Shown here: positions 1-64,000 of the stretch, piece by piece
How positions within the stretch are numbered: position 1 is the stretch's first letter
Layout of the letters: every line of letters starts with the position of its first letter
Source: Tribonema minus
Lineage: Eukaryota; Sar; Xanthophyceae; Tribonematales; Tribonemataceae
Direction of reading: 5' to 3'
DNA length: 64,000 bases
NCBI GenBank assembly: GCA_017506865.1
Contig: JAFCMP010000547.1
Span: 1,674,001-1,738,000 of the forward strand
The notes under the pieces: generated by a model
What the model saw: the letters and a program-made list of their open reading frames with translations, nothing else
The model's database searches: none
Told to the model about the DNA's origin: nothing
Position numbers and translations under genes: made by a program

Positions 1-63
1 GGCCCACCATGCACACGCTACTCGTATGCCGGCACGCGGCTAACGGCACTTCGCATCCAGCAC

Positions 64-360
64 TTGTACTACATGTTGGAGGTTGCCATAGGCGCAGACT
101 GCTGCCGGTTGCTTCTGCTGGAGAACGTGCCCGGCTTGCAGAGCGCGCCCGAGCTCACGGAGTTCTTGCATTGCGCTCACCACAACGGCTTTACGTTACA
201 GGAGGCGCTGTACATTTGTGGGGACGACGCGCACCTTGCGAAAAGGTGCCATCGCGTTTTCTATGTGCTAGCGCGGCCCGGCAGCGGGGAGCATGACAGC
301 GCGCACATGCGCGCGTCCATGGCGCACGCGCGCGAGCTATTGGCCTTGCCAAGGCCAGAG
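64..360 (+). pseudogene. C5 DNA methyltransferase-like domain of the gypsy element
   Basis: The reading frame carries LLLLENVPGLQ, which matches motif VI (ENV) of cytosine-C5 methyltransferases. About 40 residues later comes an RCHRVFYVLA stretch that matches motif VIII (QxRxR followed by hydrophobic residues). The spacing fits the family, in which a GY/GF-type segment lies between the two motifs, here NGFTLQEAL. The stretch is upstream of reverse transcriptase, the same place as the similar domain at about 18170-18420 on the minus strand. The N-terminal part lies outside the window. The family call rests on motif reading only and this is part of a fossil element. Confidence 0.6.
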
Positions 361-1538
361 CCTCATACGAGTCAGTGCGTGAGGTCACCGGCGACGTACC
401 CGACAGCAGTGGTCAGCAGCGGCAGTTCTTCACGTCAGTTCGCCGCAACCGTCTCTCCAAGCAGGTCTACAGCATGGACGGACCAGCGGCGACTACGCGC
501 GGCAGCACCTACCGCCGCGACCCCAAGCCAACTGGTGTATAGTGCACCATGTGTCCAAAGGATGCCACTCAAGACCCGGCCGAGTTTGCGCGCGATGAGC
601 ATCTGCCGTGGTCAGCACTGCGCGCAGTTCACAGCTCTCCTGCCACGTACAAGTGGGATGCGCCGAAAGCCGGCGACGTCGCCACATATGCGCAGTACCT
701 TGCCAATGCGTGGCGCCGCGCATGGCGGAGCTGGTTGGTGACATCTTGCAGCAGAGTGGCGTCTTCCATGACGCTGCAGAGCAAGCGGCGCGGCCCCTGC
801 CACCCGAGATTCAGACGCTGATCAACACCGGCACGCACATCACTTTCGGCACGTACGGCGTCAAGCTCGCAGCTGCAGCACGGCAGCGCATGCGCGACAT
901 GGCGGCAGGTGCTGCCACGTCGGCATCGCCTAGCGCTCCCGACAAGGTGCGTGCAGCAACAGCGCAGCCCGTGGCACCGGCGGATGACACAGCACCATCC
1001 CCCGTGCGCGCGCCGCGCGCTGTGGGAAGCCACAACAGCGGCGCGCGCAGCAGCGGCAGCAGCGGCGGCGTCGGCAGCGCCAGCAGCAGCAGCGGCGGCA
1101 GCAGCGGCGCCTGCGCCAGAGTCAGCAGCGCCTGCGCCGGAGGCAGCAGCGGCGGCGGCACCGACGCCCACTTGTTCGCACCACACGCGCGTGGCTCCTG
1201 CCGCGGCGGCACCTGTGAGGCATCAGCTCGCACTTCAACGCACGGTGCGCACGCTGCGGCCTCGGCGCGGCGGTGGCGCCGGCAACAACATCATCACCTG
1301 CGCGCAGAAGTAAGGCGGCGGTTCTCACAGCAGCAGCAGCTGCGCATGCCCATCATTGCCTACTTTAATGCGCGCTGCGGCGGCGGCGCCTGCCGCAGCG
1401 GCGGCACATGGCACTTCTTTGGGGGGGGGTGAAGGTGGTGGCAATGCGCTCAGCGGCATCTTTTCGCTGGACATGCGCACGGAGGAGTGGAGCCGCACTA
1501 GCGACACGGGCACTGACGCGGACGCTTGAGCGGCTCCC

Positions 1539-3027
1539 ATGGACGCGGCAGCGGTGCGCGAGGCGCTGCAGCAGCAGCTGGGTGAGTCGATCTCCTTTGA
1601 ACCAGAGCAGGGGGATGCAAAAGTGCATATACCTGATAGTGGTGGCGTTGCTTTGGGGACTTATGCTCACATAGACCCCAAGGTGAATGCAGCACTAGAC
1701 AAGGCTCGCGAGTGCTTGCCAGCTCATATGTTGGCATTGCGCGTGGACCTTGAGGGGTGGAATGCGGACCAAATGGCGCGGCTGTGCTCCATGTTGGCAG
1801 AATATGCCAGCAACACCTTCTCTAAGAACAAGTGGGATGTAGGGTTCTGTGATGCCCTGCCTTTCCGCCTTAAGTTAAGGGAGGGCACTATGCCATGCCA
1901 CGACCGCCCCTACAGGTACTCCCCTGCGATGACGGCACTCATCAAGGTTGAGATTGACAAGCTGCTTGCGGCTGGCATCAGACGGCCCTTCCTGTCCAAC
2001 TGGGCATCCCCTGTAGTGGCAGTGCTCAAGCCAGACGGCACAGCACGAATCACTGTCAACCACAAGAAGCTCGACGCCCAGACGATAGTGCCACAGATAC
2101 GCATCCCTAACATTGAGGACTTGCTCAACAGTCTTGGTGTCCTCTGTCTTCAGCACTATGGACATCACGAGTGGCTACTTCACCTCTGCCATCAGCCCTG
2201 ACGCCACCCCCCTCACCGCTATGGTGACCTCGTTCGGCCTTTATGAGTGGTTGCACTGCCCCCAGGGCGCCGTCGGTGCGCCTGGACATTTCACACGCCT
2301 CATGCAGACAGTGCTCGCGGGCCTTAATCGCGTACAGCCGTACATTGATGACGTCATAGTGTCGAGCACATCCATTGATCAGCACCTCAGCAACCTGGGG
2401 GGTGTCTTTGCCCGTTTTGAGCAGCACGGTATGAAGTTGGCCCCCGCCAAGCTCCACGTAGGCTGCAAGCACATCAAGTTTCTGGGCCACATTGTTGGCG
2501 TAGATGGCATCAGGCCTGATCCTTCTGAATTTCAAGCCCTGCTAGAAATGCCTGAACCCAGCGACCTCTTGCAGCTGCGCGCGTGGCTACGCCTCGCCAA
2601 CTACTACCGTCGCTTTGTGCGCGGCATGGCTCAGCTAGTAGCCCCTCTCACCACTCGAATGGCGAAAGGCCCGGAGTTCAACATCAGCAGCAAGCAGCGG
2701 CGCGCCATGCGCGCTGTCAACGAGGCATTGGCGCTGCACACCGTCATGCGCTACCCTGACTATGCTGCTGCCGCCAGCGGCGTACGCCCCTTCATCCTCG
2801 CCATCGACACCTGCAAGTAGGGCTCCAGCGCTGTGCTGTCACAGGCTGACGCCGACGGCGTCGAGCAGCCCATAGCCTTCACCTCGCGCGCGACGCTGTC
2901 CAACGAGCACAACTGGTCTACCACGGACTTGGAGGCTGGCGCGCACGCATACGGCCTAGAGGCCGTCGACGCCCACCGCCTTGAGGCACTCGCAACCGGC
3001 GAGTACTTGGAGGTTTGCATGCTCTGA
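1539..3027 (+). pseudogene. gypsy reverse transcriptase and RNase H remains
   Basis: RT motifs are plain: an SNWASPVVAVLKPDG-type motif, YIDDVIV (the YxDD catalytic box), and the KFLGHIVG and LRLANYYRRFV segments that follow RT in Ty3/gypsy elements. An RNase H-like stretch with AFTSRATLSNEHNWSTTDLEA follows. These are standard Ty3/gypsy pol parts. The region is a fossil and is not one intact reading frame. Confidence 0.85.
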
Positions 3028-3056
3028 GTCATTGTTGACGCATTGCAAGGGGCGGC

Positions 3057-5059
3057 GTGGGGGAGCTTGCTGCTGTGTCGGAGACGGCGGGTGTGGCTCC
3101 GGGCGCATGCGATGCGTTTGCCCAGCACGAGGAGCTGGGGCGGCTTACCCCCGGTGACTGGCAGCGTGAGCAGTGCGCGGATGAGCAGCTTGGCGCGCCA
3201 CATGCCTTCTTGGCCGATGTCGCGCTCCCTCATGACGCGGCGCTTGCGGCGCTTGCTACGCAGGTGAAGCAATGGGCACAGCACTGCACTCTGCGCGCCT
3301 GTGGAGACAGTCAGCTGCTAGTGCGCAACCCCCGTGACGCCCCCAACGTCGCGCAGATTGTCGCGCCCCGCTGCTTGCACGCCCTTGTTCTGGATGCCTT
3401 TCACGGTAGTGCATGGGCAGGTCATCAGGGCATCAAACGCACTCTAGAGCGTGTACGTGCACATTGTTGGTGGCCTAGTTGGACGCGCACAGTCAACTAC
3501 TGGGTTAGTCATTGCTGGCCTTGCCAGGCGTACAAGAACACTGGCAAACTCTCGCGCCACCCCCTCGTTTGGCGGGAGAGACCCCCCTTTCCATTTCATA
3601 CCGTCGCTATCGACCATTTTGGCCCGCTGCCCCTCAGTAACAGCGGCCACGCCTACATTCTAGTAATCATGGACTTGTATAGTGGCTGCTAGTGGGTATG
3701 GTGCTATCCTAGAAACCCCAGACAACTTCAACTCTGTTGCCACGGCTCACATCTTAGTCAACCAGCACAGCACACTCCATGGCACACCTGCCAAACTCCT
3801 AAGCGATAGAGGCAGCATCTTTATGTCCGAGTCGGCCCTTGCGCGCGCATCCTATCAGCAAATGGGTACGCGCAAGCTGAGCACTACCGCATACCACCCT
3901 GAGTGTATCGGCAAGTGCAAACGCTTCATGCAAGAGCTTACACAAATATTCAACAAGTTGGCAATGACGGTTGATAGTGCAGCGGGGGATTGGCCAGACT
4001 GGTTGCCTCATATTGCTTGTGCGCACAACACGGCACACAACCGCGCAACCGGCGCGACTCCATACCCTACTTGCCACCGGTCGTGAGGCCCACTATGCCT
4101 TACATCTCCTACTAGGCAGGTTGCAGAAGCCCATAGCACCCCCAGGCACGAGCCCTTCCGTAGCTGACCTTGTAAAGGAGCTCACACAGCGCCAGCGCGC
4201 CGCGCACGATGTTGCTGCTCAGCGGCATGCGCTGTGTCGCGCCCGTGTGCTGCGGGACAACGAGGCGCTCGCGCGCGCTTTTGGCTTGCGCACACACTAC
4301 GCGGCTGCCGCAGGCGAGCGCGTGTGGTACTACCATGCGCCGCGCACGTATGCTGCCGCCGGCGACATCGACCTCAACCCTACTTCACCTACGTCCGGCA
4401 CGCCACTTCGGACCTTGTTAAGCAAGAAGGTGCTCAATCGTTGGCAGGGCCCCTATCGGGTCCTCGCCGTCGGTCCAAGCGTCTTCGGCGGCAAGCCGGT
4501 GCAATCCGGTGTGCTGGTCATCGACATGAAGGAGCGCCCCACGCGTGTCACGCGCCACCTGGTCAAGCTGTGCCGTGACCCCGCCAACGACAGCGAGGGA
4601 CCGCCCGGTGCGCTTCCAGCCGGCTTTGCCCGCTACCTGCTGGCCAAGCATTGGCACGGCCGATCGCCCGGCTCACTCTCTGCTGATGACGTGATCGCCG
4701 ACCCTGAGCGTCACGGAGTGGAGGCAGTGCTGCGCCATCGCCTTGTTGTGGACGCGCGGCGGCCGCGGGCAGCGCCTACAGTACCTCGTACGCTGGGATG
4801 GCGTCGTTGCCAACTCTTGGGAAGACGCGTTCAACATGGACGCGTGCCCTGCGGCGTTGCACGAGTACTGGACCACGCTGAGCCGCGCCGCCGACCTGCG
4901 CGACGACTTCGCGATCGACGGCGCCGGCACGGAGGTCGTCAGGCGGGAGCTGCGCAAGGCGGAGAAGCGGCGTGGCATCGGAGGCATCTTAGCTGTGTGT
5001 GGGCGGGGGTCATACGAGCTTGCGCCCGGCGCGCATGTTGTCATATCGGCACCCAGTAG
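3057..5059 (+). pseudogene. gypsy integrase with chromodomain-like tail, remains
   Basis: The integrase zinc-binding part is visible as HGSAWAGHQGIKRTLERV followed by CWPCQAY. The catalytic core shows the AIDHFGPLP segment, LSDRGSIF and a YHPECIGKCKR segment. The GPY/F-type module is seen as RWQGPYRVLAVG, followed by VTRHLVKLC. A chromodomain-like LVRWDGVVANSWEDAFN lies near 4770-4880, which is why I place the element in the chromovirus branch. Fossil. Confidence 0.8.
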
Positions 5060-5328
5060 CAAGGCCGCCTTGCTCAGCACCGCTGTCAAGGGTACACAGA
5101 TCATGACTTGTGTTCAAACAATCGACAACAGGTCACTACACATGATGTATGGTATTGCATGTGATAAATGGTGCCAATCTGCTTGTGTGCACATCACAAC
5201 ATGTAGGATCTGCACCTTGCAGCTCTGGTGTTCAAGTCGATGTTGGCCCTGATCATTTTCGCACTCAGCACACGAAGGGTACATTGAGTTCAGTGTCAAA
5301 AACACTCATAATTTATTGATGTGTTATG

Positions 5329-6084
5329 TCAAAATGGTTGAGAAAAGTTGGAGTGGAGTTTGAGCGACAAAATTTGTGTGACGCTGCAGATTGAAAAGCC
5401 ACGAGAAATGCATCTTTCGACGTGGTTGCATGCACTTGTCTGAACCATCTCGCGCGACCGAAGGTGTGTTGCTTGTTGAGTGTGGGCAGCTTGCAGCACG
5501 TTGAGGTCATCCAGGAAAGCGCAGTGCGGGGCTGGCGGTTCCGCTGTGCTGTGGCCGCAGGCCGGCATACTGCCGGGCGTCGCATTCACTCCATCAGGGT
5601 AGAAGAGTAGGAAGGCCGCTGCCACTGCAAAGTACAGCGGCCCTAGAGGGTGCCCTTGCTGGCACCCTAGGTGGGAGCAGATAATGCGAGCTTCACCGTT
5701 CACCTCCACTCGCATCTCTGGGGCAGTGTCACCACAGTATACGGACTCAAAGTGCGGGAGCAGCTCCGGACAGAAGAGCATAAGTCCCCGCACAATGGCG
5801 GCGCGATCCACACTGTTAAATGCGTTCTCACAGTCCAGCTGGATTGTGGTGCCATACAGCTCGTGCCACACGCGCGCGCGCGCTGCCACATGCTCGACGC
5901 CAGACCGGTATCCTACGCCAAACTGCGACATGGAGGCCAGCAGCCCCGATATTTTGCCCTTAACACTCCGTGCCGCTGTGGACCCGAGGAGTCTGCGCCA
6001 GACACTGGAGCAGGCGATCGGACGCCGCTTCTGTCCTATGCCTGAGAGGGCCGCGGCGCGGAGAAGCCGTGCTTGCTTGTACAC
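5329..6084 (-). pseudogene. LINE-type (non-LTR) reverse transcriptase fragment
   Basis: A 251-residue open frame carries non-LTR RT motifs in order: RPIACSSVWRRL (residues 21-32), SQFGVGYRSGVEHV (53-66), LDCENAFNSVDR (83-94, the catalytic Asp motif), CQQGHPLGPL (141-150) and FLDDLNVL (190-197, the YxDD-equivalent box with Phe at the first position). After the FLDD box the similarity stops, so thumb, endonuclease and tail are missing, and no 5' part is seen beyond 6084. It is a truncated copy lying between the gypsy element and repeat DNA. Which LINE clade it belongs to cannot be told by eye. Confidence 0.75.
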
Positions 6085-6340
6085 ACTGTATGGCAGTCCA
6101 CCGCCTGGCGGGGCTGTATTAGAACAACTTCAAATTACTGATACTTGAAGTTCAAAGTATGAAATGCATGGCCAGTGAAGGTGGATACGTCGGCAGGCTC
6201 AGCACACAAATGCAATCATCAAATCCAAGAAAGAGCACACACGAGAGTCTAAGACAAATGAAGCTGGAAACGGGCTCAGCACAACCTTCAAGTTTGACAT
6301 TCTATGCTGAACTTCCAGTAATTGAATAATTGAACCAGAA

Positions 6341-6543
6341 GTTTGACTAATCGGCCTTCGTTACTTCATCACATCATGGCAAATATACAATCACTACTGA
6401 CTTGTGTGACTTCATCACATCATGGCAAATATACAATCACTACTGACTTGTGTGTTCGATTGCAGAGTTTGACTAATCGGCCTTCGTTACTTCATCACAT
6501 CATGGCAAATAAACAATCACTACTGACTTGTGTGTTCGATTGC
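6341..6543. repeat. Tandem repeat, 46-bp core inside a longer unit
   Basis: A 46-bp unit beginning acttcatcacatcatggc lies at 6363-6408, 6409-6454 and 6489-6534. Copies one and three are preceded by the same gtttgactaatcggccttcg (6341-6360 and 6467-6486), and copies two and three are followed by ttcgattgc. This suggests two nested duplication events. Copies differ at very few positions, so the array is recent. No gene function is seen. Confidence 0.9.
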
Positions 6544-6690
6544 CTTGTCTCATAACAAAGTCTAACACGTGAGAGGTTTCCATACTGAACACCCATGCCT
6601 CGAACGCTTAAAAGCTTGCACACCGAAGTCTTCTGACTACTTATAGTACTGTGGATACTATCATAATGGTAGCACTGTCTAAACTTCAAT

Positions 6691-6794
6691 TGACTCGCGG
6701 CCAATTGCCGCAGCAGCAGCGACCACGGTTATTGGTGGAAGGCATTCACTGACAATTTGACGGCTACCACACCTTGTCACCTAGAGCCCTACGA
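6691..6794 (+). repeat. Dispersed short repeat family A, copy 1
   Basis: About 100 bp beginning tgactcgcggccaattgc, with a gcagcagcagcgaccac core and the end ccttgtcacctagagcc then ctacga. Related copies lie at 35882-35974 (same strand) and 40332-40424 (opposite strand). I see no clear tRNA-type internal promoter boxes, so calling it a SINE would be a guess. Confidence 0.75.
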
Positions 6795-7040
6795 AGTTCA
6801 ACTTTGATTTGATTGCACCACAAGGCTTCTCTCTACCTTCAACTTCGAAAGTTTGCAAACCACAGGGCGTGCCACAGATCGGCGCCGGCAGAACCCAGAC
6901 ATCATGATGGTGGATCGCCCCACTGGCAGGAGCTACACTTCAACTTGAAGTTGACAAGGCGTTGTAAGGGTTGGATCATTGCTGTGCTTACATGCCATAT
7001 ACTGGATGCCTCACACGGCACAGCGGATTGCACGTACAAG

Positions 7041-7390
7041 AGGATTGAATTGCGAAAAAAACGTGTCCCGGACCTGAGTTGGGAAAACGAGACCCAGCAT
7101 CAAACCACTTTGTCAAAGTCTGGTTAAACCCTGCCCAGCGTTCGATGCTCAATTTCAACATAATGTTGAGGTCAATAGGTGAAGTGCCCACTGTTGAAGT
7201 TCACAGTTGAGGTTAATGTTCGATTCCAAGTTCAACATGGTATCTCAAGATCCTGATGTAGATTTTTCTTTTTGCTACATTATTTATAAACATTTGGGGA
7301 TGACTACTACACCCACATCATTACAGTTGAGAAAAGTCTATTTGCAGAGTTCACAGCTGTGAGCCCCGTTTTGAATTCAGGTCCTGTTTT
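7041..7390 (+). repeat. Dispersed repeat family B, copy 1
   Basis: This stretch matches the reverse complement of 26970-27420 over some 350 bp with substitutions and small gaps. Shared landmarks are gagacccagcatcaaaccac, cagcgttcgatgctc, ataggtgaagtgccca, and a right end with ttttgaattcaggtcctg. Copy 2 is bounded by inverted repeats; copy 1 lacks them. It has no coding capacity and is probably a non-autonomous element. Confidence 0.75.
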
Positions 7391-10300
7391 TCGAAAAATT
7401 CCTCAACTTGAAAGTGTTAATATAATCATTGACCAATGATGATATCCTCAGGTTAACACAATTGTGGCCATGGGCGGCGAATCTAAACGCGTTGGCACAA
7501 TTGCCATGATGGCGTGAAAAGGACTTGGATGACAATGTCAAAAAGTGACGCAAAGGCAAGTTGCTACTCAGGCTGTAACAGGCGCCTTCCCCGTGTCGCA
7601 CCGAATTTTGAACTGCCAGACTGCCAGTTACTGCTCATGAGTTGCGCTCACTGTGGCACCAAAAACGCACGGTTCGAACGATCTACTCGAAGTTCAAATT
7701 TCTTTAGGCTGATCATCAGGACTTGCCAATGGGTACTACCTTCAGCAGTTCAAGTTGAACTTGAATTGATGCTCAAATTCAACACTTTTTCAAAGTTTGA
7801 GCTTCAGAACTTCGAATTGAATGTCAACATGCTCAGCCTCAGAGTCTGCAAGCCAACTTGAACAGTAACTGCACAGTAATGGTTACGCCGTACGGTGACT
7901 TCAACATCCGATGAGCCATAGTGATACTTCAACTGCGTTGTTTGGGCTGTCAGTGAGTCATTATTTATTTAATTTGTTGGCTGTAAACTTGTGTTGCTTG
8001 CAGTGCTCTTCTAGCATCTGGGTCGCCGTCATGCCAATTACGGCGTCGCGCGTCAGAACAGGTACTTGCAGATACCGTCACGGTACCCGACAACATGCCA
8101 TGCATGTCGGGCGTACTACGCGCCATCTCTCAGACTGCAGCGCTGAGCTGCTGGCGCCGTCAGCCGCCTCCCGAGAGTCACGCAGGGCGCCGTTTCTGGT
8201 CACGGATGGCATCTGACGCCCATTTGCACATTGATGAGCTCATTTTTTTAGTTCCTAGTACTAGTAGTAACAGTGTCCTTAGCCTCTGAGAGTCTGAGAG
8301 TCTGAGAGGGGTCCTAGACTTAATCTATTGACAGAAATCTGGTGTATAAGATTTTCCACCGAGCCTGAGGTCGTTATAATCGCTGCAATCGACAACATGT
8401 TCAACTTGAAGTGGACTCAGAATTCCATAATGATTGATAAATAGCACAGTGTGACTGTGACAGTGACTGTCCAGCACTGTGACATCTGACTCAGTCTGTG
8501 GGGGTGACTGCAGTTTCATGAGTACCGGCGTGACATCCGCTGAGGGACTGCCATGGGTTAACGATAGCACCATGTGACACATCAATCTGAGACTCAATCA
8601 GCCTCACTGACAGCCGAGGACAGTAACTGTCACACTGTCAGTGACTGACAGGCTTGGACTTGGAGCTGCACGTTCACACATGCAAGCCTTGAAGCTAGTA
8701 AATCAAATACAACTAGCAGTACTTTTGCCATTGCTGTAGACTAACTTGCTAAGTAACAGTTAAACTCAAAAGTCTAACTTTATTGACAATTGTAAGTCTC
8801 GGAGGTTCTAAGACTTGAAGTTCTTAACTAAATACAAATGTCATACTACAGTTACTCAGCCTCAGGCTGAGGCTGTACAAGCGATTGTGTGCAAGGCTGC
8901 AAACATCAAGAATGAATCAGATTAGAGGGCAAAATGAAGCAGCTTCAGCTTGAATTCGTCAATGAGGCCCCTCCGCCCAGGTGTCTGCCACTGGCAATCA
9001 CGGTGTCAGTGAGTTGGACTCACTGACAGTCAGTATGAGTCTCAGCTTCAGAATCTGTCAGTGATTCCGCCTGAGATTCTGAATCAGCTGCAGTGCTGAA
9101 TGACATCAGGCCCACGGCACTTCAAAAAGTTGCATCACGTGCTGTGGCACACTCACTGACAGCACTGCTGGCAGGCAGGGTGCCACAGTGTAATTACATC
9201 ACGATGTCATGTGATGAGCATACCTGATGTCACAAATTGAAGTGTACGACCTCCCCTCAGACTGGGCTCGCCAAACACACCAAAAGGTCCGTTGCCACCG
9301 GCAGACTCAGACCAGCTTGCGGAACTTCTGCTAGAGCCTGAGGCCCTGGGCTGCAAATGAGATGAAAGAGTTCCAGAATAACGCAGTAACAGAAACTGTT
9401 GAGAACAGCCTGAGGCTAAGTCACACGAAATTGGACATCCGACCCGACGGATGATTGTGCAACATTTTTACTTCTGAATTCGATTGGTTAATAACTTAAA
9501 CTTTAAGGTACTATTATTAATTTAGTTACTACTAATAGTTGCCAACTTCATACAATTTGAAATGGCGTGAAAATGACCCCAGGCCAGACTCCATCGGATG
9601 CAAAAAAGCGACGTCAAGGCATCATGCATCTTATGATAATACCCTTGAAGTTCCTTGTGTCAAGCCAAATTGTGAACTGCACCATGATTGTTGCGTTCCA
9701 GAAAATGCACAATTCGAATGATCTATTTCATTGAACAAGCTCAAATTGAATAGAGTTGCGCAAATATTACAATACTTAGTTATTCGTTATGCCTGCTGCC
9801 AGTGGACCATCCGTTTAACTTAGTTGTTGGATTTTGTTAGTTGTTCGTTATTTCATATATATGCGTTATTATATCGTTATTGATGGATATTGATGGTTTC
9901 ACTAGCAAACTCAGCGCAACATCATGCGTGCAGGCTTCGCTGTTTACACCGCGTACTACAGTAACAAGCTCGACAACGAGCTGCAGGGGGGCATTAAATT
10001 TTGAAATTTTCAAAAATGCAAAAACAACAAATTGCCTTCAGAGGCGTCGTTAGTTATTCGTTGCACAACGAATATCAAACATCAACAACTAATGAAGCAA
10101 CCCGTGGTTTTTTGATTCGTTATGTAACTCTAAAGTTGAACTTAATTGTCAGGGCTTACCAACAGGTAACTTCAACAGCCCAACTTCAGTTGACGCTCAT
10201 AGATTCAATCTCAATTATCTCTTGAACTTGAAATGCAACTTTTTTGAACCTTTGAAAGTTCAATATCAGTATGCTCAACCTCTGAGTCAGCAAGCCGACC

Positions 10301-10921
10301 ACTACAGCAAGAAGTTCAACTATTAGTAAGTTGAGGAGGCTGAATCACCATCATACTATAGTACACATAGTTCAACTTTCACAGTGTTCAACTGACGACA
10401 ACTTGACAATGTTTGGGGCTGATCATTCAATGAAATCATGATGTGTTGGTCATTGACAAGTTGTCCTGTCAGACTGAGTGACAGACGGTCCGAGTCGGAC
10501 GGTCAGTCTCAGACTGTTTGCTACACAACTCGAATGATTGAATGTGACACTATAATATTAACAAGTACTTAAGTATACGTATATATGCACTGTCAGCCTC
10601 AGGGACGAAGCTCAGGACCTGGTTTGAACTTCATTCTATTTACAACAGAGGGGCCCTGAGTTCGATTTGGGAAAGCGGCCCACTGGCAGCCTCACTGACA
10701 GGCTGCCAGACTGAGTGAGCATCTCATCAATCACATGATTCAAACCACTCTGGCCAACATGAACTTCTTGAAGACTTAGTCTGAACGCTGCCAGACTGAC
10801 TCGGACTGCCAGCGTCTGCAGCAGCTGCATTCTACGATAATCATGATCATCCGATAATCGTGTTGAGGTTATGATGTGAAATTCAGAAATGAAGGTTACA
10901 TCACGTGGTGTTGAAGACTTA
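7391..10921. other. AT-richer repeat DNA, no gene seen
   Basis: Reading frames here are short and show no family signature. The stretch holds many variants of the word TTCAA(C/G)TTGAA, short tandem words such as a ctgagagt triplet near 8284-8308, and many cactgacag/ctgtcagtg words that form small inverted repeats. It is the left flank into which the second gypsy element inserted, and continues at 24379. Confidence 0.6.
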
Positions 10922-11319
10922 TGTGGTGACTGGGTGGTGTCCCAGCTCACAGTGTTGACTCTTCAGGAGTGAGGAACTGCTCCATTGCTCCAGTTACAGC
11001 CCAAAGCCTGCGAATGTTGCCTTGAGAAAGCAGCGGCGCTTGCAACTACTCCCTCCAGATACCAAGTGCCATGGCGCCGGTAAACGTGGCGGTGCAAAAG
11101 CCGACAAAAGCCTTCCTTAAAGCATGTAGATCGGTTTCTGATCATTAGGCGAACACAAGCACAAATGCAGCTGAGCGCTGCTGCCATTTCAACTTGAGGT
11201 GACTGTTGTACAAACACGGGCACAACTCTCCAACTGAGCCCTGGCCACCTCAAGGCGTGCTACGTGCTGCCAACACACATCTATCATCCTAATGCACGTT
11301 AATATGCCGCTTCACGACA
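10922..11319 (-). repeat. 3' LTR of the gypsy element
   Basis: 398 bp, from TGTGGTGACTGGG to CTTCACGACA on the plus strand. It matches 23981-24378 at all but one position by eye. Confidence 0.93.
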
Positions 11320-11338
11320 AACGCCCCCATCCATGACG
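11320..11338 (-). promoter_or_regulatory. Polypurine-tract-like sequence next to the 3' LTR
   Basis: On the minus strand the bases just before the 3' LTR read atggatgggggcgtt. A G-rich purine run directly before the LTR is the usual plus-strand primer site in LTR elements. Assigned by position and composition. Confidence 0.55.
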
Positions 11339-12732
11339 TCATCGACCGTCTGGATCAAATAACAGTGAAGCGTGCATAAGGAGCTACTGCAAGCCCGGCC
11401 TACCGCAAATAAGCAATGCAAATCCTCAGCAGATACAGCACGCCTGGCACCACTTTACTGCGCGCCAAGTGTTGTCGATGCGATTGCAACACCTGATTGC
11501 GCATCACAAGCAGATACTACCCCTCTAGGCGGCGGCTGCGGCTACACGGTGGCGGTGACACCGGCAGCGGCAGAGCAACACCATATGTTGACGTCATGGT
11601 GCTGAAATAACAGAGGGGAGCACTGCCAGTGTGTGGCTATATGCCTCTAATGCTGCACCCGTCAAAGAGGCTGCACCACTTACATACGCCCCGGTAATTG
11701 CCTAGTAGTACACAAGCAAACAAACGCACAACCTGCGATGCAAACAAGCAATCCACACTACTGCGCCCCCGCTTGAGGCACTCACGCAACCCCCGCACTA
11801 CTGCGCTCCCGCCTGAGGCACTCGCGCAACCCCCCACTACACCCCGTGTCATGCACGCCCTGTTATAGGGATATAACCCCTCCCCAACCCCTAAAAGGTC
11901 AACATAACGTAGGCGGTGCCTTAAGGTGCGCGCTGGTAGACGCGACTATGCACCTGCTGGAGAAAACGATACACCTGGCGCCTACTCTCCCCGCGTTTCC
12001 TTGAACGTTACAGGAAAGAGGCTGGAAGTTCGGCTGCGGTCAGTCTCATGACATATGGCCCGAGTTCCCGCGCGCTACCAACCAGGCTGACGTCCAATTC
12101 CCCCCATGACGCCCCCCCCAAATCGCCGGCTACACTGGCCACGTCCCCTGCTCCAGGCCGTAGCAGTGCTCAGCAACGTGAGGAGCACTGCACAAGCCGC
12201 GCGGCGCAGCAGCTCGCATGCGTGCCCGCCCTGACTCTCACAGTACGCCCCCAAGCTCTTGGCACTGCTCAGCAACTTGCTTTGCATGCCGTAGCTAGGC
12301 CATACTATGCAACCCCAGTCCGCCCAGGCCCGTCAAGTTGACAGCGCTCAGCAGCTCGCATGAGTGCGTCCCAAACAGCTTAGTCCCCAATCCGCCTCCG
12401 GGCCTGGGGCAGCGCTCAGCGACTGATTGAGGCTGCCCTTGCCTTGGCAGTGCTCAGCAACTCGCTGGAGCACGCACTGCGCCGTGTGGTAACTCACTCA
12501 CACTTGCGCTAGGCCAATAGCTGAAGTTGAAGCGCCCTTGCTGAAGTTGAGCTGGTGGTTGAAGTTGAAAGGTCCTTCGCTTGAAAATCTCGTCACCGGT
12601 AGATGCGCATGTAGAACGCCCGCCGCTGCGCGCCAAGACTCCGTCTTCACCTCACATGACACTCCTCCTGAAACATGCGGCACGCAAGGCGCGGGGTAGG
12701 GAACGCTGCCAAACAACAAGACTTGGATATTT
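11339..12732 (-). other. Untranslated 3' region of the gypsy element
   Basis: About 1.4 kb between the integrase frame and the 3' LTR with no recognisable coding sequence. It holds a near-perfect tandem pair at about 11757-11840 (ctactgcgc(c/t)cccgc then tgaggcactc) and several scattered copies of the word gctcagcaactcgc between about 12160 and 12470. Confidence 0.6.
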
Positions 12733-15297
12733 CTAATTGACATATACTATGGTATTGCAGAACCAAACCGCTGGTGCTGTTGCAAGAGGCTGCCAGAAAC
12801 TGCCAGTGCGCTCGCCAAGGAACGGTGACGAATGATGCAGTGTATAGATGAGACGTGCCAGATGCTTGTCGCCTTTAGTCGCATGACCTTTATAGCGGTT
12901 TGCAAATGAGGGCAGCTGAGCCGTCAACTCATCCGGCTCTGCTGCATCAATCGGGCATATGAATTCCACCGTGCCATTGGAAGCAATGTGTACCACATAG
13001 CCATCACAACTATCATCAGAGCCATCTACCCATGCAGCCAATGAAACTCTTATGATGTCACCTTTAGCATATGGGCGTTTTTCACGTGGTGCTGGTGCTG
13101 CAGCCGCTGATGGCCTGTCAGCCGGGTCACGGGGCACATGCTGTTGATCACGCGTAGGCAAGTGTACATCTGGTGGAGGCGGCACCGCTACTTCAAGTTG
13201 TCGCTCAGTAGCCAACTTCAGCCTACTACAGTGGATGTACTTCAACATGACTTGCCCTGCATGCGTCGCCCGCAAAACATATGTGTCTAGCCCAGGGATC
13301 CGCCTTTCTACTACAAATGGACCCAACCAGCGTTCTGCTTTCAATTTCTTACTCAGCCCCTTACGAACGGGCGGATAGTGTACAAGAACATGATCTCCAG
13401 GTTCAAAGCGACGAGCAAACCCTTTCTCCTGCGCTGCCGCCGCCCGTAGCCTCTCCTCCTGCTCTTGTAGTGACACCTGTACCAGCCTGTGTCCTTCCTT
13501 GATGAGCTCATGAATTACGTGCAGGTGCTCAGCTGCTGACTTCCACCTGCGCGACAGCTCAGGTGCACGAAGATCTCCCAACATTGCCTCGAACGGCAGC
13601 AGGGGCTCACGCCCATATAACATGCGAAACGGCGACATGCCATACGTCGTGTTTGTGCAAGCTCTGTGGTTGAAAAGAGCCATGGGTAAGACTGAGTCGC
13701 AATTCTTCTGATTGTCTTCTACCATCATTGCCAGAAGGTTGACAAGCGTGCCGTTGGTGCGCTCAGTGAGACCATTGCATGCAGGGTGGTAAGGGGATGT
13801 GAAGCGCTGCTCAATGCCCACTAACCTAGTTAGCTCTTTCATCAGCAACCCCCTGAACTCCTTAGCATTGTCACAGAGGAACATTTGAGGGCACCCGTGC
13901 CTTGGTATGATCTCACTGACTATGACACGCGCAACAGTGACTGCTGATTTGTCAGGTATCGCAAAGGCCTCCGGCCACCTAGTCAGGTAATCCGTGAAGA
14001 CCAAAATGAAAGTGTTGCCCCTAGCAGTCTTGGGCAGCGGTCCCACAATATCGAAGCCTACCAATTGAAACGCATGCTGTAGATCTACATCTCCAAATCC
14101 ATGCACACGCACACCCATATCGCGCTTGGACTTGCGCTTTTGGCATGCCAGGCAAGTCAGCACCCACTTGAAAACATCAGAATACATGCCAGGCCAGAAG
14201 TACCTGCGCCTCACTTTGTCATATGCGCGAGCAAAGCCACTGTGACCTCCACCAATCGCACCATCATGACATTCCTCAAACACGCGCTCTCTTAGTGACT
14301 TCGGTACCACTAGCAAGTCTGTGCCTGTCTTGTGGGACCTGCCACCAGCAGCAAAATGCATTCTCCCATTGCGCATGTAGTAGCCAGCGCGCTCAAATGC
14401 GCGAGCATCTTCGACTTCTCTAGGTGAGAGGCCATGTGGGGGACCACCTGCTCTTAGACTAGTAGTCAAGTACTTCGCTACTTTCCCCAATACCGCATCC
14501 TTGCTCAGCGAAGATACCAAGTCGCCCGCTTCAAACACGGCGCGATGTCGTTGCCTATTACCATCTACTTTGCCACCTGTATCCTTGTTGTTGATGTCTT
14601 CATGGCCATCCTCCAACTCAGCCTCAAGGTCCATGTTCTCGTCGCCATCTTCTGGGAACAGCTGAGCCACCCTGCTTGCTGTGATGTTGATTGACACTAT
14701 CTTCACTCCAGCTGCATCGTCACATTCACAAGCGGCAGGCAAAACAACAGACGAAAAATTTCCCGGAACAGGTGCTGGCCGCTGTATCCCCCCATGCTGC
14801 GAGGTCGTCGCTGCATCATGAGAAAAGGCCACACCTGCAGACACTGTGACGAAAGTGCCATCCCTGATACGCGAGAGGGCGTCAGCATTACCATTCTCTC
14901 TACCAGGCCTGTGCACAATGTCCATGTTGTATTCTTGCAGTTCTGATATGTAACGTTCCTGCCGCTTGGTGCGCGGTTCTGAGCCACCCATCAAGTGCGC
15001 CAATGCAGAGTGGTCAGTTTGTAGGATGAACGTGTTACCATTGTGCAAAAACTGTCTGAAGTTGTGAACTCCTTCCATTGCTGCTAGCGCTTCCCTATCA
15101 TAAGTACCATAATTGCGTTCAGCACTTTTCAAAGTACGACTATAGTATCCTATCGGGTGCTCTCCGTTGGTGGGGCATATCTGCGTTAACACCGCTCCCA
15201 GTCCATAGTCAGAAGCATCAGTCTGCAAAACCAACTTGACTGAGCCATTGAGGATGCCTTTCAAATCGGGATGTGCTAAAACAGGGGATGTCTTCAA
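12733..15297 (-). CDS. gypsy RNase H-integrase open frame
   Basis: An 854-residue open frame. RNase H is seen at the start (LVLQTDASDYGLGAVLTQ, then TYDREALAAMEG and LQTDHSALAHL). Integrase follows with the zinc-binding module (ECHDGAIGGGHSG then CLACQKRK), the catalytic core (FDIVGPLPKTARGN, FLCDNAKEFRG and a glutamate in GLTERTNGTL), and a GPY/F-type tail (RWLGPFVVERRI). These are the parts that make and insert the DNA copy in this family. Part of a retroelement, described as it stands. Confidence 0.9.
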   Translation of the reverse strand: MKTSPVLAHPDLKGILNGSVKLVLQTDASDYGLGAVLTQICPTNGEHPIGYYSRTLKSAERNYGTYDREALAAMEGVHNFRQFLHNGNTFILQTDHSALAHLMGGSEPRTKRQERYISELQEYNMDIVHRPGRENGNADALSRIRDGTFVTVSAGVAFSHDAATTSQHGGIQRPAPVPGNFSSVVLPAACECDDAAGVKIVSINITASRVAQLFPEDGDENMDLEAELEDGHEDINNKDTGGKVDGNRQRHRAVFEAGDLVSSLSKDAVLGKVAKYLTTSLRAGGPPHGLSPREVEDARAFERAGYYMRNGRMHFAAGGRSHKTGTDLLVVPKSLRERVFEECHDGAIGGGHSGFARAYDKVRRRYFWPGMYSDVFKWVLTCLACQKRKSKRDMGVRVHGFGDVDLQHAFQLVGFDIVGPLPKTARGNTFILVFTDYLTRWPEAFAIPDKSAVTVARVIVSEIIPRHGCPQMFLCDNAKEFRGLLMKELTRLVGIEQRFTSPYHPACNGLTERTNGTLVNLLAMMVEDNQKNCDSVLPMALFNHRACTNTTYGMSPFRMLYGREPLLPFEAMLGDLRAPELSRRWKSAAEHLHVIHELIKEGHRLVQVSLQEQEERLRAAAAQEKGFARRFEPGDHVLVHYPPVRKGLSKKLKAERWLGPFVVERRIPGLDTYVLRATHAGQVMLKYIHCSRLKLATERQLEVAVPPPPDVHLPTRDQQHVPRDPADRPSAAAAPAPREKRPYAKGDIIRVSLAAWVDGSDDSCDGYVVHIASNGTVEFICPIDAAEPDELTAQLPSFANRYKGHATKGDKHLARLIYTLHHSSPFLGERTGSFWQPLATAPAVWFCNTIVYVN

Positions 15298-18200
15298 GGC
15301 CTCGTGCTAAAACAGGGGATGTCTTCAAGGCCTCCTTGAGCACCTGCCACGCAGCAATGCAATCATCCGAGAGCTCAAACGGTACACCTTTGCGAGTAAG
15401 GTTGACCAGGGGCTCCGTGATTGTTGAAAAATGGGAGATATACTGCCTGTAGTACGCTGCCATACACAAAAAGGAACGCACATCATGAAGGTCAGAGGGC
15501 AAAGGTATCTTCTCAATTGCCTCTACTTTTGATGGATCAAAGCGCTTGCCCTGGGCATCTACGACATGACCCAGAAATTTGACCTCCCGCATGGCGAAAT
15601 GACACTTGGACGGCTTCAGCTTTATGCCTACTGAGAGCAGTCGGCTCAACACTATCTCCAAGTGCTTCATGTGCTCTTTGAAGGTTTTGCTGAAAACCAG
15701 AATATCGTCAATGTACACCAGGGCGTACACCCACAGCGCATCATGCCCCATAGCAAGCTGCATTAGACGCTGAAAAGTAGATGGCATGTTCATAAGCCCC
15801 ATAGGTCCCACCTTCCATTGATAGCACCCCCATTTGGTTTGAAAAGCCGTTATTGGTCTGGATTCTCTGTCCAATTCAACATGCCAAAATCCAGCAACCG
15901 CGTCCATAGAGCTAAACCACTCAGAGCCATTCAACACTGAGTGCACCTCATCTATGCGCGGCAGCGGAAACCCATCCTGACCGCCACCATGCTCTTTCAC
16001 TGCTTGATTAACCGCCCTCAAATCCTGCACAACTCTCATACCACCGTCTGGCTTTGGTATTATCATGAGAGGAGAGTTCCAGGGTGAATTTGACGGCTCA
16101 ATCACGCTCTTCTTCAACAAGAAGTCAATTTCCTTCCATAAAACTTCAAGTTCTTTCAGACTATACTTTCGCAATCTGGAACGCACAGGCCTAGCATCTC
16201 CAACATCAATATGGTGGCGGACCAACGACACTTTTCCTGGCCTACCATCATGTGAGAAGATCCCCTTACGTGCCATTTTGCGAAGCAAATCTGTCAACTG
16301 CATTCGTTGAACTTCCATCAAGTGTTCCAATTCCCCAACACGGAACGCGGCAAGCCATTCCAGCTCCCGTGCCCGTTGCACTGCTTCATCGTCCGTACAC
16401 TCTTGAGCTGCAGATGAGTCAGCACCAACACCAGGTCGCGATTCTACATCAACCTTCGCTTCCTTTGTTGGTTTATTGTGAGTTTCAGGGACGGCAGTGC
16501 AAGGAGCATTTGGCGGCGGCGGTTCTGCGGGGGGCCGCGCCTTGTGCACTATCTTGTCTGTGTGGGGCTCCTCTCCACTCAATGTTTGCACTCGTGAATC
16601 AGAGACTGGGTTTAACTTAGCCGAATTGACTTTGTCTGCCATGCTGCTAGTTGAAGTAGTTGACGTTGAAGTAGGGTTCACCTGTGCTCCACACCCCCAA
16701 CCTACGTCGCAGCTCTCAGCAAACAGAGCCTCCGCTGCCGTTCCCGAAATGACATTTGGCGCCTCCGCTTGCGCCTCAGCTGGTGTCACATAACCAGCAG
16801 CAACCATGAAGCAAACCGTGGCTAGACGATCATTACGCTCTATCTGTGCTATCCTCGCTTTGATCGCCGTCAAGCGCTTTTCTAGCAACTGCTGTTTCTC
16901 GTCTTTCTCCTGTACTGAAGTCAGTGCTATTAAGCTCCGTGTGGTTTCCACTTCACATCTGTGTGATTGTCGCTTCCACAAATCCTCATCTAGCAAGTGC
17001 AAGTGCCCAAGCTTGACGCCCGGTTTCAGCTTACCGGTACGCTTGACAATAGTGAGATTTATAGTGCTGGTGTGCATACCCTCCTCTACCAACACTCGCT
17101 GCCGCCGCACAGCCCAATGCCCCCGTGGGTCAATTGCCCCTTTGAGCACATAGTTCCCCGGTGGTGCGTCACCGGTCCAAGTCACCACAACTGCAATTCC
17201 ATCCGCTGTAGCTTCTGTGATGGGGTACTTCTTGGCTATATAGACAGTAGCTTCTTTTTGCAAAGCAGCCCCTTGCTCTGCAACCAACACAATGTTGTCC
17301 CATCCTGGTAGTTCTGTTTTGGCGGCAGCGGCCAACTCAGGGTTGTCTGACACTTGATTCTTGCCAAAGCGCTCATCTGCATGGTCCATCGCTATGGTGT
17401 ATGCTTCCATCATTGTCAGCTTACCTGGCGTGCGCGCCCCGCCGCTACGATGGCCATCCTCGTCATCACCTCCGGCTTCGCCGCTGTCGGTGCTTGTCTC
17501 GTCACCTTCGCTCGTGGAGTTGCTGGCTGATGCTTGCGCGCTGGTCTCGCAGGCGGTCTTCTTGGCGTGGTCTGCTGTGGAGGGCTGCGGCCCTGGCTCC
17601 CGGTTGTTGTTCGCCGCCCCCATCGCGAAGCCCTGCTTGTACTTCAACTTGCGCAGGAAAGGCATGCCTTGCAGGTGTTGTGATACGAGGACAGGCCCCA
17701 CTGAGGTGCCTCCCTGTGGGCGGTCGTCAGGGAGGTCATAGGGACCCAAGGTCTGCACAAACAAACCATCCTCGATCATGCGAGGCGGTATGGGTGCCTG
17801 CTGGCGCTGCAAGTCGAACAGCACCGGTCCTGTACGCAGAGTGCGAATGATGAATGACATCACTGGGGCAAGCAGTATCTGACCACTGCCCTTCGCCAGT
17901 GTTGACTGTGTGATGCCTGGTGGCACCTTGAGCCACCACAGACCATTGGCCCGCAGTAAGTCTGCCTGCGATGGGGCATAGCGTTGAGTGGCATTGTACT
18001 GCGTGTCCCCCTTTCGCATGTCACTGTCTGATGGTTCACGGACTGCATGAAAGTGACGCGCAACAAGGGTTGGTACACTGCGCGTCATCTCATGCGTCCA
18101 GCGCGCTGTGGCATTGCGAGGTGGCAGCACAAACACTGGGTTAGTGACACCCCACATCTCCATGGGGGTGATCTGCAGTTCGTGCTTGTCCTTATGCTTT

Positions 18201-18514
18201 GCGCGCTCCACCTTGTGAGCCACGCGCTGGAGCGCGTCCACCACACTCTGATCACCCTTCATCATGAGGAGGAACACTCGGTTGCGCAGGTTAGGGAACC
18301 CCAGGTTTTCACCCGAGAGCTCAAATGACAATATGTGATAACCTGCGTTGAGCGCTGCCTCCAACGCGAGAACTCCACTGACAGTCAGCCCCAGCTCTGG
18401 CGCATTCTCAATTAAGAGTCGCTTCACTCCCTTCTGTACAGCCTTGTGCACCAGCTGTGGTGTGGTGCTTGCGGTCACCAGATCTGGGTCCAGCTCGACT
18501 ATCTTGTCCCACAC
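15218..18514 (-). CDS. gypsy frame: methyltransferase-like domain plus reverse transcriptase
   Basis: A 1098-residue open frame. Its first 115 or so residues resemble the middle of a cytosine-C5 DNA methyltransferase: KRLLIENAPELGLTVSG matches the motif VI region, and GENLGFPNLRNRVFLLMMKG the GxPxxRxR(V/L) pattern of motif VIII. Traces of the earlier methyltransferase motifs lie just upstream. A long charged linker leads to a reverse transcriptase with the motifs PWNSPLMIIPKPDGG, YALVYIDDILVFSK (YIDD active site) and VKFLGHVVDAQG. The methyltransferase placement between protease and RT is shared with the element at 1-5260. Whether the domain is active cannot be judged here. Confidence 0.8.
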   Translation of the reverse strand: MWDKIVELDPDLVTASTTPQLVHKAVQKGVKRLLIENAPELGLTVSGVLALEAALNAGYHILSFELSGENLGFPNLRNRVFLLMMKGDQSVVDALQRVAHKVERAKHKDKHELQITPMEMWGVTNPVFVLPPRNATARWTHEMTRSVPTLVARHFHAVREPSDSDMRKGDTQYNATQRYAPSQADLLRANGLWWLKVPPGITQSTLAKGSGQILLAPVMSFIIRTLRTGPVLFDLQRQQAPIPPRMIEDGLFVQTLGPYDLPDDRPQGGTSVGPVLVSQHLQGMPFLRKLKYKQGFAMGAANNNREPGPQPSTADHAKKTACETSAQASASNSTSEGDETSTDSGEAGGDDEDGHRSGGARTPGKLTMMEAYTIAMDHADERFGKNQVSDNPELAAAAKTELPGWDNIVLVAEQGAALQKEATVYIAKKYPITEATADGIAVVVTWTGDAPPGNYVLKGAIDPRGHWAVRRQRVLVEEGMHTSTINLTIVKRTGKLKPGVKLGHLHLLDEDLWKRQSHRCEVETTRSLIALTSVQEKDEKQQLLEKRLTAIKARIAQIERNDRLATVCFMVAAGYVTPAEAQAEAPNVISGTAAEALFAESCDVGWGCGAQVNPTSTSTTSTSSMADKVNSAKLNPVSDSRVQTLSGEEPHTDKIVHKARPPAEPPPPNAPCTAVPETHNKPTKEAKVDVESRPGVGADSSAAQECTDDEAVQRARELEWLAAFRVGELEHLMEVQRMQLTDLLRKMARKGIFSHDGRPGKVSLVRHHIDVGDARPVRSRLRKYSLKELEVLWKEIDFLLKKSVIEPSNSPWNSPLMIIPKPDGGMRVVQDLRAVNQAVKEHGGGQDGFPLPRIDEVHSVLNGSEWFSSMDAVAGFWHVELDRESRPITAFQTKWGCYQWKVGPMGLMNMPSTFQRLMQLAMGHDALWVYALVYIDDILVFSKTFKEHMKHLEIVLSRLLSVGIKLKPSKCHFAMREVKFLGHVVDAQGKRFDPSKVEAIEKIPLPSDLHDVRSFLCMAAYYRQYISHFSTITEPLVNLTRKGVPFELSDDCIAAWQVLKEALKTSPVLARGLEDIPCFSTSRFERHPQWLSQVGFAD

Positions 18515-18774
18515 TTCATCAGAGGTCTAGTCCCCTATAAGCATAGGAACCGTGGGGTGAGATGCACGAAAAACTTTGGCGAAGTCTTCACTGGTCTCTA
18601 CTGCCATTGCCACTTGTGCTCCCCCCATTATTGCACCCATTACGGAGCTGCCAACCCCCCCCCCAGGTCTACCACCTTCAGGTTAGGTACCAGCATTTGC
18701 TCTACGTTTGGGTACTCACCATGTTCAACTGCCGAGATCTGAGACCAGCAATCGACATGGCAATTCTCCAGCAC

Positions 18775-21700
18775 TCAGTCTGACCCCCCCTTTTTGTTGT
18801 AGCAGCCCAAGCGCCTGTTCTCAGTGAGCTCTGAGGCAGCTACACAAATCTCTGTCTCACTGTCTGAGGGGTAGTCTGCTTCTGAATCAGAAGTCAAGTC
18901 TGTGTCATCATCATCACTTTCCGACCAGTCAGTTGCTTGCACATAGTCATCCACCAACTCTGCGCTGCTTGCATCGGAATCAGAGTACACTGACTCTACT
19001 TCAACAGTCTTGTCAGTGCGCCAACACGGACATGACACGTCAGTCTCCCAGCCTGTTTTCGGCAGTGCTTCCACGCTCACAACACGCTCATCCTGCTCAT
19101 TGTCGAGGTCAATGGGTGGTGGTACTTGTACTTTCTCCACACCTACTCCTGTTCCAAGCACAAACTTTGGCCCCGGCTCTCCATCCTGTGTGAGTGGCGC
19201 GTCGAGCAAATCTGCAGGCAGTGCTCCAAACTCAAACTTTAACGTGTCAGGCGCCGACGCTGACCCGTCAGACCCCCATTGCAAAGCAGTGTGCAGTGCT
19301 GTCTGAGGGCCACTACCACCTCCTTTGATGCCCCCAGCGCCTTGGCGCCACGAATCACGCATCGTAGCTACTTCATCCGGGCTTAGGGACTTGACCCCCT
19401 TTGTAGGCATGTCGGGGTGCTGCACTATGGCAGGAGTGCGGCTAGTGAGGATGTCCAAGCGCATCTTGCTGATTGTAGTGAAGCTGATTAGGAATTGGGG
19501 GTCAATTTGGTTGCTGACGTGAAAATCAACTTGTTCCGTGACCCCTGCAACTTCAACTTCAACCGTGACCATGAACATCACTGCGACCAAGTACCTGCCC
19601 ACGCCGCGTATTGCCTTGAAGATTGGTGGTCGCTGCGATTGCTCTAGACGTAGTGCCTGCTGAGCAGTGTCCGCATTGTCGCGCAGCTTACGCAACAGCA
19701 GACAGTATGCGCGGAACTGCATCACGTTGCACCCAGCACATGAGTCCAGGTACACGATGGCGGGCATGATTCTGTGGACCGTTGCCTGCACCATGAGCAC
19801 TGTTGAGCGTGGCCTAGGGCCGTTCACATCGCCAGCACCTGTAATGCAGATCATGCAGCTTACTTCGGCAATGTCATCACCTGGGCCTAGGCAACAGCAC
19901 TGAGAGAATTGCTGAGGGTCGCACGTCAGACACACACCTCCAATGGACGGGTCCTGCGCGAAGAATGCTCCCGCTGAGAAGGGGTAACAGGCGTCGTCAT
20001 CGTTGCTAGTGTAGTGCACTGTTGGTGGCAAGGCGGAAGCACCGTACATCATGGCTAGCGCGGCCTGCATCATTGCGGGAGACACAGAAGCGGGGTCAAA
20101 CGCAAAGTTGTTCGCAATACGTCCACCGCTGCCGCCATTGCCCATGTAACCGCCACTTGGCCTCTGCCCATGGCCACTGCCGCTGTTGTTGCCACCAAAG
20201 CCTCCGCGACCGTACCCCCCCCCAAAGCCTGACCTGTTGGACTGCGCTTGCCCGTGTGGCCCGTAAAATGGCCGATTGGGCGCCAGAGCAGGTTGTGAGG
20301 TGCGTTCATATAGGCGCACCAGTGTATCCAAACGTTGATTGATGTCACTGGCCTGCTGCTGTTGGTGCATTTCAAGGCGCTGCAAGGCACTTTCCAACGA
20401 TATACCTGAGCTGTTCGATGGCGTAGGAGTTGTCAACGTGGCGCCGCTGCTGCCCTGAATGGCCAGAGCATCAGCCCCCATGGCGCCGTCACTACCGTTT
20501 CCCGCCTCCGACTCTGATCCTTCCTCAAGCGCAAAAGCGAGAGAGCTCTTCTTGTCTGACTTCTTACCTGCCTCATTCGCCAGATATGCTCTCACTGACA
20601 TGCCCTTGCTTGCTGCCATTACACTCTCTACCGTGTGTAACCGTCTTTTGATAGCCTCTGTTGACACCTCACAGGCCTCACCTGCCTCAAGTGTCACACG
20701 GAATGCCACCAACTTCTCCATGAACTTCTCTGCTCTGGGTCTGGCCTCACGAGATCTGCCTATGACTTCAATGAGCTTGCGCACATATTTGTCCTTGAGA
20801 AGCGCTCCGCCGCGTTCCTGCGGATGCAATGTGTACTCCAGGACCTTCTCAAAGTCCAACAGAAACACTTTGACACCTACCCCTGCCTCCAGGCGCAGCT
20901 GCTCCAGCCTGCTTGCGGCCCTACTTCTCTGCATAGAGTCACTGTACAGGTCTGTCAATCGTGTATGCAGGGCCTTGACCTGCTGTCCAGACAGATTGCT
21001 GTTGGCCTGCTTCTCACTGATCCATTTCGTGATTTCCCTTCGCAGCTTAGCAGAGAGGCAATATTGCAGCATTAGTGGCACGTATGAGGGGCAAGTGCGG
21101 TTACTAGAGTTGCCGTCGGGTATTCGTTGGACCCCTTCGAATGACACACGTGCCGCCAGCGAGTTGAGCCATTTGCTCATCATGCATGTAATCAGCTCAT
21201 GGTTGACCGCCTTGTTCTCCGCATTCTTGTACTCCAAACCAGTCTCTGGGGGGTCATCCAAGAAGTATAGCGTTGCATGTGACACGCCTTTGAGAGCCCG
21301 CGGTGCCATCAGGCGAGGAATCACTGCAGATGACTCATCTTCCTCGTCTACTCTGCGCACAGCTGCCCTGCTAGAGTGAGACCCAACTTCAACTCTTGTT
21401 TCTTGCGCTGACTGTTCCATTGGGACTGCCAGCTGCGGCTGCTGCGGCACCTCGTATGGGCGCTGCTGGTGCCCCTGCTCAACCTGATGCTGTAGCTGCT
21501 GTTGCTGCAACATCACCTGCTGTTCAAGACGGTGCAACTGCTGCTGCTGCAACTGCAACTGCTGCTGCAACTGCAACTCCTGCTGTTGCTCAACTTGACG
21601 TTGCTGCAACTGCAGCCGCTGCTGTTCTTCCTCTTCTCGTTGTGACCGCTGCTGCTGCTGCTGCAACAACTGCTGCTGCTGCTGTTCCTCCTGCTGCTGC

Positions 21701-22602
21701 TGCTGCAGCAACTGCTGCTGCTGCTGCTGCAACTGCTGCTGCAGCAGCAACTGCTGCTGCTGCTGCTGCTGCAACAACTGCTGCTGCTGCTGCTGCTGTT
21801 CCTGCTGCTGCTGCTGCTGCTGCTGCAGCAACTGCTGTGCCTCTTCTTGCTGCTGCTGTAACTGGGCCAGATCCGCCCCCCGCGGATTGCCCTCCACGTA
21901 GCGAGGCACTGCGGCACGACCTATCGCATTCTCATGCAAAGTGTGCGGCACAAACCTCCCGGTCACAACATCCACCGGGACCTGAAAGTCCAGAGGTGGT
22001 GGAGGAGCATCGAGCCCCACCATCTGCCCTTTGCTGAGCGGCAGATAGTCAGAGAGCAGTGGGCCTGCATCCTTGCCCCAAATGAGAGGGTTGACTGGTG
22101 GGTGCGAAGGCGTCACGAGCATGATCCAGTAAGGTGTCGTGCAGTTTGCGACGCGCGAGGCAGGCACATCAAACACTACATCCCCAGCCTCCGTCCTGAC
22201 GCGAAAGAGCGGGTCGAACACATTGGCCTCATCTACCTCTGTGTTAGTGCTCAAGAAGTCTTGTGCCATCCTACAATCCTCCCACTGAGTGGTGATCTTG
22301 CAGCGTACCGGGGCGTTGACAGGCATGATGCAAGGGGTTAGTCGATGAGCCGCCACTTGACAGACCTCTGCACTCACAACTTTCCTGACCACAACATAAT
22401 CCATCAGCGCGTGAGCCCTGCTGAAGCGGCCCATCGGCTGGCACCAGGCTGGCGCCACCTGCACCAGATGCACCTTATCCAACTTGCCTGCCTTGCCTTT
22501 AACAGTTGGTGCATGCATGTCATGCCATAATCCAATTCGTAACCCGAGGGTCGCCAAACTGAGTAGTTCTTCTCCGCTCCCTCCAGCAGCTTTACTTCCC
22601 AC
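18775..22602 (-). CDS. gypsy Gag-protease open frame with polyglutamine tract
   Basis: A 1275-residue open frame. An N-terminal region of about 240 residues of unknown fold is followed by a glutamine-rich stretch of about 150 residues (plus-strand 21480-21870). The Gag-like helical part contains segments such as KWLNSLAARVSFEG and KLRREITKWISEK. A Gly/Arg-rich tail (GGYGRGGFGGNNSGSGHG) occupies the nucleocapsid position, and an aspartic-protease-like segment reads IVYLDSCAGCNVMQF. Acidic, Ser-rich sequence closes the frame. Gag and protease would form the particle and process it; this is inferred from position and motifs. Confidence 0.75.
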   Translation of the reverse strand: MGSKAAGGSGEELLSLATLGLRIGLWHDMHAPTVKGKAGKLDKVHLVQVAPAWCQPMGRFSRAHALMDYVVVRKVVSAEVCQVAAHRLTPCIMPVNAPVRCKITTQWEDCRMAQDFLSTNTEVDEANVFDPLFRVRTEAGDVVFDVPASRVANCTTPYWIMLVTPSHPPVNPLIWGKDAGPLLSDYLPLSKGQMVGLDAPPPPLDFQVPVDVVTGRFVPHTLHENAIGRAAVPRYVEGNPRGADLAQLQQQQEEAQQLLQQQQQQQQEQQQQQQQLLQQQQQQQLLLQQQLQQQQQQLLQQQQQEEQQQQQLLQQQQQRSQREEEEQQRLQLQQRQVEQQQELQLQQQLQLQQQQLHRLEQQVMLQQQQLQHQVEQGHQQRPYEVPQQPQLAVPMEQSAQETRVEVGSHSSRAAVRRVDEEDESSAVIPRLMAPRALKGVSHATLYFLDDPPETGLEYKNAENKAVNHELITCMMSKWLNSLAARVSFEGVQRIPDGNSSNRTCPSYVPLMLQYCLSAKLRREITKWISEKQANSNLSGQQVKALHTRLTDLYSDSMQRSRAASRLEQLRLEAGVGVKVFLLDFEKVLEYTLHPQERGGALLKDKYVRKLIEVIGRSREARPRAEKFMEKLVAFRVTLEAGEACEVSTEAIKRRLHTVESVMAASKGMSVRAYLANEAGKKSDKKSSLAFALEEGSESEAGNGSDGAMGADALAIQGSSGATLTTPTPSNSSGISLESALQRLEMHQQQQASDINQRLDTLVRLYERTSQPALAPNRPFYGPHGQAQSNRSGFGGGYGRGGFGGNNSGSGHGQRPSGGYMGNGGSGGRIANNFAFDPASVSPAMMQAALAMMYGASALPPTVHYTSNDDDACYPFSAGAFFAQDPSIGGVCLTCDPQQFSQCCCLGPGDDIAEVSCMICITGAGDVNGPRPRSTVLMVQATVHRIMPAIVYLDSCAGCNVMQFRAYCLLLRKLRDNADTAQQALRLEQSQRPPIFKAIRGVGRYLVAVMFMVTVEVEVAGVTEQVDFHVSNQIDPQFLISFTTISKMRLDILTSRTPAIVQHPDMPTKGVKSLSPDEVATMRDSWRQGAGGIKGGGSGPQTALHTALQWGSDGSASAPDTLKFEFGALPADLLDAPLTQDGEPGPKFVLGTGVGVEKVQVPPPIDLDNEQDERVVSVEALPKTGWETDVSCPCWRTDKTVEVESVYSDSDASSAELVDDYVQATDWSESDDDDTDLTSDSEADYPSDSETEICVAASELTENRRLGCYNKKGGSD
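21487..21866 (-). repeat. CAG/CTG-rich polyglutamine-coding tract
   Basis: Nearly uninterrupted ctg/ttg triplets on the plus strand, coding glutamine with some Leu, Glu and Arg in the Gag frame of the retroelement. Confidence 0.9.
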
Positions 22603-23093
22603 TCCTCACCCAGCGTCTCGTCATCCGCATGCAGACGTGTTGCATACACTTCGCCATCACGCTTCGCAACCACACCCATACGGCCTACGAGTTTGTCATT
22701 TCTTCCAAACCACACTACAACCAGCTCACCAGAGTGTGGTACTTCTCCTTCGAACAATGCACGTCGCTCGTTGATGGTCCACAGGCTTTCACGACGGGCA
22801 TGTGAGTACTGCAAGTGAGCTGCCAAATAGCCTGCAGGGTATTCGTACCAAGCCGTTGTTATGGCTCTACGAGCAACCTGATGTATGCCTGCTGTCAGGG
22901 GCTCCCCTTCACGGTACACTGAACGCCCTTTCAACGGTGCAGCATCCACCAAAGCCTCTGCCCGTACCAGGCGAGCATAATTGATTGAAGTGGTTATAGA
23001 GCCAGCAATTGAACCTGTTCGTCGCTGACCTCGAACAATCGACTGCAACCCTCCTTCGCTCTCCAAACCACTCTGTGCACTGTGTACTGACAT
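22404..23093 (-). CDS. Unrecognised 229-aa open frame at the 5' side of the gypsy element
   Basis: The first open frame after the 5' LTR leader. It holds segments such as YEYPAGYLAAHLQYSHARRE and ELVVVWFGRNDKLVGRMGVV, but I recognise no family. It overlaps the start of the Gag-protease frame. It may be an N-terminal part of Gag or an accessory protein. A chromatin-reader type fold (for example BAH) crossed my mind because the element carries a methyltransferase-like domain, but I see no diagnostic residues. Confidence 0.4.
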   Translation of the reverse strand: MSVHSAQSGLESEGGLQSIVRGQRRTGSIAGSITTSINYARLVRAEALVDAAPLKGRSVYREGEPLTAGIHQVARRAITTAWYEYPAGYLAAHLQYSHARRESLWTINERRALFEGEVPHSGELVVVWFGRNDKLVGRMGVVAKRDGEVYATRLHADDETLGEEWEVKLLEGAEKNYSVWRPSGYELDYGMTCMHQLLKARQASWIRCIWCRWRQPGASRWAASAGLTR

Positions 23094-23980
23094 GATTCAC
23101 TTCCGAGTCAAGCTTCTTCTCCCTCGATACAGACCCGAAATATGGTTAGCCAGACACAGAGCGTGCCAACTTGAATGTCAGTTCTCCAACTTCACAAACA
23201 AGAATAGGTTATCTCTCTTTGACACCCCCTTCCTTTGTCTCCTATGCTTGCCGAGCCTTGCCTGATTAGCGCTGTGTATTCCCCCCCCAGCACCGACGTA
23301 CAGTGAAGGTGATGAAAGCAAACAGCGCACACAGACAAAGTGAACCGCAAGCGTCAAAGTTCCCCTTTTGCAGCTACTCCTCAAAATTCCTCCCGCGATA
23401 GGCAACGATAGTGCAGGGGCTACAAATAGTGTAAACAGCAGCAAAGCCGTCGCCACACCTCCAGCCCGAGACAGTATCGCTACCGACTACGCCAGAATAT
23501 CTTTACCCGTCCCCAACTTGAAGCACGCAATCACCTTTTTTGACTACAACCCAACACGACAGCCTCCAAACAGCCACGAATGTAGCAGTATTCAGCAACT
23601 CACTACTGCTGCAGCCTTCGTTCGCAAGGCGAAGCAACAATGTTACCTGGTACAGGCCCAAAAACTCCGCTGAAAATGCCGAGCGTGAAAGCCGCCGAAG
23701 CAGCTCGCCGCAAGCCACGCCAGTGGAGTCCGTGTCCAGTCGCCAGCAGCGCCACGCTGCAGATGACCGGCAGGCTGCACGCTATCTCGATCTTGCTCTC
23801 GAACCGTCAATTGCCCGCAGCTACCTCAACCTTCAGAAAAGGTGAGCAGCTGCAAGCTCTCGTGGCCCTCCGCTACCGCCGAACCTCGTTGAGGACGCGG
23901 GCGTCTGGCAGCTAACTATAGTCGGCTAAAACCTGCCGAGATCAGCCATTGTGGTGACTGGGTGGTGCCGAGATCGCCAT
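23094..23980 (-). other. Leader of the gypsy element
   Basis: About 890 bp between the 5' LTR and the first open frame of the element, without recognisable coding sequence. Next to the LTR a stretch of about 30 bp (gtggtgactgggtggtgccg and following bases) is present twice, at about 23951-23979 and overlapping the LTR border. A primer-binding site could not be assigned to a particular tRNA. Confidence 0.5.
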
Positions 23981-24378
23981 TGTGGTGACTGGGTGGTGTC
24001 CCAGCTCACAGTGTTGACTCTTCAGGAGTGAGGAACTGCTCCATTGCTCCAGTTACAGCCCAAAGCCTGCGAATGTTGCCTTGAGAAAGCAGCGGCGCTT
24101 GCAACTACTCCCTCCAGATACCAAGTGCCATGGCGCCGGTAAACGTGGCGGTGCAAAAGCAGACAAAAGCCTTCCTTAAAGCATGTAGATCGGTTTCTGA
24201 TCATTAGGCGAACACAAGCACAAATGCAGCTGAGCGCTGCTGCCATTTCAACTTGAGGTGACTGTTGTACAAACACGGGCACAACTCTCCAACTGAGCCC
24301 TGGCCACCTCAAGGCGTGCTACGTGCTGCCAACACACATCTATCATCCTAATGCACGTTAATATGCCGCTTCACGACA
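23981..24378 (-). repeat. 5' LTR of the gypsy element
   Basis: 398 bp, matching 10922-11319 at all but one position by eye. It should contain the promoter of the element. Confidence 0.93.
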
Positions 24379-26932
24379 TTAGTGCCACACTGACTGTGGT
24401 GAAGATTCTATGATGAGCTCTGAGCACTTCCACACTAAATAATATGCCATTGGGTTTAATCCCCTGCTTAGCAAAAACACACCATTTGAGGTTAAATATT
24501 GAAATCCAAGTTCAACATGGAATATCTCAAGCCCCGTGTGTGTAAAAAACCTTCTTCTACTAGTCTAAGAGTTACTGTATTAGTAAGTTGAAACTTTTGC
24601 TTCATTATTTATCAATTGGCTGCCAAGGCACAACCGTAATACATCTGGTCATAATAATATACTTGGTAGGCTATGATACCCATATACTCACAATGAAAAG
24701 GGTTGTTGCAATTATAAAATGCTAAAAAATGATGCCGGAAAACCGTCATCGTAACGTAACATTACGGTACCGTAACTAACCGTAAGCCGTAAATTGCTGT
24801 CAATTGTAACTTTGGAATCATTGACAATTGTATTACTATCTTTTAAGTTCTTCGTAATGTGAATCGTAAGTGCCGCAAAACGTCGTAAATTGAATCTCCA
24901 CATGCGTTTTTTCATCTTATATACTGTTACAGTAGTACATGGCATTGCCAATCATCCTTTGTGCATCACCGCAAGCTCGTCAATGATATGCCTGCTGCAG
25001 TGCTCCAGACCAGCACTGTGCCGCACAGTAGAGGACCTGGTCAAGCTTGAGGCGTGTGCAGGTGAAACCCGACCTCAAGCCTCGCAGCCCGGCCCCTGCA
25101 CTGGCAGTTGCTGCCGCAGCGGTTGTCTGTTCATGATTCCTGCTGGAGTCAAAAACATGGTAAATGCACGCTGCAGTGGTTGCAGTCAACAGGAGCGTTC
25201 CCTTTGGCAAGCTCGCCTACCACTGAGAAGCGCTCCAGTCTGCTCTCAAATTGCTTTGCCCACTGGCACACACATAACCTTGGTGACATCAACTTGAAGT
25301 TTGTGTGCTTTGTTCATCAAGCGCTTCAAGTTGCTCCGCCTCGCTTGACAGCTTTTGAGCTGCCCAGGAGCGTAAACACCTCCACAATCAAGAGCAGCAT
25401 GACAACTTCACTTCAACTTCAAGTTAAAACTGGTGTCTGCAAATACTATTAGTAGTATTTACATATTACGCTTTGCTACTCGTAGCCCAGGGTGGCCCGG
25501 CCGCCCTTTAGCCCTGCGAATGTATAAGTTACGACATTCAAAGTTTGCCGTGATATACTTGCACCATAAATCACGGAGTTATGATGACATTGTGGGTTCT
25601 GATCTACGGGTTAAATTACTGCGTAAAGATTTACGCGTAACTTTACGATTAAAGATAGCAACAACCCTACAAATGAGCAAACACGCAGACTGACAGTGCA
25701 TAGTATAAAGGGTGCACATTAGGGCCTGACAGACTGAGAGTGGTTCCCGTTTGAAATCTGAATTCACCGGCAGGTCCCACTTTGTGCACAGCTGGCCCGA
25801 GGGGCCAAAATCATGATGTCCTGCTTCAAAGTTGCTAGTAGTACACATAAAAACTGGGTCCCATACAATGTCATACTATAAGAGCGGGGAGCGGGCACGA
25901 CATAAGAGTGGGGTCTGAAATTTGCGTCAGCCTCACCGCTCTTGCAGTTTCTGTAGCCTACTAGCCAAAGGGATGATCATGACCACTCCTATATCATCCT
26001 CGAGCTTAATAATATGAAGTAGTTTAAGAGTCAGAGAAAACTCTAGCCACTCTTAGACTAAGTCAATACTCAGTGACAGCTCTAGAGCCAGGCTTTGAAG
26101 TGCTTGTTGCTGGCACTACTAGTACTACTGAGTAGTGTCGCACGGTGACAGTACTTTAAAATAAAAATATTTGAAAATTTTTGTTGATGAACTTCAAGCT
26201 GAATGTAGCCTGCACTGCAATTGCTATTATTAATTGCAGTGCACAGTACTTCCAAATCGGCCGCAGCGGCACCGTGCCACTGGGCTATTCGCTGACTCAG
26301 GCTGTGATATGCTGGAGCGTTCTACATTGAATTGCCAATGGCCCAACCGGGTTGAACTAGACTAAGTAATGGTCACTTTCACGTGACAGTGCCACATGTC
26401 AACTTGAAATATTCTAATTGAAGGTTGAATATTCTTTTTCAAAGCTTACAAAAATGCCTGTGATTTTCATGCAACAGTTGTGATGCCGAGCAGTACTACT
26501 ACTGTAACAGTGACTAGTAGGTGAACCATTATATTATGAGCGGTGAGCAAGCCTGGCGAGCATGCCATGACCAGTGAGCAGCAGTCACTGTGATTCATAA
26601 GCCGTTGCGTTCTAACTAATCATTGATAGTATATCCACCAGATACGGCGTGTCCTGCCGTCAGACCGCTCCTTTGCTGTGGCTGCTCATAAAATTATATC
26701 AAGCGCTCAGCTCTTATATGCCAGACTGACTGACAGTGGCACTTGATTAATTTTTTGTGCATCATAGTATGATTTTCCAAGCTGTACAGAAAGTAACTTC
26801 CGAATCACTAGACTAAGTCTAGAATTCAAGTTGAAATTTCAATCGGCTGCTGGGTGACGGGATACTCACTGATTTAAACGCAAAATCCCGTTACTACCAG
26901 TCTGCAGTACCATGTCTATGGAGTTGGCAATG
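24379..26932. other. AT-richer repeat DNA, no gene seen
   Basis: Right flank of the gypsy insertion, similar in character to 7391-10921. A short degraded family B relative is visible at about 24480-24620 (gaggttaaatattg, ccaagttcaacatgg, ttcattatttatcaattgg). The interval 25272-25425 has several TTCAACTTGAA-type words. Reading frames are short and have no family signature. Confidence 0.6.
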
Positions 26933-27562
26933 TGTGCGCCCAGGTGTTGTCGATGCAACACATCTCCAGGTTTAAATTGCGAAAAACGGGACCTGAATTC
27001 AAAACAGGACCTACAGGCCCTGGGGTGAACTCTGAAAATGGACTTTCCTCAATTGTGATGATGTGGGTGCAATAGTCATCCCCAGCAATAAATATCCAGA
27101 AAAAACTGGATAAACTAAATTTTTATTACGCTACGCTGAGGTTTACTATGTTGAACTCGGACTTGAACTTTAACCTCAACTGTGAATTCTGGCTAAGTAC
27201 CAGAAGTTCAAATCCAAATTAAAGTTTGAAAGGTGTTCAGTGCTCATCATGGAATCCTAATCAACTTCAACACTGGGCACTTCACCTATCAACCTCAACA
27301 TCAAGGTGAAATGGAGCATCGAACGCTGGCAGGATTCAACCAGACTTCGCCAAAGCTTTAGTGGTTTGATGCTGGGTCCCGTTTTCCCAATTCAGGTCCC
27401 GATTTTCGCAATTCAATGGAGTCCGTACCTGCCAGTGTACGACATTATGCAACGCATCTCGGTACCTATACGACATTACGCATCTCGGTACCTGTACGAC
27501 ATTCTTTTGTACCGCTACCGAGATGCGTTGCATCGACAACATTGACAACACCTGGGCGCACA
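26933..27562 (-). mobile_element. MITE-like non-autonomous element containing family B repeat
   Basis: A 630-bp element bounded by inverted repeats: tgtgcgcccaggtgttgtc at 26933-26951, and its reverse complement ending at 27562. The match continues into gatgcaac after a 9-bp insertion on the right side. The interior (about 26970-27420) is the reverse complement of 7041-7390. No open frame of note. It looks like a DNA-transposon derivative moved in trans. A target-site duplication is not clear. Confidence 0.65.
27449..27531. repeat. Hairpin-forming inverted repeat inside the MITE-like element
   Basis: gcaacgcatctcggta at 27449 is mirrored by taccgagatgcgttgc ending at 27531. Between them the acgcatctcggtacct word occurs once more as a direct copy. 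The arms could form a 16-bp stem. Confidence 0.75.
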
Positions 27563-28346
27563 ATGCACTGTGGCACTTAGCACAGTGCTCAGGCGGAGGG
27601 AAGGCAGATACTATTAGGTTGCGCAAGGCCGGGCTTGCTGAGCATCAGATCCTCATTGAGCTGAGTATCATAATGTTGTTGGCGCGGGAGTTGCCTGAGC
27701 GCATCATGGCGTACACACGCGGAGCGCGAATGCTGGGCTGTCTTGCAGCACCGCTCCCTATCCAAATTCCTACTAGTAGGCGCTAGTAGTACGCCGCTGG
27801 TTGAAGCAAACACTTCGATTGCATACTATCCTAAAGGCAAGCCGGCCTTTAAATGAATACGATGTCAGTCCACAAGCACCACGTGACAGTGGCACGGCAT
27901 CAACAAGGCTCATTGACAACTGGGGCTGTAACACACTGACTCAGACCCTCGGCGGCAAGTAATTACACCATGACGCAGCCAAATTGAAGCCACCTGAAGC
28001 CACCTGATTGACATTAGAAGAAGTTTAACGCATGGAGCCGTCACTGATGCCACAAAGTGATGGGAAACTGTGAGCGCGCTACCTGGCTGAGCTCCGTCTG
28101 GCTGCCGCACAAGCTGTATCTCGAGCGCTTACTGTAACAATTACTGCAACAGTTGCAGCTAAGAAAACTTTTAGGCGAAAGCTAGTAGTTGGAGGCAACC
28201 TGGAGGAACTTGGAGCACTCTCATGCCAGTGGTTTCCCGAACAACTCACTGACGGTAGCACAAGAAGCATTTGTATCATCGGTTTGCGTCGTTTTCGTCA
28301 CGTCATGTCACGTCACGTCATGGCAGCCGAGGGCCGCCCGGCTTAC
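27563..28346. other. No gene seen, possible continuation of the next gene
   Basis: No recognisable coding sequence. If the signal-peptide exon at 28347-28454 belongs to a living gene, its next exons should lie here on the minus strand, but I could not find a convincing one. The tcacgtcatgtcacgtcacgtcatg run at 28297-28321 is a short tandem of CACGTC/CATGTC words. Confidence 0.4.
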
Positions 28347-28454
28347 CTTGTCGTCCGTGGAGTCGTCCAAAGGTGGTGCCGCCTGCCCCATAATGAATGG
28401 CAGCGTCACAAGCACCATCAGCAGCCCGAGGGCGGGGACCAACATGCGAACCAT
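28347..28454 (-). CDS. First exon of a secreted or membrane protein (signal peptide)
   Basis: ATG at 28454 opens 36 codons that end exactly at a strong donor (AAG then gtaagc at 28346-28341), giving a phase-0 exon. The peptide MVRMLVPALGLLMVLVTLPF, then IMGQAAPPLDD, has a basic N-terminus, a hydrophobic core of about 18 residues and a small-residue cleavage region, which is a textbook signal peptide. The rest of the gene was not found, so it could be a truncated relic. Function unknown. Confidence 0.45.
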
Positions 28455-29821
28455 GTTGCAGGTGATTTGTCTAGCCTGCTGCAGAGGAACGCGTGAGTGG
28501 CAGCATGATATCGCTGAAATATCTGAAACATGTACAGTTTGATTTTTGCGGAGATCCAACGGTTGAGACAACGGCTTTCTTTAAAATGTGTCACGCGATA
28601 GGCAGGCCAAGCTTGCTCCAAGCTTGTTTTTTCAAAGCAAGGCACGAGAAGATAGACAGTACCTATGTACCTAACTTCATAGGGAGGGACCTGAAGGGTC
28701 TTGCGCTAGGATTTCCGGCGTGAATTAATTGCAATAAACTCTTCACGCGTAATTGTCTGTCCGTGTGCAGCCCTGCTAACGTGCTCTAAATCAGAATTGA
28801 ATCACCAATTCATATAATTTTTTTTAATTATGATCAACAACCCACAACACAGCATGTTGCAACTCACACACAACAACCCAGGCCCCGCCCATAGCATATA
28901 GATGGCCAGCACCTGCAAGCGCTGCTTTATGTGTGACATGAGAGAGTGCCACTCTCCGTGAAGCCTTGCCACCCTCCTTCGGAACTTCTCATATTATGCA
29001 TATGTGATGATAGTATCTCAGGCTGCTTCAGGGCGCTCCAACTTGAGTATTCTACATGGCAATGCCGTAACAAAGAGCATGCCTGTGTACAATATTGTGC
29101 GCCATTTCTGAAGCACCTGAGCGGGTCGTACGCGACCAAGCCTTGTACCATGGCGTGTTGCTGCAGGTTGACTCGCGGGTGCGCTGCTGAACACACGATG
29201 ACGCTGGAGCTGCTACACACGATGACGCTGGAGCTGCTGCCAGTGAGCTAATAGTATTGCATTCACGCTAATTGCCGACGGTTTCAACTGCTCTTTTGTC
29301 TAAAAGACTCAGATATCGTTGCCATCTAGCTGTTGCATGTGAATGACACGCTCGTAAGCGATGCCGTTGAGATGGTGTGCATGCACAGCCTGATGCCTCC
29401 CTGCCATGCCCACTCAGTGACATATGTCAAGCATGTGGCATATGCCGCAGCCGAGAGCGGCAAATGGCAGGGTCCAATGTCACTTCGCCTGTACTCCGCA
29501 GTGTGGCCGCTGCAAACGAGCAACACAGCGCAGCCGTGGCGGCAGCAGCAACTGCTGCTGCCACTGGCACTGCAGCCGCGCGGCGCGCCGCCGCCGCAGC
29601 AGCAGCGGGACTCGCCTGTTGCCTCCTATCAGAGAACTCGCTGTCGCTGTTCTTGCGTGTCTAGCGCGTGCTGCCCACGAGCTCGCCATGCGCTGCCGCG
29701 GCGGCCCCTGGCAGCAACTTCAAGTTGATGAACTTCCTGCCTGAAGGGTGCCCCCGCACCCTCGCACCTCGCACGGCGGCCCCCCTGATGCAGCAGCAGC
29801 TGCTGCTGCAGCGCTCGACGG
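28455..29821. other. Intergenic, no gene recognised
   Basis: It contains the 3' side of the polymerase eta gene and short frames without signature. A perfect 24-bp tandem pair (acacacgatgacgctggagc plus tgct) lies at 29191-29238. An alanine-rich frame at about 29461-29664 has no recognisable family and looks like a GC-skew effect. Confidence 0.45.
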
Positions 29822-32800
29822 CTATTTGCCGTTGAGGTACTGCGTGATGCTGCCCTTGCTCGCCTTCTTGGCAGCGCCCTTGGGCTTGGCGCGCTGACCC
29901 GCGGTGTACCACAGCGGCGGCGCCGGCGCGGCCCCCGTGTGCTTCACCAGGAACTGCTCGATGCCGCCGGCGGGCGGGCTGAGCCGCGTCAGCTGCTCCA
30001 GGCGCTGAGATGGAGGCAACAACGTTACAAGGGCATATTCATGTGTTGATGAGAGAAATTTACAGTCTCGTGAAAGAGGGCGTCCGTTGGGTGTGCAAAC
30101 TAGGTGGTAGTTGAAGATAGAGCCGGTGCAGGGGCAGAAGCACCGTTTGAGCGTCACTACAATCGCTGAAACAGCATGTGTCAGAGGCGGCCGCAGTAAC
30201 GCGCTCGGGCAGGGAAAAGGACTGACGCGCGGGCGAAGCTGACGGAGCGGCAAGTATCAAATGCTGACCGTAAACGAGTCGTGTAGGTACAACATCTGCG
30301 TGTCGTAGCGCTCTAAGGAAGGATCAATCAAATGTACAGTAAGGCAGCCTGAGGCTTGTGTCATCGCCCACCACTGCCGTGCCCTACATACAGTGTACAG
30401 GACAGACTGGGCGCTGCTATCGCGACTGCAGCGGCCTCTCAACCCCTGCACATATTTTCATGTCAGTAAGACACATCTCGTACTGAAAGGGCCAAAATCA
30501 CTCCAGCCCAAAGTGTACCTTGCAATGCTGCAAAAAAGGCATACCAGTGGCCCAAATGATGCTGTTTCGAAGTACATGAACAGCTGATGCTTTGAAGTAA
30601 GTTCGCTCAATTGTCAGGTGGCCCCAATCGCGTCAGAAGGAGCATACCAGTTGACATTATTGAGCAAAACAACAATGCATGAGCAGCGGCACCTCAACTT
30701 CTACAAGCAGCACCACCACGTGCGCTACGCAGCAGCCCCACAAAGCTCCACCTACCACACATGAGTTCTTGCATGAAAAAGTGACAGGCTTCACCGCGGC
30801 AGCGCTCACCTGCTCGCCGCATGTCCTCCGGCGGGTCCACGAACCGCGCCGCATAGGCATCATGAATTCATGCACGTGCGTGGAAATCGACAGGCTTCAC
30901 TGCGGCTGCGCTCACCTGCTCAAATTCCTGCCGCATGTCCTCCAGCAGGTCCCCAAGCCGCGCCCTGCCGCCACCATGAATTCATGCACGCGCGTGAAGA
31001 ATCGACAGCGTTCATCGCGGCAGCGCTCACCTGCTCAAAGTCGTGCCGCACGTCCTCCGGCAGATCCACAAGCCGGTGCCAGAAATTCATGCACGCACAT
31101 AAATCGACAGGCTTCACCGCGGCAGCACTCACCTGCTCAAAGTCCCGCCGCATGTCCTCCGGCAGTCCACGAGCAGCCGCAATGAATTCATGCACGCGCG
31201 TGAATCGACAGGCTTAACTGCGGCAGCGCTCACCTGCTCACAGCCGCGCCCCGTAGCTGCCATTAATTCATACACGCGTGAAAAAGTTCACAGGCTTCAC
31301 AGCGGCAGCGCTCACCTGCTCCAAGTTGTGCCGCATCCTCCGGCGGATCCACGAGCCGCCGCCATGAATTCATACACGCGCGCGAAAAATCGAAAGCATT
31401 CACCGCGGCAGCGCTCACCTGCTCAAAGTCGCGCCGCATGTCCTCCGGCAGGTCCACGAGCCGCGCCCTGTAATCGCCGTGGCCCTCGAGGTGCGCACGC
31501 CCGCCCTCCGCGTCCACGGACGCGCCGCACAGCGGGCACTCCAGCTGCGAAGACTGCGGCGACAGCCGCCGCCGGCTCCTCGCATCGCCGGCGCCGCCGC
31601 CGCCGCCGCTGCCGCCGCCGCCGAGGCTGCTGCTACCGCCGCCGCCGAAGCTGCCGCCGCCGCTGCCACCGCCGCTGTTGCCGCCTTTGACGTGGCTGGC
31701 AGCCCCGCCGTTGCGGGCGGCGCCGCCGTTGCTTCTGCTTTCGCAGTTGCTGTCGCCAATGCGCCCGCCGCTGCCGCTGCCGCCGCGGTCACTGCTTTGT
31801 TGGTGTCCCGTACCGGAGTGTCGTGCTCCAGCGGCCAGCACCTCGAAACTGCTAGGTGACGGTTTGATGTCAGCGCTATGGGTAGGCGGCGAAGGTTGCA
31901 GCGCCTGCGACTCCGCCTCGTGCTTGATTGGTGGCAAAGGCGCGGGCAAGCGGCACACGCGCTGATCGCTGCCTGCCTGCGCAGCGGCGGCACCGGCGGA
32001 GGCGGCCGGCGCAGCACCGCCGGATAGAACGCCGCCGCCATCGCTGATACCCTGCTGCACATCGTCGCCGCAACGGGCGCTGTCGCCATGCTGAGCAGTG
32101 CCGCTTTCATGCGGAGCGCTGCCACCATGGCGAGCGCTGCTGTCGTCTCGTTGAGCGCTGTCCCTATGCGGAGCGTCCCCGTTGTCTGCGCCGTGCGCGC
32201 GCTGGCGCTTGCGGCGGCGCGGCGACATTGATGTCTCCTCGTCAGCGCCGTGCTCTCGCCCCGCGTCCCCCTTGACCGTGTCGTCAGGGGCACCGCTGAT
32301 GGGGGGGGGGGTAGGGGGGCAGGGGGAGGGGGCGGCCTTCTGGCGCGCCTTGAAGAAGGATGTGATCTGCGCGTAGACAGACAAAAACAAGAGATAAATC
32401 CCCAAGAGTGTGTTGAATCTTATGTTCGTTCCACGAAATGTGTGCCAAGTGAAGCACAGCTCAGCGGGTTGAGGCAGTGCAGCCTGTCTGATGCTGCTGC
32501 ACGTCGTGTGCGACTGTAACACCGCTAGGAAAGAACGCCTGAACTTCAAGAGGTTAATAGGCGAGCACCAGTGGACTTCTGCAAGATGGGTTCTCCACAG
32601 CTGTAAGCCGGATCACGTGTACTTGCAATCGCTCCTGCGCCAGGTGTGGCACTGCCACTACGGTCATGAGTGTAGATCCACAAGCGAGGCTTTGTTGAGA
32701 CTGAGCAACCTATGTCCTGGAGAGGGCACAACAGAGAACTCGCTTTGCATGCACACTTACTGCCAAGAAAATGGCATCGATTTCGCTGGTCAAGATAGAT

Positions 32801-35800
32801 GCAATAGAGACAATTGAGTGGAATGTAGCCTTAACCCAACTCAATTCCCCGACTTAGCATCACATGCGCTCAGAGTGATTATGATGGCAGAGAATTCCAC
32901 GAGACACTATCATCAGTCGTCGCATCATGCTGCATGCTGCCTGCTTGATGTGTGGCACATGGGGGCCAGATACTTATACTTGGTTACATAGTCACTGTGG
33001 TTGTGTGCCTTGAACCCCTCAGACGTGGTTGCGCCTGCTCGCACAGATTTACTGAGAGCTGGCCTTATACAGTGCGAAGTAGTTAGACAGTTGCCCCAGA
33101 GGCATTTAACTTTGTTACGATTTACAACCAATGCTAAGGGTAACGGCAGCATTGACTCACCGGCGGCACATTGGGGATGTCCTCAAACCCGTCGGCTGCG
33201 ATGAACATGGATGGAAACATGTTGTAAAACTCTACTTCAAAGGACTATTATGGAAACAATTGTGCACGCATTTTGGAAATTAGACTGAGTCGTCAACTTC
33301 GTTGCATGTGTAGTTGAAGTTGCAGATTGGGCTCACCGGCGGCACATTGGGAATGTCTTCGAACCCATCGGCGGCGATGAACATGGATGTTATGCCCCAC
33401 GACCGCTGCCCGCTCAGCCACTTGGACACCTGCACAAAGGTGGCAGCCGCCGCAGCATACACAAAAGCTCAAGGCTTCACCAGCACATACTTCAAGTTGA
33501 AGTCATTCAGATTGGCATTGTGTTGTTATGCGCCGCGACCGCTGCCCGCATTTGCCATTTGGAGACCTGCAGAAAGCAGCCCCGAATGGCACGGAAGGGC
33601 TTAACTCATTCAAGTAAAAGCGCATACTCAAGTTACGTACTTTAAGTTAACGTGGCATGAAGCACTCCACGACGAAAAAGCACACCTGGTGAACTGAAGC
33701 ACTCCACGACGAAAAAGCACACCTGGTGAACTGATGCGGGGCGCCTAACAACAAAACTCGAACATCAAACAGCTCGGAAACAAACTGCTACTGCACAGGA
33801 CATGCAGTATAACACTAACCCTAAGCGTTCGCCTCCCCTCATCCTGACCTCCGCCATTGCTGGCAGCGCCTCTCCAGAATCACAGAAACGCGTGCGCGCT
33901 CACTGCCATATGCACAAGCTACGTTTACTAAGCAATACAGCTTATCCATTGCCGTCCGCGTGCGCATGCGTCATTGCCGATGCATTCCAGCGGTCACCTG
34001 ATACTTCACAATTGAAGTAGGACGGAGGGCGCGCGCGCGCTGGCCAGCGCGAGCGTGCCGCACGTCCTGCCCCTCTGCCAGTCTGTCAACGCCGTCGTGC
34101 CAGTACCGCACTGCGCAGAAAATGCTGTCCAAATCAATTCAGCCTGCACCGGACGCCGCCGTCTAGCCTGCCCAACCCCTGACCCTAACCCTAGCCCCAG
34201 GTCGGCCTCGTACCTGCGCAAACATATCTGCCGCCATAATCTGCGCGCGCTCCCGAAGGTCACAACTGCGCGACGCGGCGTGGTCATTGGTGTCGCTGTT
34301 CGTGCCGCCGCTGCTGCTGCCGCCGCCGCATAAATAAATGATACGAATCGCACCACAGCGGCGCCGAATGGTGGCGCCTCGTACGTGCGCGAACGTGTCT
34401 GCCGCCATGCTCTCCGTGCCCCCCCGGACGTCGCAGCAATGCGATACGGCGTTGCTGCTGGTGTCGCGGTGCCGCCGCCGCCGCCGCCGCCGCCTCCGCC
34501 ACTAATACACCTTTCTCAACATAACCCTAAAATTATTGATGCAAACAACAGGTCGTGCACGCATGCATGCGGGAAAAGTAGTGCAAACAGCACTAAGTAG
34601 ATCGGCGCCGAATGCTGCTGCCTCCTACCTGCGCAAACGCGTCTGCCGCCATGCTCTCCGCGCCCTCCCGGAGGTCGCAGCTGCGCGATATGGCATTGCC
34701 GCTGGTGTTGCGGTACGTGCCGCTGCCGCCGCCGCCGCTGCCCTCCGGCGTCAGATGCACCGTCAGCCGCGTTGCTGCGCGCTGCGCGTTGGGGGAGGGT
34801 GGGCGCGGCAGAGTGTGCAACTCATTATGATGATGTATGAGTTCTGTTCAGCTGCAGTGGCTGCTCCGCCGCGCACACATTTCATGAAAATGAGTCATGC
34901 GCTGCTGTGGTGGCCGCGGAATGGCGCTACCCTTTGGCATCAGGTGCACCGTCAGTCACGTGGCTGCACGCTGCATGGGGGGGTGGGGTGTGTGGGGGGG
35001 GGGGGGGCGAGTGATGCGCACAGGTTCATATTGATGCGTCATGCTACCACATTGTCTGCACAATGTAGTGGTGCACACACACGACATGCCACTGTCAAGT
35101 GCGTACTGTCAGGAGCATGCGGATCGATGTCGGTGCGTCGCCGCAAAAGTTCGGCAAAAGCGCGTCTTTTGTGTAAGTGCGCAGGTACATCATGGCAGTG
35201 CTCCACAGGGGCGAACGTGCGGCACAAGCAGGGACAATCTTGCCCCAGCATGTAACCTTGACACAGCGCAACCAGTAACCTTAAAAGAGTCCTTGACCCG
35301 ACATAAGGTGAAACCCTAACCCTAACCTTGTGGTCCGCTCTCTGCGCATCCAGCCGCTCTTGGATCTCAGCCGCTAGCTCCAGCAGCCACCGCTTGAGGG
35401 TTTCCTCACTAGCAGGGGGGGAGGGGGGGGGTGCAAATCAGGAAGCGGAAAGTCACTGCAGCGTGCTCACTTTGCACTGAAACCCCCCTGTCCAAATCCT
35501 CAGCGCTGACGCAATAAGCAAGAGGGGGGACGGGGGAGTGAGGGGAGCGGGGGCATTTGTGGCTGTGACTGGAGTGCAGTGAGTACTGGAAGAAGGCTGT
35601 TGCTGACCACAACGGCTCTAATTGGGGCTCTTGTTGCTGGCGCGCGTGAGCGACAGGGGGAGGGGGGGGGGGCGGCGGGGCAGGCAGCACTGACAAATGG
35701 GGTCATGCTGGGAAGTCACCACGATCTCATGAAGTGCGCTTCGACCTGCTATCGGAAATGAGCTTTCATCCTGCAAACAGTGCACACGGCGCACTCTTGC

Positions 35801-38800
35801 CGAGGCGCCGCCACGGGTTTGTGTGGCACAGCTTCAAAAATATATATATCTACATTCTTTTGATTCGTTTTCATACATGTTTGACTCGTGGCCAATTGCT
35901 GCAGCAGCAGCGACCACCGTTACTGGTGGAAGGCACTTGCAGCTAACCATCCCTTGTCACCTAGAACTCTACGACTTTTGAATCGCTTTCATATATACTT
36001 GCACACGCATGGCAGGCACCGTTGACACTTATTCTGACCCTGGCCCTGGACACAAATTCCTGCGGCGGCTGAGTGCACGGCAGACGCTCGCTGATAATCC
36101 TGAACTCAAGTGAGCATATGAGTTATGTGGCCCGCGGTGTGTATATATGTATGTATATAGGTGTCGTGCCACGCCTGGTGCACAGCGCTGACCTATATAC
36201 CTGGCAGAAGCACACTCACAGACACGTTTCACGTTTCACGACAACAATACAGACGCAGGGGCGGCGCAGTCAAACATCATGTTCTGTGGCGCAGCCGTAT
36301 TGCGCTGAAAGTGCAGCGGTTCATGCGGTCAGGGAGAAGAAGAGTGGTGGTCTGCCTGCTCGTTGAGCGTTCGCGGCTGCTGGTCGCAACGGCGCAGGTC
36401 AGAGCAGAGTCGAGGTGGGATACAAGTGAATGGCCGAGTGTCTCCGTACATACATGCAGAAGGGGCTAAGGATTGCACTGAGAGGCCGTCAACATGCTCG
36501 CCCCCTGATTCGCCATGGCACTGCAGCTCAACTACAACTTCAACTTGATGTCACCCACGCGCGCTCATTGCCCGTTCACCTACTCGGCCGCAATCCACTG
36601 CGGCAAATACACACTCACGTTCTTATGCAGCTGTTTCCGTAGAACGTCTTGCCACAGCTGACGCTCTTGGACAGCGCGCGCTGCACCACAGGGGTGAGGT
36701 CCACCTGAGGCGGCAATCATGAGAATTCATGAATAAGCGACTCATGATTCATGAGTGATTTATTATTGTTGATTCTGGCTGAGGGCGTGCGAAGAAGCTC
36801 AGATGGTTGATGTGAGGCTTGCTACTAGAGTGAGTGCTTGGAGTACTAGACTATGAGGACGACAACATTCATCTCAGCCACCATGCAAAAGAGCGCGCGC
36901 TGCGCCACAGGGGTGAGGTCCACCTGAGGCAGCAAACATTGAATATCACAAAAAAAAATGAGCAGTTCAATAATTAAAAAGTGTATTCTCTGTTGCTTGT
37001 GAGGAGGGCACGAAAAAGCCCAGATAGTTGCTGTCAAGCTTGCCGCCAGAATGAGTACTTGAAAACCATGAGGGCAACTGAGCGGCCATGCAAAAAGCGC
37101 GTGCTGCGCCACAGGGGTGACGTCCACGATGCGGAGGACATGACATTTGAATAGACTAATGAGTTGTTTACAGTTCACGAGCAAGTATTTGTTGCACCGT
37201 GAGAATGACACCATCCGAATGCGCCACAGGGGTGGCGTCCACCTGAGGCAGCAATCATGACGTTTGATGAACGAGTAAAACACAATTAATGATTGAGTGC
37301 TTCTGGCAACGTGAGCAAAGCACCAAGTGTGACATTTGATGAATGAGTAATTTACGATTCATGATCTAAGTACTTGTGGCACCATGAGAACAAAACCACG
37401 TGTCCAAGTGCGCCACAGGGGTCAGGTCCATCTGAGGCGGCAAATGTGACATTTGGTGAATGAATACTTTACACTTCATCATGAACGATTATACTTCAAA
37501 TATGTGGACACCATGAGAGCAACACCTGTCCGTCTGCGCAACAGCCTCAGGGGCGACGTCCACCAAAGGCGGCGATCACGACGGTTGACGCCGCCATACC
37601 GCATACCTACGTACGCAAGCGCTCGATGTCACGCCGTACACGTACGTACATGCGCAATCGCAGCTGCAGAACTGGGGTCAGCGGCGTGCGTGCGCCGCAA
37701 CCTGCTGCAGTAGCCCATGCCCGTGGAACTGCAAACAGGCATGTGCACATGTGCGGTTCAGCGCCGCAAGATGCGGGATTGCTCATCAAGCTAGGACTAG
37801 CTAGGGGCACACAGCCTAGGGTTGCACGCTCTAGGTTTACACGACTCCACGCCACCGCCCCCCGGAGAACGGAGGCACTAATTGCCTTAGTTTTAGCTGT
37901 GGTTGCAGCGCCTTGGATCAGCGAGATTCCACTGCGTCACTGCGTGCCCAGGACCTGCGCACGCTGCAGTGTGCATCCGCAAAACTCGAGGCAGTTGTCG
38001 GAGACGCCAAACCCGAGACTGCGTGCCGGGGCCGCATGCGCAGGCATGCGCACACGCGCTTCCCAGCCCGAGGAAAGGAGAGGCTGGGCTCAGCTACGGT
38101 AACACCTCCCAAATTACGCAGTCTAAGGACTTGCGCTTGACCTGCGTACGCGGACAACACCGCAGGGATTGAGAGTGGAAACCAAAACTGCCTTGTTTGC
38201 GGCCTCACCCCGCGCGCCATGTCCGCCAGCAGCGCCGCCTGCTTCTCGCCGTACAGCCTGCGCAGCGTAGCCTCGGGCATGGCCGCGAGCTCGCCTGCGG
38301 TCGTTACCTTCAGGTCAGAACGCACCTGCGGCATCGTGGGAAGTTGGATGGCAGAAGTTGAAGTTCAAAAGCAGAAGTCTGGTTTCAAGCATCGGCTTGG
38401 CGTAGTGTCCCGAACCGCATGGGGCTGAGCACACGATAAAAGTGGAGTTGGATGGCAGAAGTTGAACTTGAATAGAAGAAATGTTGGTGTCAGAAATTAG
38501 GGCACGGCCGCGAGTTCGCTCGCCGTCGTTATTTTCAGGTCCGACCGCACCTGCGGCGCCGTGGGCGAGAAGTGAAGTTGGATAGCAGAAGTTGGAGTTG
38601 GAACAGCAGGAGTTTGGTTTAAAAGTTGTTGAAATTAAATGGCAGCAGTTTGATTTCATAAATCGGGCAAATCGGGCACGTTCGCGAGCTCGCCGCCCGT
38701 TGCCACATTCAGGTCCGACCGCACCTGCGGCGTTGTGGGCGTGAAGTGAAGTTGGACAGCAGAAATTGAGGTTGATTAGCGTGAAGTTTGGTTTGTTAAT

Positions 38801-41800
38801 CGCAAATACGGCACGGCCGCAGCCTCGCCCCGCCGTCGTCACATTCAGGTCCAAATGCACCTGCGCGACGTGGGACGTGAAGTGATGTTGGATGGCAGAA
38901 GTTGAATTTGAGTAGCAGAAGCTTTGGTGTCACAAACCGGGCGTGGCCGCGAGCTTGCATGCCGTCGTCACGGTCAGGTCTGAACCGCACGGCGTAGTGA
39001 ATCACTCACGCACAAACGTACACATATTGCTGACAGTTGCAGACTTGCATGTTTGTGCGAAGCGATGGTTCACAGCTGCAGTTGCCTGTGAAACTGGCGC
39101 GACACACCCCTGGTTGTAACCCCAAGTACAATCACGGGATATGATCTGCAAAAACAGCAAGCATCTGCATGATGGCTGCATGTGCACCTCCAGCCTTGTA
39201 ATTCAATCATGTATCGACATCAGTACTGGCAATCACCTGTTCGCCTAGCTTCCCACCGAGCCCCCTGATGCGCTCAAGGGGTAGCCCCTCCATGAGGCCT
39301 GCCACCTGGCTTGCCGGGACCTGGGAGGGAGGAGGAAGGGCACAAGGGGCATATTCAAGGGGGGGGCAGGGGGGGGGGAGGGGGATCAGTGTTCGTGCTT
39401 GAGTAATACATGTTGTTTCTGCTCCTCCAAACACCTGTAGCAGCCATCGGAGTTCTTGCATTGTCGCATGGCTCTGCCAGAGTTGCGGAGCTAGGCTGGC
39501 AGTGATGAAAAATCACAATTTAGGAACTTCAATTTGTACTTCATGTGCAGCCACCCGCTTGCTGATAGACATGGCGGTGAGGCCCAGCGACTTTCACTTG
39601 CTGTACAGCGAGTCTATTAGTCAGAGTCTGTATAATACACGTAACTATACGCTTCCCACTGTTTGCTCGCAGCGCTCATGTAAGGCGAACAATGAAGGCA
39701 CCAAAGCTTGCTGGCGAAAACGTCATGAGGAGGTAAGTAAAGCTGAGGCTTGTGGAGATTGCCTTGACCACATTAAACCTGAACAGCATCTTGTCCTGCA
39801 CTCAGTGAAATGAGAAATGGACGGGGGCACAAGAGAAACATAGTGGATACTGCGGGGTTACGTGAGCAGCTGGTCCGCTTGCGCATGCGTGCCGCAGTGG
39901 TCAATTCTGCTGAGCACTGACGTGTTGGTGACTTGCCACCGCCTGAGCTACATACAGTACCGGACAGACTGCTCCCACCGCATCAACACCAGAAAAGATT
40001 GTGGTGAAACCAACCACATCAGCAAACCCGGGAAGCCGAAACTGAAGGAGATGGTACCCCCTCTGGGGCAGTGCAGCTGGCCTGCCACGGTGAAATCATT
40101 TTGAGGTGAAAAAATCACATTTTTTCATTGCTATACATATACTGCTGAGCACTGACTCACCACCGTCTGCTGCTTGGGCTTGTGCAGTCCGCTGGCCAGC
40201 TTGGCCATGCTCTTGTTGTGCGCGATGCCGCCGCTGCGGCGACAGGAGGAGCGTGCGTGCGCTTGTCAGAAAAGACAGGGGTGATGGAAACGATTCAAAG
40301 GATCGTAGAGCTCTAGGTGACAAGGTGTGGATCGTAGAGCTCTAGGTGACAAGGTGGGGTTAGCTGCCAGTGCCTTCCACCAGTGATTGTGGTCGTCGGC
40401 GCTGCAGCAATTGGCCACGAGTCAAACAGTGCCACCATGTCCACAGGAGCCAAAAGACTTCTGTGTGCAAGCTTGATGTTGCGGCGTCTAGATGACATGC
40501 TGCAGCAGCATATTCCTTGTTGCAATCAATCTGAACACTAGCAAAAGTAAAAATAATAGACTACGCAGTGGTAGTGGGCGCACGTGTCACAAAAGAGAAA
40601 GGGCGGCGCAGCGGCGCGATTGCATGCTAGCAAGTACGTACTATTGAGCCGCATGCGCTCTCTCACAATGCTGTTTACACTTTGCATCACATGGCAAGGG
40701 GGTGTAATGTGGCGCCCCATGAAAAAAGAGAGAGCGTACCTGTGATACTTCACACGTAAACTGGCATTTCACACGTAAACTGGCATCATCCTTTGATATC
40801 ATTCGACGTGAGCATTTGCAGCTGTGTGAAGTCCTTGGAAAAACGCAAGTAGGTCAAAGTTGTCAACACCACGCCCGTCCTGATTGACTGAGAATGGAGC
40901 ACATGCTAGAGCACATTTTCCCTCCTTCAGTGGGAGACACGTTACAGCGGAGAAAGACTGGTGGGAGAGAGACCCTGACGCTATTGCATAAAATCACTTC
41001 ATAGTGGCTGCAGCTTACACTGTGCTCCAAAGTTGCGTGACATGCAGGCTTTGACCTCGCTGAAACACGTTCACGTCATTGTGCTCAATTTCAAAGATGC
41101 AATCCGGATTTCAGTCCTCGCCACAGTCTACCATATTTCAATGTATGAGGCATCACACGGCCTGCACTCGTTGTGGCCGCCCCTACGTATCGGTAAGGGG
41201 CACTTCACTTACTTCTAAATGCTATCACAGATGGCATCGACTCGATTGCGGAAGTCATGTAGACGTACTGGCTCCCACCAAAGTGCTTCAAGTCTTGATC
41301 GCTTTGCATCGACTCTCCCGCCAAATGATTTTTTGTCAAACCCATGATGGCGCTTTTTAATAATGAGAGTGAAACGCATTCACAAAGTGAAGCGCAAGGC
41401 TCAATTCATGCACTAACACGATGAGGCGCGTGCTCACGCATGTAATACCTTGCAAATATGCCAAGGGCGTCACCTGCACGTGTAGCCCAGCTTTTTGGTG
41501 ACCATGTCGCGCAGGCGCGTGACGACGGCGGCGCCACACGCAAGTAGCCGCTCCTGCGCACGGCAGCAGCGCAGCATTGCTCAGCACAAGGGACGCACAA
41601 GTACACAAGTTGCATCACACGCAAGCAGTAGCTCCTGCTCACACACACAAACACACCACGCAAGCAGCCGCGCCTGCACAGGGCAGCGCGCAGCAGCACA
41701 GCATTGGTCAGCACAGGGGACACACGCATACACAGGGCGCATCACGCACAAGCAATTGCGCCCCTGCGCAAAGAGCGGTGCGTAGCGACACAGATGCCAC

Positions 41801-44800
41801 CGCTCACAAAAACAACACAAACATCATACACACGCAGTGTCACACGCAAACATACAACACGCATGCGCGTACATGTTGCACGCAACCAGCGGCTACTGCG
41901 CATGACGCAGAGCTCAGCAGCGCGGATGCTCAGCGCGAGCGTCGGCGTGTGCGTGCATAAAAATTTAAGGTATGCATGTATGCACATTCAGAAGTCACAT
42001 TTGGTCCACTCATGCAACGGCTGTCCCCACCATATCTTAAGGAAGCAAGTATTAGTACACACTGTAGAACGCATATTCATAAACTTGAGATATAGTAGCC
42101 CATACACAATGTTCACGTATACATGTATACGCATTCAGAGTTTACATCTTTGCTCCACTCGTGCAGCGGCCGGCCCCACCATACCGCCGCCGCCTCTGCA
42201 ACGCCTCCGCAGCACGCGCATGAAAATGTACACTTGACAAAGAAGTATGCCTTTGTATGCCTGTGTATAGACATACTTCTTTGAGTTGCACATATTCAAA
42301 GGATATTGTTCATGTATGTACATGGAAGCTGAAGTACATACATCAATACTGCACATGCGAGATGCTCACATCTTTGGTCCACTCGTGCAGCGGCCGCCCC
42401 CACCACAGCTTCCATACACGTACCAGTACATACTGTACTGTACTGTAGCACATACATAAACTTGAGGTATACAGGTATACACATTCACAACTTACATTTT
42501 TGCTCCACTCGTGCCGCGGCCGGCTCCACCACCACCTTTTGTAAACAAGTACCAGTACATACTGTGGCACATACAGAAAACGAAGTTATAAGAACACTTG
42601 AGGTATGCACGTATACACATTCAGAACTTACATCTTTGGTCCACTCGTGCAGCGGCCGCCCCCACCACACCGTAGCCGCCTCCGCAGGCCCCAGCGCCTC
42701 CGCCTTCACGCCGCAGTGGCCGGTGCGCACGAGGTCGCGCGACAGCGCCGTCGCCGCCTTGTCGCCAAGGCCTGCTACCTGAGAACACATCATTTTATTG
42801 GAGTTGTGAGCTGCTTGAAGTTACGATCACTTCGTCAAAGGAAATGAGAGACCATGGCGTCTTTGACCACCTGCATTGGTGCGCAGGAGCCTCTGCATCA
42901 ACGCCAGTGTGGCCGGTGCGCACAGGGTTGCGCGACAGCGCCGTTGCCGCCTTGTCGCCGAGGCCTACCACCTGCAAACGTAGCAGCAATTTGAAGTTAT
43001 CAGCTGCTTGAAGTTGGCTTGTCAAATGGGTTGACGTGATGGTGAGGCAACAGATCAGTGGCGTCTTTCACCGAGTGCATTGGTGCTGAAGCGCCACCGC
43101 ATTCACGCCGTAGTGGCCGGTGTGCACGCCGCGACAGCGCCATCGCCGCGTGTTGCAAAGGCCTGCCGCCTGCAAGCGCAGCAGCACTTTGAAGTTATGA
43201 GCCAGTTGAAGTTGGGTTTCAGTGGACGCACCACGGCGTTGTCAATGAGATACCACCGGCGAAGTTCTTGAAGGCATGCCAACTGTGAAGAAGTGCACGC
43301 AAGGAAAGCTCAGTCCCGTCTCTTCGTGCCGACGATGCGCGTCACTGGCACATGCAGGAACATGCAGTCTTTGGCGCACTTCTGAGCACAAGAGATTTTA
43401 ACCCTCACCCTAACCCTAATCCTAACCCTGAGAAGAGCGGCTGCCAGGTTGCACACTATGCTCGAGCATGTCTGACAGCTCATGGTCGCCCACTCTGCGG
43501 GTCCTGCGGCAGTTACGCCAGTTACGCCCGTCGCATCGCTCAGCTCAACGACCAGCGTACGCAAACAGGCGACTATAAACTGCTTGATGTGTGGGGCACT
43601 GCACATGAGACCAAGCGCACGTCAAAGCCACAGTGAGCATGACCTCCCACCCCGAGCCCTGCCCCGACTCCTGAGCTCAATGTTGAAGTGCTCATACACA
43701 CCGACGCGCCTCGGCCTTAACCTAGGTATAGCAGCCCACGCAATGGCTGTGCTAGCCGCCACACAACAGCATGCCAACACCAGCCCCTTCGCCCCGAGAG
43801 CTGCTGATCCTGAACACGACACGAAACTTGCTGGTGCACACACAAACTGCAACCCCATTCACAACCCTCAACCTAATATACCGTGCGACAGTTTCCTGAA
43901 GATCTTTGCCTGCTGTCAAATCAAAGCATTTCCTTGCCCTAGCCCTGAGCGCTGCTGACCTTGCTGATCCCTGCGTCCTCCACGACGTGGCCCCATGCTT
44001 TGGGATCTTTGCAGGCCAGCGCCAGCAGCCTGCTGGCCTGTGTGTGTGCAGCATGGTCACAATCAGAAATGTCCTTAATCAGAAAGGTGCGCATCATCAT
44101 AGCGCACCTGAAAGCCGGAGCATGCATGTATGTATGTATGTATGCAGGTGTGTATACTTCGAAGTACATGTTTGGGCCGTAGATAGGGCACTGACCAGTG
44201 TGAGACAAGGGCACACACGCCTATCATCAAGATGCCTGTGGCCTCCGCAGCATGTATTGAATGGCTGTACGTTGTATGGCATCACTTAGCACAGCTCCAC
44301 TTCCCACAGGCACGCACTTGCGGACTCCTGCAAAGAATGCGCAATGCAGCTTCCATGTACACAACCGAGCAGGTGAGAGGTCTTGAAATAGACATGCACA
44401 GTGGAGCCTCTGCATGATGTCCTCGCGCACGCTACAAAGCAAGCTTTGCTGCGGCGTGCACTTCTCATAGGCGTACTGACTCTATGCATACTCTATCACA
44501 AACCCATGTAGGTGACACAAGCACTCGAGATTCCTCCAATGCCACTGCGACAATTGCAAGGGCTCCAGGCATAAGCGTTCTACAGTCTTCAAAACAACAC
44601 ATGCCGTCGTGAACAACTCCTTCACGTAATGCAGTGGTACCTGAGTGCTGACGTCAATGCCTGGATGAGCGCTGGCGCAGGCTAACCCTAACCTTATCCC
44701 TGATCCAACACCTCTGCAATCAACCTCGCCGCTGCCTGCTCGCACAAGCATGATGACAGCTGGCTAGGTTATGAGGTAATCTGTGCTGCCCGTCCGCATC

Positions 44801-47800
44801 TGGGCAGTGACATCAACGTAGGCCTCATCCACGCTGGCACGCTCCACGACAGCAGCCCTTAGTTTCTGTGTCTCTCACATGCCCTCTCTTCCTCGATTCC
44901 ATTGCTGGTGAGCTGTCAAGCTGTTTTGCAACTAGTGCTTTCATTCATCCGGTTGTCGATACCTGAGCGGTGACATCAACGTAGGCATCACCCAAGAACT
45001 CCAGCGGATGCTGAAGCAAGAGAACACCTCCGCAATAGACTCTGTGTTTGAAACCCTCTCTACCATCTGATCGACAGGCAAGCCTCAACGCATAAGGATG
45101 ATGACAGCTGCTTTTGAATGTCGTGATGTGATCTATGCTCTCTATTGAGTACCTCAGCGGTGGCATCAACATAGGCCTCATCATAAGAATAATGGCAGCT
45201 GCTTGTAAAAGTCACAATGTGATCTACTTCAAGTATGCTCTGTGTTGCGTACCTCAGCGGTGACATCGACATAGGCCTCATCCACGCTGGCGCGCTCCAC
45301 GAGACCGCCAGTACCGAGCACGTCCACTACACGCGCGCCCGCGTTCCGGTACAGCGTAAGATCCGCCTTGCCGTGCGCCGTGGGCACCTGCCGATGTTCA
45401 ACAGAAAAAATGCGCCTTTGAAAATTCAAGTGTGGTCAGTCAAGTGCAACGCTCAGGTTGTCGTGTGGGTCTGTCATGTTGCAGTAGTTTGAGATCGCGG
45501 CGTTGCCACTTGCTGGACCTTCATGTGTGACAGAAGATGAAAGCGCAGGCGGGCAGCACGCGAGGCTCGTGAGGCGCGCTGGCATTGTCAATCGGTGACT
45601 CCCCCACTGTAACACATGTCGCACACCGCATATTTGACCCATCGAATAAATCATGCCATGTCAATAGTCAGCAGCACACTGGCTGAGCAATGCAATTTTC
45701 AGAGCTGTTTACCCACTCCGCTTTAGAGCGCCTGGCCGCTTGAAGACACATGGCTAAACGCACACGGACACATTCTGTCGCGCATCGCCACGTAATCGAT
45801 CTCTGCTGTGTGCCCAGTCTTGCTGATTGGTGCCCAGCAAGGAATAATGCACATGCTACTGCCTGTCCTAGACCTCTTCTCAAAACTTCACACTCTTTGA
45901 GGCCTGCCTATTCCCCCTTGCCGCTGCGTACCGTGACGAGCTGTATAACATATACACACACATCCCGTCATGTTCCGCTTCACGCCGCGTGCGCGCTTCG
46001 TAGACACATGGCCAAACGCACATGGACACATTCTGTTGCGCATCACAATGCACCTAATCTCTGGTATTTGCTCACCGTGACTAGCTGTATGTCCGGGCAG
46101 ATGTTGCGCGCCTCCTGACAATCATGTTGCGCTCGACTCCGTGCGCGCGCGCTTCGTAGACAGGTGGCTAAACGCACACGGACTCACTCTGTCGCGCATC
46201 ACAACACTACTGATCTCTTGTATTTGCATACCGTGACGAGCTGTATGTCCGGGCAGATCTTGTGCGCCTCCTGGCCGGTCATGTTGCGCTTGACACTTCA
46301 GAGCATCTGCTCACATCATAAACAGGTGGCTACACGTACACGAACACATTCTGTTGCGCATCACAACGCGATAGATCTCGTGCCGCCGCTCACCGTGACG
46401 AGCTGTATGTCCGGGCAGATCTTGCGCACCTCCTGGCCCGTCATGTCGCGCTTGACGCTTCACAGCGTCTGGTCACTTCGTAGACACGCGGCTATGTAAA
46501 CGCACACAGACACATTCTGTTGCGCATTACAACACAACTCATATAATGTACTTCGAAGTATTTGCTCACCGTGACGAGCTGTATGTCGGGGCAGATCTTG
46601 CGCGCCTCCTGACCCGTCATGTTGCGCTTGACGCCGCGCTCGCGCGCCTCGTACGAAACTGCTATGATGCCGCTCCTGGAGGTGGTAACGTACCGCGCCG
46701 GATTGTCCATGCCGACCGTTTCCAGGGACCCTGTGGTGTCGTACTGCACCTGGGAGGGCGCGCGGCAGCACAGCGCACGTACCGATCGTTAGCGTGCACT
46801 TGAGGCACGCTTGGATGTTTCGGCGCCGTCTGATGGTTTGAACACTACTGCACAGAAACCGTAATGGCTAGCTGCGATGAGCGACAGAGCACACACGAGT
46901 TGAGCAGCTATTTCAAATGTTGTTGTACATTGTATCATGTAATCTCCCACTAAACCTCTAAGCCCTTGATGCAGGGATCATGTTGGGAGCTGGCCTTGCA
47001 TGACGATGGCAGCGCTCACTTCATCGGTCACTGTTACAGATTTTCTGCTGCGGTGGCATGCCAGGTGCTGCAAGTGTCTGCATGACGCAGGGCGGAAAAG
47101 CAGCAACTCTCGGTCATTTCATGTACAGCTACTTCAAGAAAGTTGCAACTACCCTGTTTGCCCAGATGCACCCATGAGTGCCGCATTGTGTTTTTAAGGT
47201 GTAGAGCAATGCAAGAAACTGTTTCCAACAGCGACACATCAAGGCCTTCTACAGCCATGCCTGCGAGCTGCACTAGAGCACAGCCGCACGCGCTGCCGCA
47301 CGGCCTGCCGCGTGATTTCACAGCTTGCAGTGACTGCAAGAGGTACACTGCATTACTGCTCACCACTGCGCAGGGCTTCCCCTTCAGCTCCGGCTTAATC
47401 TCCATCTCCACCTGCACATCAATGGCGTCCGCGGCACCGTACGTGATAGTAAGCGTGGATCATCAGACAAACTGCTCGTCACGTTCCCCTGCCCTGAGGC
47501 AGGCTGCCTGACAACTGGCGTTTGCTTGCAAACAGTAGTCAGAACCTACATCAGAAAATGGCGAATTTAAGGCTAGAAGTACAAACTCGTGAGCAATTTG
47601 GCTTGCATCTGCTACTGCAGGTGTTTGCGGGGCAAGGGGGCTGCCCTTCAAAGCTAGCAAAAGTTGAAAGTGCCACACGAGAAGAGAAACATCTTATTGA
47701 CTCATGTGCGCAACTGACAATGCAGCAGCAGAGTCAGCACTCACCGCCACATAGAAAGCATCCATGTCCACATGCGCCACGACTCGCTGATTGCTTGGCG

Positions 47801-47825
47801 CTGAGGCAGAAAGCGGATGATTCAT
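29822..47825 (-). CDS. POLH: DNA polymerase eta (Y-family translesion polymerase), 16 exons
   Basis: Exons: 47825-47745, 47411-47364, 46749-46570, 45387-45253, 44037-43960, 42778-42632, 41553-41474, 40233-40161, 39320-39237, 38325-38209, 36704-36619, 35408-35327, 34781-34629, 33429-33337, 32366-31419, 30004-29822. All have GT donors and AG acceptors, and together give 855 residues in one frame. An in-frame stop lies 24 nt before the ATG. Motifs: HVDMDAFYVA (metal-binding D20), GIIAVSYEARERGVKR in the fingers, ERASVDEAYVD (D139, E140), LGYTCSGGIAHNK, IRGLGGKLGEQ, VTTAGELAAM in the thumb, SVSCGKTF and WGITSMFIAA in the little finger. A PIP-like ITSFF follows (480-484). After a 270-residue low-complexity linker comes a UBZ-type zinc finger (C756, C759, H771, H775), then a C-terminal PIP-like SITQYL. 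The enzyme bypasses UV dimers at stalled forks. Exons 5 and 6 are the least certain. Many introns hold exon-end copies. Confidence 0.93.
30765..31418 (-). repeat. Six tandem copies of the end of polymerase eta exon 15 with its donor
   Basis: The end of exon 15 (encoding LVDLPEDMRRDFEQ) plus the donor gtgagc and about 50 bp of intron recurs. Unit borders, marked by gaattcatgcacg, lie near 30862, 30976, 31083, 31182, 31262 and 31364. Units are 80-114 bp and diverged. Most retain the gctcacctgctc(aaa) donor context on the plus strand. The parent junction is at 31419. Confidence 0.9.
33158..33575 (-). repeat. Flanking copies of both ends of polymerase eta exon 14
   Basis: 33158-33215 copies the 3' end of exon 14 with its donor (ctcaccggcggcacattggg and the following aacccgtcggc...gatgaacatggatg). 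33525-33575 copies its 5' end with the acceptor (cgaccgctgcccgc ... ggagacctgcagaaag). The true exon is 33337-33429. Confidence 0.85.
33658..33731. repeat. Perfect 37-bp tandem duplication in an intron
   Basis: tgaagcactccacgacgaaa and 17 further bases occur twice head to tail, at 33658-33694 and 33695-33731, without a difference. Very recent event. Confidence 0.95.
34204..34475 (-). repeat. Two copies of the 3' end of polymerase eta exon 13 with donor
   Basis: 34377-34475 and 34204-34330 copy the exon end encoding ISRSCDLREGAESMAADAFAQ and the donor region. The parent exon is 34629-34781. The copies also carry the GCC/GCT-rich stretch that encodes the Gly/Ser run. Confidence 0.85.
34915..34990 (-). 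repeat. Copy of the 5' end of polymerase eta exon 13
   Basis: The stretch ggcatcaggtgcaccgtcag with the following cacgtggctgcacgctg copies the exon start (encoding RLTVHLTPE) and its acceptor side, about 140 bp upstream of the true exon in the sense of transcription. Confidence 0.75.
35312..35327 (-). repeat. Telomere-like repeat that forms a 5' splice site
   Basis: The plus strand reads aaccctaaccctaacctt. On the coding strand the exon 12 end AAG is followed directly by gttagggttaggg, so the donor of intron 12 consists of TTAGGG-type repeat. Confidence 0.85.
35882..35974 (+). repeat. Dispersed short repeat family A, copy 2
   Basis: tgactcgtggccaattgctg ... tggtggaaggcac ... ccttgtcacctagaac, then tctacga. 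It lies inside intron 11 of polymerase eta, on the opposite strand. Compare 6691-6794 and 40332-40424. Confidence 0.85.
36885..37575 (-). repeat. Five tandem copies of the 5' end of polymerase eta exon 11 with acceptor
   Basis: The word gcgccacaggggtgaggtcc followed by acctgaggcggca (encoding VDLTPVVQRA after the acceptor ctcag) recurs at about 36895, 37105, 37225, 37410 and 37545. The copies are spaced 120-210 bp apart and diverge progressively from the true exon at 36619-36704. The intron sequence between copies (gaatgagtaatttacgattc type) is repeated as well. Confidence 0.9.
38500..38995 (-). repeat. Four tandem copies of the 5' end of polymerase eta exon 10 with acceptor
   Basis: The stretch cgcgagttcgctcgccgtcg and following ttcaggtccgaccgcacctgcgg (encoding VRSDLKVTTAGELAA after the acceptor) recurs near 38505, 38665, 38815 and 38940, about 150 bp apart. 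The true exon is 38209-38325. Between copies runs a shared gaagttggatggcagaagtt segment. Confidence 0.9.
40302..40424 (-). repeat. Dispersed short repeat family A, copy 3
   Basis: Reverse complement of the family found at 6691 and 35882, inside intron 8 of polymerase eta. Its 30-bp end (gatcgtagagctctaggtga and caaggtg) is duplicated head to tail at 40302-40331. Confidence 0.85.
40749..40786. repeat. 19-bp perfect tandem pair
   Basis: ttcacacgtaaactggcat occurs twice head to tail inside intron 7 of polymerase eta. Confidence 0.9.
41610..41775 (-). repeat. Copies of the 5' end of polymerase eta exon 7 with acceptor
   Basis: The exon start (encoding ERLLACGAA after cgcag) is echoed as acgcaagcagtagctcctgc near 41615, acgcaagcagccgcgcctgc near 41660 and acaagcaattgcgcccctgc near 41745. 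The true exon is 41474-41553. Confidence 0.8.
41990..42545 (-). repeat. Four copies of the 3' end of polymerase eta exon 6 with donor
   Basis: ttacatctttggtccactcg followed by tgcagcggccgcccccaccac (encoding VWWGRPLHEWTKD then gtaagt) recurs near 42500, 42370, 42147 and 41997. The true exon is 42632-42778. Intervening intron sequence (cttgaggtatacacgtatac, acattcagaa) is repeated too. Confidence 0.9.
42870..43180 (-). repeat. Two copies of the 5' part of polymerase eta exon 6 with acceptor
   Basis: About 100 bp encoding VAGLGDKAATALSRDLVRTG with the preceding acceptor recur at about 42880-42975 and 43081-43170. The nearer copy is still mostly open (GLGDKAATALSRNPVRTGHTG). The true exon is 42632-42778. 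Confidence 0.9.
43399..43430 (+). repeat. Interstitial telomere-like tract
   Basis: accctcaccctaaccctaat followed by cctaaccctga, inside intron 5 of polymerase eta. Shorter relatives lie at 34182-34196 and 44682-44695. Confidence 0.85.
44122..44144. repeat. TATG microsatellite
   Basis: atgcatgtatgtatgtatgt followed by atgc, in intron 4 of polymerase eta. Confidence 0.9.
44636..45190 (-). repeat. Four copies of the 3' end of polymerase eta exon 4 with donor
   Basis: The exon end encoding ERASVDEAYVDVTAE recurs near 45146, 44961, 44799 and 44637, seen on the plus strand as cctcagcggtgacatcaacg then taggcctcatccacgctgg with changes. The true exon is 45253-45387. Most copies keep a GT after the exon-like part. 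Confidence 0.88.
45735..46560 (-). repeat. Tandem copies of the 3' end of polymerase eta exon 3 with donor (about 165-bp unit)
   Basis: The exon end encoding VKRNMTGQEARKICPDIQLVT plus donor recurs at about 46391-46460, 46230-46305, 46074-46130 and 45930-45995. A further intron-only unit lies at about 45735-45800. All four exon-like copies are followed by a GT donor (gtgagc, gtatgc, gtgagc, gtacgc). The two nearest copies are open in the parental frame. The true exon is 46570-46749. Confidence 0.92.
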
Positions 47826-48159
47826 TCTCGCTCGGATTGCTCCTTCGACCTATGCCTGAAAGTGCCGACAGCCCACGCGCTGGCTCACGCCCTCAGGGTG
47901 ATCAACTTTTTCTGAGCACCATCAGCTGCAGCAGTGCGCTCCGCCTTCCCTCACTCCGCGTCACTCCTCTTCTTTTTTGGCGCCACTCCGGAGTTCCAGT
48001 TGAAGTTGGTTAAGTTCACTATTGAACTTGAAAGCGAACAGAGACCACGGAGAGAAGCCTCGGCTGTACAGCATTGCTGGCTCTGTGCAGATCTGGCCAC
48101 TTTCCGAGCCTGGGAAATCAACTGCGCTGCTGCGTGTACAGATTTCTCTGCCTGCAAGG
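47826..48159. promoter_or_regulatory. Divergent promoter region of POLH and THOC7
   Basis: The two start codons (47825 minus, 48160 plus) are only 334 bp apart, head to head, so both promoters and 5' leaders must lie here unless untranslated first exons overlap. An E2F-like word, ttttttggcgcc, is at 47973-47984, and TTCAA/TTGAA words lie at about 48000-48030. No TATA box is obvious. Shared control is inferred from the arrangement. Confidence 0.5.
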
Positions 48160-51100
48160 ATGGAGGACGATCACTTGATGAGCCGGATCTACTCCAGGGA
48201 GTTTGCTCTTCTGCAACCACACATCGGCAGCGTGACTTCGAAATGGTTGAAGGTGCGCACGCTTTGACCAGCTTACACCATCACCAAAGTGATGGTGGAT
48301 CCTTCAAAGTTGCCCAGAAGCTATGTCTATGCTGCCTGTCAACGCTTGCCTTTTCGATCTCTCTGGTGCCCCAGGCATTTGTGACGCTTCCCAAGGGCGA
48401 AAATTTGATGGAAAGTGTCTACAAAAGTCGAGTTAAAACCGAGAGATTCACACAAAATTGGACAGCAGCTGAGTGCCTCGGCGTGCGGTGGTGTTCTGGG
48501 TTGAAGAGTTTGGTGAATGTGAATCGTGTTGGACACTCAAGAAGCCCGTCATTAGACAGTCAAGAATGGCACCAGGGCATGCACATGCTTTGCACTCGAG
48601 GTCTGTCATGTACGTTGTCTCAATGTAATATATGAAAACACTGCGCATTTGCACTGCACGATGGAGTCTCGTGGTGACGGTGCTAAGCTTTCGTGTCGCA
48701 CCGCCTGGTGGTGCATGTAGTATCACCGGCTGTCGGCTGGAGTGGTGGCTTTACCATGGCATGCTGCGTTGTATGGCATGCAGGCACCTACAAGCATGAT
48801 GAAGTACTGACCAGATGCAACAAGCAATGTCACCTAGTGAGCCAATGGGATAGTGTGCCACACGTATGTGCCACACGTTTTCTCTTCTGTGGCAGAGGCA
48901 GATCTTCTTTCAAGATAGAAAGACACTGAAAGGTTGATGGCATATCGGTACAGTACAGGACAGCTGAACAACATACAGGACAGCTGCTAACGCTGCACCT
49001 TGATGGTTGCCGTTGCTGCTCCTGCACCAGTGCTTGACTTCCTGAAGCCGAAGTGCTCGCAACTGACCTGCGTGACAGCTCTTGGCGTTGTGCGACCGCA
49101 CGCAACGTATTGATGGTTGACACCACAATGAACGGGGATAGTGTTGGGGGCTTTCTGAGTCACGTTGCACGGCTGGGCAACCTCTGCAACGACCTTCTTG
49201 CTGCCCACGCACACTCATGATGCGCAGGTGGTGGACACCCTGACAAAGGGGGACAGTCCCCATTGATGCAAAAACACTAAAAGTATGCTGGTATACCGGC
49301 ACTAGATAGCTGAACCTGGTCAGGCTAACGCTTCTTTTTCATTGCAACGGTCCTTTCCGTCCTACGCACACGCGTGACGCGCAGGTGGTGGACACCATGA
49401 TGAGGGGGAAGGTGCCCATGCACGCGAAGATACTGAATGTATGATGGTATACCGGCAATAGACAGCTGAACCTGATCAGGCTAACGCTTCATCTGTATTG
49501 CGACGATCCTTTTGCTTCCTACGCACACGTGCGACGCGCAGGTGGTGGACACCATGATGAAGGGCGACGTCGCCGCGCGCGATAAGGCGGGGCACCTGCA
49601 GAAGGCGGTGGAGGCAGTGCTCATCGAAGTGAAGAGCTTCGGCTTTGACATCACGCGCAACGCGTACCTCCACCACTCCACCGAGCTGGAGCTGAAGCAG
49701 TGCGACGCGATGCAGGTCAGCCTGACCTGCGATCGATAGCAGCAGGCCTCTTGTGGCGCACCTTTGAGACGGAAGATGGAGATGGAGAGTTTCGGCTCAG
49801 TTAGGATACTACGCGCATTGCACATGTTGAGCGCTGCCATGAAGCTGCTTTCAAAGCAGTGCAACACGACGCAGGTTGATGAGCAGTGACGTCGCTTGAA
49901 CGCGTCCTGGTGAGCATCACAATTCATACATACCAGTTGCAACGTCCACTTTTGGCACCTGGCTTCATGCACATCACAGTTGCGCAGTTTGAGACGCAGA
50001 ATGATCCCCCACCGCATGCGCCCCCAAAGGCAGATACAGCAGACTCAAAAGGCAGATGCGGCAGACTGACGCAAGCGGCGCTGCACCTGCTCTCCCGCCA
50101 CCCCGCAGCGGGAAGTCGAAACGGACGTTACCAAGGTGAAGGACGAAATTGAGGGGCTCAAGGCGCAGCTGCAGCGCGCGCGGACGGCGCGGCGGCAGCG
50201 CTCAGAGTGCGAGGAGCTGGCGCGCGCGGCCAACGGGCTGCAGCCGCGGCGCATGGCGGGCCTGGAGATCGCCGCACTTGAGGTGTGTACTTGAAGTTCA
50301 TGTGTACTTGTATGTACTGTATGTGGTGTCGTTTACCGCGTTGAGAATACTGCGAAGAGCGTCAGTCAGCCAATGCAGGCGCGGCACATGGCGGGCCTGG
50401 AGATCGCCGCACCTGAGGTAGGTGCACACTTGAAGTTCTCATGTGTGTACTTCTGTGTACGCATGTCGTTTATCGTGGTGGGAATGCTGCCGAGAGCGGT
50501 ACTTGAGTGGTAGTTGGCCAATGCAGCTGCGGCGCATGACGGGCCTGGAGACCGCCGCACTTGAGGCACGCTTTCACTGTCCTCCGCGTTGAGGCTGGTG
50601 CTGTTGATGCGCTCCATTGTCGGCAGCGCTTTGGGGCTGTGGGGTATGGTGTTCGGTGCACTGACGCTCGCCGCTCGGTCAGCTTCACACTGTCGCCCGC
50701 TTCACCTCCGATGCTCTCAGCATCCCAGCCGTCGCTGCTGTCTGCACTGCAGCTGCTCATGCTCTGAGGGCTGCTGTCATTGGCAGCAACAGCGCACAGC
50801 AGGCTTTTGAAGCTGTACTCCATTATCTGGTCACACGTCCTGATGAAACCGCTCCGTTTGTGTCTGCGCGTCGCACACCGACAGGGGAAGCTCGCCGCGG
50901 CAGCAGCGGAAAAACGGCGTTCGGACGCCGCCGTCGCGCTCAGGGAGCGGCAGTTTCTGCTGCTGCTGCAGACGCTGTACGAGCTGCAGTCAGCGCTCAG
51001 CGAAGGCGACGGCACGTCACCACTGGAAGAAGAGGATGCGGAGGGGCAGGGGGAAGCTGCGGAGGGGGGCGAGGACCCCGGGGAAGAGGCGGAGGGGGAG

Positions 51101-51205
51101 GCGGACGGCGGGGGGGAGGAAGGGGAGGGGGACAAGGAGGATGCAGATGAAGACGATGAGAGGGCTTCGAAGCGGAAGCGGCGGGGGAGCGATGCGGATG
51201 ACTGA
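48160..51205 (+). CDS. THOC7: THO complex subunit 7, 4 exons
   Basis: Exons 48160-48252, 49542-49715, 50109-50282 and 50885-51205 join in phase 0 throughout to give 253 residues. The protein fits THOC7. An N-terminal MEDDHLMSRIYSRE resembles the family's EDD...R start. The middle AVEAVLIEVKSFGFDI aligns with the conserved F-E/F helix. Then comes a long coiled coil (VTKVKDEIEGLKAQLQRART, RSECEELARA) and a second helix with LRERQFLLLLQTLYELQSAL (the conserved RxxQF...hxELQ block). The tail is acidic, about 60 residues, and ends KRKRRGSDADD, a likely basic nuclear signal. THO acts co-transcriptionally in the nucleus to package mRNA, load export factors and limit R-loops. Length matches the family (about 200-250). 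Introns 1 and 3 contain splice-junction copies. Confidence 0.88.
49195..49541 (+). repeat. Copies of the acceptor and start of THOC7 exon 2 (about 160-bp unit)
   Basis: cgcaggtggtggacaccatg, with the preceding cctacgcacacg and a tggtataccggca...agctgaacctg(g/a)tcaggctaacgctt segment, recurs at about 49225, 49383 and 49541, the last being the true exon. The earlier two lose similarity some 30 bp into the exon-like part. Confidence 0.9.
50230..50566 (+). repeat. Copies of the end of THOC7 exon 3 with donor (about 140-bp unit)
   Basis: gcgcatggcgggcctggaga then tcgccgcacttgag marks the true exon end at 50282. It recurs at 50376-50418, followed by donor gtaggt and preceded by an acceptor-like aatgcag, and at 50522-50566, without a GT donor. 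The first copy has the form of a complete 39-nt mini-exon. Confidence 0.9.
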
Positions 51206-52850
51206 ATGATGATGTGTTTCGATGACTGCATTAGCTCGAGTTGTCTTTGTGCTGCAATGCTGCTGACTCAGTGCTGAGTGACTGCATTGTCATGCGGACA
51301 GCGCTCCTTTGCTGCTTTTGCTTGGCCGGGCGCTGGTCGGTCGCTTGCAACGCTGTGTGCGGGGCACGTGCCGCTCACCATGGCTGGTGGACAGTCAACT
51401 GTGAAGATAGGCCATCTGTCACACCTTTTACGTGTGCGGTACTGCTGGTGACGCTTGGCTGCGCTGATTAAACTCCATAGTGCCACAGGCGATGCTGATG
51501 CCACACTTTTGCTACGCTAGAAAAAAAGAAGAGTGCGTGTTTGACTTTGACAGGATCTTCAAACCTTTGCACTGTGTCAACTCCACCCGAATCTGAACCT
51601 TGGCTGGCAGGCACAGCAGTGGTGGAGCTATTCGCGACAGTGGCACAATCACTCCAAGATGCGCAAAGTGCTTGGTTTTTTTTACCCCACCAGTCGATGT
51701 CTTGAAGAACTTAAAAAAAAAATGAAATGCCAAACTTGAATATTGCAATGAATACTTCAACTTGTGAAAGTGGAAGTGAAGGGCATCGCATACTCTGTGC
51801 AAGGGTGCCGGTCGGCCAAGGTGTAATTAATTATTTGATCAAAAAGGCACAATGGAGGAGGAGTATCTGGAGCAAGCAACAGCGACAGCTGCAGCAGCAT
51901 CATTAAGATCGCCAGAAAACCAGCGAAGAGCAGCAGCACCCGGCGGTGGCGAGGCTTGCTGCTCTACAGGAGCGTGGCAGCAGCTGTGAGCGCTGCCAGC
52001 AGAGCGTGCACGGCTCTGCCGCAGCGACTCACGCTGCTGCCGCGGCTGCATCAGTGGAGACAGTGCCTGCTGGCGGCGAGGCCGGCCACAAGACGGATGA
52101 CGGACGCGCAGGAGCCTGTCAGGTTAGCGCACGGCCTTTACGAACTCAAATCACCGAAGCTGGACAAACCTGCATTGACACGACCTCAACGTGCATAACA
52201 AGCAACTGCCGATGCATGCATCGTACTGGATTGCAGCCGTGAATTTCATCACTAATAATGAATCCGCATGCTGGCTACACTGGCGCAGCGGCAAGCCTGC
52301 TTGATTCCGCCGGCCTCGAGGAGGCTGGCATGATAGGGGCGTTTCGCTGCGGCCCACCACAGTATGCAGTCAGCTCTAAGCAGCGACACTGGATCTCTAT
52401 GCTGATTGATGCGCATGCGGTCCGTGCGAGCAAAAATATCTGGAGTGAAGGCCACCTGCTCTGGCGTTTGTTGCGCCAAGTCTGCGCCCCCCCTGTCACG
52501 ACTGTTGCGGGAAGTAGGACCATCACCTGCACGTGCATTCCTCATTTTGAGTGCAGGTCGTTGGACCGTCATGTTGACAACTACGCACATGACGAGGGGC
52601 CTGCAGTAAATCTTGTGTAGTGAGTGCTGATTAAGCAGTGCTTTCCATGCGTCTGCGCACATGCGTCATATCATGCATGAAAGCAGTGTTGCCTTGTTGC
52701 CATTTATTCTGACGCGCAGTGGTTACACAGGCACGCCTCTGCTGCACCCCATACGCGGTAGCAAGCCGCTTGCACTTGTATTCTAGTTCCAATTGAGAGT
52801 GTATGCCAGTCCCGATCAGTTGAGGAGAAATGTGGACCTTATCATCGGAC
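51206..52850. other. Intergenic, no gene recognised
   Basis: 3' side of THOC7 followed by about 1.6 kb without a recognisable gene. Short frames at 51946-52242 and 52258-52620 have no signature, no clear splice framing and ordinary composition. Confidence 0.5.
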
Positions 52851-53042
52851 GCCTGCCAGTCCTAAGTGCGTCGGATCTTTGAGTTCCGCCACAGCAACAT
52901 CAAAGATGGTCATGCAAATTAGCAGATACTTCAAAGCACCTGCTGCGGAACTGAGTGCAGCGAGCCATGACACCACTCGCCACGGCGGCCCCCTGTTGGC
53001 ACACATGCTTTCGCTGCTGGGCAAGCAGATTCCCTCCAGCAC

Positions 53043-55271
53043 ATGCGCGTCACCAAGAGAAGCCGCTGCGTGCAACTTCAGTTTCAATGCCGGCCACACG
53101 CTGGCGTGCGCGCTGTGCGCGCAGAACAAAGTGCGACACAAGCTGCTGCAGCAGCTCGCACTCTTCATCATTTTGCAGAGCCATACAGTGTAACCACCCT
53201 GGGATCTGACCGAGTCGAGTGCTGCGTGTCGACTCGCGTGCGCCGCAGCGCAAAGTGCGATGAGCCGTTGGACCAGCTCATGCAGGTCGCCATCGGCGCG
53301 GTGCCCGACCCGCACACAGAGCCGCACGCCGCAGCGCTCAGCACCTCTGCAGCGGCGCAATCGCGCGCAGCGGCAGCAGCGCCAGCAGCAGACGCGCAAG
53401 CGCCGCCCGCAACTGCTGCCGAATGCGCGGAAGCCGCCGCAGCAGCAGCAGCAGCAGCGGCGGCAGCGGCGATCAACTCGCCTATCCGCAGCCCCCGGCC
53501 ACAGGCGCCAGCGGAGCTCCCCCTAGAACTGCCGTCTGTGCATGTTTTCAGCGCAGCGGCAATGGACGGCGCGTACCTCCGCGGCGGCAGCAGCAGCGGC
53601 GGCGGCGGCGGCAGCGGCGGCAGCGGCAGCGGCGGCGGATTGCACGCCTGGCGCGCCCCAGCGCCCGTTGCCGTGCGGGCGCCGTTCCTCGGCGGCATCG
53701 GCGGCGCGCGCAACAAGCTCCACCTGCGGCGGACGACCCGTGCGGCCAGCGCCATGCGCAGCAGCAGCAGCGGCGGAGACAATGGCAGCGACGGCAGCAG
53801 CAGCGGTGATTTTGTCATCGACGGGCGCGTGGTGCAGCCAGAGTGGCCAGCACTGCCGACGGACGGCAGCGACGGCGGCAGCGGCGATGACGACGCGCTT
53901 GCAGACGGCGGCAGCGGCGGCGGCGACGGCGACGTGCCGCTCGCGGTCGCCTTCTACCGCGGCGCGCCCGACGACCGCGGGCGTGCGCTGCGCGAGATGC
54001 TGCGGCGCGACGACGAGTGGCTCGAGCGCACGCACAACTTCATCCAGTGGTGGTTCCCGAACGCGGAGCGCAGCGGCGTCAACTGGCGCGCGCCGCTCGT
54101 GACGCGCGCCGCGGCGGACGCGTTTCGTGCGGACGTGGCACTGCGCGCGCGCATGCGCTGCGCGCTCGTGCGCATGCTCTCATTCTACGGGCTGGTGCTG
54201 GTGGAGCGCGGCGGCGGCGGCGGTGCTCAGGGCGAAGGCGGCGGCGCTGGCGGCAACAGCGGCGCAAAGGGCGGCGGGAGTGCTGCTGGCAGCAACGGCG
54301 GCGCTGTTGGCGGTGGTGGCGAGGATACAACCGGCGGCTTCGCCCAGAGCGGAACTCACGGTTCTGATGGCGGCAGCAGCAGCAGCAACGCCGTCAGCAG
54401 CAGCACACATAACAGTGTACCTGACAGCGCCTCACACGGCAGCGGCGACAACGGCAGCTCCGCTGCCCGCGACGGCACTGATAATGGTGGCCGCAAGGCT
54501 AATGGAGCAGAGCCTAGCAGCAGTGGCAGTGGCGTCAAGGGCGGTAGCGGCAGCACTGAACACGGCAGTGGCAGCGGCGGCGCAGCCAACGCCAGTGCTG
54601 GCAGCAGCCACCGCGCTGATGACGGCACAGCAGGTGGTGGCAGCGGCGGCAGCGTGGCTGATAGCGAGCGCACCGCTCATAGCACTGCAGAAGGCAGCAG
54701 TGGCCCGATATATCAGCAAGCTAACAACGACGGCGAAAGCACTGATGGGCAGGGCAGCCAACACACCACAGTGGAGGCGCCAGAAGTCAGCAGCAGCAAC
54801 GGCGGCAGCAACGGCGGCGGCGGCAGCAGCCAGGCTGCAGCCACCCACGGCGCTGGCAGCGGCGGCGCTGATGGCGCCGGCAGCAGCGCCAGCGCCGCCG
54901 CAGCCGCCGCAGGAGCGTCACCGTCACTTGCAGTTGTGAAGGGGGCGAACTTCGCGGCGCGCGCGCCCAACTGGACGCGCCGCGGCGACCACAACCACCT
55001 GCGGCTTACGCGCATCATCAAGGCACTCGCGCTGGCGGGGCTCGGCGCGGAGGCGGCGGCGCTGCGCGATGGCCTGCTGAGGTTGACGGAGGTGCGCGAC
55101 GAGCGCGCGCGCGGGTTCTGGGCGCGCGCCGTCGAGGACGCGGACGCCGCGCTGAGAGATACTGGCGGCGGCGGCGGCGGCGGCGGCAGAGGGCGGTATG
55201 GCGGCGGCGGTCGGTATGGCAGCGGCGGTGGCGGCGGCGGCGACAGCAGCGACGGCCACATGTCGGACTGA
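53043..55271 (+). CDS. OGFr-domain protein with a large low-complexity insert
   Basis: A 742-residue open frame. Residues about 90-300 are Ala-, Ser- and Gly-rich. From about residue 300 the conserved region of opioid-growth-factor-receptor-like proteins appears: VAFYRGAPDDRGRALREMLR, DDEWLERTHNFIQWWFPNAE, NWRAPLVTR and MLSFYGLVL (about 304-386). The closing part, NHLRLTRIIKALALAGLGAE (about 651-670), is separated from it by some 260 residues of Gly/Ser/Ala-rich sequence. In relatives these two parts are close together. The tail is Gly-rich and ends GDSSDGHMSD. In animals such proteins are nuclear-envelope associated; in algae their role is unknown. The true start may lie elsewhere, since the first 90 residues look like shadow sequence. 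The same strand at 52879-53193 has an open stretch in another frame that might be an upstream exon. Confidence 0.7.
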   Translation: MRVTKRSRCVQLQFQCRPHAGVRAVRAEQSATQAAAAARTLHHFAEPYSVTTLGSDRVECCVSTRVRRSAKCDEPLDQLMQVAIGAVPDPHTEPHAAALSTSAAAQSRAAAAAPAADAQAPPATAAECAEAAAAAAAAAAAAAINSPIRSPRPQAPAELPLELPSVHVFSAAAMDGAYLRGGSSSGGGGGSGGSGSGGGLHAWRAPAPVAVRAPFLGGIGGARNKLHLRRTTRAASAMRSSSSGGDNGSDGSSSGDFVIDGRVVQPEWPALPTDGSDGGSGDDDALADGGSGGGDGDVPLAVAFYRGAPDDRGRALREMLRRDDEWLERTHNFIQWWFPNAERSGVNWRAPLVTRAAADAFRADVALRARMRCALVRMLSFYGLVLVERGGGGGAQGEGGGAGGNSGAKGGGSAAGSNGGAVGGGGEDTTGGFAQSGTHGSDGGSSSSNAVSSSTHNSVPDSASHGSGDNGSSAARDGTDNGGRKANGAEPSSSGSGVKGGSGSTEHGSGSGGAANASAGSSHRADDGTAGGGSGGSVADSERTAHSTAEGSSGPIYQQANNDGESTDGQGSQHTTVEAPEVSSSNGGSNGGGGSSQAAATHGAGSGGADGAGSSASAAAAAAGASPSLAVVKGANFAARAPNWTRRGDHNHLRLTRIIKALALAGLGAEAAALRDGLLRLTEVRDERARGFWARAVEDADAALRDTGGGGGGGGRGRYGGGGRYGSGGGGGGDSSDGHMSD

Positions 55272-55600
55272 GTCCCTCTCGCTGACGATACGGTGGCGAC
55301 GGGTGGTACGCCGGCGGCGGTGGCGGCGGCGGCGGCGGCGGCGGCGACAGTGACGGCCACATGTCAGGCTGAGTCCCTCATCGCTGACGGTACGGTGGCG
55401 GCGGGTGGTACGCCAGCGGCGGTGGCGGCGGCGGCGGCAGCGGCGACAGCAGCGACGGCCACATGTCGGACTGAATCCCTCATCGCTGACTGCTGCAATG
55501 GCGGCGGGCGGACGTCGGTGCAGCGGCGGCAGCGGCGGCGGCAGCGATGGCAACGGTCACATATCGGACAGAGTGCCGCATCGCTGACTGCTGCGGCAGC
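55180..55600 (+). repeat. Tandem copies of the 3' end of the OGFr-domain gene
   Basis: The last 90-120 bp of the coding region (ggcggcggcg runs, then gacagcagcgacggccacat and gtcggactga with stop, then gtccctcatcgctgacg) recur three to four times past the stop, ending near 55363-55373, 55464-55474 and 55557-55570. Later copies are more diverged. It resembles the junction copies seen in the introns of neighbouring genes, but lies at a gene end. Confidence 0.85.
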
Positions 55601-57367
55601 GGCAGGCGGCCGTTGGTGCAGCGGGCTATGGTGGCGGTGGCTTAGACAGCAGCAAGAGCTCCGTGTCGGACTTGTCCCTGGCAGCTGCGGCGGCGCACAG
55701 CGGCTGGCGTGGCAGCGGGCCTGGCGCCGGCGACAGCAGCGACCACTACATAGGGACCGAGTCCCTTACTGCTGCGGCGGCAATTGCGGTGGCGGTGGTA
55801 CGGCTACGGCAGTGAAGATGTCGTGATAGAATGCTGCCATGAGGATGCTTCGTAGCAGCTGTGACGACAGCACTAGAAGCCGCAGCCGCGGCAGCTATGG
55901 CAGTGCTGATCTGATCTTGCAGTGATCATGCGGCTGCCGAGATTGTAGTGACCGCCATACCTGCGATGGTCGCAACCTTGTTTGATCGCAACTGCGGAGG
56001 CGGCGATAGTTGCATTGGCAGCCAAGCGGCAGTTGGCCTGCAGCGGCCGCTGCTGCAGCGATCCGCGCTGCTCCGCCGTCTCTTCGTGCAAAGTGACCAA
56101 TGGCGCCACCATCAAGCAACGCCGTCATCATTATTTTGCAGTGTTTCCCATGCCAGAGACTGACGACAGCGGCCTGCTTCGCGGCTCGCATACATGGGTT
56201 TACGAGGCCACGCCAGCATGAGAGTCATGCGTGAGAGTCACTTGCTTGCATGCGCAACAATTTGGACAACGCTTGCGGCTGATGGCGCAGTGTTCCTTCC
56301 TGACAAGAATTGGCCTCAAAAAGCTGCTGCCAATGATGACGATGATGATACCTCAATGTATTGATTGAATGGAGGTCCCATGACGTGCATTGCTCACTTG
56401 CGGCTGCGTTGTTTTATCTGCAACGCATGCTGGTGGCATTGCGCATTACGATTAGAATTCGACTTCAAAATATGCAGGATGCAGTGGGCAGTGCTTGCAT
56501 ATTGTAGTGACTGTGCAGGCAAGCATTGCTGTTCTACACATGACCCAGATGATGACAGCACTCTGTACAGCTAAAGGACGCTTCACGAGCCAGTAATACG
56601 ATGTATACTTGTTTTACAGACTGCTGGCAGTATCAGTGCACGCTGTATGCAAACTCGTCGAAGTCGAAGCTGAGGCACGCACCGTCCCCCCCCCCCTCCA
56701 CACAGTCTCGGGCATGCGCCCGGGACCGTTCTGCATCTTCTCCGCGCTCGCAAGACCTAAGCCGTGACCTGTCACCTCACAGCTGCGATCATGTCCATCG
56801 TGACCTTGCCAGATGGCTCCTTGATGCAGTGTCTCAGTAACACGCCAAGTCATCAACGACACCGGCGACACGGTCAGGTAAGGCGTACCGCGCCCTTGCT
56901 GGCTGCTGCCCCTGGCAGCAGTTTGGATGTATGCTGCTGCCAACACCTGACGTGCGGCGCGATTACTGCCCAGATCGCAGTGCACTTCGTGGAAGCGTCC
57001 TCGAGGTTCAAGTGGCAGTTTCTAGTTCACAAGCCGGGGTGTGGCTACTACATGCTCCTTTCATTCACCTACAACTCTCGCCATTGCAGCAGGAATGCTT
57101 GCTGTCAACGACTCCATGGTGACGTTCAGAGCTTGAAGGCACGCAAGTTGAACGCGAAATGATCTTTGCAGCTGATGCTTACCTCCCGCTGCTACAAATC
57201 TTTGAACTGTGTGTGTTCTGCTGCATTCTGTATGTAGCGCCAACAGTGGCACGCACACTACCTGAAGGTGTGCGCTTCCGTGCTCCGTTGCCCCCTCCCC
57301 CCCCCCCCCCCCTGCCGTCTTGCCCTTAATCACCGCTAGGTTGAAGTCTTACTGCCGCCCTACGCTT
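55600..57367. other. Mostly non-coding; one candidate exon
   Basis: Decayed GGC-rich sequence to about 55850, then ordinary sequence without a recognised gene. A possible 48-nt exon lies at 56830-56877 (after gatgcag, before gtaagg) encoding VSVTRQVINDTGDTV, and might join an open stretch after the acceptor at about 56988 (ALRGSVLEVQVAVSSSQAG). These could be upstream exons of the Hint gene or of another gene. A poly-C run is at about 57297-57312. Confidence 0.35.
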
Positions 57368-57391
57368 ATGCGTTCTATTTGTGCAGCAGTC

Positions 57392-60105
57392 ATGCGCGCC
57401 TTCAAGAGCCTCCTGCGCGCCGTATTGCTGAACATCCTGCTTACAAACCTCATTTTTACGCAGGTTTGCGAAGCCGCGACATCCAGTTCAGGGTCCAGCT
57501 CTACCTTCATTCTCAAGTGAGTATGCGGAATCAGGCTGATCTTTTGTAGCGTACTATGCCAGAGACCAAGGTGACAGACACTGCAGAGCTGTGCAGGACA
57601 TGCGTTGACTGGCTCGGCGGGCGATGCTGCTACTAGTGCTGTACGTGATGGCTGTGAGCGCAAGCGCCATGTTCTGTCAGCTTCAAGTTGCCTGCTTGTT
57701 CGCTAAACCGAAGCCGTGATCACAGGCGGACCTGCTGCACTAATGATCATTTCGCGATTAAGAAATTCTTCACTGCGATGCAGCTTTGAGCTGGACATCC
57801 CCGAGCGCAACGCCGATGAGACCTACACCACGGTCGTATCGACGCTGGCTAGTGCACTACCGGGAGGCTCGGCCGGCATCTTTGTGGGCCGTGTCCCTGC
57901 CGCAGACGTGGAGGCTGCGTGTGAGTACATTGTCAACACTGGCAACTTCGACCTGCCATCGTCCATCACTGCCGCGGGTGCAACGACTGAAGCTACAACA
58001 CTGACGGTAACAGCCACGGGCGGATGCGGGGCTGCGGCTGCTGCTGCTGTCGTGCAGTCAGTGTGAGTGAACGAGAGTTGTCCACTCTGTGCCCCTTGTT
58101 GTACAGTTGGTACTGTTACACGGATTGTTCACTGTCGCAGCAACCCGCTGCAGCGGTCTAGAGCAGCTGGCAGCCCACGCAACAAGTACATCGGTGTCAA
58201 GAAGGGGCTCTAATGCAATGCGCCGATCATCATGCTATATGAATATGCGTGCTCTATGGCCGAGTCGCATCACCTTTTGCCAGCATCAGCATACCGCTCA
58301 GTTGCGGCGCTTTTAGTTATCTCATGTGATGCTTGACCAGGCGCTGGTATGCAGCGTCCTCTCAATATCTTGCCTTTTGCAGAGGGCGCGGATGAGGTTA
58401 GACTGGACAAAGAGGAAGCTCTTGAATTTGATTGTCACAGTCACCACGCTCCATCATTGACAAGCGCTCGTTGTATGCTCGCCCGCGTCTGAAGTCAGCA
58501 CTCAACGTGTGCCTGCACGCGCTTGCGCTATGATGCGCCTCAACCAGGTTTGAGGATCAGAGCACCGGCAACACGTATGCCGTCGTCTGCGACACAGACC
58601 CCAACGTCACCTCTGCGGTCGGCTGCGCCGTGTTCACCACTGGCGCCGAAGTGGACGCACTGTTCAACTCAGTGCGGCGACTCCGCAGCTCAGACGCCGG
58701 TCATCAGCAAGCCGGTTCGCTGCGGTTGCTTGGCGACGCAGAGTGTGTAGGGCCCGCGGCTTCTGGCGCTGCAACTGGCGCTGTCTGCGTTGCTGCTACT
58801 TTCTTCGCCATCTTCACGCTGGGAGCTTCCGAGGCTGCGTGCGAGGCCGCCATCGCGGCCAGCGGCACCGCAGGTGAGCTGGCGAGCATGTGCATGCGGA
58901 TAGCGCAGTGAAGGGTAGGTAGCAAAATTTGCGCCAGTGCTCAGCTTTCACATAGTTTTCACATGCCGACAACTCCATAATGTGACAGCGTGGCAGTGTC
59001 AGGGACTGATCAGTTGTGTACGAGCACACGTGGGCCAATGCTAAATGCCCAGACTTGCGGCTGTATTCATTTTTGTGTTGACAGCTGCTTACAACTCATG
59101 CTGCTGTCGGCATTGCCCTGCTGTCATGCCGCATCTGCAGTTGCCACTTGCAGTTCAAAGCTTTGACTTGGTGATTGCCGTGCCGTCATCACACACCTGC
59201 AATTGGCATTTGCAGTCCAAAGCTTTGACACACTGATTGCCCCGCTGGTATCCCACACCTGCAGTTGGCATCTGCAGTTCAAAGCTGGCTAAGGCAAATG
59301 GCGGCTGCCTCCCCTCCGACGCAACGGTGCTGCTGCGCGGCGGCACCACCGCGCGCATGGACACGCTGACCACGGGAGACCGAGGTTGCCGTGTGGAAGC
59401 AGGGGCGCGTGATCTACGAGCCCATCTACGAATGGGGTCACGGCGACGCTGATACCCTCGCGCCCTTCGTGGCACTGAAGCTCGAGGGCGGAGCGCGCCT
59501 GGAGCTGATGCCGGACCGCTTTGTGCCCACAGCCCCCGCTAACGCCCCCGGCGGCACACCGCTGCTCAAGCGCGCGCGCGACGTGGCGCGCGGCGACGCG
59601 GTGTGGGTGTTCGACGCGATGATGAGCACGGAACCTACGCCACGCGCCGTGCTCGACTCCACGCTCGCCGTCAAGCGCGGCCTCTGGAACCCCTACACGC
59701 TCAGTGGCACCATCGTCGCCAACGGCGTGGTGGCCTCCTCCCACAGCGCGTGGTTTGCAGACGGCGCCTTCGACAGCCTCAGCCTGCCTTTCAGCGCGCT
59801 GCCAGGCATCTACCAGGCCGCGCTCGCGACGGTGCGCGCACTGCGCGCGTTGCTGGGCGCCGCTCGCTACAACGCGCTGTACGACAAAATTGATGCTCGC
59901 CTGGTTCTGACGCACTTTGCAGCCGGCAACTTGGGGGCTGTTGGGGATGTTGTGGGCGCTGCTCGTGGCGTGCGCCGAGGTGCTGGCACAGGCGGTTGGC
60001 GCTGCGGGTACTGCTTGCGTCACGTCCTTCCTGCCGCTTACTGTGGTGGCGCTGGCAGCGGCGTGTGTGTGCCGCAGTAAGGGCAAGGTGGTTGCTGCTG
60101 CCTGA
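57392..60105 (+). CDS. Secreted Hint-domain (hedgehog/intein-type) protein, several exons
   Basis: Exon 57392-57516 encodes a signal-peptide-like MRAFKSLLRAVLLNILLTNL with a possible cleavage after CEA. Exon 57784-58062 (FELDIPERNADETYTTVVST...) and an exon from 58548 (FEDQSTGNTYAVVCDTD...), ending at a gtgagc donor after 58873 or at the stop 58911, join in frame. The exon from about 59290 carries the Hint domain: NGGCLPSDATVLLRGG with the cysteine at the splice position, LTTGD, then LMPDRFVPTAP, ARDVARGDAVWVFDA, and NPYTLSGTIVANGVVASSHSAW. Hint domains cleave themselves after the residue before the cysteine. Two apparent frame changes occur: an extra base near 59383, and near 59917, after which a hydrophobic segment (GLLGMLWALLVACAEVL) continues to a stop at 60105. 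The gene is therefore either decayed or affected by sequence errors. The substrate-side N-terminal domain is unrecognised. Confidence 0.65.
59130..59290 (+). repeat. Three copies of the acceptor region before the Hint exon
   Basis: The segment cacctgcagttggcatctgc followed by agttcaaagct occurs at about 59130-59165, 59192-59230 and 59252-59288. The last lies at the start of the Hint exon. Spacing is about 60 bp. Confidence 0.85.
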
Positions 60106-62262
60106 GTGGTTGTTGCAGTGAATGGTGGACGAGCAATAACTGCTGCCAACGCGTTTCGGCTGCAGCACCTCTTCTCATACATTGACGGCAATTTGCAATT
60201 CAAGACGGAGCCGGGCGACAGCTTTGGCTGTGCGCGCTGGTACTGTCATCTCCTTCCGTCCACCAGACGTACAGTGTGACAAGGGAGTAGCACTTACTGG
60301 AGTGTATGGTGTAACCATGGTTGCCCCCTTTGCGCTCTGCTGTTGATGTCCGGGGTTGACATCACACGTGTCCATTGATGCGCATACGTCTGCGGGGATG
60401 TTACTGTGCATGAATATATAAGTACTGACAGCGGTGCCTGGTGATTCTATCTGCTTCTGCATACTGTAAACCCAAGCCACTGCTAGGCAAGCAGAACTGT
60501 GCTGTGCAAGCAGCAGTGCGCCACACCCACCCTTGGAGATCCTTGAAGCAGCGGCAATGCTCCGCATCTCGGAAGAATGTTTACTCTCACCGAGAGTCTC
60601 ACGCCCTAACAGCATGGACGCACTGCAAATCTGACCCTGACCCTGACCTGTTATGGCGCCACTAAGGCTAGCACGACAGACTGACATGAGAAATGTGTAT
60701 GTGATGCAGTGTTGACCCTTCAAATTGATTGCGCGTTGTGTTGCTCCATGCGTCTGCATGCGTCTACGCACCATGCGTGTGCTGTGCATTGTAAAGTGAC
60801 AGTGGCAGCTGCAAATTCTTTAGCGGCTGTAGATTTGACAGCAAGCACAAACGGTGCCGCACTGTGCTTTAAGCTGCGTCTTAATGGTACGTAAGGGGCT
60901 CTTGCTTTGTGTTCACTTGCCATTGCAAACAAAGCAATAATTTAAAGCAATTAAGCTGTCCACTCAGCCAAGCTGTTCACTCAGCCTTAAGTTTCTGGCA
61001 TGGCCAGTGTGGGTGCTGCTGACACACACGCATCCGCGAATCGGTGCACATCATACTGTATTGCCTTAACTGTGCATTGGCTTCCTCTGCGCACTTTTGG
61101 CACCTTCAAGCATGGTCGTTTTACTGGCAAAAGTGCCCTCTGCGCGCTTTTGGCGGCACATTCAAGCATGGTGACTGGCATGGTATCTCGCCGCATTTGG
61201 TCGGGCGGCCAAAACATGGCGCGCTTGCCCTGCATACATCATGCTGTTGCTGAGTCTATTCTCACATTTCAGCATAATGTGTTGATGTGTTGGCACCAAT
61301 CTTGCACATATGCTGTTGCTGAGGCTATTTTCACATTTCAGCATAGTGTGTTGGCACCAAATTTGCTCACATAGCAGTACATGACGGATGCTTGCATTGA
61401 CAATCATCTGGCATTTCGCCAAGAGCAGCAACAGGTCCAGAAGAAATGAATGGGCAAAGCATATTTATGTATCCGCTGGCAGTCCAAACATAACACTCGC
61501 AGAAAGCGGAAGACACTCACACTTCAAACAACGCTAAAGTTGTTTCTTGCCCAAAGTAGTACGCTTGCATACGTGCGTGGTGCAGAATCCTTTCTGTCAA
61601 GAGCCTGTACGCGTCCATGCAATGCATGTCGTCGGGCGATCCCCCTGACATGCCAGGGGTGCACCAGGTATATTTCTTCAACTGGAGCTCGCGGGTCCAC
61701 GCTGCTGCTGTTATGAGTACATGAGCAGCTACACATGCGCAATAGGCTGTCGTCAACGACAAGCCATGTCTGAATCTGTTCTGTACCCCACCTTGCACAC
61801 CTTGCCCGCTGCCGCTCGCACATTACCGCATCTGCTCCATGGACGGCATGCTGAAATATTCACATCCCCCCATGGAGTGAAACGTCATTGAATGTGGCTA
61901 TAATGCGCTCAGTACTCCCTCATGATGATCGCCACTGGTCCGTGCGCATGATACTGGCCTCAATTTGTCCTGTGCTGCTGATGACACTTGTATGAACATA
62001 CACGTCACCGAACAACAACTTTGCTGGTGCAGCCTTTGGTACTGACACAACCTTTGCCACCACTGTCCCTGCCGCGCCCACCGTTGCAGCTGCTGCTGGT
62101 GCTGCTAGTGCTGGTGCTGCTGCTGGTGCTGCTGCTGGTGCTGCTGCTGCTGCCGCCACCACTGCCGCCGCCGCTGCCGCTGCCTCCTCAATACTAAACC
62201 AGTGTGTGCGTCAGCATGAGCAGGGTCTCAGCAGCACTCGCTGCATCATCAGCGCCCTCATC
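60106..62262. other. Intergenic, no gene recognised; local duplications
   Basis: No recognised gene. Two local tandem duplications: tctgcgcacttttggcacct-type units at 61087-61117 and 61139-61172, and atgctgttgctgagtctatt-type units of about 65 bp at 61241-61308 and 61310-61370. A gctgctggtgctgctg-type triplet run lies at about 62091-62190. A telomere-like ctgaccctgaccctgacc is near 60630. Confidence 0.5.
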
Positions 62263-62617
62263 CTAGCGAGTCAGGCTGGCGGCAGCGGCGGTAGGAGCGG
62301 CGGCGGCAGCAGTGGCGGAAGCAGCAGCGCTCAACCCCTCAGCAGCGCGCTGCAGCTCGCTGCGCTCGCGCGCGCGCCGCGACTGCTGCAGCGCCCGCCT
62401 TAGGCTCGCGCCCGCCTCCGCCTCTTCAGTCGTGCTGATGAAGGAGAGCCGCAGTGCCTGCCACTCCTGCAGAGGCGCAGCACGGCTCAGCACCGCCTCG
62501 GCAAGCTCCTGCTCCTGGCGCAGCAGCAGGCCCCGCAGGCTCATGTCGACCTCGAGGTCGAAGTGCTCGAGTGCGTGGCTTGTTTCAGCTGCAGCGCGGC
62601 GGTTACGCCTCCCAGTT

Positions 62618-62676
<59 letters not shown>

Positions 62677-63363
62677 CGCTCCTGCGCCTGCCGCAACAGC
62701 AGCGCAGCCCAGTCGCAGGCGCGCGTCCGCAGCAGCTGCAGTTCCTGCCGCCCGTGGTCGCACATCAACTGCTTCAGCCCCTCCTGGAAAGCCGTCCCCA
62801 ACGACGAAGGCGCCGGTTCCCCGCAGCGGTCAATGAAGTTGATGGCCTCATTGCAATCAGGCATGTATGTATAGAGCTTGGCGGCGGTGGACGCCGTTGG
62901 TGCAGCCACTGCAGATGCAGCCACGCTCAGCAGTTCCTTGAAACTTGGCAGCGAGGGCTCAGCACTTCTCTCCTGTGCAGGCGCGGCCGCTGCTGATGTT
63001 GAGCAAGGCTGAGCAGGCGGTGTCTGCACCCGTTGCTCTCCGCCCGATGGCAGGAGACGGGTTGACGCAGGGAGAGTCACCGTTGCAGTGGCGTCACTGT
63101 CATCAGTGGCAGCGGTGATCACAGACCCGGGGCTTTCCTCGTAGTGCATGTGGACAGCAGAGCGTGCAGGCACCACCACAGCATTGGCGAGAGCCGTGGT
63201 GACTGGCACCATGGGAACAGTGGCGGCGGCAGCAGCGGCGGCAGCAGCAACGGCTCCGCCCGCTGCAGCAGTAGCGATGCTGGGCCTCTTGGGTGGGTGG
63301 CTGGAGCTGGCAACGGCAGCAGCGTTGGGTAGGTTGGTCGAGCTTGTGCGCTTTGAGGTTGCC
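62263..63363 (-). CDS. Unrecognised Ala-rich coiled-coil protein, partial
   Basis: Minus-strand coding sequence in two open frames. The first starts after an acceptor-like gtcgcag at about 63363, is Ala/Thr/Ser-rich and contains SFKELLSVAASAV, MPDCNEAINFIDRCGEP and FQEGLKQLMCDHGRQELQLL, then an alanine run from a CAG repeat. The second (to the stop at 62263) reads ALEHFDLEVDMSLRGLLLRQ then EQELAEAVLSRAAPLQEWQA, and ends in a coiled coil (SLRRALQQSRRARERSELQR). Both look coding but lie in different frames, with the change falling between about 62565 and 62615, near the CAG repeat. This could be a frameshift or a sequencing problem. Upstream exons would lie beyond 63400. No family recognised. 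Confidence 0.5.
62618..62674. repeat. (CAG)19 microsatellite
   Basis: Nineteen uninterrupted CAG units on the plus strand, read as polyalanine (GCT) in the minus-strand gene. Confidence 0.95.
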
Positions 63364-63401
63364 TGCGACCCACAGACATGAGCAAACACAGCAATGAGCA
63401 A

Positions 63402-64000
63402 CCATGTCTCGATGCCTTCCTGTGCCCTTCAAAGATACATTGATCATTTGAGCGTGAGTAGTACCATACATCTTGACGCAGACGCTGCGGAGCCCATGGA
63501 ACGACAAGCATCTGCCTGCACTTTCCCTGCTTTCCCATGCAACGACATTGTTATGACAAGCACCTGCATGTGCTTTCTGACAGACGTGTGTGGCGCAGCA
63601 CATCAGCTACCACTGAAAGCGGACCAGTCAAGATAGGGTGCACAACCGCAAGCCAGAAGTATGGGTGTGAATTTTATACTACAGCAATGTTCCAAGAGCA
63701 AGTTGTAGTAGTTGTGGTAGGAATGCGGGGGTCATTCAGGCCTTCGCAACTCTATGCCTGAATGCAATGCCGCCTTGCGCAGCCGTGGATAAATCAGTCA
63801 TTGCGCAGCGTACATGAAACTTAGCACCACGTAATCACTGCCTACAGCGCTCAACAACGTGTTGCCTCCGTGACCAGATATAAACTAGTTCGTCCTGACT
63901 GTGATCGTCTAACCGCAGAGGTGCTTTGAAAGCAGATTCTAAGCTCTAATGGTTGAGGCGTAGCGCAACCGCCCCATGCGGGGCATGCCACTTGTATCTG
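63402..64000. other. No gene seen
   Basis: About 600 bp to the window edge without a recognisable coding exon, tRNA or repeat. It should hold the 5' part or promoter of the minus-strand gene at 62263-63363. Confidence 0.4.

Follow-up and report, generated by a model that had tools for sequence, protein, structure and literature searches.

Introns of Tribonema minus (Xanthophyceae) contain tandem copies of the edges of their own exons, and this exon-edge copying is real and extends beyond the window, the 64,000-nucleotide stretch of DNA analysed here, to many genes of the alga. Among 70 introns examined, 29 contain such copies, and introns with junction-anchored repeats are longer than the others. 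These introns probably grow by local tandem duplications that recur and span exon boundaries.

Exon-edge copies in the window

The POLH (DNA polymerase eta) gene model is an open frame of 479 aa, the product of which is 46-47% identical to algal Pol eta, aligns with Pol eta structures from PDB, and contains the Pfam domains IMS and POLH-Rev1_HhH, the HhH domain scoring below cut-off in each piece. Copies of the intron's own exon edges were found inside 8 of the 13 modelled introns, on 9 junction sides (local score 47-100), whereas POLH exon edges compared with other introns of POLH as a control reached a top score of 34. Two more introns 3' of the modelled part, behind the exons ending at 33337 and ~31419, carry donor copies; as the stretch between these exons lies outside the gene model, the intron total is at least 15. 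The original prediction that at least nine POLH introns are affected holds, because copies were counted in 10 of at least 15. Behind the exon ending at ~31419, seven intact donors follow in succession at 31.4-30.8 kb.

The gene annotated as THOC7 was identified by its PF05615 match (41.5 bits). The claim that exon ends had been copied in four genes of the window was borne out for POLH and for THOC7, on both the acceptor and the donor side in the latter. In OGFr, the array covers the first in-frame stop codon, and therefore its placement at a splice junction is not shown; it lies at a boundary of constraint that is no known splice site, which suggests that duplication can strike outside splice junctions as well. 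The array in front of the Hint-module exon is weak evidence for exon-edge copying. Perfect duplications with two copies, 19-46 bp long, occur at six places in the window, none of them a modelled junction, and these suggest continuing generic duplication.

Features of the window, with positions counted from its first letter
Feature	Position	Strand	Details
POLH gene	33337..47825	-	14 modelled exons, 13 GT-AG introns; further exon with copied donor ends ~31419
POLH intron 3, donor-side array	45717..46653	-	exon end 46570; copy spacing 155-176
POLH intron 4, donor-side copies	44804..45302	-	exon end 45253
POLH intron 5, acceptor-side copies	42693..43218	-	exon start 42778
POLH intron 6, donor-side array	41961..42686	-	exon end 42632; 4 copies
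POLH intron 6, acceptor-side copy, diverged	41537..41762	-	exon start 41553; score 25, under the exon-only threshold
POLH intron 9, acceptor-side array	38273..38990	-	exon start 38325; 4 copies
POLH intron 10, acceptor-side array	36673..37544	-	exon start 36704; 4 copies
POLH intron 12, acceptor-side copy	34736..34990	-	exon start 34781
POLH intron 13, donor-side copies	34205..34747	-	exon end 34629
POLH intron 13, acceptor-side copy	33388..33576	-	exon start 33429
POLH donor-side copy past exon ending 33337	33156..33389	-	91% identical copy at 33213-33156
POLH donor-side array past further exon ending ~31419	30755..31470	-	six copies, each keeping GAGCAG|GTGAG
THOC7 acceptor-side array	49185..49568	+	157-bp period; exon starts 49542
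THOC7 donor-side copies	50239..50566	+	exon ends 50282
OGFr array	55191..55624	+	102-bp; covers first stop codon of the frame (55269-55271), runs on into 3' flank
Hint-module array	59112..59286	+	62-bp; in front of Hint-module exon, entering it by ~14 nt, judged by eye

Copies in other genes and their decay

In 19 CCT and kinesin genes, own-edge copies were present in 20 of 57 introns at score 40. At the same score, none of 2280 comparisons with foreign exon edges and none of 114 with reverse complements gave a match in these introns, and mid-exon segments matched in 2 of 57. This intron set excludes 21 of 78 adjacent exon pairs with a weak intron model or none. The CCT sample comprises all multi-exon loci found, one isolated hit (C37) being left out, and the kinesin sample 9 of several dozen loci, three of which (C511, C246, and C168) already showed duplicates in the hit table. 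Because of these three loci, and because the pooled counts include POLH, the gene of first discovery, values for CCT alone and for the pool without POLH were also computed. Affected are 21 donor and 16 acceptor sides among 70 each, with at least two copies on 21 of the 37, consistent with the expectation of repeated events on both sides of introns in many unrelated genes. By the exon-only criterion, 9 of 20 genes are without copies, and protein-level hits show the pattern to recur across many contigs.

The copies are head-to-tail, in direct orientation and at the same locus, with a spacing of 75-244 bp in 84 of 88 cases (median ~150) and a top copy number of eight, in a CCT gene. Most of them (79/89) come within 3 nt of the junction, so that the duplicated unit includes it, and 65 of these 79 have GT/AG intact. 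At the protein level, 22 of 22 pairs of full exon and fragment from four families fit a tandem duplication spanning the junction; in the remaining 5 of the 27 pairs both members are copies, and 3 of these pairs have the junction geometry. This count covers 277 of 281 hits, with 4 of 137 kinesin rows left out, and the kinesin hits, for which 122 of 191 candidates were scored, represent a minimum. Copies were also said to fade with distance from the exon, which is correct as a tendency, the nearer copy being more similar in 78 of 106 within-array pairs, albeit pairs that are not independent. Arrays internal to introns, away from junctions, have periods of 92-293 bp, overlapping those of the anchored arrays.

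Our results indicate that the copies decay near-neutrally, like non-coding DNA. Among 227 columns altered in a single copy only, the private changes are distributed as 70/66/91 by codon position over 368/372/368 columns (P=0.08), and where all copies agree against the exon the changes number 7/1/15, of which 14 are synonymous and 9 are not. The 89 copies contain 31 frameshifting gaps, and splice positions in copies showed no raised conservation relative to their neighbours. In 54 junction-spanning alignments, identity is 87.0% in exon parts and 75.1% in intron parts, about a 1:2 divergence, as expected with constraint on the true exon only. None of the single-event neutral nulls (10 settings with both identities) gave 87% and 75% jointly, and neutral decay after a single event therefore leaves something unexplained. 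In CCT-theta and CCT-gamma, 8 junctions with copies were checked against public T. minus proteins, and at all 8 the proteins carry the spliced peptide and skip the copies; in agreement with these proteins, the exon-proximal junction alone is presumably used in mRNA.

These data bear on whether the copies are functional, either as selected alternative exons or as decoy splice sites. The GT/AG kept in most junction-reaching copies, the seven intact donors in line, exon parts whose conservation relative to intron parts exceeds that of the nulls, and the slight third-position excess of changes would all fit such a role, which nevertheless seems very unlikely given the frameshifting gaps, the near-uniform private changes, the unremarkable splice positions, and the skipping of copies in public proteins. 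Mutually exclusive alternative exons are likewise not supported as a candidate, as the gaps and the near-uniform private changes show no constraint on frame or coding.

Placement of arrays and competing explanations

In the mechanism that we favor, DNA segments mostly of 75-244 bp straddling an exon boundary would be duplicated locally in tandem, presumably at the DNA level via slippage, unequal exchange or break repair. The junction beside the intact exon, i.e. the first donor where the copies lie on the donor side and the last acceptor where they lie on the acceptor side, would keep working and be maintained by selection, and the extra exon edge with its splice site would turn into intron and then decay. 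Repeated rounds would build arrays of up to eight copies and lengthen the intron.

The arrays had been expected to start at splice junctions far more often than at random. Of 50 arrays in gene models, 41 are junction-anchored, compared with a fraction of 0.43-0.59 in 12 of 15 simulated null settings (P 2.5e-8 to 5e-4), and of 0.70-0.97 in the 3 settings with only older duplications (P=0.047 to 1). For CCT alone, 18 of 23 arrays are anchored, with P of 7e-4 to 0.045 in most settings and of 0.29 and 1 in two others. Multi-pair arrays comprise 24 anchored and 1 internal (enrichment P=0.023 overall, 0.027 without POLH, 0.34 for CCT alone), and single-pair arrays, which are less skewed, 17 and 8 (P=0.04 vs 0.47); no difference in units per array, as judged by footprint, was seen between the anchored and the internal class (P=0.39). 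The exon parts of arrays have a median length of 46 nt, below the 65 nt of the simulations (KS P 0.004-0.009). Four 10-kb regions picked arbitrarily were also tested with little reliance on annotation; here 9 of 20 arrays lay at coding edges against 7.4 expected (P=0.28), with a coding detector that recovers only 7 of the 14 POLH exons. The expectation is thus upheld statistically in gene models, dependent on the assumed age of the duplications, and not in the random regions. The excess of junction-spanning arrays may come from a duplication hotspot, from preferential amplification, or from the two together; a simple simulation of homology-maintained amplification gave too small an excess of multi-pair anchored arrays, and this process was rejected as the only cause.

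It is quite possible, if short of probable, that purely generic tandem duplication together with purifying selection is sufficient, where exon-internal duplications are lost and the conserved exon keeps old copies recognisable. The OGFr array crossing a stop codon, the period range shared by internal arrays, the perfect short duplications off junctions, the weaker skew of single-pair arrays, the random-region test, and the high anchored fractions of the older-only nulls are in line with this, whereas the anchored fraction observed against most null settings, in the pool and, two settings apart, in CCT alone, the 24 to 1 ratio of multi-pair arrays, and the short exon parts argue against it. A hotspot tied to the splice junction, for instance one in which transcription, splicing or positioned nucleosomes bring about breaks or slippage, would account for the junction excess, the short exon parts and the usual spacing near 150 bp, although the nucleosome link is a mere thought prompted by that spacing. 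We consider such a hotspot doubtful, because donor and acceptor sides are similarly affected, the stop-codon boundary is affected too, and an AG|GT preference is absent. Only tentatively can it be proposed that exon boundaries of this lineage are hotspots of continuing tandem duplication which preferentially amplifies junction-spanning DNA, making introns self-lengthening and seeded by their own exons.

Although tandem arrays are easily misassembled, an assembly artefact is highly improbable, because private changes distinguish the copies from the exon and from one another; moreover, the same pattern is found on many contigs. Insertion of a mobile element at junctions, introner-like or otherwise, which the large number of affected introns might bring to mind, has a negligible chance of being the cause and was rejected: the unit of the POLH intron 3 array, the one unit searched genome-wide, had no match outside its own intron, and copies match their own exon but none of the 2280 exon edges from other genes.

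Relation to known systems and intron length

Internal duplication of genes across exon/intron borders was reportedly described by Gao and Lynch in 2009, in a work cited in PMC3443670 and PMC4974935; the latter credits it with segmental duplications that take in whole introns. The T. minus copies resemble these in being local tandem duplications within genes, but they sit inside the intron, and a new exon or intron is not evident. Like a reported intron gain, they involve a duplication that crosses the intron-exon boundary and reuses splice signals; unlike that case, in which one event made a new intron, existing introns become longer via repeated events. Rogers in 1989 and Hellsten in 2011 are said to have put forward the AGGT tandem duplication model, in which splice-site sequence is likewise copied in tandem. 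The original prediction invoked this route, and our counts do not favor it: AG|GT is often present at donors but is unlinked to copying (16 of 21 copied and 34 of 49 uncopied donors, P=0.77), and exons starting with GT make up 6 of 16 acceptors with copies vs 21 of 54 without. The model is treated in the available portions of PMC3443670 and PMC4974935. In Chlamydomonas and Volvox, according to the part of PMC3887541 at hand, intronic tandem repeats are denser toward intron-exon junctions, as in our alga, with GT/AC dinucleotides as abundant motifs, whereas that part makes no mention of exon edges copied together with their splice sites. Duplications across exon/intron borders are already known, and it is for the scale seen here that no published report was found within the literature searched.

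The view that the process lengthens introns already present agrees with the medians of 924 bp for introns with anchored repeats (n=32) and 570 bp for those without (n=38; P=4e-4), and anchored arrays occupy 16.8 of the 55.7 kb of intron examined. For Ectocarpus, which belongs to the PX clade as does Tribonema, the accessible text of PMC12477816 gives introns as ~46% of the genome, with an autosomal median of 524 bp. Lineage differences in intron length are large and their driver is often unknown, and here the origin of a large share of intron DNA is directly readable as the intron's own exon edges. If exon boundaries were indeed hotspots of duplication, this might partly account for intron length in the brown-algal/xanthophyte clade, where introns are long. 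As many true junctions adjoin decaying duplicate splice sites, this genome naturally puts spliceosome site choice to the test, and the choice among near-identical neighbouring donors or acceptors could be studied in T. minus, which offers a system for watching intron growth and, possibly, intron gain.

Copies of exon edges in POLH and other genes of the window

The window belongs to the 158.18-Mb, 554-contig genome of T. minus, a xanthophyte of the PX clade, and its self-comparison showed that diverged direct repeats cluster at 30.7-50.6 kb. The gene model of POLH (DNA polymerase eta), built from the sequence together with Pfam and PDB matches, contains 14 exons and 13 introns, all 13 with GT-AG ends, in a single open frame of 479 amino acids. 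When 60 nt from the end or the start of every exon was aligned to its own intron, scores of 47-100 were obtained at nine junction sides in 8 of the 13 introns, whereas the same edges scored 34 or less throughout against the other POLH introns. Donor copies were also found in two further introns beyond the model, one of which has six, all with GAGCAG|GTGAG intact. These 8 modelled and 2 additional introns agree with the original prediction of copies in at least nine POLH introns, and the copies expected in THOC7 were found at one acceptor and one donor. Arrays are likewise present in the OGFr and Hint-module genes, as had been claimed, but that of OGFr spans a stop codon and that of the Hint-module gene is weak.

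The window has many very young tandem duplications, and none of its perfect 19-46-bp duplications is at a modelled splice junction. Telomere-like runs were also seen in POLH introns. In the LTR-retrotransposon-like element, one open frame encodes reverse transcriptase, a second encodes RNase H and integrase domains, and a further long one has no Pfam match. Elsewhere in the genome, a 20-kb contig (G000:C336) carries two inverted intact Y-family polymerase domains (L001 and L002, 129.6 bits each), which could reflect a contaminant or an inverted repeat.

Features in the window and in one region elsewhere in the genome
Feature	Location	Strand	Remarks
LTR-retrotransposon-like element	12733-23097	-	
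Perfect two-copy tandem duplications	6363-6454, 15273-15334, 29191-29238, 33658-33734, 40300-40356, 40749-40786		19-46 bp
Interstitial TTAGGG runs	43399-43429, about 44700		second by eye
OGFr array	55191-55624	+	102-bp (34-codon) unit; from coding end across the frame's first stop codon into 3' flank
Gene with Hint module in a xanthophyte alga	57300-60200	+	Pfam PF01079, 46.9 bits
L061, arbitrarily chosen 10-kb region	G000:C13:700001-710000		10 arrays over about 6 kb

Distribution in the genome and decay of the copies

Genome-wide Pfam searches gave exon-by-exon matches for CCT/Cpn60 (73), kinesin (at least 137), class I tRNA synthetase (36) and MCM (35). Among 277 of these 281 rows, an annotation-free search for overlapping matches no more than 1.5 kb apart found 27 pairs, 22 of a full exon and a fragment and 5 of two copies. 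In all 22, the fragment lies either downstream, sharing the exon's end, or upstream, sharing its start, and 3 of the 5 copy pairs have the same geometry. Modelling of 10 CCT and 9 kinesin genes left 57 retained introns, of which 20 match one of their own exon edges at score 40, compared with 0/2280 for foreign exon edges, 0/114 for reverse complements and 2/57 for mid-exon segments. With POLH included, 32 of 70 introns have junction-anchored repeats, 8 internal repeats only and 30 none. The catalogue comprises 89 copies at 37 junction sides (at least two copies at 21) in 29 introns of 11 of the 20 genes. Public T. minus CCT-theta (P0241) and CCT-gamma (P0242) proteins match our gene models at 99-100% and contain the predicted spliced peptide at 8/8 copy-bearing junctions; for CCT-alpha, a nearly identical transcript-assembly protein does so at 7/8, the eighth being a junction at which the gene model omits an exon.

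The nearest copy lies a median of 158 bp away (range 79-710), and successive copies are 75-244 bp apart in 84 of 88 cases. At minimal period, the exon part measures 11-119 nt (median 46; 41 junction sides). The nearer copy is more exon-like in 78 of 106 within-array pairs, and identity within the same 54 alignments is 87.0% for exon parts and 75.1% for intron parts. By raw count, copies differ from the true exon at 8.7, 6.6 and 16.5% of first, second and third codon positions, respectively. When changes were polarised by comparison with other copies, those private to one copy were nearly uniform (70/66/91, P=0.08), and those that set the exon alone against all of its copies numbered 7/1/15. 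GT/AG is kept in 65 of 79 junction-reaching copies, and across 43 donor and 30 acceptor copies the splice positions are not more conserved than their surroundings. Broadly, the copies decay as expected for duplicated pieces with constraint on the original exon only.

Preference for splice junctions

In the gene models, 41 of 50 arrays are anchored, that is, span an exon/intron junction, against 23.2 expected if duplications fall uniformly and none that preserves one intact junction is lost. In simulations run through the same detection steps, the anchored fraction was 0.43-0.59 in 12 of 15 settings (P 2.5e-8 to 5e-4), and for CCT alone (18/23 anchored) P was 7e-4 to 0.045 in nine of those 12. 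The other three settings, those without recent duplications, gave 0.73 at a single age of t=0.20 (P=0.098), 0.705 at ages 0.10-0.25 with indels (P=0.047; CCT 0.29) and 0.97 (P=1) in an extreme setting that yielded 31 detections out of 1500. An excess of arrays at junctions is thus likely but depends on the assumed ages. Multi-pair arrays (24 anchored, 1 internal) account for most of it, rather than single pairs (17 and 8). Observed exon parts are shorter than simulated ones (median 46 versus 65, P 0.004-0.009), and none of the 10 simulated settings that yielded both identities reproduced the observed exon and intron values jointly. The claim that arrays sit at junctions more often than at random is supported in gene models but did not reach significance in four arbitrarily chosen 10-kb regions, where 9 of 20 arrays cross a predicted coding-segment edge versus 7.4 expected (P=0.28), with a detector that sees half of the modelled POLH exons. 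These regions are uneven, with 8 of 10 arrays at coding edges in L061 and 1 of 10 in the other three together.

Prior work and a proposed mechanism

Duplications across exon/intron borders, able to create introns, are already described (PMC4974935, PMC3443670), and in two green algae the density of tandem repeats rises towards the ends of introns (PMC3887541). Further literature for comparison concerns Ectocarpus introns (PMC12477816), Chlamydomonas intron lengths (PMC8226300) and Tetrahymena 90-bp exon arrays (PMC6564038). In the portions of the literature that our search reached, we found no account of introns largely built from serial copies of their own junctions.

We propose that tandem duplication at the DNA level, in pieces of about 150 bp, crosses a boundary between constrained and unconstrained sequence and does so repeatedly, with near-neutral decay of the copies. 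When amplification was modelled simply, with the conserved exon preserving homology, the excess of multi-pair anchored arrays fell short of that observed. The OGFr array over the stop codon and the short perfect duplications at other sites of the window argue for a generic duplication input. The excess at junctions speaks for an additional bias, which would affect either the sites at which duplication begins or the choice of arrays that become amplified.
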